Assembly: GCA_020060215.1 (NCBI GenBank)
Contig: JAGVAP010000133.1
Span: 1 to 48,502, forward strand
Direction of reading: 5' to 3'
DNA from: Deltaproteobacteria bacterium
GTDB lineage: Bacteria > Desulfobacterota > DSM-4660 > Desulfatiglandales > HGW-15
DNA: 48,502 bases
A model generated the notes under the pieces. It saw nothing but the letters and a program-made list of their open reading frames with translations, did not search any database and had not been told where the DNA came from. Position 1 is the stretch's first letter. Every line of letters starts with the position of its first letter. Shown here piece after piece: positions 1 to 48,502 of the stretch. Made by a program: the position numbers and the translations under genes.

Positions 1-53
1 GCGTAGGTGTGCCGGGACCTTGCCGGGAACCGGCTCGTTTTGCTCCCTTGCGT

Positions 54-569
54 TCACCGTCCCTGCCCCCCGCCAACTGGCCCCACAATGGCCTGGCCAC
101 CCTCATGCACGTGGACGTGCTCCACCACCATGTGCTGCTGGCCCCTGTTGCGGTAGCGGGAGAGCGCTTCCACCTGCTTGGCGGTCAACCGCATCAGCTG
201 CATGGCCTGCTTCAGGGCATCCTCGCCCATGCCGTAGGACTCCCTGCCGCGTGACCTGGCCATGAGGTCCATGGCGCGGAAGTGCCCCACGACCGTCTGC
301 ACGCCAATCATTGCCTCTATGGAGTCCCTTGGCCTCAGGTCGGCAACCAGGGCGATCACGGCGTTGGCCAGATCGGGATTCGGTGCAACGGACCCGGCTA
401 TGGCCCCGATGGCCTGCGACAGGAAGGTCAGGGCGAGTTGGCCGTCACCGGTGCCGAAGGCCTCGGCCAGCCGCTCCTCCCAAGCGGGGCAGTCAGGGAC
501 CAGGCTCTTCCCGTCAGGAGACAGCGCCGTCTTGCATGAGGTGGCGGTAGGCAGGGCAGGCGAGTTCAT
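54..569 (-). CDS. Small phage/mobile-element protein of unknown function
   Basis: A 171-residue protein that I cannot assign to a characterised function. The middle third (about residues 45-75) is Ala/Leu-rich and probably helical. Near the C-terminus there is a conspicuous HVHVHEGGQAIVG stretch. Similar 'HVHV..GGQAIVG' tails occur in uncharacterised proteins of proteobacterial prophages, so a mobile-element origin fits. The ATG follows directly on the TAG stop of the upstream polymerase gene (TAGATG), so the two are almost certainly translationally coupled on one mRNA. It is the last gene of the replication module visible here; the module may continue leftwards beyond the window. No membrane segment or signal peptide is seen. 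Confidence 0.7.
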   Translation of the reverse strand: MNSPALPTATSCKTALSPDGKSLVPDCPAWEERLAEAFGTGDGQLALTFLSQAIGAIAGSVAPNPDLANAVIALVADLRPRDSIEAMIGVQTVVGHFRAMDLMARSRGRESYGMGEDALKQAMQLMRLTAKQVEALSRYRNRGQQHMVVEHVHVHEGGQAIVGPVGGGQGR

Positions 570-3533
570 CTACTTCGCCTCAGCCCAGTTCGTGCCGACA
601 TGCGCATCCACCAGCCCGCGGGTGCTGGCTTCCGGGAAGATGTCGAGTATCCCTTCGATCATGGCCTGCTCCACGTGGGCCTTGGCCTCTTCGGCCTGGT
701 CCTCGGCGACCTCGACCACCACCTCGTCATGGACCACGTTGACCAGCATGGCATTCAAGGGCTGCAGATACCGATCAAGCCTGATCAGGGCGTTGAGCAT
801 GACCTCGGCAGCGCCACCCTGGATGGGCGTGTTCAGCGACTCGGTGTAGATGTTGTCCTTGCCATGGATCCCGAAGTTCCTGACCCTGCCGCAAGGGGTG
901 CTCACCTTCTTGGACTTCTTGGCCCTCGCGCTGCTCTCGGTCTGCCAGCGGGCTATCCCTGGATATGTTCTCAGGAAAGCCGCCCTGGCCCTGCTCGCCT
1001 CGGCCTCGGTCATGGCGACGCCGTAGCTGGTCCTGGCATAGCGGGCCAAGCCACGCGCCCCCTGGCCAAACAGCAATCCGAAGTTCACGGCCTTGGCCTT
1101 CTGGCGCAGCACCTTGCGCTCGCCGGACGGCAGCTCCGAAAGCTTCCGGCCGGACACCACCTCGGCAGTCTTGCTGTGCAGGTCTTCGCCGTCTGCGTAG
1201 GCCTTGAGCATCACGGGATCACGTGAGACCAGCGCCGCCACCCGCAGCTCGATCTGGCTGAAGTCCGCGACCACCAGCTTGCGGCCTTCAGGGGCTGTGA
1301 AGCTTTCCCTGAATCCCTTTTCCCGAGGCGGGTTCTGCACGTTGGGCTTGCAGCAGGACATTCGTCCCGTGGCCGTGCCGCCGAGCCGGAAGCTCGCGTG
1401 GATGCGCCCGGTCGCAGGGCTGATGCAGTCGGCGAACTTATCGCCGTTGGTGCTGAGCAGCTTGGAATAGCGCTTGTAGTCCATCAGGGGGATGGCGAAC
1501 TCGATTTCGGGATGGAGGGCGAAGACCTCTTCGTTGGTGCGCAGTTTGCCGGTTGCGGTCCTCGGCCAGCCTGCCAGGATTTCCTCGGAGACGTGCTTTT
1601 TGATCCACTCAGACAGCTGGGTGCCGCTGTTGAGGTTGACCTCCGGACCCAGCAGCGTGCCAAGCCTCGTTTCGGCCTCGGCGAGTCCGGTCTTCCATTG
1701 GTCGATCAGCCGAGCCTGCGCTCCACGGTCGAAAAAGAGCCCATTCAGTTCCATCCGGGCGACAGCCTTCTGGGCGTCGCGCATTAGGCGGTAGGGACGC
1801 TCCAGGCCATACCGCTCGATCTTGTCGTAGAGCACCTTGTGCAGCCTGAACACCACAACCGCGTCCAGGGCCGCGTAGGCAAGCTGCGCCTGGGACAGGG
1901 TCTCGGCAGCCCAATCGGACGTCTGGAACTCCTTGGAGATGGTCCAGTCGAGGTATTCCTCGGCCAATGCAGGCAGGGAGGGGAGATTACCCCGAAGGAC
2001 GTTCGCCTGCAGCATCGTGCAGTGAATCGGAGCTGGTTCCTGTCCTGCGTGGATGAGGTGCTTCAACTCGAATACCGCGTTATGGGCAACGAGGTTGGCG
2101 TCCCAGATGGGGGCGAGCAGCGACGGGCCGATCTTGTCGAAATCAAATACGTAAGCCTGGTCGCCGCTGGCACAGAACTGAGCCAGCCGGATACGCGACA
2201 TGTGCGGGTCCAGCCCCGCGGCTTTGTGACCGGCGAATTCCGGCAACTTGGCGGTCTCAATGTCGATCCCGATTGTCTCCTTGGACGCGAGCAGGCAGTC
2301 CACCGCCTCCCTGGCCTGGTCGTGGTCCGTGATGTAGTTGACGGCGATGCCCAAGCGCTGGAGCAGTTCCTGGGCGGTTGGGATCTCAGGTGTCGAGATG
2401 ATGGCAGGCGCGGCGGGTCGCGGGGCTGTGGCTGGAACTGGCGCAGTAGCGGCCGCTGCAGGGAGAGGGGGCGGCGTGACCAGAGCCCTTCCGGGCTGGG
2501 CAGCGTGGATGCCTGAGGAAACCCAGGCGCGGATGTCGCCGCCGGCAAGCAAATACTCACCTGGGTCCTTGCCCAAGGGCACCGCAAGCCGCCGGGCCTT
2601 GTCCCCGAAGCGCCGGAACCACCAAGAGCAGGCAAGCTCGCCGGCCTGGTCTGCGTCGAAAGCGACCAGGATCAGCGGGGCCTTCTCAACAAGCTCGTAT
2701 GCCTTGATGTCCGGCTTTGCCTGGGCAGAGCCCATGGCCAAGGCCACGACAAGGTCTCCGGCTTCCTGCTCGATGAGCAACCCATCGAACTCCCCCTCGA
2801 CGACGACTACAGGCCGGATGGCCGCATCCCCGTTGTCGTATATGCTGGTGCAGGTGCCGCTGCCCTTGACCACCAGGTACTTGGGAAACCCCTCAAGGGG
2901 TTCCAGGCAGCGGATCTTCAGCTTCTGAGGGAGAGGCGAACCGCCGAAATAGGGGATGACAATGCCCTTGGGCAGCCACAGCTTCCGTTCACGGTCGTTG
3001 TCATTCTTCTCCGGCGCCAGGCCCCAGGCATCGTATTGGTCGAACTGCTTAGAGGCGTTGTAGCCGAGGCGATGACGGTTGATCGTCGGCAGGGCGAGGC
3101 CTCTACCCTTGAGCTGCTCACCATCCCTCACCCTGATCGCCGAGTGCCGCCTTTTGACGAACTCCATGGCTTTCTTCTGCCATTGCTCGGAAGGCGGCGA
3201 GATCGGGGCAGGGCTCCAGCCATGATAGGGCTGCGGGAAGATGGTTCTCCTGGCCATGGGGTCTATCCCCAGAATTGCCTGCGCCTTGAGCCGGGAAACG
3301 CGCAGTGCCCTTTCCAGCAGCTCCACCGATGACCCCCTTTTGCCGCACCTCCGGCACCAGAACCTGCCCTGGTTGTCTTCAGGATGGTCGGGCCAGAAGC
3401 AGAGCCGATCAGTGCCGCCGCAATACGGGCAGGGTCCTTTGTACTCACCGTTGTTAGTTTTTGCGCTGAACTTTAGTTCCTTGCCGCTGTGCTTGAGAAT
3501 TTCTATTGCGGTATACACGTCTATCTCCTTCAT
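570..3533 (-). CDS. CHC2/TOPRIM - exonuclease - family A DNA polymerase fusion
   Basis: About 987 residues combining primase-like and replicative polymerase parts. A CHC2-type zinc finger (CPYC at 35-38, CRRC at 60-63) is followed by a TOPRIM domain (VVVVEGEFDG about 242-251, DAD about 293-295). A Pro/Ala-rich linker (about 350-385) leads to a DEDD 3'-5' exonuclease (GIDIET about 422-427, AHNAVFE about 483-489). The C-terminal 380 residues are a family A polymerase: motif A VVADFSQIELR, motif B RQKAKAVNFGLLFGQG, motif C VVHDEVVVEV. All catalytic signatures look intact. The TOPRIM/CHC2 half lacks an evident primase RNAP-basic region, so priming activity is uncertain. The ATG at 3533 has no clear Shine-Dalgarno; a GTG at 3575 in the same frame is an alternative. 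The gene lies downstream of an SF3 helicase, so it probably replicates a plasmid, phage or integrative element. Confidence 0.93.
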   Translation of the reverse strand: MKEIDVYTAIEILKHSGKELKFSAKTNNGEYKGPCPYCGGTDRLCFWPDHPEDNQGRFWCRRCGKRGSSVELLERALRVSRLKAQAILGIDPMARRTIFPQPYHGWSPAPISPPSEQWQKKAMEFVKRRHSAIRVRDGEQLKGRGLALPTINRHRLGYNASKQFDQYDAWGLAPEKNDNDRERKLWLPKGIVIPYFGGSPLPQKLKIRCLEPLEGFPKYLVVKGSGTCTSIYDNGDAAIRPVVVVEGEFDGLLIEQEAGDLVVALAMGSAQAKPDIKAYELVEKAPLILVAFDADQAGELACSWWFRRFGDKARRLAVPLGKDPGEYLLAGGDIRAWVSSGIHAAQPGRALVTPPPLPAAAATAPVPATAPRPAAPAIISTPEIPTAQELLQRLGIAVNYITDHDQAREAVDCLLASKETIGIDIETAKLPEFAGHKAAGLDPHMSRIRLAQFCASGDQAYVFDFDKIGPSLLAPIWDANLVAHNAVFELKHLIHAGQEPAPIHCTMLQANVLRGNLPSLPALAEEYLDWTISKEFQTSDWAAETLSQAQLAYAALDAVVVFRLHKVLYDKIERYGLERPYRLMRDAQKAVARMELNGLFFDRGAQARLIDQWKTGLAEAETRLGTLLGPEVNLNSGTQLSEWIKKHVSEEILAGWPRTATGKLRTNEEVFALHPEIEFAIPLMDYKRYSKLLSTNGDKFADCISPATGRIHASFRLGGTATGRMSCCKPNVQNPPREKGFRESFTAPEGRKLVVADFSQIELRVAALVSRDPVMLKAYADGEDLHSKTAEVVSGRKLSELPSGERKVLRQKAKAVNFGLLFGQGARGLARYARTSYGVAMTEAEASRARAAFLRTYPGIARWQTESSARAKKSKKVSTPCGRVRNFGIHGKDNIYTESLNTPIQGGAAEVMLNALIRLDRYLQPLNAMLVNVVHDEVVVEVAEDQAEEAKAHVEQAMIEGILDIFPEASTRGLVDAHVGTNWAEAK

Positions 3534-3611
3534 GATGTGTTGACTTGTGCAGAGTTGGTGTTGGGATGCCTGCACCCGAAATGCCCAGGGTGATCAGGCA
3601 AAAAAGGTTGT

Positions 3612-3786
3612 TGTGCAGGGTGTGTAGGGTTTGAGCTGCATCTTGCTGCAGCACATACAAATACAGGAAGGAACTATTTCTTGGAGAAAGAAGGTGTCAA
3701 AACCCTACATACCCTACACAGCAAGTATTTTTACGTTGAGCAACAGGCGTTTTCGTGTGTATGCTGCCGTACACAAAACCCTACAT
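3612..3786. repeat. Iteron-like repeats between polymerase and helicase genes
   Basis: Three related copies are visible. Positions 3697-3720 hold a double TGTAGGG-type motif on the minus strand. Positions 3612-3634 hold nearly the same sequence on the plus strand, so the two form an inverted repeat (about 21 of 24 positions match, one gap). Positions 3774-3786 repeat the 13-mer CAAAACCCTACAT found exactly at 3698-3710. The spacer between the two replication genes is only 268 bp and moderately AT-rich. Repeats of this kind next to an SF3 helicase gene fit a replication origin or an autoregulatory operator; which one is not decidable from sequence. Confidence 0.55.
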
Positions 3787-3801
3787 CATTGAGGAAACCC
3801 T

Positions 3802-5415
3802 TCACTGATGTTTGTCGATACCAAGGTAGTACAGGCCGTCGCGCTTGCGTTTTTCCTTGAAACGCTTTTTGATTTTCTTGCCGAACACGGTTGAGTTCAT
3901 GGGCTTGTGCCCGCTGGGCTCACACCACTGCTGGTAATGTAAAAAAAGGTCGCTGGCTTTGATTTCGAGTCCATCTTTCACCGTGCATGATTCCTCGATG
4001 AAGTGGCCGAGCACGTCAACCTCCTTGATGTACTCGTCTCTGGCTTGGCGCATGGATTCCGGCATTTTGAGGCCTTCAGCCTGGTACCTGAGGCAACCTT
4101 CCACCAGCCAACGCAGTATCTGGCTGGACTCTTCCTTAAGCTTCTTTGGCAGCAGTTTGTCTATGGGCTTTTCCGCGGGGTTGTTGGCGTTGGGGTTGTC
4201 CACGAAAGAAACCTTGAAGCTGATCACCCGAATGCGTTCCCAGAGGGCATAGTCGTCGGCTGAGGCCATGGGCTTGTTGTTGGTGATCAGGAACATGGTG
4301 TAACCCGGCTTGAACCTCACCATGTGGTTGGAGTAGAGCGCCCTTCCCACCAATTCGTCACCGCCAACCAGGCGCTTGACCTTGCTCGTGTCCATGCGGG
4401 CGCCCTCGGAGGTCTCGCTGGCGAACACCAGGCGTTTGCCTCTGAGGTCCAGGATATCGGGGCTTGCATTGGAACTGCCCGAGGTTCTGGTCTGCTGGAG
4501 CAGCATCTCGGGCTGGATCGCGCCCGCGTATTGCCCGAGGACATGGGACAGGACATCAACGAGAGTGCTCTTGCCGTTCCGCCCCTTGCCGTCGAGAACC
4601 ACCAGATGGTGCTCGATCTGCTCGCCGATCAGGCTGGAGCCCAGCAGCCGCTGCAGGTAGTCGATCATTTCAGGGGCATGCGAGACCCTTCTGGCCTCGT
4701 GGGCATCGAGCGCGGTCTGGTATTCGGCGTCCGTTTTGTACTCTTCGCGCGTCGGCTGTGGCTCCATGAAGGCGAATACTTGGTTCAGGAAATCCAGGAA
4801 TAGCTTCGGGGGCCGGGCCGCCTCGTCATAGCAGACCGGGGTTGAGGTCTTGATGTACTGCTCCGGCTTTCCGGGGGAGAGCTTGCGTGTGCGCAGGTCG
4901 ATTACTCCGTTTCCGCAGCCCAGCAGATAGGGGTCCTTGTCCCATTCGTCCCCGGTTATGCCGACTCCTGAGTTGCCGAGGGATGCGATTTCAACTATTC
5001 TTTTCTTCCTTGCGATCGTGTGCAGTAAGTTGATCCGCGAAGACACTGCTTTGATTAACCCCTCCTTTTTCGAATCAAGTGATCCTCGCCACTCATCATA
5101 AGCTTTGACGACTTCCTCTACTGCTATGTACGCGTGGCCAGATATGTCTTCATCCCAGCGATGAATACGCCAAATGAAATATTTGCCCAGCTTGGGGTCA
5201 TGGCATATGCAGCTACGATTAGCCTCAGCATACAGTTGCGCATCGCCGTCCTCATTTCTTGTAAAGCAATAGTCAATGTGGGAGAGGCGCTGGTCACCAC
5301 TTGGTTGTGTCTCCTCATTTTCGCTCCCTGAGTTGGTTTGTTGGAGTGCTATGGTCTCAACAATGGAGACTTCTTCGGATGCCTGCTCATCTGTTGTGGG
5401 TTTTACGTCGTACAT
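3802..5415 (-). CDS. P4/D5-family SF3 helicase (phage/plasmid primase C-terminal type)
   Basis: A 537-residue protein of the phage/plasmid 'primase, P4 family, C-terminal' type. It has a D5_N-like region followed by a superfamily 3 helicase core: Walker A GKGRNGKST (about 285-293), a B-type motif around VFASETSEGARMD (about 335) and motif C FLITNNKP (about 375). The C-terminal basic segment (KKIKKRFKEKRKRDG) probably binds DNA. The N-terminal part is shorter than in full P4 alpha proteins and shows no clear primase catalytic domain. Priming may therefore depend on another protein, possibly the CHC2/TOPRIM fusion downstream. The ATG is preceded by GAAAGAGAC, a plausible ribosome binding site. 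Helicase and polymerase on one strand in one cluster define a self-replicating mobile element. Confidence 0.9.
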   Translation of the reverse strand: MYDVKPTTDEQASEEVSIVETIALQQTNSGSENEETQPSGDQRLSHIDYCFTRNEDGDAQLYAEANRSCICHDPKLGKYFIWRIHRWDEDISGHAYIAVEEVVKAYDEWRGSLDSKKEGLIKAVSSRINLLHTIARKKRIVEIASLGNSGVGITGDEWDKDPYLLGCGNGVIDLRTRKLSPGKPEQYIKTSTPVCYDEAARPPKLFLDFLNQVFAFMEPQPTREEYKTDAEYQTALDAHEARRVSHAPEMIDYLQRLLGSSLIGEQIEHHLVVLDGKGRNGKSTLVDVLSHVLGQYAGAIQPEMLLQQTRTSGSSNASPDILDLRGKRLVFASETSEGARMDTSKVKRLVGGDELVGRALYSNHMVRFKPGYTMFLITNNKPMASADDYALWERIRVISFKVSFVDNPNANNPAEKPIDKLLPKKLKEESSQILRWLVEGCLRYQAEGLKMPESMRQARDEYIKEVDVLGHFIEESCTVKDGLEIKASDLFLHYQQWCEPSGHKPMNSTVFGKKIKKRFKEKRKRDGLYYLGIDKHQ

Positions 5416-5429
5416 GATCAGTCTCTTTC
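5416..5429. repeat. 14-bp inverted repeat, copy 1
   Basis: The sequence GATCAGTCTCTTTC here recurs as its exact reverse complement at 5834-5847. The copies bracket the small gene at 5434-5748. This copy also contains the ribosome binding region of the helicase gene. Could be a regulatory site or a short inversion repeat. Confidence 0.4.
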
Positions 5430-5433
5430 ATCG

Positions 5434-5748
5434 CTATGCAGCGGTTGAGGTCGGTTGGGTTGTTGCCGCGAGAACGTCCGTGATCAGGGGGGGAAGGCCC
5501 TTGCGTTGTTCCTCCACCTCCCGGAGCTTGGTGGCTGCCAGCTTGCAGAACACCAGCTCGGGAGGTTCGTTGATCCCTGTGGCCAGCCTGCGCACCTCGC
5601 GGATCAGGCCGTCATCAAGATGATTGAACAGCTTAAGGGCCTCGGCGATGTATCCGGATGTGCTGATGCCAACCTGCTGCGCCTTGCGCTGAGCCAGGCG
5701 GTCAACGTGATGGTCCAGAACCACGCTGCGGATCTTCTTCCTTGTCAT
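5434..5748 (-). CDS. Small ribbon-helix-helix-like protein
   Basis: A 104-residue protein. The N-terminal 45 residues (MTRKKIRSVVLDHHVDRLAQ followed by a helix-turn-helix-like ISTSGYIAEALKLF) fit the layout of a ribbon-helix-helix DNA-binding domain: a short beta-like basic strand and two helices. The remainder is helical and charged (REVRRLATGINEP). MobC-type relaxosome accessory proteins and RHH copy-number regulators share this layout, so it may control replication or transfer of the element. The start is well supported by GGAGGA upstream of the ATG. It is the first gene of the leftward cluster, only 18 bp before the helicase gene, and a 9-bp-arm palindrome lies 58 bp upstream of its start. 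I cannot tell MobC from a plain repressor. Confidence 0.7.
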   Translation of the reverse strand: MTRKKIRSVVLDHHVDRLAQRKAQQVGISTSGYIAEALKLFNHLDDGLIREVRRLATGINEPPELVFCKLAATKLREVEEQRKGLPPLITDVLAATTQPTSTAA

Positions 5749-5806
5749 GTGAACTTCCTCCGTTATGATCAGCCTGCTAGATCCTTGATAACCTGAGGGC
5801 TTTTTA

Positions 5807-5829
5807 GAGCGCCGAACCGCTCGGCGCTC
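5807..5829. promoter_or_regulatory. Palindrome upstream of the leftward replication operon
   Basis: Perfect 9-bp arms (GAGCGCCGA / TCGGCGCTC) separated by ACCGC. It lies 58 bp before the ATG of the ribbon-helix-helix-like gene. No U-tract follows it on either strand, so it is more likely a protein-binding operator than a terminator. Binding by that small protein would be natural but is inference. Confidence 0.45.
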
Positions 5830-5833
5830 AAGA

Positions 5834-5847
5834 GAAAGAGACTGATC
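5834..5847. repeat. 14-bp inverted repeat, copy 2
   Basis: Exact reverse complement of 5416-5429 (here GAAAGAGACTGATC). It lies just beyond the palindrome at 5807-5829. No function is known. Confidence 0.4.
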
Positions 5848-6016
5848 GTGTATATTAAATAATGCTGGCAGCGGATGGTGATGTGAAGTGGATATTTTGA
5901 ATTCTGCTATACAAGCTTCGGCCGGTCCTGAACCCGGTGATCACGCGCAGGATAAGGGCACGGCCTAGTGAGAGCTGGTGCAAAAGGTTGCAGAACACTT
6001 CCGCCAAGATCTAAGC

Positions 6017-6135
6017 TCATGCAGCAAGCTTGAGATTTGCCAGCGATTCAAGTAGGCCTCCATAATCAGCAAAATTGGAGGCTTGCAGGGCAAACGCCCA
6101 GATCCTATCCCGTAAAGACCAGCCGAGCGTAGTTG
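6017..6135 (-). pseudogene. Possible C-terminal fragment of a decayed gene
   Basis: Read on the minus strand, one frame gives a protein-like peptide with SLRDRIWAFALQASNF and then DYGGLLESLANLKLAA before a stop at 6017. There is no start and no extension upstream in that frame. It has good amphipathic character but I do not recognise the family. Interpretation as a remnant is tentative. Confidence 0.25.
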
Positions 6136-6350
6136 GCGAGTGCCGTCATTTCCCTGCGGTTTCGCTTCTGCATGGGGCATGGTCCTGGGGAGCTGACTGA
6201 TCTTCATGAGCCTCGGCGGGAGCGGCGCCGGGGCACCTGTATTTGAATAGTGGGGGGTTTGCTTAGTGAAGGGACTTGATTGATGCCAGGGGTTTTAATT
6301 ATGGCACAATACAGTTATTTTTTTCATGATGGGAAAAATTAGTGTTCAAC

Positions 6351-6812
6351 ATGAAAAGATATGAATGTGTAAAAAAATTTACGGAGCATGCATACGCATC
6401 CTATTATTTAGATTTGCGGAAGCCACATAAAATTGTGGGCTGTTCATCGTATTTCGTCCACACGCGAAGGGTTAGAGGACAAGAACAACTGGAGATACTT
6501 GATAATCAGTCATTCATAATTAACGCGCCGTTAGCAGCAACTTGGAGCAACAAATTAGTACCTGGAATTAAAGTGGTAGCTACAATTCGTTTCGAAAGTG
6601 GTACCCCAGATTCCAAGTGTATAGGTTACGCAGAGAAGCTAAGGGATCGATTTGAGGTGTACATGTGTCTGCCAAGAGATGCCGGCGAGCACATGTTTTT
6701 AACATTGATGTTAACACATATAGAAATGATCACTTTTCATGGAACTGATCTTTATCGAAGGAAAGCAAAGATAAATAGCGTTCACTTATCTGAAAAGTAT
6801 GATGACGATTAA
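6351..6812 (+). CDS. AT-rich orphan gene, unknown product
   Basis: A 153-residue protein without a family I can name. It begins MKRYECVKKF, contains mixed charged and aromatic segments and no signal peptide or membrane helix, and ends in an acidic EKYDDD. The gene is strikingly AT-rich and uses A/T-ending codons, unlike the genes on both sides, which points to a different donor. A GTG at 6342 in frame, with GGGA a few bases upstream, is an alternative start adding three residues. It sits alone between the leftward replication module and the defence operon, the usual place for a passenger gene. No catalytic motif is apparent. Confidence 0.6.
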   Translation: MKRYECVKKFTEHAYASYYLDLRKPHKIVGCSSYFVHTRRVRGQEQLEILDNQSFIINAPLAATWSNKLVPGIKVVATIRFESGTPDSKCIGYAEKLRDRFEVYMCLPRDAGEHMFLTLMLTHIEMITFHGTDLYRRKAKINSVHLSEKYDDD

Positions 6813-7307
6813 ACATGATGAACGTGTTATCTCCCGTTTGCATAAAGATGGCATGTAGAGTGTGTACAGAGATTGTATGCCCTGAGATGGTTATCACCTG
6901 ATAGTTGGGCTTCCTAGAGGAGGCGGTCATGCTGTCCCCGGCGGGCAGGTCTATGCCTTTTTTTCGTCCTCTTTTTTACCACAGGGCAGCCCTTCCATGC
7001 TGTTCGTGTCCTCGAGGTAGTCTACCGCCTGATCGAGTTGGGCCTGTTTACAATTTCCGCACAGTATTAGTAGGAAAATTAGGAACTTTCAAGGAGAGGG
7101 CAGGTCTGATAACAGAGAAGAATATCGTCCTGGTCGGTTCGGGGCATAACGTTCCTTTCCAGGCATGGTCTAAGGTGCCGCAGGTGTATCATCACGGCTT
7201 AGTCTGCGAAGGGGCGAGTAGGAAGCGGCAGCTCCTCGGCGGGCATCTGCGCATCATCGGCAGGCTCGCTGCGCACTTTGCGAGAGCAGCAACCCCTGGC
7301 TACGTCT
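6813..7307. other. Gap before the defence operon with degraded IS-like DNA
   Basis: About 495 bp. The left part holds an IS-end-like sequence (6863-6878) and a C/T-rich stretch containing CCCCGGCGGG that resembles the end of the IS481-like remnant near 23.8 kb. The remainder must contain the promoter of the rightward operon, but no clear -35/-10 pair is seen. An open frame at 6905-7315 was judged non-coding. Confidence 0.45.
6863..6878 (+). repeat. IS-end-like repeat, left copy
   Basis: TGTACAGAGATTGTAT matches 15 of 16 bases of TGTACAGAGATAGTAT at 23787-23802, in the same orientation. Both are followed by a TCACCTGA element and a CCCCGGCGGG block. The right copy borders an IS481-like transposase remnant, so this is probably the end of another, more decayed copy. 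The two bracket the ten-gene defence operon. Confidence 0.5.
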
Positions 7308-9755
7308 ATGGCTAGAGATTTCGAAGGCAAGGTTGCCGAATGGCGCCGTGATGTCGATCACGTGCTGTTCATGGGGCAGATAGCCCTCGACCAAGAGGAG
7401 ACGGATCTTGGCCTGGACGTACTCGGCTGCAAGATACGGCAGATCCTCCATTGGGAAAGCCATGCCCTGTCTTTGACGGTGCTTGCAGTCAACTGCGCCT
7501 ACCACTATTATGACGAGAGGGGGTTCTGGGTCCACTTCTGCGGCAAGCTGAGCCTAGAGGACACCCTCGCGCAGCAGACCAGACTCGGTGTGGTCATCGA
7601 GAGGTTCTTGGAACAGCGGTTCACATCGTTCAATAAGCGGTCTGGGCCATACCGGTTCGTTGGCGGGATTCTGGAACAGTGCGGGGTAGCGAGGCGGTTC
7701 TTGCACCAGTTCGCGGACCTGCTCCTTCAGCTTGACAGGAGCGTGGGATGGACCGGTGTCCAGCGCTTGGATCACATCGGGTATACAGGCCATATCCCGG
7801 AGTCTTATTCTAAGTTTTTCACCATGTTCCTGAAAGACAATTCGGGCTGGTGCTTCGTCAACGACATCGCCCGGAGCCTCTCCCAGCTCCAGAGGGGTCT
7901 GCTGACCCCAGCCCAGCTCTGCCGTCTTCGTGGGTACCGTCCCGGATTCTGGCAGGAGCTATTACCACTTCTTCGGCTCACAGCCCCGCTGCCCCACAAG
8001 AGGGTACATATCCCCCCCTCCAAGCCTGTGTGGGACAACCCGGTCCTGTCCTGGGAAAATGTCGGCAAGGGGCTCCCCTTCTTTGCCGACGGACAGAGGG
8101 TCTTCATGGGGAAGGCACCCCGTGTCCGCATACGCCATCCGTATGCACTCGTTGCTGCGGACTATCTCCTGATTCTGGATGCCGGAGAAGGACCAAGGCG
8201 CATTGACCCTGGTTACGCAGAGAACACCGAGAATGCCAAAGCGATCCTAGATCTGGGACGATGCGGCGTCACCCCACCCTGCAAGGGACGCCTCTGGCTG
8301 GAGGCCGCTGGCAGGACCACGGGTCAGGACAACCTATCCTCCCTTGACTTTGCTGTCATCAGCGAGTGCTCGATCTCTCTTCCTGACCGTCTCCTCACAT
8401 TTGATGAGTCTGCAAGAATCTCGCTGTCGGGGCCTGCGGGCTACCGTCTGAAGTTTCCGGCAGATATGGCACGGCAGGCTGATGCCAAGGGCAGGGTCTG
8501 GGAGATAGGCCCGGGCATCCGGCAGGCCGGAGGGATTATGGATACAGGCCGGTTCGATGTCGCACTGGACCTCACAATCTACCGCGACATCGTCCGATGT
8601 CAGGACGGTTCTGATCTGCTTGTGCCTGAGGACATCATTGCGGAAAGAGCTGTTATTGTATCTGGAAAACCCGGTGACAGACTTAAGCTCTACCTTGACA
8701 CACTGCATGATCGGGAATGCATTTTTGAAAATGGCCCGGTCGGTATCTCGGGAGACGTATTGCTTGGTCCGGAGAGGTTCGGGGCGATCCTTCTGGAGCG
8801 GCGGGTGCCTTCAGGAATCCTGTCCCAGGGCAGCGGATCACGTGCCGGCGGGCTCAAATATTTGGACATCGCAGCGCTACTCGAACTTTCCACCAAGGAG
8901 GAATCCTTTGAAGACCCATGGTTGGATATGGGCTTCGCGGGCCTCGAGGGAGGGGATGTCCTGCAGGGTTTGCTGCTGACCCTCTCCGGCAAGAACAGGG
9001 AGCCTTTCGATGCGAATTCCATCGGCAGACTTCATGGAAAGCTGAGTGAGGGCGCCTGGGTTGCGGCCACCTGTGCCGCCGTGCTGGATCGTTTGGACAT
9101 CAAGGGCGTCGGGGAGGCAGACCGCCCACCGGTACCCAGATATGTGCAACAAACCCTCAATTGGTATCGCAAGGCATCGGCTGTTCACTCTGACGTCGAC
9201 CTGCAAGCAGCACACAGTCTGCTTCAGGCATATCCGGGTACCACATCACTCCCCACGTCACGATGGCGGAAAATAATCGAACATGCACGTGCAAGGCTAC
9301 AGGAGATCATACGGAGCGGGAGCGACCTCTCTCCCGCCATACTCGAGTGGAAAGCTCAAATTGAGGGGAGAGTCAGGACCAAGTTCTGTGGGTTTATTGC
9401 GGACTCAGCTTCTGGCCAAGCACTCACGATTGCCTGGCGGAACTACCACCACCGGAACGCAACTCGTGAAGTCGTATACAGCCAAGCCCGCGATCTCGCC
9501 GGAATCGGGGGGGTGGTTGGTGATTTAGCAAGACTGCTCATGTCCCTGCTCTTGCGGAAGACAGGAAGGGAGGACCTGTTGCATACAGTCGGTGCGGTGG
9601 ATGTCCATCCGCTGCTGATGCCGTACATGAGATCCCTGCAAGGGAAGCGACAAGCGGAACACACATTTGACTTTTTCATAATACCAATTCTCGAAGAAGA
9701 TCAACATCTCTTTTCCTGGACAAAAGACAGCCCGGATGGAGAGACACATGTATAG
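7308..9755 (+). CDS. Large protein of unknown function heading the defence operon
   Basis: About 815 residues with no domain that I recognise. The N-terminal 100 residues are compositionally well-folded and rich in aromatic residues (for example HWESHALSLTVLAVNCAYHYYDERGFW), followed by alpha/beta-looking sequence to the end. There is no Walker motif, zinc cluster, signal peptide or membrane helix. A TTG at 7278 would add ten residues; the ATG at 7308 is preferred, although neither has a clear ribosome binding site. The downstream coiled-coil gene starts inside its last codons, so the two are translationally coupled and their products probably act together. Position at the head of an operon with Hsp70-like, helicase and DISARM genes suggests a structural or target-sensing subunit. 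That role is inference. Confidence 0.8.
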   Translation: MARDFEGKVAEWRRDVDHVLFMGQIALDQEETDLGLDVLGCKIRQILHWESHALSLTVLAVNCAYHYYDERGFWVHFCGKLSLEDTLAQQTRLGVVIERFLEQRFTSFNKRSGPYRFVGGILEQCGVARRFLHQFADLLLQLDRSVGWTGVQRLDHIGYTGHIPESYSKFFTMFLKDNSGWCFVNDIARSLSQLQRGLLTPAQLCRLRGYRPGFWQELLPLLRLTAPLPHKRVHIPPSKPVWDNPVLSWENVGKGLPFFADGQRVFMGKAPRVRIRHPYALVAADYLLILDAGEGPRRIDPGYAENTENAKAILDLGRCGVTPPCKGRLWLEAAGRTTGQDNLSSLDFAVISECSISLPDRLLTFDESARISLSGPAGYRLKFPADMARQADAKGRVWEIGPGIRQAGGIMDTGRFDVALDLTIYRDIVRCQDGSDLLVPEDIIAERAVIVSGKPGDRLKLYLDTLHDRECIFENGPVGISGDVLLGPERFGAILLERRVPSGILSQGSGSRAGGLKYLDIAALLELSTKEESFEDPWLDMGFAGLEGGDVLQGLLLTLSGKNREPFDANSIGRLHGKLSEGAWVAATCAAVLDRLDIKGVGEADRPPVPRYVQQTLNWYRKASAVHSDVDLQAAHSLLQAYPGTTSLPTSRWRKIIEHARARLQEIIRSGSDLSPAILEWKAQIEGRVRTKFCGFIADSASGQALTIAWRNYHHRNATREVVYSQARDLAGIGGVVGDLARLLMSLLLRKTGREDLLHTVGAVDVHPLLMPYMRSLQGKRQAEHTFDFFIIPILEEDQHLFSWTKDSPDGETHV

Positions 9756-11166
9756 AAAGGTACAGGACAATCCTTTTGCAGAAATATGTGAACGACTGCA
9801 CAGAAAGCCAGGACAGGCACCGGAAGACGGGTCGGATGACTCACGGCAACTTGAAGAGGCTTTCATCGAACTCATCTTCTGTACGCAGGACAGATCCTTC
9901 CGGAATATCCGCCACATCAATACCCTGCCGTCTGACTTCGTCGCAAGAACCATGGCCACCAGTTGGCCCGGATGGTCCGAGGAACAGCACCACTTCCTTA
10001 TTAACATGCTAGCCGAAGGGGTCACCGAACCCGACTACCTCACCTGCGCATTGGCAATTGCCTCGGCTGTTGCGGTTGTCGATGCCCGGTCCGGAATCAT
10101 AATGCTGGCCAAACTAGAGGGGAAGCTGCAGTCGGGGAAGAAGAAGCTGGGGCGGTATCATGGATTGGTGAGGCGGTACTTCCTTGAAAACGGAGCCGAG
10201 GCCTTCTACTCCATTTCGCAGGCCCGGGATGCATTCAAGGGAGACATCATCAGCGCTGGTCGGCAACTCGTACATGCATGCTTCCTATTGAAAAACCAGA
10301 AACAGGGGGTTCAACCAGAGGTTCAGCACGATGTGCTCCAATGGCTCGTCAACTCCGACATCCTTCTTCCTCTTGTCGGGAAGCACGAGGACCCCATCCA
10401 GAATGCCGTGCAGGTTTGGCCGCTGGCAATGGCGCCCAGGGTCCTCACCCTCAGGGACAAGATGCTGGAAAGGAAACCAGATTGTGACTTCCTGGCGGAC
10501 ATCCTACCTTTGCTGAAGCCGGTCAATACGGGCCCCAGTGACAAAGGGGCTACTGCTGAGGCTACTGCCCGCACGATGCACCTCACTCCCGAGGCAATCC
10601 TCGAGAGTCTTGCTGCCCATCTCCGGAGGATCAGCGACGAAAAAGGCACCCTGGAGAGGGAATTGGCAGCCGTCAGGGATGAATTGCGCCAGCACAAAGA
10701 GAAATACGCAAACATGGATTCGGAACGACGGAATACGGAACAAATACTGGCTAATACCGAGAGAATGTTCCTAGAATACAGAAGCGTGATGGAGAATAAT
10801 GCAGCGAAGTTGCGGGACAGGAACAGTGTGTGCCTCTCCGCCAAGGCGAAGGCAGAGAAGGAGGCCACATCGCTCAAGGAGCAGCTCACGGCGTGCGAAA
10901 GACGGATTCGGGATATGGAGGGCCGGGTTCAGGATCTCGAGGATCGGCACAAGGAGGAGATCGCCCAGATATCCGGGAGGGTGGAAGCCGAGTCTAAGCA
11001 TGCGGCCGAGGAGCTCAGGAGGGCGATAATCGCGGACATAGATGCGGATTTCAGGGAACTGCAACATCTGGAGGATTCCGAGGAGAACAGGATCGCCTCG
11101 ATCATGCTAAAGAGTATCTTCCGCAAGCTGGCGAGAAACGGTATTCACTTCGACAAGTTAAACTGA
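9748..11166 (+). CDS. Coiled-coil protein paired with the Hsp70-like ATPase
   Basis: About 472 residues. The N-terminal half (about 1-250) is a helical globular region of unknown family. From about residue 280 to 430 the sequence is a long coiled coil, with heptad-like runs such as LRRISDEKGTLERELAAVRD and charged repeats. A short C-terminal helical cap (IASIMLKSIFRKLARNGIHF) follows. The ATG at 9748 is preferred because GGAGAG lies just upstream; an in-frame ATG at 9736 is possible. It overlaps the preceding gene by 8 bp and ends 11 bp before the Hsp70-like gene. A long coiled coil next to an Hsp70 recalls the architecture of nucleotide-exchange factors such as GrpE, but I see no GrpE sequence signature, so that is only an analogy. 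Confidence 0.8.
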   Translation: MYRKVQDNPFAEICERLHRKPGQAPEDGSDDSRQLEEAFIELIFCTQDRSFRNIRHINTLPSDFVARTMATSWPGWSEEQHHFLINMLAEGVTEPDYLTCALAIASAVAVVDARSGIIMLAKLEGKLQSGKKKLGRYHGLVRRYFLENGAEAFYSISQARDAFKGDIISAGRQLVHACFLLKNQKQGVQPEVQHDVLQWLVNSDILLPLVGKHEDPIQNAVQVWPLAMAPRVLTLRDKMLERKPDCDFLADILPLLKPVNTGPSDKGATAEATARTMHLTPEAILESLAAHLRRISDEKGTLERELAAVRDELRQHKEKYANMDSERRNTEQILANTERMFLEYRSVMENNAAKLRDRNSVCLSAKAKAEKEATSLKEQLTACERRIRDMEGRVQDLEDRHKEEIAQISGRVEAESKHAAEELRRAIIADIDADFRELQHLEDSEENRIASIMLKSIFRKLARNGIHFDKLN

Positions 11167-11177
11167 GGGTCCGGTTC

Positions 11178-12623
11178 ATGGAAATCTTCGGTATCGATTT
11201 CGGCACAACCAATAGCGCGACGGTGGGAATTCTCGGCAGGACACCCCGCCGTTACGGTTATGCCGACAGACCCTTCCCTTCCATTGTGGCCATCGACAGG
11301 CTCACCGGCGAGGTCATCGCGCGAGGACTGGATGCGTGGAAGAGACGTGGTGAGCTCGATGCAAATTGTGCAGTCATCACCTCGCCCAAAAGTTATCTTG
11401 GGACTAACCATGCTTGGAAGATAGGCGGAATGGAATGGACACCCGTTGATATCGCGTCAGAGGTATTCAAGGGTTTGCGCCTCTTGGCGAAAGAAAGGGG
11501 GGCTTGTATCCGGAATGCCATGGTGGCAATTCCTGTTGGCTTACCGCCTGCCAAGCGACGGGATGTCCGCAGAGCGGCAGCATTGGCCGGGATAGAGGTT
11601 GCAGGCTTCGTTTCGGAACCAACCGCCGCAGTCCTGAGGAACTTCAATCGTATCCGCCGGTGGAGTCGCGTGGCGGTGTTCGACTGGGGCGGTGGAACCC
11701 TGGACATCTCCGTGGTGGAACTACGCGGGAAGAATGTCAGGGAATTGGCCGCCATCGGTATAGAACTCGGTGGTGACAAGTTTGACGCGAAAATTGCGGA
11801 ATGGGCCCATGAACAGCACCTCCGCTCGACCGGAACCGATCTCCCCTTCAGCGAAATTGATCCGTCCACCAGGGTGCGGCTCCTCATGCAATGCGAGGAG
11901 GCGAAGTGCCGCCTCTCGAACGAGGACATGGCCGAAATCCTAGTCGCAAACTATATTGCATCGAAAAACCTGCTTGTGACGATCACCCCTCAGCAGCTGC
12001 ACAGCCTCCTTGAGCAGGAATACAGTATTGCCGAGAATGCGTTGAAGGAGGCAGTCTGCTCGCGCGCCGGGGTAGGATTCGACATGCTCGGGTGTGTGCT
12101 GATGGTGGGCGGCTCCAGCAAATTGAACGGCCTTTATGCCAGGATTCAGTCCCTTGTCGGGAACTGCGAGGTCATACCTCCGGCCAATGACGCCGACTGG
12201 CATGTCGGGGAGGGCGCGGCCCTGCTCTCGGGTTCCCCGGGAAGGCACACGACAACCACCAATTTCGGGGTCGAGTTGTCGGACGGCTTCTTCTTTCCTC
12301 TCGTGAGGCAGGATACGGATGCCGATGATTGCAGGGGGAGCATCAATTTCGGAATCACTGAGGATGTCCAGCATGCATCATTCAACTTCTACACCTCGCG
12401 TGATCCGAACTCCATCACAGTCAATCATCCAGGAATGCAGCGCGTGGGCAACATGCTTGTCCCATGCAATGGCTTTGTCAACGAAGCCATTAAGCTGGAA
12501 TACGAGGTGGACAAGGATCTCTTTCTCAGACTGACTGCACGGAGCAACCTCTACGGTGCCTCGAAGATCACCCGATGGGACTTCGACCAGCTGCTTTTCA
12601 CCTACTCCCTTCCGGATGAATAG
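11178..12623 (+). CDS. Hsp70/DnaK-like ATPase
   Basis: A 481-residue Hsp70-superfamily protein. The actin-like ATPase signatures are present: phosphate-1 GIDFGTTNS at 5-13, phosphate-2 FDWGGGTLDIS about 168-178, SEPTAAVLRNF around 146, and the adenosine loop MVGGSSKLNG about 309. The nucleotide-binding domain is complete. The C-terminal part is only about 120 residues, which leaves room for a beta-type substrate-binding domain but not for the helical lid of canonical DnaK (about 635 residues). No dnaJ or grpE gene is nearby, so this is not the housekeeping chaperone. It sits fourth-from-left partner to helicases in the operon, directly after the coiled-coil gene. A function as an ATP-driven assembly or conformational switch in defence is inferred. 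Confidence 0.9.
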   Translation: MEIFGIDFGTTNSATVGILGRTPRRYGYADRPFPSIVAIDRLTGEVIARGLDAWKRRGELDANCAVITSPKSYLGTNHAWKIGGMEWTPVDIASEVFKGLRLLAKERGACIRNAMVAIPVGLPPAKRRDVRRAAALAGIEVAGFVSEPTAAVLRNFNRIRRWSRVAVFDWGGGTLDISVVELRGKNVRELAAIGIELGGDKFDAKIAEWAHEQHLRSTGTDLPFSEIDPSTRVRLLMQCEEAKCRLSNEDMAEILVANYIASKNLLVTITPQQLHSLLEQEYSIAENALKEAVCSRAGVGFDMLGCVLMVGGSSKLNGLYARIQSLVGNCEVIPPANDADWHVGEGAALLSGSPGRHTTTTNFGVELSDGFFFPLVRQDTDADDCRGSINFGITEDVQHASFNFYTSRDPNSITVNHPGMQRVGNMLVPCNGFVNEAIKLEYEVDKDLFLRLTARSNLYGASKITRWDFDQLLFTYSLPDE

Positions 12624-12625
12624 AA

Positions 12626-12991
12626 ATGAAAAAATCAAATTTAACCCTGCGCAGCAACATACACATTCTTGCTGAGGAGCGCCCATACAAAGATCCATTG
12701 TTCCTGTCGAAGATTGTTGAAATCAATACCCTGCGCAGGCTTTGCGAGCTGGTGGCAGAGCGCCGGGTGGCAGGTTTCCACCTTGCTACTCAACAATACA
12801 GAATTCTCCAGCAGAATATGCCCTGCTCTGCGCATCCGGACAATGCGGTAACATTGGGTGTGATCAGGTCAAATGGCGCTCTCTTTCAGGTGGTGCGATG
12901 CCAACTAATTGAAACATGTCGCTTTGCAATTGCAGGCAGGTGCAAGGAATATATTCCTGTAAATGCCAATATTTCAACTAGAATGGATTGA
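12626..12991 (+). CDS. Small protein of unknown function between Hsp70-like and helicase genes
   Basis: A 121-residue protein that I do not recognise. It opens with a basic MKKSNLTLRSN segment, has a helical core (SKIVEINTLRRLCELVAERR) and a C-terminal half that looks beta-rich and includes three cysteines. No transmembrane segment is evident. The gene follows the Hsp70-like gene after 2 bp and ends 5 bp before the helicase ATG, so it is an integral part of the operon. It could be a client, adaptor or inhibitor for one of its large neighbours; nothing in the sequence decides this. Its base composition is a little more AT-rich than the flanking genes. Confidence 0.65.
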   Translation: MKKSNLTLRSNIHILAEERPYKDPLFLSKIVEINTLRRLCELVAERRVAGFHLATQQYRILQQNMPCSAHPDNAVTLGVIRSNGALFQVVRCQLIETCRFAIAGRCKEYIPVNANISTRMD

Positions 12992-12996
12992 ACCTC

Positions 12997-15357
12997 ATGC
13001 CGTCTGTCGAATTCGTGATTTGCAAGGACGGTATGATAATCGGAAGCGCGGAAGGAATACTCAATTATTCCGCCGGAATTCGCTGCGTGGAATGGCAGGG
13101 GCAGACCTACCCTTTGTCAGACGCCAACAGAATCTCTCTGGATGGAACGTCCACGCAGAACGCCACTGCATCGGCCTCGGGAAGCCACACCACCCGCCCC
13201 TTTTCCCCTTATGATGACATTTTCGGAGACAGTATAGGCGGCGCCTTGGATGGCTTCCACGGCACCGGTGCAGCCGACTGCACCCGGGATGCGACAATCG
13301 CCAGTCCTGCCCCCTCACACCATCCCCCAGAATCGGAAGGCGGCTCCGGGTTTTTGAAGGCCGCCCCGGAGTCCATCGCGAAAGACCTGCCGAGCACCGG
13401 CATTACGGGGCACCGGCAGCTCGGCGAATATCAAAACGAGACCTCCGATGGCACACGGGAAATACAAAATGAAGAATGTCCGCCGCAGGAGGAGGCAGAG
13501 GGCGGACTGCCGTTGAATCCAGCCAAACGACTATCTTGGACACCCGAACAGCGGCGTGTCATCGAGGCATCCACGGAGAATCGTCTGCTCATCGACGCAG
13601 GCCCCGGAACAGGCAAGACTGCCACCGCCTGCGCGCGTATCGCGTGGCTTCTTCATCACGGCGGCCTGGAAGCGAACGAGATATGGCTCTTCAGCTTCAC
13701 ACGCACAGCGGTCCACGAGCTTCGCAATCGCATCGCCTCGTACCTCGACGACCCTGGCCATGTTGCGGCACTGCGCATCGCCACCATCGATTCCTACGCG
13801 TGGACAATCCACTCCGGATTCGACAGCCAAGCGTCCCTCACAGGCACCTTTGACGACAACATCCAGCGGGTCATTGAACTGGTTAAAGAGCACGAGGGGG
13901 TCTTCGAGTACCTCTCTTGGATTCGCCATCTGGTTGTCGACGAGGCACAGGATGTCATAGGGCCACGCTGCGAACTGTTGATCAAGATCATAAATGCCTT
14001 GGAGAAGGAAAGTGGCGTAAGCATCTTCTCGGACGAAGCTCAATCGATATATGGATTCGCAGAAGAAGGCAGCCAAGCCGCCGTGAAAGGCACATTGCCA
14101 GAAAATATTCGCAAGTTCATGCCCGAAAAGTTCAGAGAACATGACCTCGTTCAGGTACATCGCACGAAAGACGCTGCGCTTCTCAAGGTATTCCGGGAAG
14201 GCAGAAAATGCATTCAAGACAAAAGCGTTTCGAGTTCGGTGCGATTGGAGAACATCCGGCAACTCGTGGAGCAAACAAACCACGGTAAGCTAGGTCCTTA
14301 CTGGGAAGATATAAAGCATCTTGATGTAGATAAAGAGGACATCCTGCTACTATTCCGTCGTCGGGGCGAAGCGCTCGATGCATCAGGCAGCTTGGGAGCA
14401 CAGCCCCATTGCCTTCGGATGTCTGGCCTGCCCATCTGCGTCAATGGCAGGATAGCTGTACTTTTGTGGGACTGGACCAAGCCTGATCTCGATTTCGATG
14501 AATTCGGACATCTGTGGGAAGAGCGCGTGGGGCCGACCTCGGATGAATCCATGGAGAAAGCTTGGTCGGTTCTAGTCAAAGCCTTTGGACGCTGCGAATC
14601 GCGCATCTCGATGACGAAGCTGGTCGCGAAATTGGCAAGTAGTTCGCCAACGTACGAACTCACCTTACCCGAGTTCGGGTACGGAGGCCCCGTAATCAGC
14701 ACCATCCATGGATCGAAGGGCAGAGAGGCCGCTGATGTCCGCCTCTATCTGCCACGGCCAACAAGGGTTGATGCTGATGAAAAGCTGGACGAGGAAGCGC
14801 GCATCGTCTTCGTTGGCGCCACGCGCGCCCGGACAGCGTTGCAAGTCGGCAGCGCAAAAGCCAAGTATGTCGCCAGAACTCTTAAACCATCGGGCCGGGC
14901 CTTTAGCAAAGGGAAAGGGGATAGTGCTGTAGTGGAGGTAGGCCACGTGAGAGATGTCGACGCACTGGGACTTGTCGGTAGAAGCCTTTATAAACTGGAC
15001 GGAGATGCGCTTGACGCCCAAGTTCGCATACTCAATCTCAAAGAAATGACTACAGCTTATGCCGCAACTAACCAAAATTTAAAATGGCGTTATATTGTTG
15101 AGATGGAAGATGGCGGAGGAAATTTATGCTTCCTCAACCGAGCCCTCAATTCCGACCTGTTCACTATAAAAAATAAATTGAAGATAAAAAAAAGACGACT
15201 TCCCTTGCGACTTAATTATATACGCTGTTTTGGCGTTCGCACGCTTGCTGTCTCCCCTGATGACCCCGTCAGAGAGCAACTTCATTCGCCTTGGCGCGAA
15301 TCCGGTTTGATCGCTGCCCCAATGCTGATGGGGTACTCGATGGCCTACTTCAGATAG
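12997..15357 (+). CDS. UvrD/Rep-type superfamily 1 helicase with long N-terminal extension
   Basis: About 786 residues. The first roughly 50 residues form a small predicted domain (EFVICKDGMIIGSAEGILNY). A low-complexity, Ser/Thr/Pro/Glu-rich linker runs to about residue 180. The SF1 helicase follows: Walker A DAGPGTGKTATA (about 197-208), motif II VVDEAQD (about 313), motif IV-VI region ending in EEARIVFVGATRARTAL (about 604). The last roughly 90 codons (from about 15,070) are unusually AT-rich. The ATG at 12997 is chosen; a TTG at 12988, overlapping the previous stop as TTGA, is an alternative. An SF1 helicase would unwind or translocate on invader DNA. The N-terminal domain and disordered linker could dock onto another subunit, but this is not shown by sequence. 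Confidence 0.9.
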   Translation: MPSVEFVICKDGMIIGSAEGILNYSAGIRCVEWQGQTYPLSDANRISLDGTSTQNATASASGSHTTRPFSPYDDIFGDSIGGALDGFHGTGAADCTRDATIASPAPSHHPPESEGGSGFLKAAPESIAKDLPSTGITGHRQLGEYQNETSDGTREIQNEECPPQEEAEGGLPLNPAKRLSWTPEQRRVIEASTENRLLIDAGPGTGKTATACARIAWLLHHGGLEANEIWLFSFTRTAVHELRNRIASYLDDPGHVAALRIATIDSYAWTIHSGFDSQASLTGTFDDNIQRVIELVKEHEGVFEYLSWIRHLVVDEAQDVIGPRCELLIKIINALEKESGVSIFSDEAQSIYGFAEEGSQAAVKGTLPENIRKFMPEKFREHDLVQVHRTKDAALLKVFREGRKCIQDKSVSSSVRLENIRQLVEQTNHGKLGPYWEDIKHLDVDKEDILLLFRRRGEALDASGSLGAQPHCLRMSGLPICVNGRIAVLLWDWTKPDLDFDEFGHLWEERVGPTSDESMEKAWSVLVKAFGRCESRISMTKLVAKLASSSPTYELTLPEFGYGGPVISTIHGSKGREAADVRLYLPRPTRVDADEKLDEEARIVFVGATRARTALQVGSAKAKYVARTLKPSGRAFSKGKGDSAVVEVGHVRDVDALGLVGRSLYKLDGDALDAQVRILNLKEMTTAYAATNQNLKWRYIVEMEDGGGNLCFLNRALNSDLFTIKNKLKIKKRRLPLRLNYIRCFGVRTLAVSPDDPVREQLHSPWRESGLIAAPMLMGYSMAYFR

Positions 15358-15367
15358 CGAGGATGAA

Positions 15368-18300
15368 ATGAAACCTGTCGATGTTCGAAGCACCGTGATC
15401 GCACGCCTGCACGAGGACCTTATCGGCCCACACGGGCCTGAAGAGATCTTCCAGGGAGTACGCGTCCGCCCTTCTGACATATACCTTACAGGCATTCTCT
15501 GGACGTCTACAGACCGGATGGGCGCGCAGGATGACGATGGCAGCGAAGGCGACGACGAGGAGGACACTTCCCCCTCCGCGGCCTCTCCGGTGGGTCAGAA
15601 ACGTCCCTGCAGCATGGGACTTTCATTCTGTGTGGCTGACCTTGACGGCCCTAGTACTTTGCATGTGACGGTATCTTTCGCCACTTACGATTTCGAGCCG
15701 CTTGCAGCTGCAGATGGCAAGCCCGCCGAACTCAAATGGACACGGCGCGAACACTGCATCGAGCTCCCATCACTTGGGTTACCGGTTTTCGGCAGCAAGG
15801 AACATCCTGTCGAGGCAGCCGGTCTGGCTGCGGATGTCCGACTTCACGTAAGGGCACGACCGAGTGCAGCTGGCCGGCTTATCACCCTCACACTGATCAA
15901 CCGCAGCGTGCCTCCTGAAGGTGATCGTAACGGTGCCGAAAGCCTGCTGCTCTTCCAGACCAGGATCGAAGTCAAGCCCACAGGAAGCACGAAGCTTGTC
16001 CCGAGACCCGCACGCCCCACTGCCAATGACGAGGACGAAGAGATCGGGCGGCTGCTCTACCGTAAAGTCCCTGAATTCGCAGCGGGCCACCAGTGCTCGG
16101 CTTCCTGGCAGGCAACCGGCCAGATCGCAAGCGTCGTCCGGACCGAGTGGATACCCGAAGCTTCTGTCATCGCATATCGCGAGGATGGCGCCGATGTTTT
16201 CAAGGACCTAGTCAGTAAGGGTGCCTTCAATGCCCAGCAGCTGGCAACGCTCCCCGACGATCAAGTGCTGGGACGGCTGCTGCAATTGCCCTCAGCCTAC
16301 CGCAAGTGGATAAAGCTGCTCATGGACGAGGTGCCGGGGCTCGACAAGGACCTGCAGCCTATCGCCGAGCGCAATATCAAGGCCTGTGGCGATGTCTGCG
16401 CGAGGATGGCTGACGGTGTGAAGGCGATGCAAGGCAATCAGAAGCTGCTGCAGGCCTTCAAGCTGGCCAATGCCGCCATGGCGCTTCAGCACTCATGGAA
16501 ACCAGCAGGCAAGTCCCAGCCTCTCCGGTGGCGCCCCTTCCAACTTGGCTTCATACTGCTCGCCGCCCATTCTGTCTGCGATGCCGGCGCGCCGGACCGT
16601 GAGGTTCTGGATTTGTTGTGGTTCCCTACCGGTGGCGGCAAGACCGAGGCTTACCTGGCGCTGGTCGCAATACTGGCGTTCCATCGTCGCAGCATCCACG
16701 AGGACCCTGACGATGGGGCAGGCACTGCAGCGCTAATGCGCTATACGCTGCGACTGCTTACCGCCCAGCAGTTCGAACGTGCTTCGGCCCTCATCCTTGC
16801 CTGCGAGCTTATCCGCCTTGGACTCGTTCCGGAAATCAAGTACCCGATGAAGACCGGCAGAAAAGCTTTCTCCATCGGGCTGTGGGTGGGTGGCGATGCT
16901 ACACCCAACCGCTTCCTGGGAGAACGGGGCGCTCTCGTTACCAGGGGCACCCGGGGCGGGACGACCGCTGAGCAGATAGACGAATGCCCTTGCTGTCATG
17001 GCAAGGTCCGATGGAACTATGACGAGGCTGCGCAATCTGTTCGGCCCTATTGCGAAGCAAAGCACTGTCAGCTGGGGCCCGGGTTAGGCCTGTGGCCGGT
17101 GTTTACCGTCGATGACGATGTGTACCGGGAGCGCCCCACTCTCGTCATCGGCACCATTGACAAGTTCGCGCTGTTGACGACAAAGGGTGAGGTCGCCCAG
17201 CTTTTTGACTTTGGAACACCGCAGAGCCCGGACCTCATCATCCAGGATGAGCTACACCTCATTTCTGGCCCGCTTGGAACTATTGCAGGAGTATACGAGA
17301 CTGCCTTCGATTGGCTTCTGAGAAAAGGTGATCGGCGACCGAAGGTCATCGGATCGACTGCGACGATACGCCGCGCAGCAGACCAGGTCAGGGCGCTTTT
17401 CGATCGCAAAAGCTGCCAGTTCCCGCCCCCTGGTCTCGATTACGATGATTCAGGCTTTGCTGTGCGTGACGATCAAAAGCCGCCCCGGATCTACCTGGGC
17501 GCCACAACGGCTGGACGGTCTGCAAAGTTCACACTTCAGGCCGTTGCAGGCTCTCTCCTTCAGTCAACAGGCAGCAGCGTCGGGATTGAGGATGCCGACC
17601 GTGACGGCTACTCGACGCTGCTTGTCTATTTCAACTCTCTGCGTGAACTCGGTGGTGCGATAGTCCAGATGCTTGATGACGTACCGGACTCGATAAGACT
17701 TTACGCAAACGAGCGGAATGAGAAAGCCAGGGAGATCAATCCGCCGCGTGAGCTGACTTCCCGTGTTTCTCAGAAGGAGATCCTCGAGATCCTCTCTGAG
17801 CTCAAGATTTCAACCGGCAGGCCTGGTTCAGTCGACGTGGTCCTGGCCACCAACATGGTCAGCGTCGGCGTCGACGTCTCGAGGCTGGGGTTGATGGCTA
17901 TGAACGGCCAGCCGAAGACCCGCTCCGAGTACATCCAGGCCACAAGCCGGGTCGGACGAAGCCTTTTCCCGGGTCTTGTTGTTGCAGTGCTGAACGCCGC
18001 CAAGCCGCGCGATCGTTCTCATTTTGAAACCTTCTTCGGCTGGCATTCATCCCTTTACCGTGACGTGGAAGCTACCAGCGTAACCCCGTTTGCTTCCCGG
18101 GCGAGAGATCGTGCCCTCCATGCGGCGCTGGTGGCAATGATTCGCCACTCGCATCCAGCTATGCAAAGGAGTCCAAATCTCTCCAACGCTCCTGACGAGC
18201 TGCTCCAGGCTGTTGTTGCGGAGATCGAGCGGCGGGTGAAGTCGATTGACGGGCGTGAAGTGAAGGCATGCGAGAACGAGATCAACGAGCGCCTCGAAAA

Positions 18301-18580
18301 CTGGGATTCGCGGGTGCCGACGTACTATATGAGTTCCCACTCGCTTAACAGGTCACTGCTGATTTCTGCCGACTTGAACGCTCAACGGCGTGCAACTGGA
18401 CGTCTGCCGCCGGCGGGGTGGCCCACAATGAACAACATGCGCAGCGTTGAGGCGAGCACACGCTTTCGAATGGCTGAGGCCCTGAGTCCCGGCTCGCCTG
18501 CGGCAGATACAGGTGCACCAGCCAATTCGGATCAGTCTGCGCCTCTGCATCCACGGTGGAGAAGATCCAATGGTGAATAA
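15368..18580 (+). CDS. drmA: DISARM helicase DrmA
   Basis: A 1070-residue helicase of the DrmA type, a core subunit of DISARM anti-phage systems. In order: an N-terminal region of about 400 residues, Walker A LWFPTGGGKTEAYLA (about 413-427), a zinc-binding insertion CPCC...CEAKHC (about 540-563), motif II QDELH (about 624), SAT motif GSTATIRRA (about 660), and a C-terminal helicase half with NMVSVGVDVSRLG and motif VI QATSRVGR (about 857). Established work shows DrmA and DrmB form a DNA-binding and translocating complex. The gene starts 10 bp after the helicase stop and overlaps drmB by 11 bp. The length is somewhat below the roughly 1200-1300 residues of some family members. No key helicase motif appears lost. 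Confidence 0.93.
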   Translation: MKPVDVRSTVIARLHEDLIGPHGPEEIFQGVRVRPSDIYLTGILWTSTDRMGAQDDDGSEGDDEEDTSPSAASPVGQKRPCSMGLSFCVADLDGPSTLHVTVSFATYDFEPLAAADGKPAELKWTRREHCIELPSLGLPVFGSKEHPVEAAGLAADVRLHVRARPSAAGRLITLTLINRSVPPEGDRNGAESLLLFQTRIEVKPTGSTKLVPRPARPTANDEDEEIGRLLYRKVPEFAAGHQCSASWQATGQIASVVRTEWIPEASVIAYREDGADVFKDLVSKGAFNAQQLATLPDDQVLGRLLQLPSAYRKWIKLLMDEVPGLDKDLQPIAERNIKACGDVCARMADGVKAMQGNQKLLQAFKLANAAMALQHSWKPAGKSQPLRWRPFQLGFILLAAHSVCDAGAPDREVLDLLWFPTGGGKTEAYLALVAILAFHRRSIHEDPDDGAGTAALMRYTLRLLTAQQFERASALILACELIRLGLVPEIKYPMKTGRKAFSIGLWVGGDATPNRFLGERGALVTRGTRGGTTAEQIDECPCCHGKVRWNYDEAAQSVRPYCEAKHCQLGPGLGLWPVFTVDDDVYRERPTLVIGTIDKFALLTTKGEVAQLFDFGTPQSPDLIIQDELHLISGPLGTIAGVYETAFDWLLRKGDRRPKVIGSTATIRRAADQVRALFDRKSCQFPPPGLDYDDSGFAVRDDQKPPRIYLGATTAGRSAKFTLQAVAGSLLQSTGSSVGIEDADRDGYSTLLVYFNSLRELGGAIVQMLDDVPDSIRLYANERNEKAREINPPRELTSRVSQKEILEILSELKISTGRPGSVDVVLATNMVSVGVDVSRLGLMAMNGQPKTRSEYIQATSRVGRSLFPGLVVAVLNAAKPRDRSHFETFFGWHSSLYRDVEATSVTPFASRARDRALHAALVAMIRHSHPAMQRSPNLSNAPDELLQAVVAEIERRVKSIDGREVKACENEINERLENWDSRVPTYYMSSHSLNRSLLISADLNAQRRATGRLPPAGWPTMNNMRSVEASTRFRMAEALSPGSPAADTGAPANSDQSAPLHPRWRRSNGE

Positions 18581-20408
18581 CCTAGTTGGAGAACTGCGCC
18601 GTAGCGCCGTCCTGATGACCTATGCGCCGGGCGCAATTGCTGACATGCGCTCGGGCAAGGGACCGGTTTCCGGTGTCAGTGCAGGTCTTGAGGAGTGGGA
18701 CCGCAGTGCGCCACTAGTTGGCAATCTCAAGTTCCAGAAAATCGTGGAGCGGCGTTTATGCAAGAAACTGGGAAAGAAATACTTCAGACTGCCTCCCGTC
18801 CTCGACGACGGCGCAAAGCACCTGGATGGTTCGCCTGACGAGTCGGCACTGGTGATCCGACGGTTTCCGGTTTGGCTTCAGTGCCCTGAGTGTGAGGTGC
18901 TCCGTCCGGCATCAAAGTGGATGCATGACCCAGGCAGGGCCTACAGGTATTGCGCGAGCTGCTCCGACCGACGTCCCGGCGGCGAGAAGGTTTTTGTAAT
19001 CCCTGTGCGCTTCGCATCGGCTTGTACGATGGGGCATCTCGACGAGTTCCCCTGGAACTTCTGGCTAAAGCACAAGTCCGATTGCGCCACAAAGGGTAGA
19101 GACAAGCTGAAGCTCTCATCGGTTGGACCGGGTCTTGGCGGTTTGGTACTTGAATGTCCGTCCTGCAAGGAAAAGCGCTCGATGGATGGGGCCTTCGGTG
19201 AAAAGGCGCTGTCCGGCCTGACATGCCGGGGTGCACGTCCATGGCTTCGAAGCAATGACAACTCGTGCAGCTGCAGTGGAGATCAGGGAACGTACCGTGC
19301 TGTTCAGCGTGGCGCCTCCAACCTTTATTACCCTGTCATGGAATCAGCACTGGATATTCCTCCCTGGACCAAACATTTGCAGCGTACCATTGCCGACTAT
19401 TGGGACATTCTTCTTGACATCGAGGATTACGAAGGTCGGGTTGCCTACATCAATCGTTCCCAACACCTCAAGCGCGTCCTCGAGCGTGAGCAGATTTCTG
19501 CGGAGGATTTGGCCAAGACCTTTGAAGAAATGGTCGGTGATGTTGAAGTGATGAACGTCGATGATTTACGAATTGACGAATACCGAGTTTTCATAGGCCC
19601 GATGGACGAATGTGACGAGGAGTTCGAAATCCACCGGGAGCAGGTCCCGAGCGAACTGCAACCATGCATCTCCAAGGTGATGCGAGTGGCGCGGTTGCGT
19701 GAAGTTAGGGTAGTAAAAGGCTTTACGCGGATAAATCCCCCGGCTGACCCGGACGGCGCGCAGGTCGCCCCGATCTCAAATGGCGCACTCGAATGGCTGC
19801 CAGCCATAGAAGTACGCGGAGAAGGTGTTTTCATCCGGTTCAACATCGATGCCCTGCTGAAGTGGGAAGTACAGCCAGAGGTTGTAGAACGTGTGAGGCC
19901 AGCGACAGAATCGTGGCGATCAGATTGGCAGAGGCGCAACAGCGACAAGCCTGTACCATTCGAGGCTACGCCACGTCTATTGATGCTTCATGCCTTCTCC
20001 CATGCACTAATCCGGCAGCTCACACTTGAGTGCGGTTACTCAACAGCATCTTTGCGTGAACGTCTCTACGTGAGTGAGGGGCCAGACGGCATGGCAGGCG
20101 TGCTCATCTATACCGCCACATCCGACTCTGACGGTACACTCGGCGGTTTGCAACGGCGGGCTGATAAAGAACTTTTAGGTCCGACTGTCATCGGGGCGCT
20201 TCGCTCGGCGCATTGGTGCTCTTCAGATCCCTTGTGCATCTCGGGCGAAACCGGAGCACCGGACTCGCACTCGGTGGCAGCCTGCCACTCGTGCATGCTT
20301 GTACCAGAAACGTCCTGCGAACACCATAACCGCTTCCTCGATCGTGCACTTCTCAATGGGATGGGGGACGGAGCAGGCGTCGGATTCTTCGAATCACTGC
20401 TTTCCTGA
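18570..20408 (+). CDS. drmB: DISARM protein DrmB (DUF1998-type)
   Basis: About 612 residues, of the DrmB type with a C-terminal DUF1998-like domain. Zinc-ligand pairs are visible early (CPEC about 106, CASC about 128) and a further cysteine set near the C-terminus (CHSCMLVPETSCEHHNRF, about 572-589), which is the hallmark of this family. DrmB associates with DrmA and is needed for DNA loading and activity. The start at 18570 is supported by GGTGGAGAAG just upstream; it overlaps the drmA stop by 11 bp, so translation is coupled. The gene ends 9 bp before the NERD/helicase gene. All parts expected for the family are present. Confidence 0.92.
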   Translation: MVNNLVGELRRSAVLMTYAPGAIADMRSGKGPVSGVSAGLEEWDRSAPLVGNLKFQKIVERRLCKKLGKKYFRLPPVLDDGAKHLDGSPDESALVIRRFPVWLQCPECEVLRPASKWMHDPGRAYRYCASCSDRRPGGEKVFVIPVRFASACTMGHLDEFPWNFWLKHKSDCATKGRDKLKLSSVGPGLGGLVLECPSCKEKRSMDGAFGEKALSGLTCRGARPWLRSNDNSCSCSGDQGTYRAVQRGASNLYYPVMESALDIPPWTKHLQRTIADYWDILLDIEDYEGRVAYINRSQHLKRVLEREQISAEDLAKTFEEMVGDVEVMNVDDLRIDEYRVFIGPMDECDEEFEIHREQVPSELQPCISKVMRVARLREVRVVKGFTRINPPADPDGAQVAPISNGALEWLPAIEVRGEGVFIRFNIDALLKWEVQPEVVERVRPATESWRSDWQRRNSDKPVPFEATPRLLMLHAFSHALIRQLTLECGYSTASLRERLYVSEGPDGMAGVLIYTATSDSDGTLGGLQRRADKELLGPTVIGALRSAHWCSSDPLCISGETGAPDSHSVAACHSCMLVPETSCEHHNRFLDRALLNGMGDGAGVGFFESLLS

Positions 20409-20417
20409 GGAGTCGAG

Positions 20418-22037
20418 ATGGCTGTCATGTGGCCGAGGAAGTTGCCAACGTGGTTGGTACAGGATCCCCGCAGATCTTCCGAGTGCAATGTGTATAGGAA
20501 TCTCGACCTCGTACTTGATGACGAGTGGTCGGTCTACTACTCGCGCCCATGGTGGGGATTGAGCAAGACAGGTGGCGAGATCGACGGGGAGGCTGACTTC
20601 GTCGTTGCCCATCCCGACCGGGGTGTACTCTTTCTGGAAGTGAAAGGGGGCTTGGTCAAGCATGACCCGTTGACGTCAAAATGGACATCAGTCGACCGCT
20701 TCGGAGTCAGGCACAGCATCAAGGACCCGATGCAGCAGGCCATGAAGTCGAAGCATGCTCTGCTCAAGAAGTTTCAGATGGTACAGGCTTGGCCACGCCA
20801 GCGGGTGCGTCTTCGGCATGGCGTCATCCTTCCAGACAGCCAGCCAACTGGTGACGAGTTCATCGGCGGCTATGAGCAGGAGCTATTCTGCTTCTCAACC
20901 GATCTGCGTGACAGTCTGCGGAGCTGGGTAATCCAGCGCCTTGCTTCGCACGCAGCGCATGGTATTGACGGAGAGGTCGGTCCTGGACTGGACGGGATTG
21001 CTGCCATCGACTCTACAATCGCGGCCCCCGCACGTCTGAGAGTGCCGTTGAATAGGAAGCTTGAAGGGGATGTTGCGCAGCAAGATGCCCTGATGACAGG
21101 CGCCCAGTTGCAGGCGATTGCCTTCATCGACGCGTTTCCCCGGGTGGTGGTCGAAGGAGGTGCCGGGACCGGAAAGACCGTTGTTGCTTGCGAGCTGGCG
21201 GTACGTTACTCGGACGCAGGGCGTAGAGTGCTTCTTTCCTGCCTTAGTGAGGCACTGGCCGCGTCTCTGACTCGTCTGATCGGGGGGCGCCCCAACCTTG
21301 ACGTTTTGACAATATCCGTGTTGCGGGCGGACGCATCGGCCGGGAGGGTTGGACCATATGGAGCGGTTATTGTCGATGAGGGGCAGGACGTAGACTGGTC
21401 GGATTGGGACCTGCTTGAGGGTTGCCTTTCCCCGGGTGGCCTTTTGAGAGTGCTGTTTGACAGCAATCAGGCTGTCTACCGTGCACGTGACGATCTCGAG
21501 ACCCGATTGCAAGCAAGAGGGATTCCCCTTCTGCTGAACCTGAGGAACACAAAGCGGATATCTTCGGTCACGGAGCCGCTGTACCGAGGCCCCCTCATTC
21601 AGTGCCCGGGGCCTGAAGGCAGCCTTCCACAGTTGCTCGAGACTACAGGTCCAGCGACTCCGGAACAAGTTGTTTCCATTGTTCAGGAACTTGTGAAGGG
21701 GCAGTCGCTTGCTCCCGCAGATGTGGCGTTGCTGACACCTGATGCAAGAACGGCTGATGACATAAGGATAGCGCTGCTCGCAGCAAGGCTGAAGCCGACA
21801 GATGCGCTGACCCGAGCGCCAGGCGCAGTGGTGGTCGATACAATTGCGCGTTTCAAGGGTTTGGAATCTCTTGCGATTATTGTCCTGGGAGACAGGCTTT
21901 CTGCAAACAACCCTGAACTATCCTACGTGGCTGTCTCGCGGGCCAGGGCCCTCCTCGTGGTCGTCGGGCCTGTATCAGGGAGTCTGCTTGGCAATGCCTT
22001 GCTGAAGGGAGTGCAGGATCTGGTTTCAGCCCAATGA
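20418..22037 (+). CDS. NERD nuclease-domain / SF1 helicase fusion
   Basis: A 539-residue protein with two modules. The N-terminal about 130 residues form a NERD (nuclease-related) domain, with GEADFVV about 56-62 and LEVKGG about 73-78, which match the D...ExK pattern of the restriction-endonuclease fold. The C-terminal part is a UvrD/DUF2075-like helicase: Walker A EGGAGTGKTVVA (about 244), motif II VDEGQD (about 318), and a final VAVSRARALLVVVG (about 504). A strong GAGGAG site precedes the ATG. Canonical class 2 DISARM has DrmE and the PLD protein DrmC in addition to DrmA/B; here this fusion occupies the position after drmB. It could supply the nuclease activity of the system. That substitution is inference from gene order. 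Confidence 0.88.
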   Translation: MAVMWPRKLPTWLVQDPRRSSECNVYRNLDLVLDDEWSVYYSRPWWGLSKTGGEIDGEADFVVAHPDRGVLFLEVKGGLVKHDPLTSKWTSVDRFGVRHSIKDPMQQAMKSKHALLKKFQMVQAWPRQRVRLRHGVILPDSQPTGDEFIGGYEQELFCFSTDLRDSLRSWVIQRLASHAAHGIDGEVGPGLDGIAAIDSTIAAPARLRVPLNRKLEGDVAQQDALMTGAQLQAIAFIDAFPRVVVEGGAGTGKTVVACELAVRYSDAGRRVLLSCLSEALAASLTRLIGGRPNLDVLTISVLRADASAGRVGPYGAVIVDEGQDVDWSDWDLLEGCLSPGGLLRVLFDSNQAVYRARDDLETRLQARGIPLLLNLRNTKRISSVTEPLYRGPLIQCPGPEGSLPQLLETTGPATPEQVVSIVQELVKGQSLAPADVALLTPDARTADDIRIALLAARLKPTDALTRAPGAVVVDTIARFKGLESLAIIVLGDRLSANNPELSYVAVSRARALLVVVGPVSGSLLGNALLKGVQDLVSAQ

Positions 22038-22091
22038 ACGGGTATTCTGGACAGGCAATCTCAGTATTGAACCTCCGGCGAAGCAGAACCC

Positions 22092-22529
22092 ATGCATGAC
22101 AAACCCAAGCAGCGACGTCATCGGGGAGACATAATGTCCCCCGAGAAGCGAAGCGCCGTAATGTCCAGAATCAAGGGACGCGACACCGGCCCCGAAAGGA
22201 TCATGGCTGCATTGTTCGCATCCAGGGACTTGTCCTGGGAGGAGCATGCCCGTGACCTGCCGGGGAGGCCGGATTTTGTATTCCGTGAAGCAATGGTTGC
22301 GGTCTTCGTCGATGGTGACTTCTGGCACGGCTGGCACTTCTCCAAATGGCGAGATAAACTTTCCGAGAAATGGGAGGCCAAAATTGAGGCCAACCGCTGC
22401 CGCGATGTCCGCAACCACAGGTGCCTACGCCGGAGGGGCTGGAAGGTGATCAGGCTATGGGAGCATCAGGTTGAAATTAACCCGATATTCTGTCTGGAGC
22501 GTGTTCTTCATGCCCTTGAGGTCGATTGA
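22092..22529 (+). CDS. vsr: Very short patch repair (Vsr)-type endonuclease
   Basis: A 145-residue Vsr-like protein. The motif MSPEKRSAVMSRIKGRDTGPE (split here: MSPEKRSAVMSRIKG and RDTGPE) is typical of the family, as are GRPDFVF (about 57) and DGDFWHGW (about 74), which carry the catalytic acidic residue and the conserved tryptophans. Canonical Vsr nicks T:G mismatches that arise from deamination of 5-methylcytosine. It lies directly before a C5-methyltransferase gene, as expected, and its stop overlaps the methyltransferase ATG (TGATG). An internal ATG at 22134 is an alternative start. A 54-bp gap separates it from the upstream gene, the largest in the operon. It could also serve as a nicking effector in defence; this is speculative. 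Confidence 0.9.
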   Translation: MHDKPKQRRHRGDIMSPEKRSAVMSRIKGRDTGPERIMAALFASRDLSWEEHARDLPGRPDFVFREAMVAVFVDGDFWHGWHFSKWRDKLSEKWEAKIEANRCRDVRNHRCLRRRGWKVIRLWEHQVEINPIFCLERVLHALEVD

Positions 22530-23698
22530 TGAACATGACAGTCAGAGCCTGTAGCCAAGTCGAAGACTACCTGGTAGTGCCTTCACACATGCGCGTGAGG
22601 ACTCTTGATCTCTTTTGTGGCGGCGGAGGAAGCAGCTGGGGTGCACAGGCTGCTGGTGCCGAGATCGTCTGCGGGGTTGATGGATGGAAGATTGCAGCTG
22701 AAACGTTCGGAACGAATTTCCCTGGAGCCAAGGCTATCCACCTGACGATGAACGAAGGGACCACTCCAGGGGTGATCGGGCTGACCGGCGGCATCGACCT
22801 CATACTGTCCTCGCCGGAGTGCACAAATCACACATGCGCCAAAGGACGGCGCGAGAGGGATGAGGAGAGCAAGCGCACTGCGTTTTTTGTTCTAAATTTT
22901 GCTCGCGAGTTGAAACCACGATGGATCGTTCTGGAAAACGTTCTCCATATGCGAAATTGGAATGGCTACAATTCCCTTGTCGCCGAAATCGAGACCCTAG
23001 GCTACCTTGTCCGACCACAGGAGCTGAATGCATCCGATTTCGGGGTACCACAGTCGAGAAGAAGGCTTTTCCTCCTCTGTGACCGCGAGGCAATGCCCTC
23101 GGAGGTGTGTCGCCCTGGAATTAGCCACATTCCAGTGAGGGTTATCTTGGATCCAGAGGGGACCTGGACAAGTACCCCTCTCTACAACGGTAAGAGAGCG
23201 AAGAACACTCTGGCCAGAGCCGAAAGAGCCATGGAAGCCCTCGGAAGGGGAGTGTCATTCCTCATTGTCTATTATGGTTCTGACGGTTCCGGGGGTTGGC
23301 AGCTTTTGGACCGCCCGATCCGCACCCTCACGACACTGGACCGCTTCGGGCTGGTAACCTGGGATGGCGATACTCCCATGTTCAGGATGCTCCAAGTCCC
23401 CGAGCTGAGACGTGCCATGGGTTTTAGTCAAGAATACGTTCTCGACAAAGGCAGCCGAAGGGACAAGATACGCCTGCTTGGCAATGGCGTATGCCCTCCT
23501 GTTATGGAAGCGGTAATCCGTTCACTTGTTGAATGTCGGCCATCCATTGATGCGTCCTGCCGTGATGCCAAATCTGAGCTGTACAATCAATGCTCGGCAT
23601 TGGAGCCGGAAGGGTTGGCCACTAACCGTCCAAAAGACTGCTCAGCCGATCTCCCCCCTTTTTTCCTAAACATGCGAATAGCGGCTCCAAGAACGTGA
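22529..23698 (+). CDS. drmMII: C5-cytosine DNA methyltransferase (DrmMII/Dcm type)
   Basis: A 389-residue DNA cytosine-5 methyltransferase. Motif I is DLFCGGGGSS (about 27-36), motif VI ENV (about 136), motif VIII QSRRRLF (about 172), and motif X GNGVCPPVMEA near 310. The catalytic motif IV reads SPECTNHT (about 95-102) rather than the usual PPCQ, with the nucleophilic cysteine kept; the same variant is seen in DISARM-associated enzymes. The ATG at 22529 shares one base with the Vsr stop and has GAGGT upstream; a TTG at 22526 is possible. It would protect host DNA from the DrmA/B-based restriction and gives the last gene of the operon. The last about 60 residues beyond motif X are non-conserved. 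The symbol is assigned from context; recognition sequence unknown. Confidence 0.85.
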   Translation: MNMTVRACSQVEDYLVVPSHMRVRTLDLFCGGGGSSWGAQAAGAEIVCGVDGWKIAAETFGTNFPGAKAIHLTMNEGTTPGVIGLTGGIDLILSSPECTNHTCAKGRRERDEESKRTAFFVLNFARELKPRWIVLENVLHMRNWNGYNSLVAEIETLGYLVRPQELNASDFGVPQSRRRLFLLCDREAMPSEVCRPGISHIPVRVILDPEGTWTSTPLYNGKRAKNTLARAERAMEALGRGVSFLIVYYGSDGSGGWQLLDRPIRTLTTLDRFGLVTWDGDTPMFRMLQVPELRRAMGFSQEYVLDKGSRRDKIRLLGNGVCPPVMEAVIRSLVECRPSIDASCRDAKSELYNQCSALEPEGLATNRPKDCSADLPPFFLNMRIAAPRT

Positions 23699-23786
23699 AT
23701 TTTGTTTTCCTCCTGATGGGAAAGGCAGCAGCTACCTTTTGTTTTGTTTTTACCAATACAGAACACGCCAGCACCATTCCAAATCA

Positions 23787-23802
23787 TGTACAGAGATAGT
23801 AT
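23787..23802 (+). repeat. IS-end-like repeat, right copy
   Basis: TGTACAGAGATAGTAT lies just outside the stop codon of the IS481-like transposase remnant, where an IS terminal repeat would be. It matches 15 of 16 bases at 6863-6878 in direct orientation. The pair brackets the defence operon. Confidence 0.5.
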
Positions 23803-23836
23803 TCACCTGACACCGCCGCCCCCGGCGGGGTAGGGT

Positions 23837-24250
23837 TCAGGCTGCCTTTTCCGTCATCTTCTTCGCCTTCTGCTCGTCCTTAGGCAACTCCTCCAAAAAA
23901 GCATTGAAAGGGGTGGTGCCTTCAATGCCTCTGCCATGGTGGGCGCGCCCGTTGTTGTGATTGCTGAGGGAGCCAACCAAGTCATTTTGCATCTCCTCCA
24001 TCAACTCCTATCACCTCTCCCAGCCCTGGATCGGAAGTGCTCGTCCATAGGGTCCGGTGCAGGCGCTCCACAAAGCCGTTGCCCTGCGGCCGGCGGCACC
24101 CCGGAGGGCCGCTTCTTCGTCTGGAGCGGATCGAGCGCCCGGCCGAGGCCGAGTACGGCGCGCCGGCCTTGCCCGTCAGCTGCTCCTCGGCGGAGTAGCC
24201 CGCCCCGAGAGGCATGGCTTGCCGGATAACGCCTTATCGACGCAGAAGCC
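23837..24250 (-). pseudogene. Degraded IS481-like transposase remnant
   Basis: On the minus strand the sequence reads as the C-terminal third of an IS481/IS3-type DDE transposase spread over several frames. Recognisable parts are TKKRPSG, then CRRPQGNGFVERLHRTL, then DEHFR, then LMEEMQNDLVGSLSNHNNGR and GIEGTTPFNAF...EELP, ending at a stop at 23837. At least three frame changes or stops separate these pieces, and the N-terminal two thirds are missing, so it cannot be functional. The C-terminus ends in an unusual Lys-rich tail (KDEQKAKKMTEKAA). It marks the right border of the defence operon. Confidence 0.8.
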
Positions 24251-24458
24251 ATCTAGGACATCGTTGGGAGCTTCGATTGAAAAGTTGCCAGTCGCCCGAT
24301 TCGGTGCGACAACGGCGACTCCGGAATGGGATGATTGGGAGTCCTCGGACGATGAGGAGCATCCGGGCGGCTCCAGGATGAAGCGCTTGAGGACTGACCG
24401 CCTGCCTTGCGGCTTGGCCTAAATCCCGCGAGAGAAAAGAGCCTCAGGAACTTTGAAG

Positions 24459-24940
24459 ATGCCCGCCCCTGACCTGATAGCCATGGTCCGCGAATCATTC
24501 GCCCTGGACATCAATGGCATCCACGGCATCCGCTACTGGGCCAGGGTGCACTCCTTCGGCGCGCGCTTGGCTGAGGTCACCGGATCCGACCCCCTGGTCC
24601 TGGCCCTCTTTGCTTTGTTTCATGACTCCCGCCGCAGGAACGACGGCCGAGACCCCGGGCACGGCAAACGCGGGGCGGACCTGGCCCGCGCCTCTCTACC
24701 CAGTTTTTCCCCATAGGCTCCTCGCGGCTGGAACTCCTCTGCCGGGCCTGCGCCATGCACACCTCCGGCACCTCGGACTTGGACTCCGACACCACCGTGC
24801 TCGCCTGCTGGGATGCTGACCGCCTGGACCTGGGCCGCATCGGCATTCCCGGACCCGGCCCTGCTGTGCACCGATGCCGCCCGCCGCGAGGACGTCCGCG
24901 CCTGGGCTGCCCGCATCAGTGAATGGCGAAGAGGGACTGC
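24459..24940 (+). pseudogene. HD-domain hydrolase gene with frame disruptions
   Basis: A start at 24459 opens a frame with an HD-domain pattern: GIHGIRYWARV, then FALFHDSRRRNDG (the HD pair) and GADLARA. Around 24,690-24,716 the reading shifts to a second frame carrying SSRLELLCRACAMHTSG and CWDADRLDLGRIGIP, the latter with the expected downstream aspartate. Around 24,845 it returns to the first frame (DPALLCTDAARREDVRAWAA). All three parts make one continuous HD-domain phosphohydrolase of about 160 residues, so two single-base indels are likely. The true end is unclear because the frame runs on antisense into the 3' end of the convergent helicase gene. It is either decayed or affected by assembly errors. 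Confidence 0.65.
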
Positions 24941-24941
24941 T

Positions 24942-27900
24942 TCAGTCGCAACGTGGATCGATCTGTATCCGCAGCATTTCGGCAAGGTGGCGAGCCTGCA
25001 CCTCGTCGTATCTGCCCATGAGGTACTCGAGCAGGTCCTCCTGCCGGGGCTGGCCGAAGACCATCCTGTAGAGGGCCAGACTGCGTTGCAGACGACGATA
25101 ACGACATTCGTCGCGGCTGAAGGGCATGGCCAGTACCCTGCGCTCGATGCTCGCGCCCCCTTCGACCTCGTAGATCCAGTAGGGGATAAGGTCCGAGCTT
25201 CCCGCCTCGCGCTCTTGCCGAGCTGCCTCGAAGAGAATCTCCCAGGGATCGTCGCCGGGCCGCCACCTCCCGGTCAATGCTTCAAGGCCATGCCGGGCTG
25301 CGATATTCTTGCGCACGGCGTGCCCTTTATAACGATGTACCCTTCCTTCCCGCTGCTCCAGGTCCACAGGGTTTGCCGGAAGGTTCCAGTGGGTCAGCGA
25401 GTGGCACCAGACATGGAAGTCCAGACCCTCCTGCCCGACCGATGTTGAAGCCAGGACAAATGGGCGGAACGGCGAGTTGAAGGCCGAGCGTACGGCCTCC
25501 TTGCGGTTCATGGCCTTGTCCTCGTCCCGAGTCTGTCCGTAGCGCAAGGCGTAATGGCAGCGGATGGAAAATGGCTCCATGCGCACGCCCTCGGGACTGA
25601 TCACAAAGCCGTCAGGCCGAAGGGACGAGGTCACGAGGGAGAGGGCGGTGTGCAGCTCCGCGGCAACGCCTCCTGCGATTTTCTGATCCGTGCTTTCCAT
25701 AAGGCCGAGGTGCTCCCGCAGCACGTGGGCCTGCTCGTCCAGCACTGACTGGAGGTTGCCCTGCGCGCAGCGTTCCAGGACCAGCCTCCAGTACTCTTCG
25801 TACGGGTGCGCCCTGGCCCCCAGCAGTGCCGCCACCTCAGGGGCATTGAACTGCTTGCGCAGACCCTCGCCCACGAGCACCGCGGCGTCCCTCAGAACCG
25901 GATCCCACCAGGGCAGCCCGGGAGCCACGCGGCGCAAGGAGCGCATGGCACAGACCGCGGGTCCGGCAAGGGCCAGATCGGCCAGGGCCTCGCAGAGGTC
26001 CTCCGGAGGAGGACCTGAGGGTGCCCCTTCCTCCCAGGCCCTGAGCCAACTCTGCAGGAATCTGCCTAACCCCACATGCTCTTCCGCCTCCTCACCCGAT
26101 GCCGCGCCTAGCCGCGCCGGTCCCCAGCGCTGCTCGCACCAGACTCTACAGCCAGGGTCATGCTCCCGCTCCAGCAGGACCAGCGCACGCCAATACCAGT
26201 CGCGGTCCGGCTTGCCGGACCTGTCCTTAGGCAGGAAGCCCCTCAGCCGTTCGCCAATGCGCGCGGCCACCCTTGCCCTCACCTCGGCGTAAGCAGGCAA
26301 ATCTCCCGCCGCGCAAGCGAACTCCAGTGGATCGACCAACCCGGAGAGGAACGCGGAAGGGAAGAAGAGGGCTAGGGTGATGTGGCCTGCGAAGTTGAGG
26401 AACTCCCGTTCAGGGCTGGCGGGATCGCCCCGGAACTCAAGGCGCCTCCGGAATCTGTCGGAGAGTTCGTCGTAGGCGCATTCCTTCTCGGCCCCGGAGA
26501 CCATCAGCCGCTCAACCGCGTAGGACAAGGTGGCCGAGATCGCGTCAGGCACGACGTTCCATCCGGAGAAGACCAGCGTCTTGGTCAGGCCGTTGGCAGG
26601 TGGATGATCCCTCGATGTCCAGTACGGCAGGGAGGGCGGAAGCCACAGCAGCCTCCAAAGCCCCTTCTCCACGGTCTCCTTCAGCAGCAGCCGCAGGCGC
26701 GGATTGGCCGGATCGATCTCCCGGTAGCCGGCAACGTCTTCCCTGGCTAGGAGGCTTCCTTCCTGCCTGCGGATGATCCCGGCAACTCCGTCCCGAATTG
26801 AGCCGTTGCCCTCCAGCCGTTCCCTGAGGTTTCGCTTCAGGATGTAGTCCTTCATGAAATTCAGTAGATAAGGAGTGGATTTCCAGTATTCCATGACGTT
26901 GCTCTCCCCGACCTCGCGGGCGATGCCGTCCACAAGGCGAAGGTCGGAGAGGTCGCGGCAGGCGAGTTCCAGGGAGGGCATCTGCTCACGAAGCATGGCA
27001 TCGAGCCTTGTCGAGGCGCAGACCCGCTCCGTGCGGCACATGACCCTGCGCAGGGAGCTTTCGATCTCCCCCTTTGCAGCCTCCAGCCGCTCAAGATCAC
27101 CATCCACGTCAGAGGAAAGAAGACATGACCTGAATGCCTTCAGGTTGCCCTTAAGCCCCTCCAGCTTACTTTGATCGTCGAGGAGGAAGGACATCGTCTG
27201 CAGGAAGTCGTCATAATGGTTCTCCCCCTCGTCGTCCCGGCAGTACATCTTGTACGGAGTGGCCGAGAGGAGGAGTATGCGCAGCTCCTCGGAATAGCTG
27301 AACAGCTCCCGGGCCAGATCGGCCACCTGGTTGCCCTCCGAGTCGTCCAGCAGGTCCTTGAAGCGCTGGAATTCGTCCAGGATGATCAGGTCCGGCTCGA
27401 GGGCGGTTATGCAGCACCTGGCGAGCAGCCGGCGTAGATCGCTGGTCAGCTTCTTCGCCTGAAGATCATTCTCTGGCGTGATGCACCGCCTCCCGTCATG
27501 GAAGAGAGAAATTAGCTCGGCCAACTCGGTTGCAAGCTTCTTCTCCCCTTCCAACTTGCCCACGAAATTATCAGCGATTTCCCGATCGAACTGCAGCGGG
27601 CGCTTGAGTTCCTCCATCCATCCGGGGCCAGCGCTGGCTTTGAGCAACCTCGCCAGCCCCTTGCGCGAGTATCCGGTCCGGGTGCGCAGGATGTCGTACA
27701 GGAGGTGGCGCTCGAGCTTGATGCCGGTTGATTGACCATGACTGAAGGTTGTTCCGGGAGTGAAGCTGATGAAGTTCAGGTCTTTCTCCTGGAGGCTCCT
27801 GACGTTCAGGGGCAGGAGAGTAAACCTTGTGGACTGGACGAAGGCAGGTCGGCCGGTGACGTTGAGGCGACTTACATTCTGCCTGGCTATGTCAGCATTG

Positions 27901-28124
27901 GAGCAGATGTAGACGATGTCGATGCGGGGGCAGGTGCCCTTGAGGTGTTCGACTATCCTGCCGATGAGCCCGCGGGCGACCAGGGTCTTGCCCAAGCCGA
28001 CCTCGTCAGCGACCAGAAAGCGCCTGGCCGGGTCCTCGTCCAGGAACATTCTCCTGAAGACGTGGTCCACGGTCCTGCGCTGGAAGTCCTTGAGCCTGTC
28101 AGGCGGTGACGCTTGTTTCGACAT
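24942..28124 (-). CDS. SNF2-type helicase of a second defence-like module
   Basis: About 1060 residues. The N-terminal helicase half has Walker A FLVADEVGLGKTLVA (about 36-50), motif II ILDEFQRF (about 247, DEFQ instead of DEAH) and motif III LLLSATPYKMY (about 283). A long insertion of about 500 residues of unknown fold follows, then motif V STSVGQEGLDFHVWC (about 895) and motif VI QREGRVHRYKG (about 926). This is the layout of large SNF2/COG0553-like helicases in prokaryotic conflict systems. The ATG at 28124 fits because it overlaps the 3' end of the upstream PLD gene by 26 bp and the sequence before it is not conserved-looking. Translation is therefore probably coupled. The canonical DISARM class 1 SNF2 protein DrmD is an alternative identity, but gene order and the partner genes argue against it. 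Confidence 0.87.
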   Translation of the reverse strand: MSKQASPPDRLKDFQRRTVDHVFRRMFLDEDPARRFLVADEVGLGKTLVARGLIGRIVEHLKGTCPRIDIVYICSNADIARQNVSRLNVTGRPAFVQSTRFTLLPLNVRSLQEKDLNFISFTPGTTFSHGQSTGIKLERHLLYDILRTRTGYSRKGLARLLKASAGPGWMEELKRPLQFDREIADNFVGKLEGEKKLATELAELISLFHDGRRCITPENDLQAKKLTSDLRRLLARCCITALEPDLIILDEFQRFKDLLDDSEGNQVADLARELFSYSEELRILLLSATPYKMYCRDDEGENHYDDFLQTMSFLLDDQSKLEGLKGNLKAFRSCLLSSDVDGDLERLEAAKGEIESSLRRVMCRTERVCASTRLDAMLREQMPSLELACRDLSDLRLVDGIAREVGESNVMEYWKSTPYLLNFMKDYILKRNLRERLEGNGSIRDGVAGIIRRQEGSLLAREDVAGYREIDPANPRLRLLLKETVEKGLWRLLWLPPSLPYWTSRDHPPANGLTKTLVFSGWNVVPDAISATLSYAVERLMVSGAEKECAYDELSDRFRRRLEFRGDPASPEREFLNFAGHITLALFFPSAFLSGLVDPLEFACAAGDLPAYAEVRARVAARIGERLRGFLPKDRSGKPDRDWYWRALVLLEREHDPGCRVWCEQRWGPARLGAASGEEAEEHVGLGRFLQSWLRAWEEGAPSGPPPEDLCEALADLALAGPAVCAMRSLRRVAPGLPWWDPVLRDAAVLVGEGLRKQFNAPEVAALLGARAHPYEEYWRLVLERCAQGNLQSVLDEQAHVLREHLGLMESTDQKIAGGVAAELHTALSLVTSSLRPDGFVISPEGVRMEPFSIRCHYALRYGQTRDEDKAMNRKEAVRSAFNSPFRPFVLASTSVGQEGLDFHVWCHSLTHWNLPANPVDLEQREGRVHRYKGHAVRKNIAARHGLEALTGRWRPGDDPWEILFEAARQEREAGSSDLIPYWIYEVEGGASIERRVLAMPFSRDECRYRRLQRSLALYRMVFGQPRQEDLLEYLMGRYDEVQARHLAEMLRIQIDPRCD

Positions 28125-29912
28125 CCCGTCCCATCGCTTCACGAAAGATGTTCCAGACAGCCATAAACTCAGCGGGAAGCAGCGGTTCCCCATTCTCGTC
28201 GGCAAGCCCAGAGAGACGGTCCACCAGAGCGGCCACATCCTTCAGGCGCGCCGGCTCCCTGGACCATGCCTGCGCGAGCATCTCGAAGAGAGGAGTCTCG
28301 TTCGCATCGGAGCTCCTCCATCTTCCTCCGGTGCCATTGGCGTTATTTCCGTTGATGGCCGGCTCGGGCAGCTGACCCAGGTCCGCGAGCAGAAGAAGCA
28401 GGTAGCGCACGAAGGCCTCGCGATTCCTCAGAATGCCCCCCAGGACGGACAGCACCCGGTCCTCCGGCCCACCGCTCAGGGGCAGATCAAGCGCGAAGCA
28501 GGCCTCCTCGTCGCCCATTGCCAGGCGGAAGCCAGTCAGGGTGGTGATCTCTCCCGCTTCGACGGTCCCGAGGACAACTGGGCTGGTGGGATCCAAGAGC
28601 GGAACATCGGCGGCATGTTCACGAGGCCGGGACAGCGGCCAGGCCGAAACATGCACTCCTTCCAGCTCGATGCGCTCGGCCGTGTGCAGCTCCAAGCTCC
28701 AGCCACCCTCCACGCGCGTGCAACGCAACTCGAGCCGAACCCTGGACAAGGTCTTTCGCACTTCCTCGATCCGGAGCGCCTCCGGGACGCTCGACTTCTC
28801 CTCGATATTTTCCTGAGGCTGGTATTCCTCGAGCAGGTCCCTGATCCCATTTCCCGCTTCTATCCATGAGTCGGGTTTGCCCACGCGGCTGTATTTTCCA
28901 CTCAGCTGCACAAGCAGCTCTATGTTCTTCCCCTCCACGAGTGCCGGGTTGGAGGCGTTGGCCGAGCCGAGGTAAAGGTGTGCGTCCCATCCCGTCTTGA
29001 TGACGTACGCCTTGGCGTGCAGACCTTGCAGGCGATCCCCGGGCCTCTCTTCCTCGGTATTCTCTCCCCTTTCATCAAGCGCGAAGAGTTTGCCAAATTC
29101 ACCCAGAACAGGGGCGGGAATCTTGTCCATCTCCTCGCTGCGCGAGATGAGAACAGCGGACACTTGGACCTGGAGGCGAGTTGTTCAAGCGCCTTCGGGC
29201 CCAGGAACGGGGAGATCACGCCAAGCTCGTCGCATCTGTCGGGGAGCCATCCGAATCCTCGCCCCCCTCGGCCGAGAACGTGGAAGCGGACTTGCTCGAA
29301 GCTCCCCGGTGGTTCCCAGGCGCACCGCCAGGCCTCGCTGGAGAGGGTCTTTATCTGTTCGCTGCGGTAATAGGACAGCGGCTTTGCAGTCATCCCGGGC
29401 AGGTCGGAGATCAGTCTGGCCAGGGGGCCGTTTCCCTCAAGCCTCTTGCGGCCGACCTCCCCCTCCAGCTGCAGGAAGAGGTCCCACGAGTTGTCCCGGG
29501 TGAGATTGCGGGAGCCTGCCAGTACGCGGAGCCTCGGCGGGCCATCTCCCTCCAGGGGCAGAAAGCGGAGCAGCCAGAACTTGGGGTGGAAGGCGCCGCC
29601 CCGGGGCGCGGCCGATTCATGGATCATCTCCTCCATCAGGGAGTAGAGCTGGTGCGGCTTGTCCGGAATCCTGAGCCTTCCACGCTCCGAAAAGACGGTC
29701 AGGCGGCCGGCCACCCGGCGCAGGCCCTCCACCAGGCGGATCGGGTCATCAAGAGACGCCTGCCCCATCCCAAGCCAGGCCAAATGGAGGGGCAGAGACA
29801 GCAGGGCCATCAGGTCCAGGGAATAGGTAGCCGCCACCCCCAGGTCGAAGACCATTCCCGCGGGCGGGATCAGGGCATCGGTCAAGGTCGTCCGTTCATT
29901 GAAGGGGATCAT
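28099..29912 (-). pseudogene. Phospholipase D-fold protein gene with a single frameshift
   Basis: Two overlapping frames together encode one PLD-family protein of about 600 residues. The first (from ATG 29912) carries the first half-site, with GAFHPKFWLLRF (about 105) and LAGSRNLT. The second, entered near 29,163, carries the second half-site GLHAKAYVIKT...LYLGSANAS (about 295). Both HxK motifs, which form the active site in PLD nucleases, are thus present but in different frames. One added G at the AAGTGTCC site (giving AAGGTGTCC) restores a continuous protein reading SRSKVSAVLISRSEE. It may be a real inactivating mutation, a sequencing error or programmed frameshifting. It lies between the DUF6361-type gene (2-bp gap) and the helicase. 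DISARM's DrmC is also a PLD protein, but this one belongs to the opposite-strand module. Confidence 0.75.
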
Positions 29913-29914
29913 CT

Positions 29915-31117
29915 TCAGAGCCCCCCGCGGAGGTCCTCAAGCAAGGTGCCGACCGTGCCCCAGCGGTAGGAGAGCCTTCTGGTCCCAGCGTGTCCGCTCC
30001 ACTGGCCCAAGGCCTTGAGGTTGACGAAGCGGGATTGGGTATTCTTGAGCTTGATCTCCCTTTCACGCACCAAGCTCCTGGCGGATGGCAGATCGGAGAT
30101 AGGGGAGCCCGCCTCGAGCACCGTTTTCCAAAATTTCTCGACGAAGACCTTGGTTCGCTCCTGAATCGGCCGTCCCCATTCAGCCGAGAGGGGCCAGAGA
30201 AAGGCCGGCGACCAGACGGCGAGCTCAACGAATTCGTGATCAGCCTGCCATTCCTCCAGTTCGCGCCGGTGCTCCTCGACAAGCCCATCTGATTCTGCCA
30301 GCTCTGCTAGCTGGAGGTTGTAGAGCAGGGCGGCGCCCCGGACGAGAAAGGAGAAGAGGCGCGCCCAATCGAGGACATCACTGTGCGTGGGGGAGAAAGA
30401 GCCCTTATCGGGGTGCATCCATGGAAAATCGCAGAGGATTGGCTCGGAACTTTGGCCTGCCTTGCTCGCCAGCCAGGTCAGAAGGCTGCCCCGTTGGTGC
30501 CTTTGCAGGGATTCCCTGATGAACTCGGCCTCCTCCTTCTCCAGCAGAAAGGTCGCGCCCGTTGGAAATCCCTCTGGCCGCAGAGCGACCGCGTGAGGGC
30601 TCCAGGTCTCGCTCCGAACATCTTCCACCCACTCGCCGTCGTCGCGCCTGGCGCGGTTCCCCCGCAAGGCCAGAATCTGATCCATGCTCCGAAGATAATC
30701 CTGCTGCGATCCCTGGAAGCGGCGCAGACCCCAGGCTCCGAGCCCGGTCCAGTAGACCGAGCTCGGCAGGCGCTGGACCACGGCCCCGGCGTCCCTGCCG
30801 ATGATCCCGCTGCCTTTGTCGTGCTCCATGAGTTCGTTCCTGAGCTGCGCCTCCACTGCTCGTCCTTGGCCTGGCAAGGAGTGCGAGGGGATGCGGCGCT
30901 CCTCCAGGCCTGCGTAAAGCCAGGGAATGAAGAGCATGTAGCGCAACCGGGTCTGGATGATCGAAGTCCCGGGGAAAAGGTGGTCCGAGATCGCATCCCG
31001 TATGGAGCCGATGCCGAGTTCGTCCCGGGAGTCCTTCTCCCTGAAGAGGGCCAGAAATCGCAGGCTGCGCTCGTGAGCTGCCGAGTCGTGGTCCAGCCAG
31101 GAAATCGTAGATGTCAT
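29915..31117 (-). CDS. DUF6361-type protein
   Basis: A 400-residue protein resembling the DUF6361 family, which has no known activity. Characteristic parts are the opening TISWLDHDSAAHERSLRFL, GIGSIRDAISDHLFPGTS (about 37-54), RYMLFIPWLY (about 60) and YWTGLGAWGLRRF (about 124). The C-terminal basic segment (NTQSRFVNLKALGQWSG) may contact DNA. No catalytic triad or nucleotide-binding loop is visible. It is the first gene of the leftward three-gene module, 2 bp before the PLD gene, and is presumably the sensor or adaptor subunit; that role is inferred from position. The upstream start is well placed after a 248-bp gap that should contain the promoter. Confidence 0.75.
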   Translation of the reverse strand: MTSTISWLDHDSAAHERSLRFLALFREKDSRDELGIGSIRDAISDHLFPGTSIIQTRLRYMLFIPWLYAGLEERRIPSHSLPGQGRAVEAQLRNELMEHDKGSGIIGRDAGAVVQRLPSSVYWTGLGAWGLRRFQGSQQDYLRSMDQILALRGNRARRDDGEWVEDVRSETWSPHAVALRPEGFPTGATFLLEKEEAEFIRESLQRHQRGSLLTWLASKAGQSSEPILCDFPWMHPDKGSFSPTHSDVLDWARLFSFLVRGAALLYNLQLAELAESDGLVEEHRRELEEWQADHEFVELAVWSPAFLWPLSAEWGRPIQERTKVFVEKFWKTVLEAGSPISDLPSARSLVREREIKLKNTQSRFVNLKALGQWSGHAGTRRLSYRWGTVGTLLEDLRGGL

Positions 31118-31365
31118 GCCAGCTCCAGAGGTAGGTGGGCGGATATTTCCGGGAGCATGAAAATACTTTCACTAAAGATTTACACTCCGGCCGCTCCGCC
31201 TTTGCTTAAATTAACTTGAAAAGTTCTAATACGTACTTTTTTCTGAACAGCAAGATCATAAGGATGCTCGCATGTAATAGTCATCAAATGCTATTGTCCT
31301 CTGTTGGGAAATCCACCACCGAGGTGGCGTGGAGAAAAACTGCTGGGAAAAAGCCGGAAGTGAAA
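31118..31365. other. Intergenic region carrying the DUF6361 operon promoter
   Basis: A 248-bp gap between two leftward operons. It is AT-rich around 31,160-31,270. A short palindrome AACTT-GAA-AAGTT lies at 31213-31225, about 95 bp before the DUF6361 gene start, and could be an operator. No convincing terminator for the upstream secreted-protein operon is seen. Confidence 0.4.
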
Positions 31366-32616
31366 TCAATGAAGCAAGACCAAAACATTATCAAGAAGCC
31401 CTTGGTATCGGTCGTTCATGATAGCCGCCTGATGGGCAAAGGGATAGGCCTTCAGAGGGGTGTTGCGCTCCAGATACCAGTTAGCCATGGCTGAGAAGTT
31501 CTCTGCAGTTGGGTTTGTCTGGGCTTGCAAAGCTAGCTGTTCTAGGGAAGAAGGGGCACCTTGCGAGCAGTTCGAGGAAGCATCCTGCAAAGGAAGGGTG
31601 CCGAGGCTCAGGACAACAAGACCAACCAAGCCTGGAAGTTCATCTATCGTTCCTTCGAAGGCAATTTCGACATCATCCAAGTGAATATCCTCATGAATGG
31701 CTGATTCCTCACTAGCGGAATAGTAGAAGATTTTCTTAAGACCTTCCTGGCAGCCCTTTACGTATTCGTGGTCGATCGACCACAGCATTCCCCGTTTGTA
31801 AAGCAGGGATGCGAAACGATATCTTCCCTGGCTTTCGTACTGTTTTGCTAGAAAATAGAGGACAACTGGATCGTAGGGGTCCATGTCCAACAGCTGGAAC
31901 AGCCCATCTGTGTCGAGCTCGGCCACTTTCCCGGGGGGCAACCGCTTCCCGCGCTCCCAGAGTATGGGTATTGTGGCTATTGATTCGCCCTGGATAGTTC
32001 TGCGGGCATTCTCTCCGTACCTCAGGCCGATCCGGTCAGCAATCTTTTCTACAACTTCTTCGACCCGGCTTTCTGAACAAATTTCTAGGAAATCGAAGAA
32101 GGAAACTGTCTCATCACCCCGGGCAAAAGCATCATCCAAAGTTTGCACCAATTGAGTCCAATCCGGAAGGGCCGTACGATCCAGCCCGGCAGGTGGGACC
32201 GCCACGACGACTTTGCAATACTGCCCCTGACAATCTTCGTAGACAGTTTGCATCCCTCTGACGGTTATGGCCCCGCTCCCTCCAGCAATTTTGGAAATCC
32301 GTTCCCCGACTCCACTCTCCCGAATCCGCTCCGGCCAGTCGCTCCGGTCCACCCCCACAGGAAGGACGAGGTTGCCTTGTGCCTGAAGCTTGGCTTTCGC
32401 CAAGGCCCAGTTCTGGCTTGCCGAAGTTGAGTCCCGAGCTTTCGCCATTCCTACCGAAAAGATATACCCATCATGGCTATAGGAATTGCCCGAAAGTATC
32501 TCTTCCTTGTGCTCTTGGAATACGGAATGTGGGGAGTGCCTGTCCCAGGCGGCGGGCACCCCCCCGGGGCAACTCAACAGCAAAAGAATAAAGAGAAAAA
32601 CCCAGCACTTATTCAT
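31366..32616 (-). CDS. Exported protein of the CsgG-like operon, unknown function
   Basis: A 416-residue protein with a clear N-terminal export signal (MNKCWVFLFILLLL) followed by LLSC, which would fit a lipobox, or alternatively a signal peptidase I site after VPAA. The mature protein shows a repeated pattern shared with its neighbour: a 'SxG.A..RDSTSASQNWALAKAKLQAQG' type helix (about 55-85), as in LPP20/FlgP-type lipoproteins. The C-terminal part (about 240-416) is helical with TPR-like segments (YFLAKQYESQGRYRFASLLY, MANWYLERNTPLKAYPFAHQ). Its ATG directly abuts the stop of the preceding gene (TAGATG). It is the last gene of the operon. TPR-like repeats suggest protein-protein contacts in the periplasm; the function is unknown. 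Confidence 0.75.
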   Translation of the reverse strand: MNKCWVFLFILLLLSCPGGVPAAWDRHSPHSVFQEHKEEILSGNSYSHDGYIFSVGMAKARDSTSASQNWALAKAKLQAQGNLVLPVGVDRSDWPERIRESGVGERISKIAGGSGAITVRGMQTVYEDCQGQYCKVVVAVPPAGLDRTALPDWTQLVQTLDDAFARGDETVSFFDFLEICSESRVEEVVEKIADRIGLRYGENARRTIQGESIATIPILWERGKRLPPGKVAELDTDGLFQLLDMDPYDPVVLYFLAKQYESQGRYRFASLLYKRGMLWSIDHEYVKGCQEGLKKIFYYSASEESAIHEDIHLDDVEIAFEGTIDELPGLVGLVVLSLGTLPLQDASSNCSQGAPSSLEQLALQAQTNPTAENFSAMANWYLERNTPLKAYPFAHQAAIMNDRYQGLLDNVLVLLH

Positions 32617-33945
32617 CTAGAATGAATCTTTGTCTGCGTCCGAGCCGGCACCGTGGTAGCTTCCGCCTTGACCGGACCCAGCCTTGTAGACGTTGCTAGA
32701 TGGCTTGGCCCCGGGAGCGGACGCCTTCTGTGGTTCCGTTGCCATTTTGTTTCCCAGTATGTTCGCATGCGCTGCACTGGCTGGAGACCAGGCGATAATT
32801 ACTCCCGCAACCCTCTGATTCACCAGCGGGTGAACCGTGTCCCAGCTTTTTACTTTTGTGATACCCGAAACCTTCAAAGCATTGGCGTGCGATTCCACTT
32901 TATCTTTGAAGTACGATTCGTTCTTATATTGCTCCATCCCGTCCTCGAATTCTTTTGTAGACTCGAAATTCTGAACTTCGCTTTCAACGGTAGCAATCTC
33001 GCCCGCAAAGGAGCGGAGGGCACCTAAAGCGGCCATATTGGCCTTCTCGAAAGCGGCATCCAGGGCTCTGGGATTGTCCGTTGCGGGCACTCCCTGACCA
33101 TATGCAACCAGGACCAAGCGCCCGTTCTCATCTGTTTTCTGCTGCACCCCGAAGGTCGAAAGGAGGACAAGCTTGTCGGTGGGTATCTGATCAATAATTC
33201 TCTTCTGAGGGGTTCCGGCTGGCACATTGGCGCCCTTGCCGCTGAACATAGCATCCGCCATCTTGTGCAGCTTCTCGCTGTAAACCGCAATTACGCCAAT
33301 TTGGCCCTTTTTCCCATCCGGCGAGGCTTCGAAAACCTTCATTGCCTGCATCCCCACAACTCGCGCCGAAGCCACCTTGCGGATCAATTGTTTGAAATCT
33401 TCGGACGTGGCAATTTTCCTTACCTCTTCTTTCGGAACAGGCTTGCTGAGGTTAACACCTTCTTCAGCAAGCATCTTATCCAGTTTGGCATTTACCAATG
33501 CGGAAGTCTTTTCGAGGATGTCTGGACTCTTCATGGCCTCGGACTCACGTTGTGCACGCACCGCGGGGTTTTCCCCTTCCACGTAGTCGTTGACGACATC
33601 TTTCGAGATTTCCACACCAAGATACTCCACCATTTCCTTTTTGGCCTGAAGCATGGCCTTCTCGAATGCGTTGGCACGCGAGGTAAGATAAGCCTTGTTG
33701 TCCCGAGGCGCCTGAATGGTCCCGGTACCAACGGCGATATAGAAGTCGCCTCCCTTTTCCCTGGTATTCACCCCACGGGCGTAGTTCTTTCCATTAAGGT
33801 AATCGTCTATCTCATCAGTTACACTCCGGTCGTCCGGGAAAGAAGCCTTTTGATCCACCTGGAACTCAGGGGTGGGTTCTTCAGCTCTGGCAGCTACCGC
33901 ACAAAAGCAGACGAACAGAAGTATTGGCAGCAGATGCTTCTTCAC
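32617..33945 (-). CDS. Periplasmic DUF6844-type protein
   Basis: A 442-residue exported protein with a classical signal peptide (MKKHLLPILLFVCFCAVAARA, cleavage after ARA). The mature part resembles the DUF6844 family of uncharacterised proteins. It includes a segment about residues 65-105 (YIAVGTGTIQAPRDNKAYL and SRANAFEKAMLQAKKE), an acidic helical region, and the segment YSEKLHKMADAMFSGKG (about 225). The extreme C-terminus is Gly/Ser/Ala-rich and probably disordered. It sits 22 bp after the CsgG-like gene and is directly followed by the next gene. The repeated 'SRANAFEKA' type element is also seen in related form in the other exported proteins of this operon, which points to a common periplasmic assembly. 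Confidence 0.8.
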   Translation of the reverse strand: MKKHLLPILLFVCFCAVAARAEEPTPEFQVDQKASFPDDRSVTDEIDDYLNGKNYARGVNTREKGGDFYIAVGTGTIQAPRDNKAYLTSRANAFEKAMLQAKKEMVEYLGVEISKDVVNDYVEGENPAVRAQRESEAMKSPDILEKTSALVNAKLDKMLAEEGVNLSKPVPKEEVRKIATSEDFKQLIRKVASARVVGMQAMKVFEASPDGKKGQIGVIAVYSEKLHKMADAMFSGKGANVPAGTPQKRIIDQIPTDKLVLLSTFGVQQKTDENGRLVLVAYGQGVPATDNPRALDAAFEKANMAALGALRSFAGEIATVESEVQNFESTKEFEDGMEQYKNESYFKDKVESHANALKVSGITKVKSWDTVHPLVNQRVAGVIIAWSPASAAHANILGNKMATEPQKASAPGAKPSSNVYKAGSGQGGSYHGAGSDADKDSF

Positions 33946-33967
33946 AATATTCTCCTTGAGTTTGCTC

Positions 33968-35263
33968 TCACCAATCTTGGTCCTTTTCCTTGCGCCTCTG
34001 TTCCTTTTGTTCCTTGCGCTCCTTCAGGAGAGCCTGCTTGTCGGCGGGGGTTTCCACCACCGCTCGGCAGATGAACTTTTTGGGCTCGAACGCCTTCCCG
34101 ATGTCCATGGCGCTATTCACCAAGCGGGCCTGGGTCAGCTTCGGGTTCACCCGGGTAACCTCCACAAGGCCGGCGCTGATCTCTTCCCTGCCGATGAACT
34201 CTTTCGTGTATGGATCGGTGAGGGGCTGACCATACATGAAGACTTCAAGCCGCTCGCCTTCCTTGATCTGGGATCCACCCTGGCCGAGGGTGACTACATC
34301 CCCGCTTACCGCCAGGACGAGAATGGGGTAGATCGTGTCCAGGATCCTTCTTCCGGCTCTATCGGCCGCAACAATGGCGAGGCTGGAGTCCGGACCATCA
34401 TCCCGAAGACTAGCCCCGAATCTCTCCAAGTCCTTGTCCCCCAGCACAAGCTTGAGGAAATCCGAGAAGACGACCTCTCGGGTGGATACGTCAATGAGGC
34501 GAATGCTCATCTCAACATGGCCCTGCCGTGAAGTAAGCTCTCTGCCGGATGACTGCATCCGGACCTTACTCTCGGCATAGCTGAGACCTTCGAGCGTGCC
34601 AGCCATGATGTAGTCGGCTACCATCTCCTGTCCGAGGCGCGCCATTTCGGAAACCGGAGAATTGGGTGAGAGTGCGATGGCTTGCTCACCGACAGTCTCA
34701 GCAATGTACTCGCGATCGAGTACTGTGAAACGCCTGGACTGAACCAAGGTGGTCACAAGGTTTTGGGTGACTATGCATCCGATCCTTTCAGGCTGGATCG
34801 GTTCTCCCTTCACTTCGAACCGTCCTCCGCCGACCCGTAGCGGAAAAACGGCTATGCGTTTCCTGTTGGAATCCCTCGTCTGGAACTTGACCACTGTGAC
34901 TGACAGGCTCACATTCCATAATCCGTTCTCACTTTTTGATTTGGAAAGGATCTCATACCCGTCTACCACCCCCTTGGTAGCGGTCTTGATATTCTGCTGA
35001 ATCGCTTCCGAGGAGTAATACGCCTCACTTTCATTTTGGACCTTGGACACCTCGACGCTGTCCAACTGCTTTCTAGTTTCAATTGATTTGCCGTTGATCC
35101 GCCCAACGGCTTCATCGAGCGCGTCATAGATAGCAAGATTCAGGCTTGCTCCCATGCCTTCGGAATTGACAGTTTTTTTTATGATCCCGGCCTGGGCTCC
35201 GGAAGAGAAACAGGTGCAGGCGATCAGAGCCGCCAGAAAGGATTTTATTATGGATAAGTTCAT
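33968..35263 (-). CDS. CsgG/HfaB-like outer membrane protein
   Basis: About 431 residues. The start at 35263 (MNLSIIKSFLAALIACTC) has AGGAAAGGA just upstream and gives an export signal with LIAC, which fits lipoprotein processing as in CsgG. The CsgG-like core follows: KRIAVFPLRV, then RRFTVLDREYIAET, then GQEMVADYIMAGTLEG, then RLIDVSTREVVFSD, the last being typical of the family. CsgG forms a nonameric pore that exports curli subunits in enterobacteria. Here no csgA/B/E/F genes are present. The C-terminal about 140 residues add a domain (EGERLEVFMYGQPL...) beyond the core, ending in a strongly charged Lys/Glu/Arg tail. The partners are other exported proteins on the same operon, so it probably forms a pore or scaffold with them. 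Confidence 0.85.
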   Translation of the reverse strand: MNLSIIKSFLAALIACTCFSSGAQAGIIKKTVNSEGMGASLNLAIYDALDEAVGRINGKSIETRKQLDSVEVSKVQNESEAYYSSEAIQQNIKTATKGVVDGYEILSKSKSENGLWNVSLSVTVVKFQTRDSNRKRIAVFPLRVGGGRFEVKGEPIQPERIGCIVTQNLVTTLVQSRRFTVLDREYIAETVGEQAIALSPNSPVSEMARLGQEMVADYIMAGTLEGLSYAESKVRMQSSGRELTSRQGHVEMSIRLIDVSTREVVFSDFLKLVLGDKDLERFGASLRDDGPDSSLAIVAADRAGRRILDTIYPILVLAVSGDVVTLGQGGSQIKEGERLEVFMYGQPLTDPYTKEFIGREEISAGLVEVTRVNPKLTQARLVNSAMDIGKAFEPKKFICRAVVETPADKQALLKERKEQKEQRRKEKDQDW

Positions 35264-35280
35264 GAATCCTTTCCTTGCAT

Positions 35281-35314
35281 CCGGTGCCGGCACCCTAATC
35301 GGCGCCGGCACCGG
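35281..35314 (-). promoter_or_regulatory. Intercistronic GC-rich hairpin before the CsgG-like gene
   Basis: Perfect 11-bp arms CCGGTGCCGGC (35281-35291) and GCCGGCACCGG (35304-35314) with a 12-base loop, extendable by one further T-A pair. It lies in the 59-bp gap between the 222-residue protein gene and the CsgG-like gene, just before the latter's ribosome binding site. No U-tract follows, so an mRNA processing or stability element is more likely than a terminator. Confidence 0.65.
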
Positions 35315-35322
35315 AAGGAAGG

Positions 35323-35991
35323 TTAAAGCTCACCGAGAGCCTTGTTCAGGTCGGAAGGTGCTTGTATGCCGGCCGATTTTGCAAACTGCACGTACTTGGT
35401 GGCGGTCGTGGACACGTTGGCGAGTTCGCTCGGGACACTGGGGGCTATGGAGAGAACCGGGTCCAACTGCTTCTTGGCCGAAAGCTTCTGCGTCACAGGA
35501 GCGCTCTCGATGACGGACTGGGCAAGCTTAAGGGAGTTCTGGGACTTGTCAGCGGCTGTCTTGTACGCGATGAGACACTGGGCCATGGTGACGAGGCTTT
35601 CGCCGACCTTCTTCTTCGACTCGGCGGAGAGTTCACCAGCTTCGGCCATCTTCTTCTCAATCTCAGCGGTTGCCTCATCAGTTATAGCCTTGCTGGCTTG
35701 GAGCCCTTCGGCGTTCCCTTCATTTATGGCGTCAGCCGTTGTCTTGCACTTAGCGGCCTTGTCCTTCATCCCCAGAGCTTCGGCCATCAACCCCTGGGTG
35801 ATCAGATTGAACTTTACACCGCTCGAGTACGCCTTGATCAGATCGTTCTGAGCAGCAACGGCGTCATCCATGGTGGCTGCACCGCCACCTTGAGCCTCTG
35901 ATTTCGCTCCAGGAAGACCGGGAAGGCCGAAGCCGAAAGAGTTGCTTGCAGCAATCAACAACACAAGCAGTGCAAAGAGACCCCTCTTCAT
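35323..35991 (-). CDS. Small exported helical protein, unknown function
   Basis: About 222 residues. The start at 35991 (MKRGLFALLVLLIAASNSFG) is preceded by a GGAGA-type site; an in-frame upstream start gives only a non-signal extension. After the signal peptide and a short Gly/Pro-rich segment (FGLPGLPGAKSEAQGGG) the protein is almost entirely alpha-helical and Ala/Lys-rich, with no cysteine beyond a few and no catalytic motif. It is the smallest protein of the operon. A stable hairpin follows its stop codon, which could favour its expression over downstream genes, as is common for a structural or secreted subunit. Whether it is the cargo of the CsgG-like pore is an open inference. Confidence 0.7.
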   Translation of the reverse strand: MKRGLFALLVLLIAASNSFGFGLPGLPGAKSEAQGGGAATMDDAVAAQNDLIKAYSSGVKFNLITQGLMAEALGMKDKAAKCKTTADAINEGNAEGLQASKAITDEATAEIEKKMAEAGELSAESKKKVGESLVTMAQCLIAYKTAADKSQNSLKLAQSVIESAPVTQKLSAKKQLDPVLSIAPSVPSELANVSTTATKYVQFAKSAGIQAPSDLNKALGEL

Positions 35992-36059
35992 CGATTCTCT
36001 CCTTGAATTGAAATTGATATGAACAAGGCCAATTCGCACACAACCACCGCTACGGTAAT

Positions 36060-37160
36060 TTACTTGATGTCCTTGGCCCTCAACTGAGAGGTAAGATCCT
36101 TGGCGGCATTTTCTCCTGCTAGTAGTAATGCGTTTCGCCGGGCAACATTTTGGTCGGAGCCTAGCCCGGAATACTGGACCGGTCCGATAGAAGCCACTGT
36201 CTTTGGCAGCCGCCCCTGCAGGTCAATTATCTTACCGTTTACTGAGACATACACGCGGGTCAGACCGCTGACCGGATCAATATCCTTGGCGCCCACATCC
36301 AGGGTGCCGATTGCGAAATACTGCACACCCGAAGAACGGCAGCCCTGGACTGCATCTCGTTTTGTGCTTCCGGAAATATCGTTGCCAAAACGGAAGTCCT
36401 CTCTGAAGCGCTCGACGTCGACCAAGCCCGAGGTTTCGTCCTTCAGGTAATCCGCATCAACCACTTCGAAGCCGGCGGTGGTGAAGACGGGGGTCATGGC
36501 CGAATTGATCTCGCTTTCACCACCCTGACTGACGTCGTACTCGAACTCATCGGACTTCTGGAGGGCCGATCCTCCCGTGGTCCGCCGGGTGTCCTTGCTC
36601 GACTCGCCTGCGAACCCCATTTGATCACCTTCGACGTGCGCCTCCTCCTGCTCATCGGTGCTCGTTTCTTCGACCACCCGCTCTGTTCGGCGAGCGTCAT
36701 ATGATTTCCGGGACTTCACTTCCCTGGCGACGAACACAAAGCACAGGTAGGATTTTTCATCAGCCGGTGCTTTCTGTACGGCGGAAACCTTCTGAAGCTC
36801 TATCTCTATAAGAGAAGTATTTATCAATGCTTCAATCACAACACTGTAGCGTTTGGCATCTTTATCCAAATCGTCGTCCAGTATTCTGTATTCCGGAATA
36901 TATCTATCCAAATCGCTTTCTACAGTTGCACGAATTTTCTCAAAATCAATCATTTGAGCCGTACTGAATGAAGCAGTGTACTTTTGGATGGCACTCAGCT
37001 TTGCCTTTTCGACTGCCTCTCTTTTAACTTCCGCCGACGGATTTCCCCAACTGGAGTAGGTGACCTGCCCAAGTCCCTGCTGCCTAACCCCTTCGGCCAA
37101 CGCCGATGTGGATACGAGCAGAATCGCCAAGACCGGCAAAACAAATCTTTTCAGCTGCAT
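36060..37160 (-). CDS. Exported protein with FlgP/LPP20-like segments, unknown function
   Basis: A 366-residue protein with a signal peptide (MQLKRFVLPVLAILLVSTS, cleaved after ALA). The mature part begins with a GLGQVTYSSWGNPSAEVKRE segment and a helix (REAVEKAKLSAIQKYTASF), which resembles the periplasmic protein folds of FlgP/LPP20 type. A central charged, low-complexity stretch (about 155-215) separates it from a second, similar domain that ends SDQNVARRNALLLAGENAAK. The gene overlaps the preceding one by 10 bp, so translation is coupled. No enzyme motif is seen. I do not know its function; the domain type suggests a structural outer-membrane or periplasmic role. Confidence 0.72.
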   Translation of the reverse strand: MQLKRFVLPVLAILLVSTSALAEGVRQQGLGQVTYSSWGNPSAEVKREAVEKAKLSAIQKYTASFSTAQMIDFEKIRATVESDLDRYIPEYRILDDDLDKDAKRYSVVIEALINTSLIEIELQKVSAVQKAPADEKSYLCFVFVAREVKSRKSYDARRTERVVEETSTDEQEEAHVEGDQMGFAGESSKDTRRTTGGSALQKSDEFEYDVSQGGESEINSAMTPVFTTAGFEVVDADYLKDETSGLVDVERFREDFRFGNDISGSTKRDAVQGCRSSGVQYFAIGTLDVGAKDIDPVSGLTRVYVSVNGKIIDLQGRLPKTVASIGPVQYSGLGSDQNVARRNALLLAGENAAKDLTSQLRAKDIK

Positions 37161-38290
37161 TGATCAATCACCTTCTGGAGGGACTTATATTGTTTATCTT
37201 TACTGAAACGCTGGGTAAGATCGTTGAGCAGGGCAATCAAGCTGTTTTGATAGCTCGGCCAATCCTGAACCGACTTCTGGCTGCTGGGTATGATTTTGCT
37301 TACCGCGAATTTGACTTTCTCATCGAGGTATACCTTTCCCAGGGTAGGCTGACAGATTTTGATATTGGTAAATGCCCCATATATCCAACATGATCCCGCC
37401 TCCTTTTGCTCTGCCAAAATTTTTTTGAATCCACGCACGGCTATTTCAACGGCAAACTGTGGTTCGGGTATTGTTAGTTCATACACTGTTGCATCGCTGA
37501 ACCTGATAGCCATCTTGTTTCCGATGTCCCCACCCTTAGTGTAAGGTAGGATCGTCATTCCCTGATTTCGCGAAAGATACTTTCCGAAGTTCTGGGCAAC
37601 AAAGGTTTGGAAATTTTCAATGCTTTGCGAAAATTTATCAGGCAGTTCAGCAAGGGCCAGTTCCTCCACGTCAACACGTGTTACCCTGATGGCGCTTCCG
37701 TAGGTGTTCCGCAGTGTTACATGGGTGAGAAGCGATACGAAATCGTCGAGGAGATTTATCCCATACTTATTTGACAACAGGAGATCGCGAACGCGGTCCA
37801 GAATGAGGGCATGATCAGGTTCCTGGGGAGTGAAATCTATCAGCTCGACCATGATCGGATAGCTCGCAACAAGCCGCATCCGCTCATAATCGAAAAGCAA
37901 CGCCTGCGCACCCAGATCGATCACGATCTTATACCCTTCGTCGTACTCTTCGACGGTAACCAATTCCGTATCCAGGCAGCAGCCAAGAATAAGTGAGCCA
38001 TCACCAAGTTGGGCAAGTTCCCCAAAGATAAGCTCACCTTGTTTAAGCTTGACCGCTCGTAGTCTATCCACAAGGGCTGCATCAAGGATTTGTCTGTTAT
38101 CTGGTAATTTTTCTTCTGCGATATCTGATGTAAATGGAAAGTTGGTTTTAATTTGCGCATCATCTCCACGAAAAGCGAAACCAGCGAAGTGAATGTGAAG
38201 ATCTTCACCCATGGAAGCGGTTGAAGACATGAGAAATAGAAGAATGGCTAAAAATAAGATTAACCATTTCTTGTGCATCTGATTGCTCAC
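37151..38290 (-). CDS. Exported protein heading the CsgG-like operon, unknown function
   Basis: A 379-residue protein starting with GTG at 38290, which has AGGTGAT five bases upstream; an ATG four codons on is possible. The signal peptide is clear (HKKWLILFLAILLFLMSSTA, cleavage near SMG). The mature part has three predicted sections: an N-terminal domain with an 'LGDGSLILGCCLDTELVTVE' type core, a middle alpha/beta region (FDYERMRLVASYPIMVEL), and a C-terminal domain. I recognise no family. It is the first gene of six co-directional exported-protein genes and carries a 200-base structured leader. The gene is less GC-rich than the defence genes, which may reflect different ancestry. Confidence 0.7.
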   Translation of the reverse strand: MSNQMHKKWLILFLAILLFLMSSTASMGEDLHIHFAGFAFRGDDAQIKTNFPFTSDIAEEKLPDNRQILDAALVDRLRAVKLKQGELIFGELAQLGDGSLILGCCLDTELVTVEEYDEGYKIVIDLGAQALLFDYERMRLVASYPIMVELIDFTPQEPDHALILDRVRDLLLSNKYGINLLDDFVSLLTHVTLRNTYGSAIRVTRVDVEELALAELPDKFSQSIENFQTFVAQNFGKYLSRNQGMTILPYTKGGDIGNKMAIRFSDATVYELTIPEPQFAVEIAVRGFKKILAEQKEAGSCWIYGAFTNIKICQPTLGKVYLDEKVKFAVSKIIPSSQKSVQDWPSYQNSLIALLNDLTQRFSKDKQYKSLQKVIDQCS

Positions 38291-38353
38291 AAATGATCAC
38301 CTACAGACATGGAGACAGGACTGGCAGCTGCATTTATTGGCGGCAGTTGAGAA

Positions 38354-38457
38354 GATGCTATGCATCCCATTTTGCCCCCAGCCCATGTCCTCATGGCGGA
38401 GGCAGGAGACTCCGCCAAGACGAAACATAGTAGCCCCACCGGGAAACAGGCCCGGTG
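38354..38457 (-). ncRNA. Structured leader RNA candidate of the CsgG-like operon
   Basis: The leader contains three hairpins: CACCGGG...CCCGGTG (38437-38457), GGCGGAG...CTCCGCC (38395-38416) and GATGC-TAT-GCATC (38354-38366). The second can be lengthened by five pairs (GTCTT with AGGAC) across a 3-base bulge. That extension needs one G-U pair and works only on the minus-strand RNA, which argues that the RNA is the leader of the leftward operon. No known riboswitch consensus was matched. It could be a riboswitch, a protein-binding leader or a stability element. Confidence 0.45.
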
Positions 38458-38514
38458 AGTACGTTTTCGACACATCGAGGCCTCAAGCTTTTGGAAGCTA
38501 AATGGTAACCTTTC

Positions 38515-38542
38515 ATTATAAATGACCTATTTTATGACTTAA
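38515..38542 (-). promoter_or_regulatory. Sigma-70-type promoter of the CsgG-like operon
   Basis: On the minus strand TTAAGT (38537-38542) and a perfect TATAAT (38515-38520) are separated by 16 bp. Transcription would begin near 38,505 and produce a 5' untranslated region of about 215 bases containing the structured leader. Confidence 0.6.
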
Positions 38543-38622
38543 GGCAATATGTAAGGGTATAATCCCCCTTCTTTGGGGAAGAATGCATATCGAATCTTCA
38601 AGTATAAATCATACAACTATTA
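38543..38622. other. AT-rich flank between the leftward promoter and the IS
   Basis: About 80 bp, AT-rich, with a small CCCC-TTCTTT-GGGG hairpin. With the leader and promoter it makes up the 340-bp gene-free stretch before the IS. No gene is seen. Confidence 0.5.
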
Positions 38623-39374
38623 TATGGTTTGGGTCTTGACTAGCTGAGGAGGGCCAATCCCTGCTAAAGGCTAGTCATGCCAAGGGTTAACAAGTACGCA
38701 CTCCGTTCGAAAATTTCTGAGGCCAAGACCAGGCAATTGGTGAAGCTCTTCGCCATCGATTTGGATGCCTCGCAGATTGCCGAGGTCACGGGCCTGAACC
38801 GAAACACGGTGAACCGCTACCTCAAGGGGGTCAGGGAACGTATCAGCCGTTATTGCCGGCAGGAATCGCCCCTTCGCGGCGAGGTTGAGCTCGACGAGAG
38901 CTACTTTGGGCCACGAAGAGTAAGAGGCCTTAGAGGGCGGGGAGCTGGGCAGAAAACAATCCTTTTCGGGCTGCTCAAACGCCACGGGAAGGTGTTCACG
39001 GAGATCGTTCCCGACTGTAGCCGCGCAACGCTCCCGGCGGTCATCCGCGGGCGCGTGGACCTCGAAAGCGTCATCCACTCCGATGGCTGGCGTGGCTACA
39101 ACGGCCTGGTTGACCTTGGATACAAGAAGCATTTCAGAGTCCACCACGGGGAGAACGAGTTCGCCAACGGACCTTGCCATATCAACGGGATCGAGAGCTT
39201 CTGGGCCTTCGCGAAGACTAGGCTGACGAAGTTCAGGGGTATGCAAAAGTCTTCCTTTCATTGGCATTTGAAAGAGTGCGAGTTTCGGTTTAACCACAGA
39301 GGTGAGGACATCTACCAAATCATCCTCAAAATCCTGCGGGACGACCCTCTGTCCTAGTCATGACCCTATGGTTT
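38623..39374 (+). mobile_element. Complete IS1595-family insertion sequence with target duplication
   Basis: The 736-bp element runs from 38631 to 39366. Its ends are imperfect inverted repeats: GGGTCTTGACTAG at the left (38631-38643) and the reverse complement GGGTCATGACTAG at the right (39354-39366). The 8-bp sequence TATGGTTT is duplicated exactly on both sides (38623-38630 and 39367-39374). An 8-bp duplication is typical of IS1595. It holds one intact transposase gene, so insertion is probably recent. Confidence 0.92.
38677..39357 (+). CDS. IS1595-family transposase
   Basis: A 226-residue ISXO2-like DDE transposase of the IS1595 family. The N-terminus has a helix-turn-helix (IAEVTGLNRNTVNRYLKG). 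The catalytic core has the DDE-type residues in ELDESYFG (about 70-77), HSDGWRGY (about 131-138) and a third site in the NGIESFWAF region (about 170). The length and uninterrupted frame are as expected for a functional enzyme. It starts 46 bp inside the left end, and its stop lies inside the right end region. It is transcribed towards the cas genes, so outward reading into cas3 is conceivable. Confidence 0.93.
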   Translation: MPRVNKYALRSKISEAKTRQLVKLFAIDLDASQIAEVTGLNRNTVNRYLKGVRERISRYCRQESPLRGEVELDESYFGPRRVRGLRGRGAGQKTILFGLLKRHGKVFTEIVPDCSRATLPAVIRGRVDLESVIHSDGWRGYNGLVDLGYKKHFRVHHGENEFANGPCHINGIESFWAFAKTRLTKFRGMQKSSFHWHLKECEFRFNHRGEDIYQIILKILRDDPLS

Positions 39375-39415
39375 ATTCTGAATGCGGCTTCCCTTGTCTG
39401 ATGACATGGTGTATC

Positions 39416-39443
39416 GGGTAACGCATTCCCGTTAACCATTTTT
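39416..39443 (+). terminator. Possible terminator-like hairpin before cas3
   Basis: GGTAACG and CGTTAACC form a 7-bp stem with one bulged A, followed by ATTTTTG. It resembles a weak intrinsic terminator on the plus strand and might shield cas3 from transcription out of the IS. The stem is short, so this is tentative. Confidence 0.3.
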
Positions 39444-39471
39444 GATTTCGGGGACACCCGGATACCTTCGG

Positions 39472-42060
39472 ATGCCTGAAGAAGAATTCTGGGGGAAACT
39501 CCAGGCGCACAGCGGGCAAGTCGTCACCTTGCCCCTGGCCGCCCATCTGGCGGACGTGGGGGCTGTCTTCCTGGAACTCGCCGGTTTGCCTGCGTACAGT
39601 CAGTGTCTGGGCAAGGCGCTTGGAAGACCCCCCACGGACTCGGATCTGGGCCGTCTGGCGTGTCTGGCTACGCTGCACGATCTGGGCAAGATCACGCCCG
39701 GTTTCCAGAACAAGGCCACCGGGGCGCGTCCAAATCACGGGCATATCGCACCGATTCCCGGCTTGTTATGTGAAGCAAACATGCGGCGACTCTTCGAGTG
39801 CCTGCCCTGGCTGCACGCATGGGACGAGAAGGAAGGATTCACGACCTTCCGTTTGCTGGTGGCCTCGTTCTCACATCATGGCACACCGATTTCCCTGAAT
39901 GAGGACCTCCTCAAGGCGGACTTATGGACCAAGGACAGCCAGGCCGGCGGCTGGCGGTTTTTGCGGAATCTGGGGGCACGACTCCCCTCATGGTTCCCGG
40001 CGGCCTTCGCAGGGGAAGCATCCGTCCTGCCAGATTCTCCTGTCTTGGAGCACCTGTTCGCAGGCATGGTCATGCTTGCCGACTGGATCGGATCGGATAC
40101 CCGCTTCTTCCCCATCGCGCGCGATCGAAGCGGGCCAACAGAGTTCGGATTCTCCGAGCAGCAGGCAGCCGCAGCCGCCTGCGCCCTTGGTCTGCAAACG
40201 AATAGCCGGCGCGCCGCCATGCGCACCCCACCGGAATTTGTGGTGCAGTTCGGATTCCCTGCCAATGCGCTCCAAGTGGCTGTGGACCGGATCCCGCTCC
40301 AGCAGGGTGGCGGCTTGGGGATCATCGAGGCCGAAACAGGAGTCGGCAAGACCGAGGCGGCTTTGCGCTACTTCACCCGGCTTTGGGCCGAAGGCCTAGT
40401 GGACGGTATCTATTTCGCCAATCCCTTGCGCTTTGCCGCCACTCAGCTCTTCGACCGGGTCGTGGAGTTCACCCGGCGGACCTTCGGCAGCGATCCCCCG
40501 CCCACCGTTCTCGCCGTGCCCGGGTATCTGCGTGTGGATGATGCCGCCGGTTTCCATTTGCCTGACTTCGCGGTGCATTGGTCTGACGATCCTTCCGAAG
40601 CCGAGGCGGAGCGCCGCTGGGCCTGCGAACACCCCAAGCGCTTTCTTGCCGCGCCCGTGGCCGTGGGCACAATCGACCAGGCCCTGCTGGCCGGACTACG
40701 CACCCCCCATGCCCACCTTCGTGCAGCGGCCTTGAGCCGCTCACTTCTGGTCATCGATGAGGTCCATGCCAGTGACCCTTACATGACCGAACTCGCCCTG
40801 GGCATTCTCGACCTCTTCCGGAGGGTTGGGGGACAGGTGCTGCTGCTCTCGGCCACTTTGGGAGGCGAAACGAGAGCAAAGTACCTGAAGGCCATGGGCC
40901 ATTCCGGGAGCATGCCCGATCTGAATGAGTGCATCTCCACGCCATATCCGCTCATATCCGGCCCGGGCTTCGTGACGGCCGTCGAGAACCGAGAAAATGA
41001 TGACAAGGCCAAGCTCCCCATCCGCTGCCGTCTGCTGGGAGTCCAGGGCGATCCGCAGGGACTTGCCGCTGTCGTGGCCGCCCAGGCGGACAAGGGCGGC
41101 CGCATCCTGATCCTGCGCAATTCTGTGAACGCAGTCAGGGAGACCCAGCAGGCGATTGAGGCTGTCCTGCCGCACCAGGTCCTCTTCGCCGTTAACGGGA
41201 TCTCCTGCCCGCATCATTCGAGGTATGCCCGTGCGGATCGGGAGCTTCTGGACCGACAGGTGGAGAACTGGTTTGGCAAGCACGGCAAAGCGGAATCCGG
41301 GGTCCTGGTTTCGAGCCAGACCATTGAGCAGTCCCTGGACGTGGACTTCGACCTGCTGGTCACGGACCTCTGTCCCATGGACGTGCTTCTCCAGCGCCTG
41401 GGCAGGTTGCACAGGCACCGAGGGCGGGATGCCCTCAGGCCGCCTAGCCGCAGGAAGCCAGTATGCCTGGTGCTCACGCCGGAGGCCATGGACGCCGCGG
41501 GGATGCGCGGAAGGATGGCCAAGCGGCATTCCTACGGGAAGGATCGAGCCTATCCCAACCTGCCCGCGCTCATGGCCACCTGGGAAATCCTGGCGGGGAT
41601 GGACCGGCGGGAAGAGCCGCTGCGCATTCCCGAAATGAGCCGGTCCCTTGTGGAGCGCGCCCTGCACTCCCAGGCCCTGGAGAACGTGGCGCAGCGCTTC
41701 GGTATGCAGGGAGACCTGAATGACGTGCTCGGGGCGGCAGGGGCGCAGGCCACCCAGGGCCGGTACGCCATACTTCGTTGGGACCAGCCTTTGTCCGAAC
41801 AGTCCTGGAAGCGCGAAGAACCCAATCCAAAAACACGATTGGGCTCAGCCGACCTGATGGTGGAGTTCCCCGAGCCTTTCGAATCACCCTTCGGAGTTGC
41901 CGTTGATCAGTTGGTGCTGCCCGAGTTCCTTCTGCCCCGGGGAGGATATGACGCGCCCCCCAAGGTGCTTTCCCGCGACCCGCAAATGACCGTGTTCCGG
42001 CTCGGGGATACGACCTATTCCTACACCCGGTTCGGGCTGCACAAGGAGGAGGACCATTGA
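39472..42060 (+). CDS. cas3: CRISPR-associated nuclease/helicase Cas3 (type I-E)
   Basis: About 862 residues with an N-terminal HD nuclease domain and a DExH helicase domain, the single-chain Cas3 of type I-E. The HD motif is visible in LHDLGKITPGFQ (about 67-78). Helicase motifs are Walker A AETGVGKTEAA (about 286), motif II IDEVHA (about 427) and SATL (about 461). The later motif QTIEQSLDVDFDLL with QRLGRLHRH is motif V/VI. Cas3 is recruited to Cascade-bound targets and degrades the DNA. The ATG at 39472 is preferred over the upstream TTG at 39442. The TGA stop overlaps the start codon of cas8e (TTGA), so the two are coupled. The IS1595 element ends only about 100 bp upstream. Confidence 0.96.
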   Translation: MPEEEFWGKLQAHSGQVVTLPLAAHLADVGAVFLELAGLPAYSQCLGKALGRPPTDSDLGRLACLATLHDLGKITPGFQNKATGARPNHGHIAPIPGLLCEANMRRLFECLPWLHAWDEKEGFTTFRLLVASFSHHGTPISLNEDLLKADLWTKDSQAGGWRFLRNLGARLPSWFPAAFAGEASVLPDSPVLEHLFAGMVMLADWIGSDTRFFPIARDRSGPTEFGFSEQQAAAAACALGLQTNSRRAAMRTPPEFVVQFGFPANALQVAVDRIPLQQGGGLGIIEAETGVGKTEAALRYFTRLWAEGLVDGIYFANPLRFAATQLFDRVVEFTRRTFGSDPPPTVLAVPGYLRVDDAAGFHLPDFAVHWSDDPSEAEAERRWACEHPKRFLAAPVAVGTIDQALLAGLRTPHAHLRAAALSRSLLVIDEVHASDPYMTELALGILDLFRRVGGQVLLLSATLGGETRAKYLKAMGHSGSMPDLNECISTPYPLISGPGFVTAVENRENDDKAKLPIRCRLLGVQGDPQGLAAVVAAQADKGGRILILRNSVNAVRETQQAIEAVLPHQVLFAVNGISCPHHSRYARADRELLDRQVENWFGKHGKAESGVLVSSQTIEQSLDVDFDLLVTDLCPMDVLLQRLGRLHRHRGRDALRPPSRRKPVCLVLTPEAMDAAGMRGRMAKRHSYGKDRAYPNLPALMATWEILAGMDRREEPLRIPEMSRSLVERALHSQALENVAQRFGMQGDLNDVLGAAGAQATQGRYAILRWDQPLSEQSWKREEPNPKTRLGSADLMVEFPEPFESPFGVAVDQLVLPEFLLPRGGYDAPPKVLSRDPQMTVFRLGDTTYSYTRFGLHKEEDH

Positions 42061-43628
42061 AGGACAACTTGCTGACCGATCCGGTCGTCACCGTGCGCCA
42101 TGCTGGTAAAGTCCGCCGAATCACGCTGCCTGGGGTATTTGCGGCCTTGGGGCGCGACGAGATCGAATCCTTCCCTGCCCTGCGGCCGCACCAACGCCAT
42201 GCCTGGCATACGTTCCTATGCCAGGTGGCGGTGCTGGCCCTGGAGCAGGCCGGAAGGGAGGACCCCGCCTCGGTAGGGGACGAATCCGCCTGGCGCGAGC
42301 TGCTCCGCGGCCTGACTCCGGGCTTCCCCGAGGACGAACCCTGGCGGCTGGTTGTCGCGGATCTGAGCAAGCCCGCATTTCTCCAGCCGCCGGTCCCGGA
42401 AGGCAATCTCAAGGAGTTCAAGATCAAGAAAGAAGTGGACTACTTCTCCCCCCTCAACTTGGACGTGCGCGTCACAGCCAAAGAGCATGGCGAGAAGGAC
42501 GGCACCCCTGAGGATGTGTCCGCTGAAGATTGGCTTCTGGGGCTGCTCAACCTTCAGACTTTCAGCGGTTTTCTCGGGCAGGGAAACTACGGCATTGCAC
42601 GCCAGAACGGCGGGTTTGCCGCTCGCCACGGGGTCGCACTCGAGGTCTCCCGTCGCCCTGGCCCCAACTGGCTTCGGGACTGCCGGGTCATCCTGAGCAG
42701 TATGGACAGTCTGCGTCACAGCGTTGCCGGGTATCCGGAAAGCGGAGGCATGGCCCTTCTCTGGCTGGAGCCCTGGGCCGGGACTGCGGACGAGTCTCTG
42801 CCGCTTCGGAAACTGCACCCCCTGTTCATCGAGGTCTGCCGTCGCATCCGCCTCGTTTTCAGTGGAAACGGCGGCATCGAGTACCGCACCGCAGGTACCA
42901 AGGGACCGCGCGTCGCCGCAAAGGACTACAACGGCGCGATCGGCGATCCCTGGCTGCCCCTGCGCCGTGACGGGGACGGGGTCAAGGCCTACAACTCCCG
43001 TCCCGGCTACGACGTGGCCTGGAAGGTGCTTTTCGACAGCGCCGAGTACGAGCCCTCCCTGTTGCAACGTTTCCATCCAGGCGATCCCGAGAAGGGGGTG
43101 TCAGCAATATTCCGGTTTTTCGCACGGACCCAGGGCGGCAGCGACGGCTATTACGAGCGCCTTATTTCCATCCAGAGGCAGCACTTGGGTTTTTTTCGCC
43201 AGGACCGGGACAGGGCCGCCGAGACCGCCAGGGAGATGGCGGGCATGGCAACCACAGCCCGTAACAGGATCCTCAAGCCCGCGCTGCTCCAGCTTATGCA
43301 GGCCGCAAGGAACACCCCGGAATACAATCAGAAGGAGACCAGCGGCTGGGCTTGGCGCCAAAGCGAAAGGCTGGCCGGTAGGGTGGACGCCGCATTCTTC
43401 ACCTACCTCTGGACCTGCCTCGATGCACGGGGAGAGGAGGCGCTCACGCGGGAGCACATTTCCCTCTGGGTGGAATTTCTGGTGTCTGAAATCCATGCAG
43501 CCTTTGAGGCCTCCTGCGACGTACTGCCCACCCTGAGCTCCTTACGTTTCCGTGGCCGGGCCAGGGCGGAAAACCTCTTGGAAGCCATGATTCATAAGCA
43601 CCTTCGCACAAGGAGCGACAATGGCTAG
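42057..43628 (+). CDS. cas8e: Cascade large subunit Cas8e (Cse1/CasA)
   Basis: A 523-residue large subunit of the type I-E Cascade, similar in length to the E. coli protein (502). It recognises the PAM and recruits Cas3. The family pattern is visible in FPALRPHQRHAWHTFLCQ (about 40-57) and in the NLDVRVTAKEHG/NLQTFSGFLGQGNYG region (about 136-185), which includes the loop thought to bind the PAM-proximal duplex. The C-terminal helical bundle is about residues 370-523. The start is a TTG sharing TTGA with the cas3 stop, an uncommon but plausible coupling. The stop overlaps the cse2 ATG by 8 bp. No truncation is seen. Confidence 0.95.
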   Translation: MKDNLLTDPVVTVRHAGKVRRITLPGVFAALGRDEIESFPALRPHQRHAWHTFLCQVAVLALEQAGREDPASVGDESAWRELLRGLTPGFPEDEPWRLVVADLSKPAFLQPPVPEGNLKEFKIKKEVDYFSPLNLDVRVTAKEHGEKDGTPEDVSAEDWLLGLLNLQTFSGFLGQGNYGIARQNGGFAARHGVALEVSRRPGPNWLRDCRVILSSMDSLRHSVAGYPESGGMALLWLEPWAGTADESLPLRKLHPLFIEVCRRIRLVFSGNGGIEYRTAGTKGPRVAAKDYNGAIGDPWLPLRRDGDGVKAYNSRPGYDVAWKVLFDSAEYEPSLLQRFHPGDPEKGVSAIFRFFARTQGGSDGYYERLISIQRQHLGFFRQDRDRAAETAREMAGMATTARNRILKPALLQLMQAARNTPEYNQKETSGWAWRQSERLAGRVDAAFFTYLWTCLDARGEEALTREHISLWVEFLVSEIHAAFEASCDVLPTLSSLRFRGRARAENLLEAMIHKHLRTRSDNG

Positions 43629-44139
43629 GCAACATGACGAACTCGCGGCAGTGGTGGATTCCCTGGCCGGGACCATCGGGCATGAGGCCTTTCCGAAAGG
43701 GGAACTGGCCGAGTTGCGCCGCCTGCGGCCAGAAGCGCCGCCTCCAGCCTTCTGGCGGCTTCTGGCCGCCAAGGTTCCCCGGGAGCTGTGCGCCGACAAT
43801 GAGGCCGAGCGCGCCTGGGCCGTGGTCATGCAAGGTCTGGCCATCATGGCTCCCAAGGCTCATGCGCCAGGCACGCTCCTCGGCAGCGCCCTTGGCGGCC
43901 TGGGGGACACGGCCGAGTCACGGCTCTGGAAGTTTTTGAACAGCCGCGGCGAATTGCTGGAAGACCAGGTGCGGCTCATGGCCCGCTTCCTCTCCTCCAA
44001 GAATCGCCGTCTGGATTGGAGCGGCATTGCCCGGCTCCTGCTGACCCGCAGCGAGGAGGACCACGAGCGGATCTGCCGGGCCATGGCCAGGAGCTTCTTC
44101 TTCTCCGATCGTAAACCCGAGACCGGAACGCCTGAATAG
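43621..44139 (+). CDS. cse2: Cascade small subunit Cse2 (CasB)
   Basis: A 172-residue small Cascade subunit of type I-E, the expected size (E. coli protein about 160). In Cascade two copies line the belly and stabilise the displaced strand. The sequence is helical, with RRLRPEAPPPAFWRLL (about 33-48) and RFLSSKNRRLDWSGIARLLL (about 121-140), the latter basic patch fitting nucleic acid binding. The ATG is supported by AAGGAG nearby and overlaps the cas8e stop by 8 bp. It is followed by cas7e after 9 bp. No anomaly is seen. Confidence 0.94.
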   Translation: MARQHDELAAVVDSLAGTIGHEAFPKGELAELRRLRPEAPPPAFWRLLAAKVPRELCADNEAERAWAVVMQGLAIMAPKAHAPGTLLGSALGGLGDTAESRLWKFLNSRGELLEDQVRLMARFLSSKNRRLDWSGIARLLLTRSEEDHERICRAMARSFFFSDRKPETGTPE

Positions 44140-44148
44140 GAGGCCGTC

Positions 44149-45393
44149 ATGACTGCACCGAGATTCATCCAGATCTCCACGTTGACCAGCTACCCCGCGG
44201 CCCTGCTGAACAGGGACGATTCCGGCCTGGCCAAGCGCATCCGCTTTGGCGGGGCCGTGCGCACCAGGGTCAGCTCCCAGTGCCTCAAGCGCCACTGGCG
44301 CATGGCTGACGACCTCTATGCGTTGGCGAACGTGGACGAGAGCCTGACCCTGAGCATCCGCTCCCGCGAGACCTTCAACCGCGAAGTCCTGCCCCTGGTC
44401 GCCGCCGGCGGCGTGGACGAAGTCATCGCCGTGGCCGTGCTGCAAGGCCTGGGGAAGCTGCTCTATGAAGGCAAGGACAAAGGTGGCGAATCCGACAAGA
44501 AGGACGCGGAAAAGAGTGAAGCTAGGCACCCCCTGGCCCGCAAGGAGGTCGTGGTTCTCGGTCGGCCTGAGGTGGAGTATTTGGCCCGGCAGGCCGTTGA
44601 GATCGCAGCAGAGTTGGGAGAAAAGGCAATTGCCGCTCCCAAGGAAAGGGGAAAGGCCATCAAGGAGTGCCTGGACAGGCGCTACAAGAAGACCTCCCTA
44701 GGAGAGAACCTGAAGGCCCTGACCTGCGGAGCCGGGCTGGATGCGGCCATGTTCGGCAGGTTCGTGAGCAGCGATCCTGAGGCCCGGGTGGATTCCGCTG
44801 TCCATGTGGCTCACGCCCTGACCGTGCACGCTGAGGCCGCGGAGACCGACTACTTCACCGCGGTTGACGACCTGCTCACCGCCAGCGAGGGCGGCAGCGG
44901 CCACCTGGGTGCTGCCGAACTCACCAGCGGGCTCTATTACGGCTACGTGGTCGTGGACGTGCCCCAGTTGGTGTCCAACCTCACCGGCAAGGACGCCCGG
45001 GACTGGCTGGCCGCGGACAGGACCCTGGCCGCCCGCACGGTGAAGCACCTCATCCATCTCATGGCCAAGGTATCGCCCGGCGCCAAGCTCGGGTCCACCG
45101 CACCATACGACCACGCCAGCCTTGTCCTGGCCGAGGCGGGCGAGCGCCAGCCGCGCACCCTTTCCAACGCCTTCATGAACCCTGTGCCCCTGCGCGGCGA
45201 CGTGTTCGCCGGCACGGTGGAGGCCCTCTCCGGATACCTGGCCGGCATGGACACGATGTACGGCCGGGAGGAGACCCGCTGGCTGGCCTGCCGCATTCCC
45301 ACCGATTCCCTGGCCGGGTTCGCGGAGGCGCAGGGCAGCACCCTGCCCGAGCTGGCGGACGCGGTCGAGTCGGCCATCCTTCAGGGGGCCTAG
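44149..45393 (+). CDS. cas7e: Cascade backbone subunit Cas7e (Cse4/CasC)
   Basis: A 414-residue backbone protein that binds crRNA in six copies per Cascade. The N-terminus FIQISTLTSYPAALLNRDD and GGAVRTRVSSQCLKRHW (about 35-51) is the family signature. It is about 50 residues longer than the E. coli protein (363). The excess lies mainly in a charged insertion around residues 105-185 (KDKGGESDKKDAEKSE and ALKERGKAIKE-like segments), a position where type I-E variants often carry extra sequence. An AGGAGG site precedes the ATG. It lies between cse2 and cas5e with gaps of 9 and 1 bp, so they are coupled. Confidence 0.95.
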   Translation: MTAPRFIQISTLTSYPAALLNRDDSGLAKRIRFGGAVRTRVSSQCLKRHWRMADDLYALANVDESLTLSIRSRETFNREVLPLVAAGGVDEVIAVAVLQGLGKLLYEGKDKGGESDKKDAEKSEARHPLARKEVVVLGRPEVEYLARQAVEIAAELGEKAIAAPKERGKAIKECLDRRYKKTSLGENLKALTCGAGLDAAMFGRFVSSDPEARVDSAVHVAHALTVHAEAAETDYFTAVDDLLTASEGGSGHLGAAELTSGLYYGYVVVDVPQLVSNLTGKDARDWLAADRTLAARTVKHLIHLMAKVSPGAKLGSTAPYDHASLVLAEAGERQPRTLSNAFMNPVPLRGDVFAGTVEALSGYLAGMDTMYGREETRWLACRIPTDSLAGFAEAQGSTLPELADAVESAILQGA

Positions 45394-45394
45394 C

Positions 45395-46135
45395 ATGGCC
45401 ACATTCCTGGTGCTGCGGCTGCAAGGCCCGCTGATGAGCTTCGGCGACGTGGCCGTGGACGAGACCCGTCCAACCCGCCCGCTGCCGACCCAGAGCCAGA
45501 TCACCGGCCTTTTGGCCAACGCCCTCGGTTGGCGGGCCCGGGAAGGGAAGCGGCTGGGCCGCCTGCAGGAGCGCCTTGTCTTCGGTGCGCGGCAGGACCG
45601 GCCAGGAGAGGTCCTGGTAGACTACCAGAACGCCCACATCCACAAGGGCCAAGCCGCTTGGCGAGCGCGCTCTGATTCCCCGCTGGTCCGGGCCGGCGGG
45701 GACTCCTACGACAACCTGCAGCGCTGGCGCCACTACATCGCCGACGGCGCGGTGTCCGTTGCCTTGATCTTGGAGCCCGCGTCCGAGGAGCCGACCCTGG
45801 AGCAGGTCTCAATAGCTCTCATGCGGCCGGCGCGACCTCTGTTTCTGGGCCGGGCGGGCTGTCCTCCTGCCCGGTTCATCCACAGGGGGGAGACCGTGCA
45901 GGCCGGCTCGGTGCCGGAAGCCCTGGGCCTCATTTCCGCCGAGGCGGAAGACTTGGAGAACCTGTACGCCGAATGGCCGGCAGACGGACCTCTGGCCGGA
46001 GACGGCTCTTTGGAACGCCAGGTAATCGAGAGGGCGGACCTGCGAGACTGGGTGGACAACCTGCACACCGGCTGGCGGCTGGTTGCCGCCGGACGGATCA
46101 CTCCCGAATCAGCTCCGACCAGGGAGGTCGCATGA
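45395..46135 (+). CDS. cas5e: Cascade subunit Cas5e (CasD)
   Basis: A 246-residue Cas5 of type I-E, which binds the 5' handle of the crRNA. The glycine-rich RAMP features are seen in LRLQGPLMSFGD (about 7-18) and in PTQSQITGLLANALGW (about 32-47), which is a hallmark of the family. The length matches the E. coli CasD (about 224). It starts 1 bp after the cas7e stop and its own stop overlaps the cas6e ATG (ATGA). All expected parts are present. Confidence 0.94.
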   Translation: MATFLVLRLQGPLMSFGDVAVDETRPTRPLPTQSQITGLLANALGWRAREGKRLGRLQERLVFGARQDRPGEVLVDYQNAHIHKGQAAWRARSDSPLVRAGGDSYDNLQRWRHYIADGAVSVALILEPASEEPTLEQVSIALMRPARPLFLGRAGCPPARFIHRGETVQAGSVPEALGLISAEAEDLENLYAEWPADGPLAGDGSLERQVIERADLRDWVDNLHTGWRLVAAGRITPESAPTREVA

Positions 46136-46842
46136 CCCTGCACATGCTGCAACTGGAGTTGGAGCCGCGCCCGCTATACGAGTGGGCGCGGCAGATCGGC
46201 ATGACTGCCAGGGACCGAGGCTACCTGGTGCACAGCGCCATGCGGGCAGCCTTCGGCAACGCCGCACCCCAGCCCTTCGCTCTGTTCGGGAACGCCCGCA
46301 ACCCGCGGCTGAAGGTGCTGGGCTACGCGGCCTCCGGCAAAGCCGCGCTGCTCCCCGGCTTGGCACTCGCCGAGCCGGTCTTGACCGAAATCTTCCCTGA
46401 GGCCGCGATGAAAGAGAAGCCCATGCCCGAGATCTATCCCGCGGACAGCAAGCTGGGGTTCCTGGTGGAGTGCTGCCCTGTGACGCGCTGGACGACGCCC
46501 GAGGGAAGGGTGAGGGAGAAGGACGCCTTCCTGGCCGCCTGCGACGCCCGCCCCGAGGGAGGTGTGGACCGCGCCGGCGTTTATGCCGCCTGGATGGCGG
46601 CCGAGCTGGCCCGGGATGGCGCGGCCGAGATGCTTGAAGGGGAGATGCAGGGCTTCCGGCTGTTCACCCCGGTGCGGCGCAGCGACGGCAGCGGGGCAAA
46701 GAGCACTGGCCAGCGTCCGCGCGTGGCTCTGTGCGGGGTCTTGCGCGTGCGAGAAGCTGAAGCTTTTTCCCGCCTGATGGCCCGGGGCATAGGCCGGCAC
46801 CGGGCTTTTGGTCTTGGCATGCTGCTGTTGCGGCCGATCTAG
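46132..46842 (+). CDS. cas6e: crRNA-processing endonuclease Cas6e (CasE)
   Basis: A 236-residue Cas6e, which cuts the pre-crRNA within the repeat and stays on the 3' hairpin. The N-terminus (MLQLELEPRPLYEWARQIG) and a histidine in the segment DRGYLVHSAMRAAFG (about 24-38), at the position of the active-site histidine, agree with the family. The C-terminal glycine-rich loop RGIGRHRAFGLGMLLL (about 218-233) is the RAMP signature. The start at 46132 overlaps the cas5e stop as ATGA. The repeat has a 6-bp stem suited to this enzyme, leaving an 8-base handle (GUAGUCCC). Confidence 0.94.
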   Translation: MTLHMLQLELEPRPLYEWARQIGMTARDRGYLVHSAMRAAFGNAAPQPFALFGNARNPRLKVLGYAASGKAALLPGLALAEPVLTEIFPEAAMKEKPMPEIYPADSKLGFLVECCPVTRWTTPEGRVREKDAFLAACDARPEGGVDRAGVYAAWMAAELARDGAAEMLEGEMQGFRLFTPVRRSDGSGAKSTGQRPRVALCGVLRVREAEAFSRLMARGIGRHRAFGLGMLLLRPI

Positions 46843-46844
46843 CC

Positions 46845-47726
46845 GTGCTCAAGGGCAGGCTTGGTCTGGACACGCCGCGCATCCCCCATGCTGACCGGCA
46901 TGGTCTGCTATGGCTCTCCCGCGGCAAGCTCAATGTGCATGAGGGCACCTTGCAGTTTCTGGCCGCTGGCACGGGGGAGCTGGCAGCGGGCCGCTACGAC
47001 ATCCCTTATCAGGACGTGTCGCTTATCCTGCTGGGACCGGGCACGGAGATCACCCACGACGTGTTCAGGCTCTGCGGCCGCAACGGCACAGGGCTGATGG
47101 CGGTGGGAGAAGACGGGGTGCGGCTGTACACGGCTCCGCCTCGCGGGCCGGACCAGAGTGCCCTGGCCCGGCGTCAGGTGATGCTATGGGCCGATCCGGA
47201 CACAAGGCTGTCGATAGCACGGGCAATGTATGGCATCCGACTGGGCGAGCACCTGCCACAACGGGATATCGCGGCTTTACGTGGTGTAGAGGGTGCGCGG
47301 ATGCGTGAGTGCTACAGGCTGATGGCCAGGCAGTACGGGGTGCCTTGGGGCGGAAGGTGCTATGACCGGCAGAACCCGGAGGCGACGGACAGCCCCAACA
47401 TGGCGCTCAACCACGCGGCGGTGGCGGCGCGCGCCGCGGCCGAGGTGGCGGTGGCTGCGGTGGCTGCCATCCCCCATCTGGGATTCATCCATGAAGACTC
47501 TGCCATCGCCTTCGCCTTGGACATTGCCGACCTGTTCCGGGACGAATTCACCTTGCCCGTGGCCTTCCAGGGATACAAGAATTGGAAGCGCGACGAGTCG
47601 CAGACCCTGGAGCGGGAAGTCCGCCGCCTGGCCGGGGCAGAGATGCGGCGGAAAAAGATCATCCCCTCCATGATTGACCGCATCAAGGAGTTGCTGGGTG
47701 CCGATGACGGTGGTGGTCACGGTTAA
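46845..47726 (+). CDS. cas1: CRISPR integrase Cas1 (type I-E)
   Basis: A 293-residue Cas1, the integrase that inserts spacers together with Cas2. The start is a GTG at 46845, 2 bp after the cas6e stop. The conserved metal ligands are visible as a glutamate in EGARMRECYRLMARQYGV (about 148), a histidine in IPHLGFIHEDSAIAF (about 208-222) and a nearby aspartate in DIADLFRDE. The length agrees with E. coli Cas1 (305). The stop overlaps the start of cas2 by 23 bp. The gene appears intact. Confidence 0.95.
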   Translation: MLKGRLGLDTPRIPHADRHGLLWLSRGKLNVHEGTLQFLAAGTGELAAGRYDIPYQDVSLILLGPGTEITHDVFRLCGRNGTGLMAVGEDGVRLYTAPPRGPDQSALARRQVMLWADPDTRLSIARAMYGIRLGEHLPQRDIAALRGVEGARMRECYRLMARQYGVPWGGRCYDRQNPEATDSPNMALNHAAVAARAAAEVAVAAVAAIPHLGFIHEDSAIAFALDIADLFRDEFTLPVAFQGYKNWKRDESQTLEREVRRLAGAEMRRKKIIPSMIDRIKELLGADDGGGHG

Positions 47727-47997
47727 CGTGTCCGGACGCGTGCGGGGCTTCCTGGCCTCGTGCATGTTGCAGGTCGCGCCAGGGGTCTACACCTCGCCAC
47801 GAATGTCAGGCGCCGTGCGGGAGAGAGTGGAGGCGGTGCTGCGGAATTGGTTCGGTCACGAAAGCACGGAAGCCTCGATCCTCATGACCTGGGCGGACAC
47901 GACGCGGCCGGAAGGACAAGGCCTGGTGACGTTCGGAACTCCACCCTATGATCTGATGGAATACGACGGCCTTGTACTAAGCACCTTGCGTTCCTAG
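47704..47997 (+). CDS. cas2: CRISPR adaptation protein Cas2 (type I-E)
   Basis: A 97-residue Cas2e, the usual length for this subtype (E. coli 94). The N-terminal beta strand MTVVVTVNVSGRVRGFL and the start of the C-terminal half (ILMTWADTTRPEGQGLVTFG) are characteristic. The ATG at 47704 lies inside the end of cas1 (23-bp overlap), which implies coupled translation. It ends 46 bp before the first CRISPR repeat. Together with Cas1 it forms the spacer-integration complex, which here appears intact. Confidence 0.95.
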   Translation: MTVVVTVNVSGRVRGFLASCMLQVAPGVYTSPRMSGAVRERVEAVLRNWFGHESTEASILMTWADTTRPEGQGLVTFGTPPYDLMEYDGLVLSTLRS

Positions 47998-48043
47998 CTT
48001 GCCTAACCTTTCCTTTTCCCTCATTTACAACGCACATGCAAGA
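47998..48043 (+). promoter_or_regulatory. Short CRISPR leader
   Basis: The 46 bp between the cas2 stop and the first repeat are AT- and pyrimidine-rich and lie on the side where the leader of a type I-E array is expected. It is short; type I-E leaders in E. coli use roughly 60 bp or more, including an IHF site. Part of the leader function may overlap the end of cas2. Confidence 0.6.
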
Positions 48044-48502
48044 GTCTTCCCCGCCCGCGCGGGGGTAGTCCCGAGTTCCTTTCCCACTCGGCCGAAACGG
48101 GCATGTCTTCCCCGCCCGCGCGGGGGTAGTCCCCTGGAGCATGGACTGATCGAGCTGCCGGGCAGGTCTTCCCCGCCCGCGCGGGGGTAGTCCCACGGTG
48201 GTCGAGTCGGCCTCGAGGTCCGTGGCGTCTTCCCCGCCCGCGCGGGGGTAGTCCCAGCTCCGGATCGGTCCAGGCCAGGGCTTCCACGTCTTCCCCGCCC
48301 GCGCGGGGGTAGTCCCTCGATGAACTTCTCCACGCTCGGGAAACCCTCGTCTTCCCCGCCCGCGCGGGGGTAGTCCCAGGCCGACGCCCGGCTGCCAGTC
48401 CTTGACGTCGTCTTCCCCGCCCGCGCGGGGGTAGTCCCTGGATCGGCGCCAACAAGGAGCTGATCGGCCAGTCTTCCCCGCCCGCGCGGGGGTAGTCCCA
48501 GC
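48044..48502 (+). CRISPR. Type I-E CRISPR array, eight repeats, truncated by the window end
   Basis: Eight identical 29-base repeats start at 48044, 48105, 48166, 48227, 48288, 48349, 48410 and 48471. The seven complete spacers are all 32 bases. An eighth begins at 48500 and is cut by the end of the window, so the array continues. The repeat reads GTCTT, stem CCCCGC, loop CCGC, stem GCGGGG, then GTAGTCCC; it resembles the E. coli I-E repeat in layout and orientation. No degenerate terminal repeat is seen, which agrees with the leader being on the left and the array ending to the right. None of the spacers was found elsewhere in the window by eye. Confidence 0.97.

Follow-up and report, generated by a model that had tools for sequence, protein, structure and literature searches.

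A coiled coil-Hsp70-adaptor module linked to DISARM-type and Druantia-type helicase cores

Why does an operon with core genes of the DISARM defence system also encode an Hsp70-like ATPase? This question is raised by a locus in contig JAGVAP010000133.1 of a deltaproteobacterium, of which we analysed a stretch of 48,502 nucleotides, hereafter the window. The operon extends over positions 7308-23698. All ten open reading frames were confirmed on the + strand at the positions given by the initial annotation, as was its description of co-directional genes with gaps of at most 54 bp: the intergenic steps from g1 to g10 are -20, +11, +2, -4, +10, -68, +9, +54 and -4 bp. Promoter-like sites (6 vs 7.6 in shuffles) and terminator-like sites (16 vs 15.8) in 6600-24300 were at shuffle level. 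The operon falls into two parts, g1-g4 and g5-g10.

The second part is a helicase core. It begins with g5 (12988..15357, 789 aa, TTG start), a UvrD/GajB-like SF1 helicase (PF00580, E 3e-25) with a Walker A motif at residue 204 and an N-terminus of its own, in whose first 220 residues the adaptor domain encoded by g4 was not found (prob 0.2). The following gene, g6 (15368..18580, 1070 aa), encodes DrmA, a short-type YprA-family SF2 helicase that matches the PADLOC model PDLC02575 at 2.6e-200; the DrmA family profile A2 matches DrmA of PDB entry 7s9v with 894 bits. Since g6 reaches 863.8 bits against NCBIfam NF038325, below the curated equivalog cut-off of 950, we regard it as a divergent DrmA. 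An assignment to DruE, a single-chain YprA helicase, was rejected, as DruE models gave only E 4.6e-4 and 0.024, and DrmA and DrmB are two proteins here. DrmB (DUF1998/MZB) is encoded by g7 (18513..20408, 631 aa, GTG start with a later start possible), which matches PF09369 and scores 488 bits against NF038324 (cut-off 240). The product of g8 (20418..22037, 539 aa) combines a NERD nuclease-like domain (PF08378, 1.5e-6) with an SF1 helicase (PADLOC RTasNERD-Hel, 4.1e-40), and the last two genes encode a Vsr-type endonuclease (g9, 22092..22529, 145 aa; PF03852, 1.3e-22) and a C5-cytosine methyltransferase (g10, 22526..23698, 390 aa, TTG start), which is DrmMII-like over residues 24-335 (PADLOC PDLC02654, 1e-89). 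These matches bear out the initial annotation, which had proposed DISARM core genes with unusual partners in one operon, among them a NERD/helicase fusion and Vsr. It was also right about the missing PLD protein DrmC, as no PLD match was obtained in Pfam for the ten proteins and DrmC is absent from the PADLOC matches listed; neither DrmD nor DrmE is among the PADLOC matches listed for them. The window's DrmA had no match in phage records (protein search) or in E. coli genomes (DNA search). DrmA relatives with 80-81% identity come from Pseudomonas and Ralstonia (P0133, P0134) and would be expected not to carry the Hsp70 module.

In the first part, g3 (11178..12623, 481 aa) encodes a predicted Hsp70-like ATPase, in agreement with the original assignment. 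It matches PF00012 (E 1e-30, 107 bits, cut-off 20.6) and DnaK chains of the PDB (E 3e-29). Its ATP-site motifs are intact (GIDFGTTNS, K71, E147, DWGGGT and VGGSSKL), the motif residues are invariant across 28 aligned sequences, and the phosphate-1, phosphate-2 and adenosine motifs of the actin-fold ATPases of the Hsp70 superfamily are all present. The match to DnaK stops at residues 396-401 of 481, and this length would leave no room for a helical lid. A coiled-coil gene lies immediately 5' of the Hsp70 gene in the related operons examined. In the window this is g2 (9736..11166, 476 aa), whose product has an all-helical N-terminal part, possibly ARM/HEAT-like in the predicted structure, a coiled coil of ~160 residues and, at the C-terminus, a helix that contains a conserved Gly. 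Family searches with g2 yielded weak coiled-coil matches only, and an identity with GrpE was rejected by sequence comparison of the g2-family C-terminus with eight GrpE proteins of related genomes (hhalign prob 7.7).

The Hsp70-like gene is followed by g4 (12626..12991, 121 aa), a Cys-containing adaptor candidate with a tandem 'SN[IVL]..SN[IVL]' start, an invariant Asp and four conserved Cys. The description of g4 as a small unknown protein is correct insofar as it has no meaningful family match in Pfam, PADLOC or NCBIfam, but the protein is central to the arrangement: its domain is part of a UvrD gene elsewhere. It aligns with N-terminal parts of UvrD genes in other operons and with stand-alone proteins of 113-190 aa; within a 15-locus clade of Hsp70-UvrD-DrmA operons the domain resides inside the UvrD gene, and in L001, L009 and L150 it is a separate gene beside DruE-type (Druantia) helicases. 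L003 also encodes an adaptor-UvrD protein. The structure model of g4 (pLDDT 79.5) had no significant PDB fold match. When whole genomes were searched with an adaptor profile, all 12 distinct strong matches adjoined an Hsp70-like gene, six of them in genomes outside the profile set; one marginal match was not beside such a gene. PADLOC contains no model that matches the Hsp70 or adaptor proteins of the window or of L009.

The first gene, g1 (7308..9755, 815 aa from ATG 7308, reading frame open from TTG 7278), is variable. It has no meaningful family match in Pfam, PADLOC, NCBIfam or PHROG, no PDB sequence match, none in plasmids and none confirmed in viral contigs; its database relatives number five, itself excluded. 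Many related loci have no g1 or have another gene in its place, and kinship with the alternative first gene of L021, L023, L024 and L046 was ruled out (hhalign prob 0.1). The last ~140 residues of g1 form a domain that also occurs at the C-terminal end of the DruF-like protein that adjoins the Hsp70 module in L009 (hhalign prob 95.4, E 1.9e-8; highest prob 1.4 in 58 shuffled or unrelated control draws). This link comes from one Druantia-type locus and makes the domain a candidate docking domain; a search of 13 further proteins from module loci did not detect it.

The coiled coil-Hsp70-adaptor module is present in several phyla. The order Hsp70-UvrD-DrmA recurs in Bacillota, Melainabacteria, Synergistota and one viral contig, and the succession of Hsp70, UvrD, DrmA and DrmB in other phyla is more than chance. 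We sampled 93 Hsp70 loci: 13 are viral, and the rest are the 80 best-matching among 466 relatives. An adaptor lies directly 3' of Hsp70 in 24 of the 93, 14 of which have DrmA and two DruE. Among the remaining 69, DrmA occurs in one (L014, placed there because its adaptor was missed by the position filter) and DruE in two (L049 and L068); a 304-aa protein of L068 was not recognisable as an adaptor (prob 0.3). Where enough sequence was available, 16 of 20 module loci contain DrmA or DruE. The other four (L005, L007, L016, L019) have neither core in at least 5.6 kb after Hsp70 each, and the module is therefore not tied to YprA cores alone. A 1019-aa protein of L005 was not recognisable as DrmA, DrmB, UvrD or g1 (prob <=0.2). 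DruE-type cores stand beside the module in L001, L009 and L150, and also in L049, with a weaker adaptor match; the order in L009 is DruF-like protein, coiled coil-Hsp70-adaptor module, DruL-DruE.

No module was seen in the sequence analysed around the related cores UvrD-DrmA-DrmB-NERD in L183-L186, UvrD-DrmA-DrmB in L187, L157 and L164, and UvrD-DrmA in L155, L156 and L158. Among the plasmid relatives, the gene after DrmB encodes an annotated NERD protein in L183-L185 and is a homologue of g8 in L186. An open reading frame occupies the DrmB position in L155, L156 and L158. As UvrD accompanies DrmA in relatives without Hsp70, it is not an addition to the core, and of the added part proposed originally (g1-g5) only g1-g4 stands. 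The suggested search for co-occurrence in distant genomes recovered the coiled-coil, Hsp70 and small proteins, with g1 often absent or replaced.

The window's DrmA lies outside the 15-locus Hsp70-UvrD-DrmA clade (AU p 6.3e-51) and groups with UvrD-DrmA loci that lack Hsp70; in one of these, a DUF2357 (McrC-type) protein takes the upstream position. Because of this grouping, YprA-family cores probably acquired the module on more than one occasion. On the DrmA tree, the Hsp70 link must have changed at least twice, although an early gain followed by several losses could also account for the pattern.

The module and its gene order are conserved; it has its adaptor domain within UvrD genes in one clade and is joined to different YprA-family cores; it is linked to these cores and modular. 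Its place before both DISARM-type and Druantia cores suggests an exchangeable sensor or switch. For the operon as a whole, we consider it slightly more probable than its negation that the ten genes form one modular anti-phage system, in which a helicase effector part is governed by an Hsp70 control part. DrmA-DrmB, together with UvrD and the NERD-helicase, would load on foreign DNA and unwind or cut it. In the known families, C5-methyltransferases mark self DNA and Vsr repairs T:G mismatches that arise by deamination of 5-methylcytosine; g10 and g9 would have these roles here. In the control part, g1 would be the variable first protein and candidate sensor, g2 a coiled-coil scaffold, on which g3 would alternate between ATP and ADP states, and g4 the adaptor. 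The ATPase might clamp a protein segment, whether from g1, the adaptor or a phage protein, and via g4 restrain or license the helicase core. We infer the physical complex, the sensing, the switching mechanism, the direction of control and the anti-phage activity and, by analogy, the control role of Hsp70.

The same proteins could instead be a dedicated folding or assembly chaperone of the large helicase complex, with no function as sensor or switch. The true Hsp70 homology of g3 with its intact ATP motifs would fit this role, and the adaptor, elsewhere part of UvrD, could be an Hsp70 client. However, the related UvrD-DrmA loci without the module (L183-L187, L157, L164, L155, L156, L158) imply that the module is dispensable for making the core, and it also accompanies helicases of another type (DruE), so that we consider a pure chaperone unlikely. 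The Hsp70 part might also bind RNA or ribosomes and respond to changes in translation or RNA during infection, as has been proposed for CnuD, an Hsp70-HEAT protein of CoCoNuT systems. The CoCoNuT paper describes types in which McrBC is combined with coiled coils, HEAT-like repeats and an Hsp70-like NBD/SBD (PMC11090510); g2 has a helical N-terminus and a coiled coil, and a DUF2357 protein lies 5' of the UvrD-DrmA cassette in L183. Yet the ATP motifs of CnuD are partly degenerate according to the same text, whereas those of g3 are intact (a comparison by description), and Pfam detected no RNase or RNA-binding domain in the ten proteins. Such a role appears very improbable to us.

A similarly slim chance is left to two independent systems that merely adjoin, an Hsp70-based one (g1-g4) and a UvrD-DISARM (g5-g10). 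The initial annotation had named regular occurrence of each half alone as the sign of such an arrangement, and this was found in part: the module occurs without drmAB and drmAB without the module, and each part stands alone in some loci (L005, L007, L016, L019 vs L183-L187). Against a mere juxtaposition speak the related clade, where the adaptor domain belongs to the UvrD gene that precedes DrmA, the predominance of DrmA or DruE in module loci with enough sequence, and the 4-bp overlap of g4 and g5. We read the pattern as that of an apparently exchangeable module rather than of two unrelated systems side by side.

One modular system, our preferred reading, would differ from the most similar systems known. 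The window shares DrmA, DrmB and a DrmMII-type methyltransferase with DISARM, but lacks the DrmC PLD and, among the matches listed, DrmE and DrmD; it adds UvrD, NERD-helicase, Vsr and the Hsp70 module, and its DrmA falls under the NCBIfam cut-off. The PLD nuclease DrmC is described as non-essential for DISARM in the accessible text of PMC9142583. The available part of PMC11090510 mentions a DISARM-like system linked to McrBC, which L183 resembles by description, with a C5-methyltransferase, a DUF2357 protein and Vsr before UvrD-DrmA-DrmB-NERD; in the window, the slot of the upstream partner is filled by the Hsp70 module. A 568-aa Walker A protein of L183, a candidate McrB, had no PDB match. 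Neither a McrB-type GTPase nor DUF2357 (McrC) was found by Pfam among the ten proteins, and the g1 and g2 profiles did not match the DUF2357 protein of L183 (hhalign prob 0.2 and 0.1). Druantia types II/IV (DruF, DruL, DruE; PADLOC) bear the same module in L009, whereas the window has DrmA-DrmB in place of DruE. According to the available text of PMC12458937, a YprA-family helicase links DISARM and Druantia, with ARMADA as an intermediate, and ARMADA type II combines such a helicase with a GajB-like UvrD helicase, as the window does; unlike ARMADA, the window has no PglX-like methyltransferase or BrxHII helicase (Pfam; PADLOC among the matches listed), and the word Hsp70 is absent from the main text of that paper. 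CnuD of type III CoCoNuT, in the available description (PMC11090510), likewise brings Hsp70-like NBD/SBD, helical repeats and coiled coils into a defence operon, but has McrBC-type partners and partly degenerate ATP motifs in contrast to DrmAB/UvrD and intact motifs in the window, and is set apart by description. The abstract of PMC11090510 places Druantia III in some CoCoNuT superoperons. Among the papers listed in searches of the literature, to which supplements and most subscription journals did not belong, none dealt with a DISARM or Druantia operon that includes an Hsp70 gene, and 'Druantia' and 'Hsp70' occurred together only in the CoCoNuT paper (PMC11090510) and its preprint.

A broader interpretation, which we hold tentatively and rate somewhat below an even chance, is that coiled coil, Hsp70 and adaptor constitute an ATP-driven control unit that is exchangeable and of general use in prokaryotic immunity. 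This unit would plug into DISARM- and Druantia-type YprA cores, in the slot where a related cassette has a DUF2357 (McrC-type) protein together with a partner. Infection would be recognized by the variable first protein, and the signal would pass via the adaptor, which would act in trans in L001, L009 and the window but as a portion of the UvrD chain in a further branch; the window would then be an independent combination of this kind. The shared Hsp70 module and its portable adaptor provide a concrete hypothesis for how defence may be switched on without harm to the host, and Hsp70 together with the adaptor profile offers a means of finding further members. Helicase systems that act on DNA would thereby join the McrBC-linked CoCoNuTs as immune systems with Hsp70-type ATPases.

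The operon at 7308-23698 (+) consists of ten co-directional open reading frames, g1 to g10, at the positions assigned in the initial annotation, with overlaps of at most 68 bp and gaps of at most 54 bp, and no promoter- or terminator-like sites beyond shuffled expectation were found in the region. Family scans identified g3 as an Hsp70, alongside UvrD (g5), DrmA (g6), DrmB (g7), a NERD-helicase (g8), Vsr (g9) and a C5-methyltransferase of the DrmMII type (g10), while g2 yielded weak coiled-coil matches only and g1 and g4 had no meaningful family match. Judged by gene content, the core is a divergent DISARM with DrmA, DrmB and DrmMII; DrmC is absent, as the initial annotation had noted.

The annotation had also proposed a search for co-occurrence of these genes in other genomes. 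An Hsp70 profile built from 28 sequences gave at least 594 pattern matches in GTDB species genomes, where the best 80 of 466 relatives were retained, and 13 loci in IMG/VR. Of these 93 loci, 14 have UvrD and DrmA after the Hsp70 gene, as do a 15th (L014), found by inspection, and L141, an additional locus outside the set. DrmB is visible in the fetched stretch of 13 of the 14, and a NERD-helicase in 7. The arrangement recurs across Bacillota, Melainabacteria and Synergistota as well as on one viral contig, with a coiled-coil gene immediately 5' of Hsp70 in the aligned operons.

The small protein g4 is not a mere filler gene: all-against-all comparison and alignment place the same adaptor domain inside the UvrD gene of the other Hsp70-DrmA operons, near its N-terminus. 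In the alignments the domain opens with SN[IVL]..SN[IVL]; one Asp is invariant, one Gln nearly so, and four Cys are conserved. The UvrD of the window lacks this domain (hhalign probability 0.2, vs 99.7 for locus L003 and 99.8 for L021), and the window's adaptor stands alone (121 aa), as in loci L001 (113 aa), L009 (190 aa) and L150 (187 aa). Whole-genome searches with a trimmed profile found adaptor-positive genomes in 6/299, 1/198, 2/199, 8/348 and 2/120 cases, six of the eight being the same genomes as the first six. All 12 distinct strong matches adjoin an Hsp70-like gene, and 6 of these genomes lie outside the profile; a marginal match in genome G202 (E 4.9e-4) has no Hsp70-like gene within its 3.1-kb stretch. 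The coiled coil-Hsp70-adaptor module is rare in the genome samples searched. At three loci (L005, 3194-4885; L016, 10031-11668; L143, 2203-3828) the adaptor is fused to a UvrD-like C-terminal half without the Walker A half, which hints at a non-motor scaffold.

The module is joined to more than one type of core. Among 24 loci with the adaptor directly after Hsp70, 14 carry DrmA and 2 DruE; 4 stop within about 1.1 kb of Hsp70 (L010, L013, L017, L025), and 4 have neither gene despite at least 5.6 kb past Hsp70 (L005, L007, L016, L019). In L013 (3922-11476), a 349-aa gene and Hsp70 are immediately preceded by a type ISP restriction-modification enzyme. An Acidobacteriaceae MAG (L009) has the order DruF-like, coiled coil, Hsp70, adaptor, DruL, DruE, and a Desulfomonile MAG (L001) and L150, from the same phylum as L009, have g1-like, coiled coil, Hsp70, adaptor and a DEAD-MZB helicase of 1616 or 1717 aa, matched best by the PADLOC models DruE1 and DruE3. 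A DruE-like protein also follows Hsp70 and an ORF of 81 aa that contains the SN motif (adaptor probability 69) in a cyanobacterium (L049), and Hsp70 and a 304-aa gene in L068. The DruE-like helicases of L150 (4160-9313) and L049 (12050-18343) match ZorE2, an HNH endonuclease, over their last ~90-100 residues (1.8e-11 and 5.7e-12), a possible helicase-HNH fusion.

Homologues of g1 are present in L001, L003, L141, L142 and L150; the first genes of L021, L023, L024 and L046 were rejected as unrelated. The best DruF model covers only residues 4-550 of the 777 of the L009 DruF-like protein, and the C-terminus of this protein aligns with that of g1 (hhalign probability 72.6 in the full alignment; 95.4, E 1.9e-8, with the g1 C-terminal block). 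Two of 60 control draws were by chance the L150 g1 homologue and the L009 protein itself, and the remaining 58 reached at most 1.4. We read this common domain, seen at one Druantia-type locus and absent from 13 other module-locus proteins tested, as a candidate docking domain for the Hsp70 part.

A 37-protein DrmA tree unites 15 Hsp70-linked DrmAs in one clade (100/100). The window DrmA falls outside it, paired with viral L155 (99/99), in a clade of five (100/100); for the four members besides the window, the fetched stretch contains no Hsp70. Constraining all 16 Hsp70-linked DrmAs together cost 202 log units (AU p 6.3e-51). A quicker 25-row tree with plasmid relatives grouped the window with L183, L155 and L186 (SH-aLRT 100), nested in a nine-member clade whose other eight lack Hsp70. 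In the Hsp70 tree, the window Hsp70 clusters with database proteins and L001 (100/99), separate from the Hsp70s of other DrmA operons. Plasmid loci L183-L186 (DrmA identity 45-49%) are UvrD-DrmA-DrmB-NERD cassettes without Hsp70, and L187 (37%) has UvrD-DrmA-DrmB. In L183 (Rhizobium rhizogenes plasmid, 2401-16516), a C5-methyltransferase, a 568-aa Walker A protein, a DUF2357 protein and Vsr lie upstream of the cassette, the McrC-type (DUF2357) partner occupying the place of the Hsp70 module. Among the matches listed, the closest DrmA relatives reach 88% identity, and Hsp70 has one sister at 86% and a next best at 54%. Equal-sized contigs common to the 42 DrmA (at least ~70% identity) and 120 Hsp70 matches listed comprise, the window's aside, only 23394, with relatives of DrmA (P0130), Hsp70 (P0008) and g1 (P0002). 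This identity gap and the near-disjoint contig sets are indirect evidence, but they are what one would expect if a common cassette had acquired the module recently; a possible alternative history is that the module was gained early and lost several times.

Further defence genes occupy the window. PADLOC identified a Zac-type system at 24942-31117 (-), comprising ZacA (29915-31117), ZacC (24942-28238) and ZacB, which is split between two ORFs that overlap (28920-29912 and 28099-29163) and therefore apparently broken by frameshift or sequencing error. A type I-E CRISPR-Cas system (39442-48502, +) encodes Cas3, Cas8e, Cse2, Cas7, Cas5, Cas6, Cas1e and Cas2e; behind these genes, 8 repeats spaced 61 bp apart form an array that reaches the window end. 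Between these blocks lie six co-directional genes (31366-38290, -), including CsgG-like and DUF6844 proteins. At 570-5415 (-), a 1001-aa protein with primase zinc ribbon, Toprim, 3'-5' exonuclease and family A DNA polymerase adjoins a D5-type primase-helicase; these replication genes resemble mobile-element genes next to the defence island.

YprA systems are classified in PMC12458937, in whose main text the word Hsp70 is absent, and a McrBC-linked DISARM-like system is mentioned in PMC11090510. Our literature search turned up no account of DISARM or Druantia carrying an Hsp70 module.

The analysis establishes the gene order and conservation, the location of the adaptor within UvrD genes, the joining of the module to different cores and the integrity of the Hsp70 ATP motifs. 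The module could be a plain assembly chaperone, which is the main rival explanation, but relatives of the same core exist without it. DrmAB is described in PMC9142583 as kept inactive by a DrmA loop and opened by 5'-overhang DNA. In the mechanism we propose, Hsp70 on its coiled-coil partner would sense or clamp a protein and may act via the adaptor on UvrD and DrmAB.
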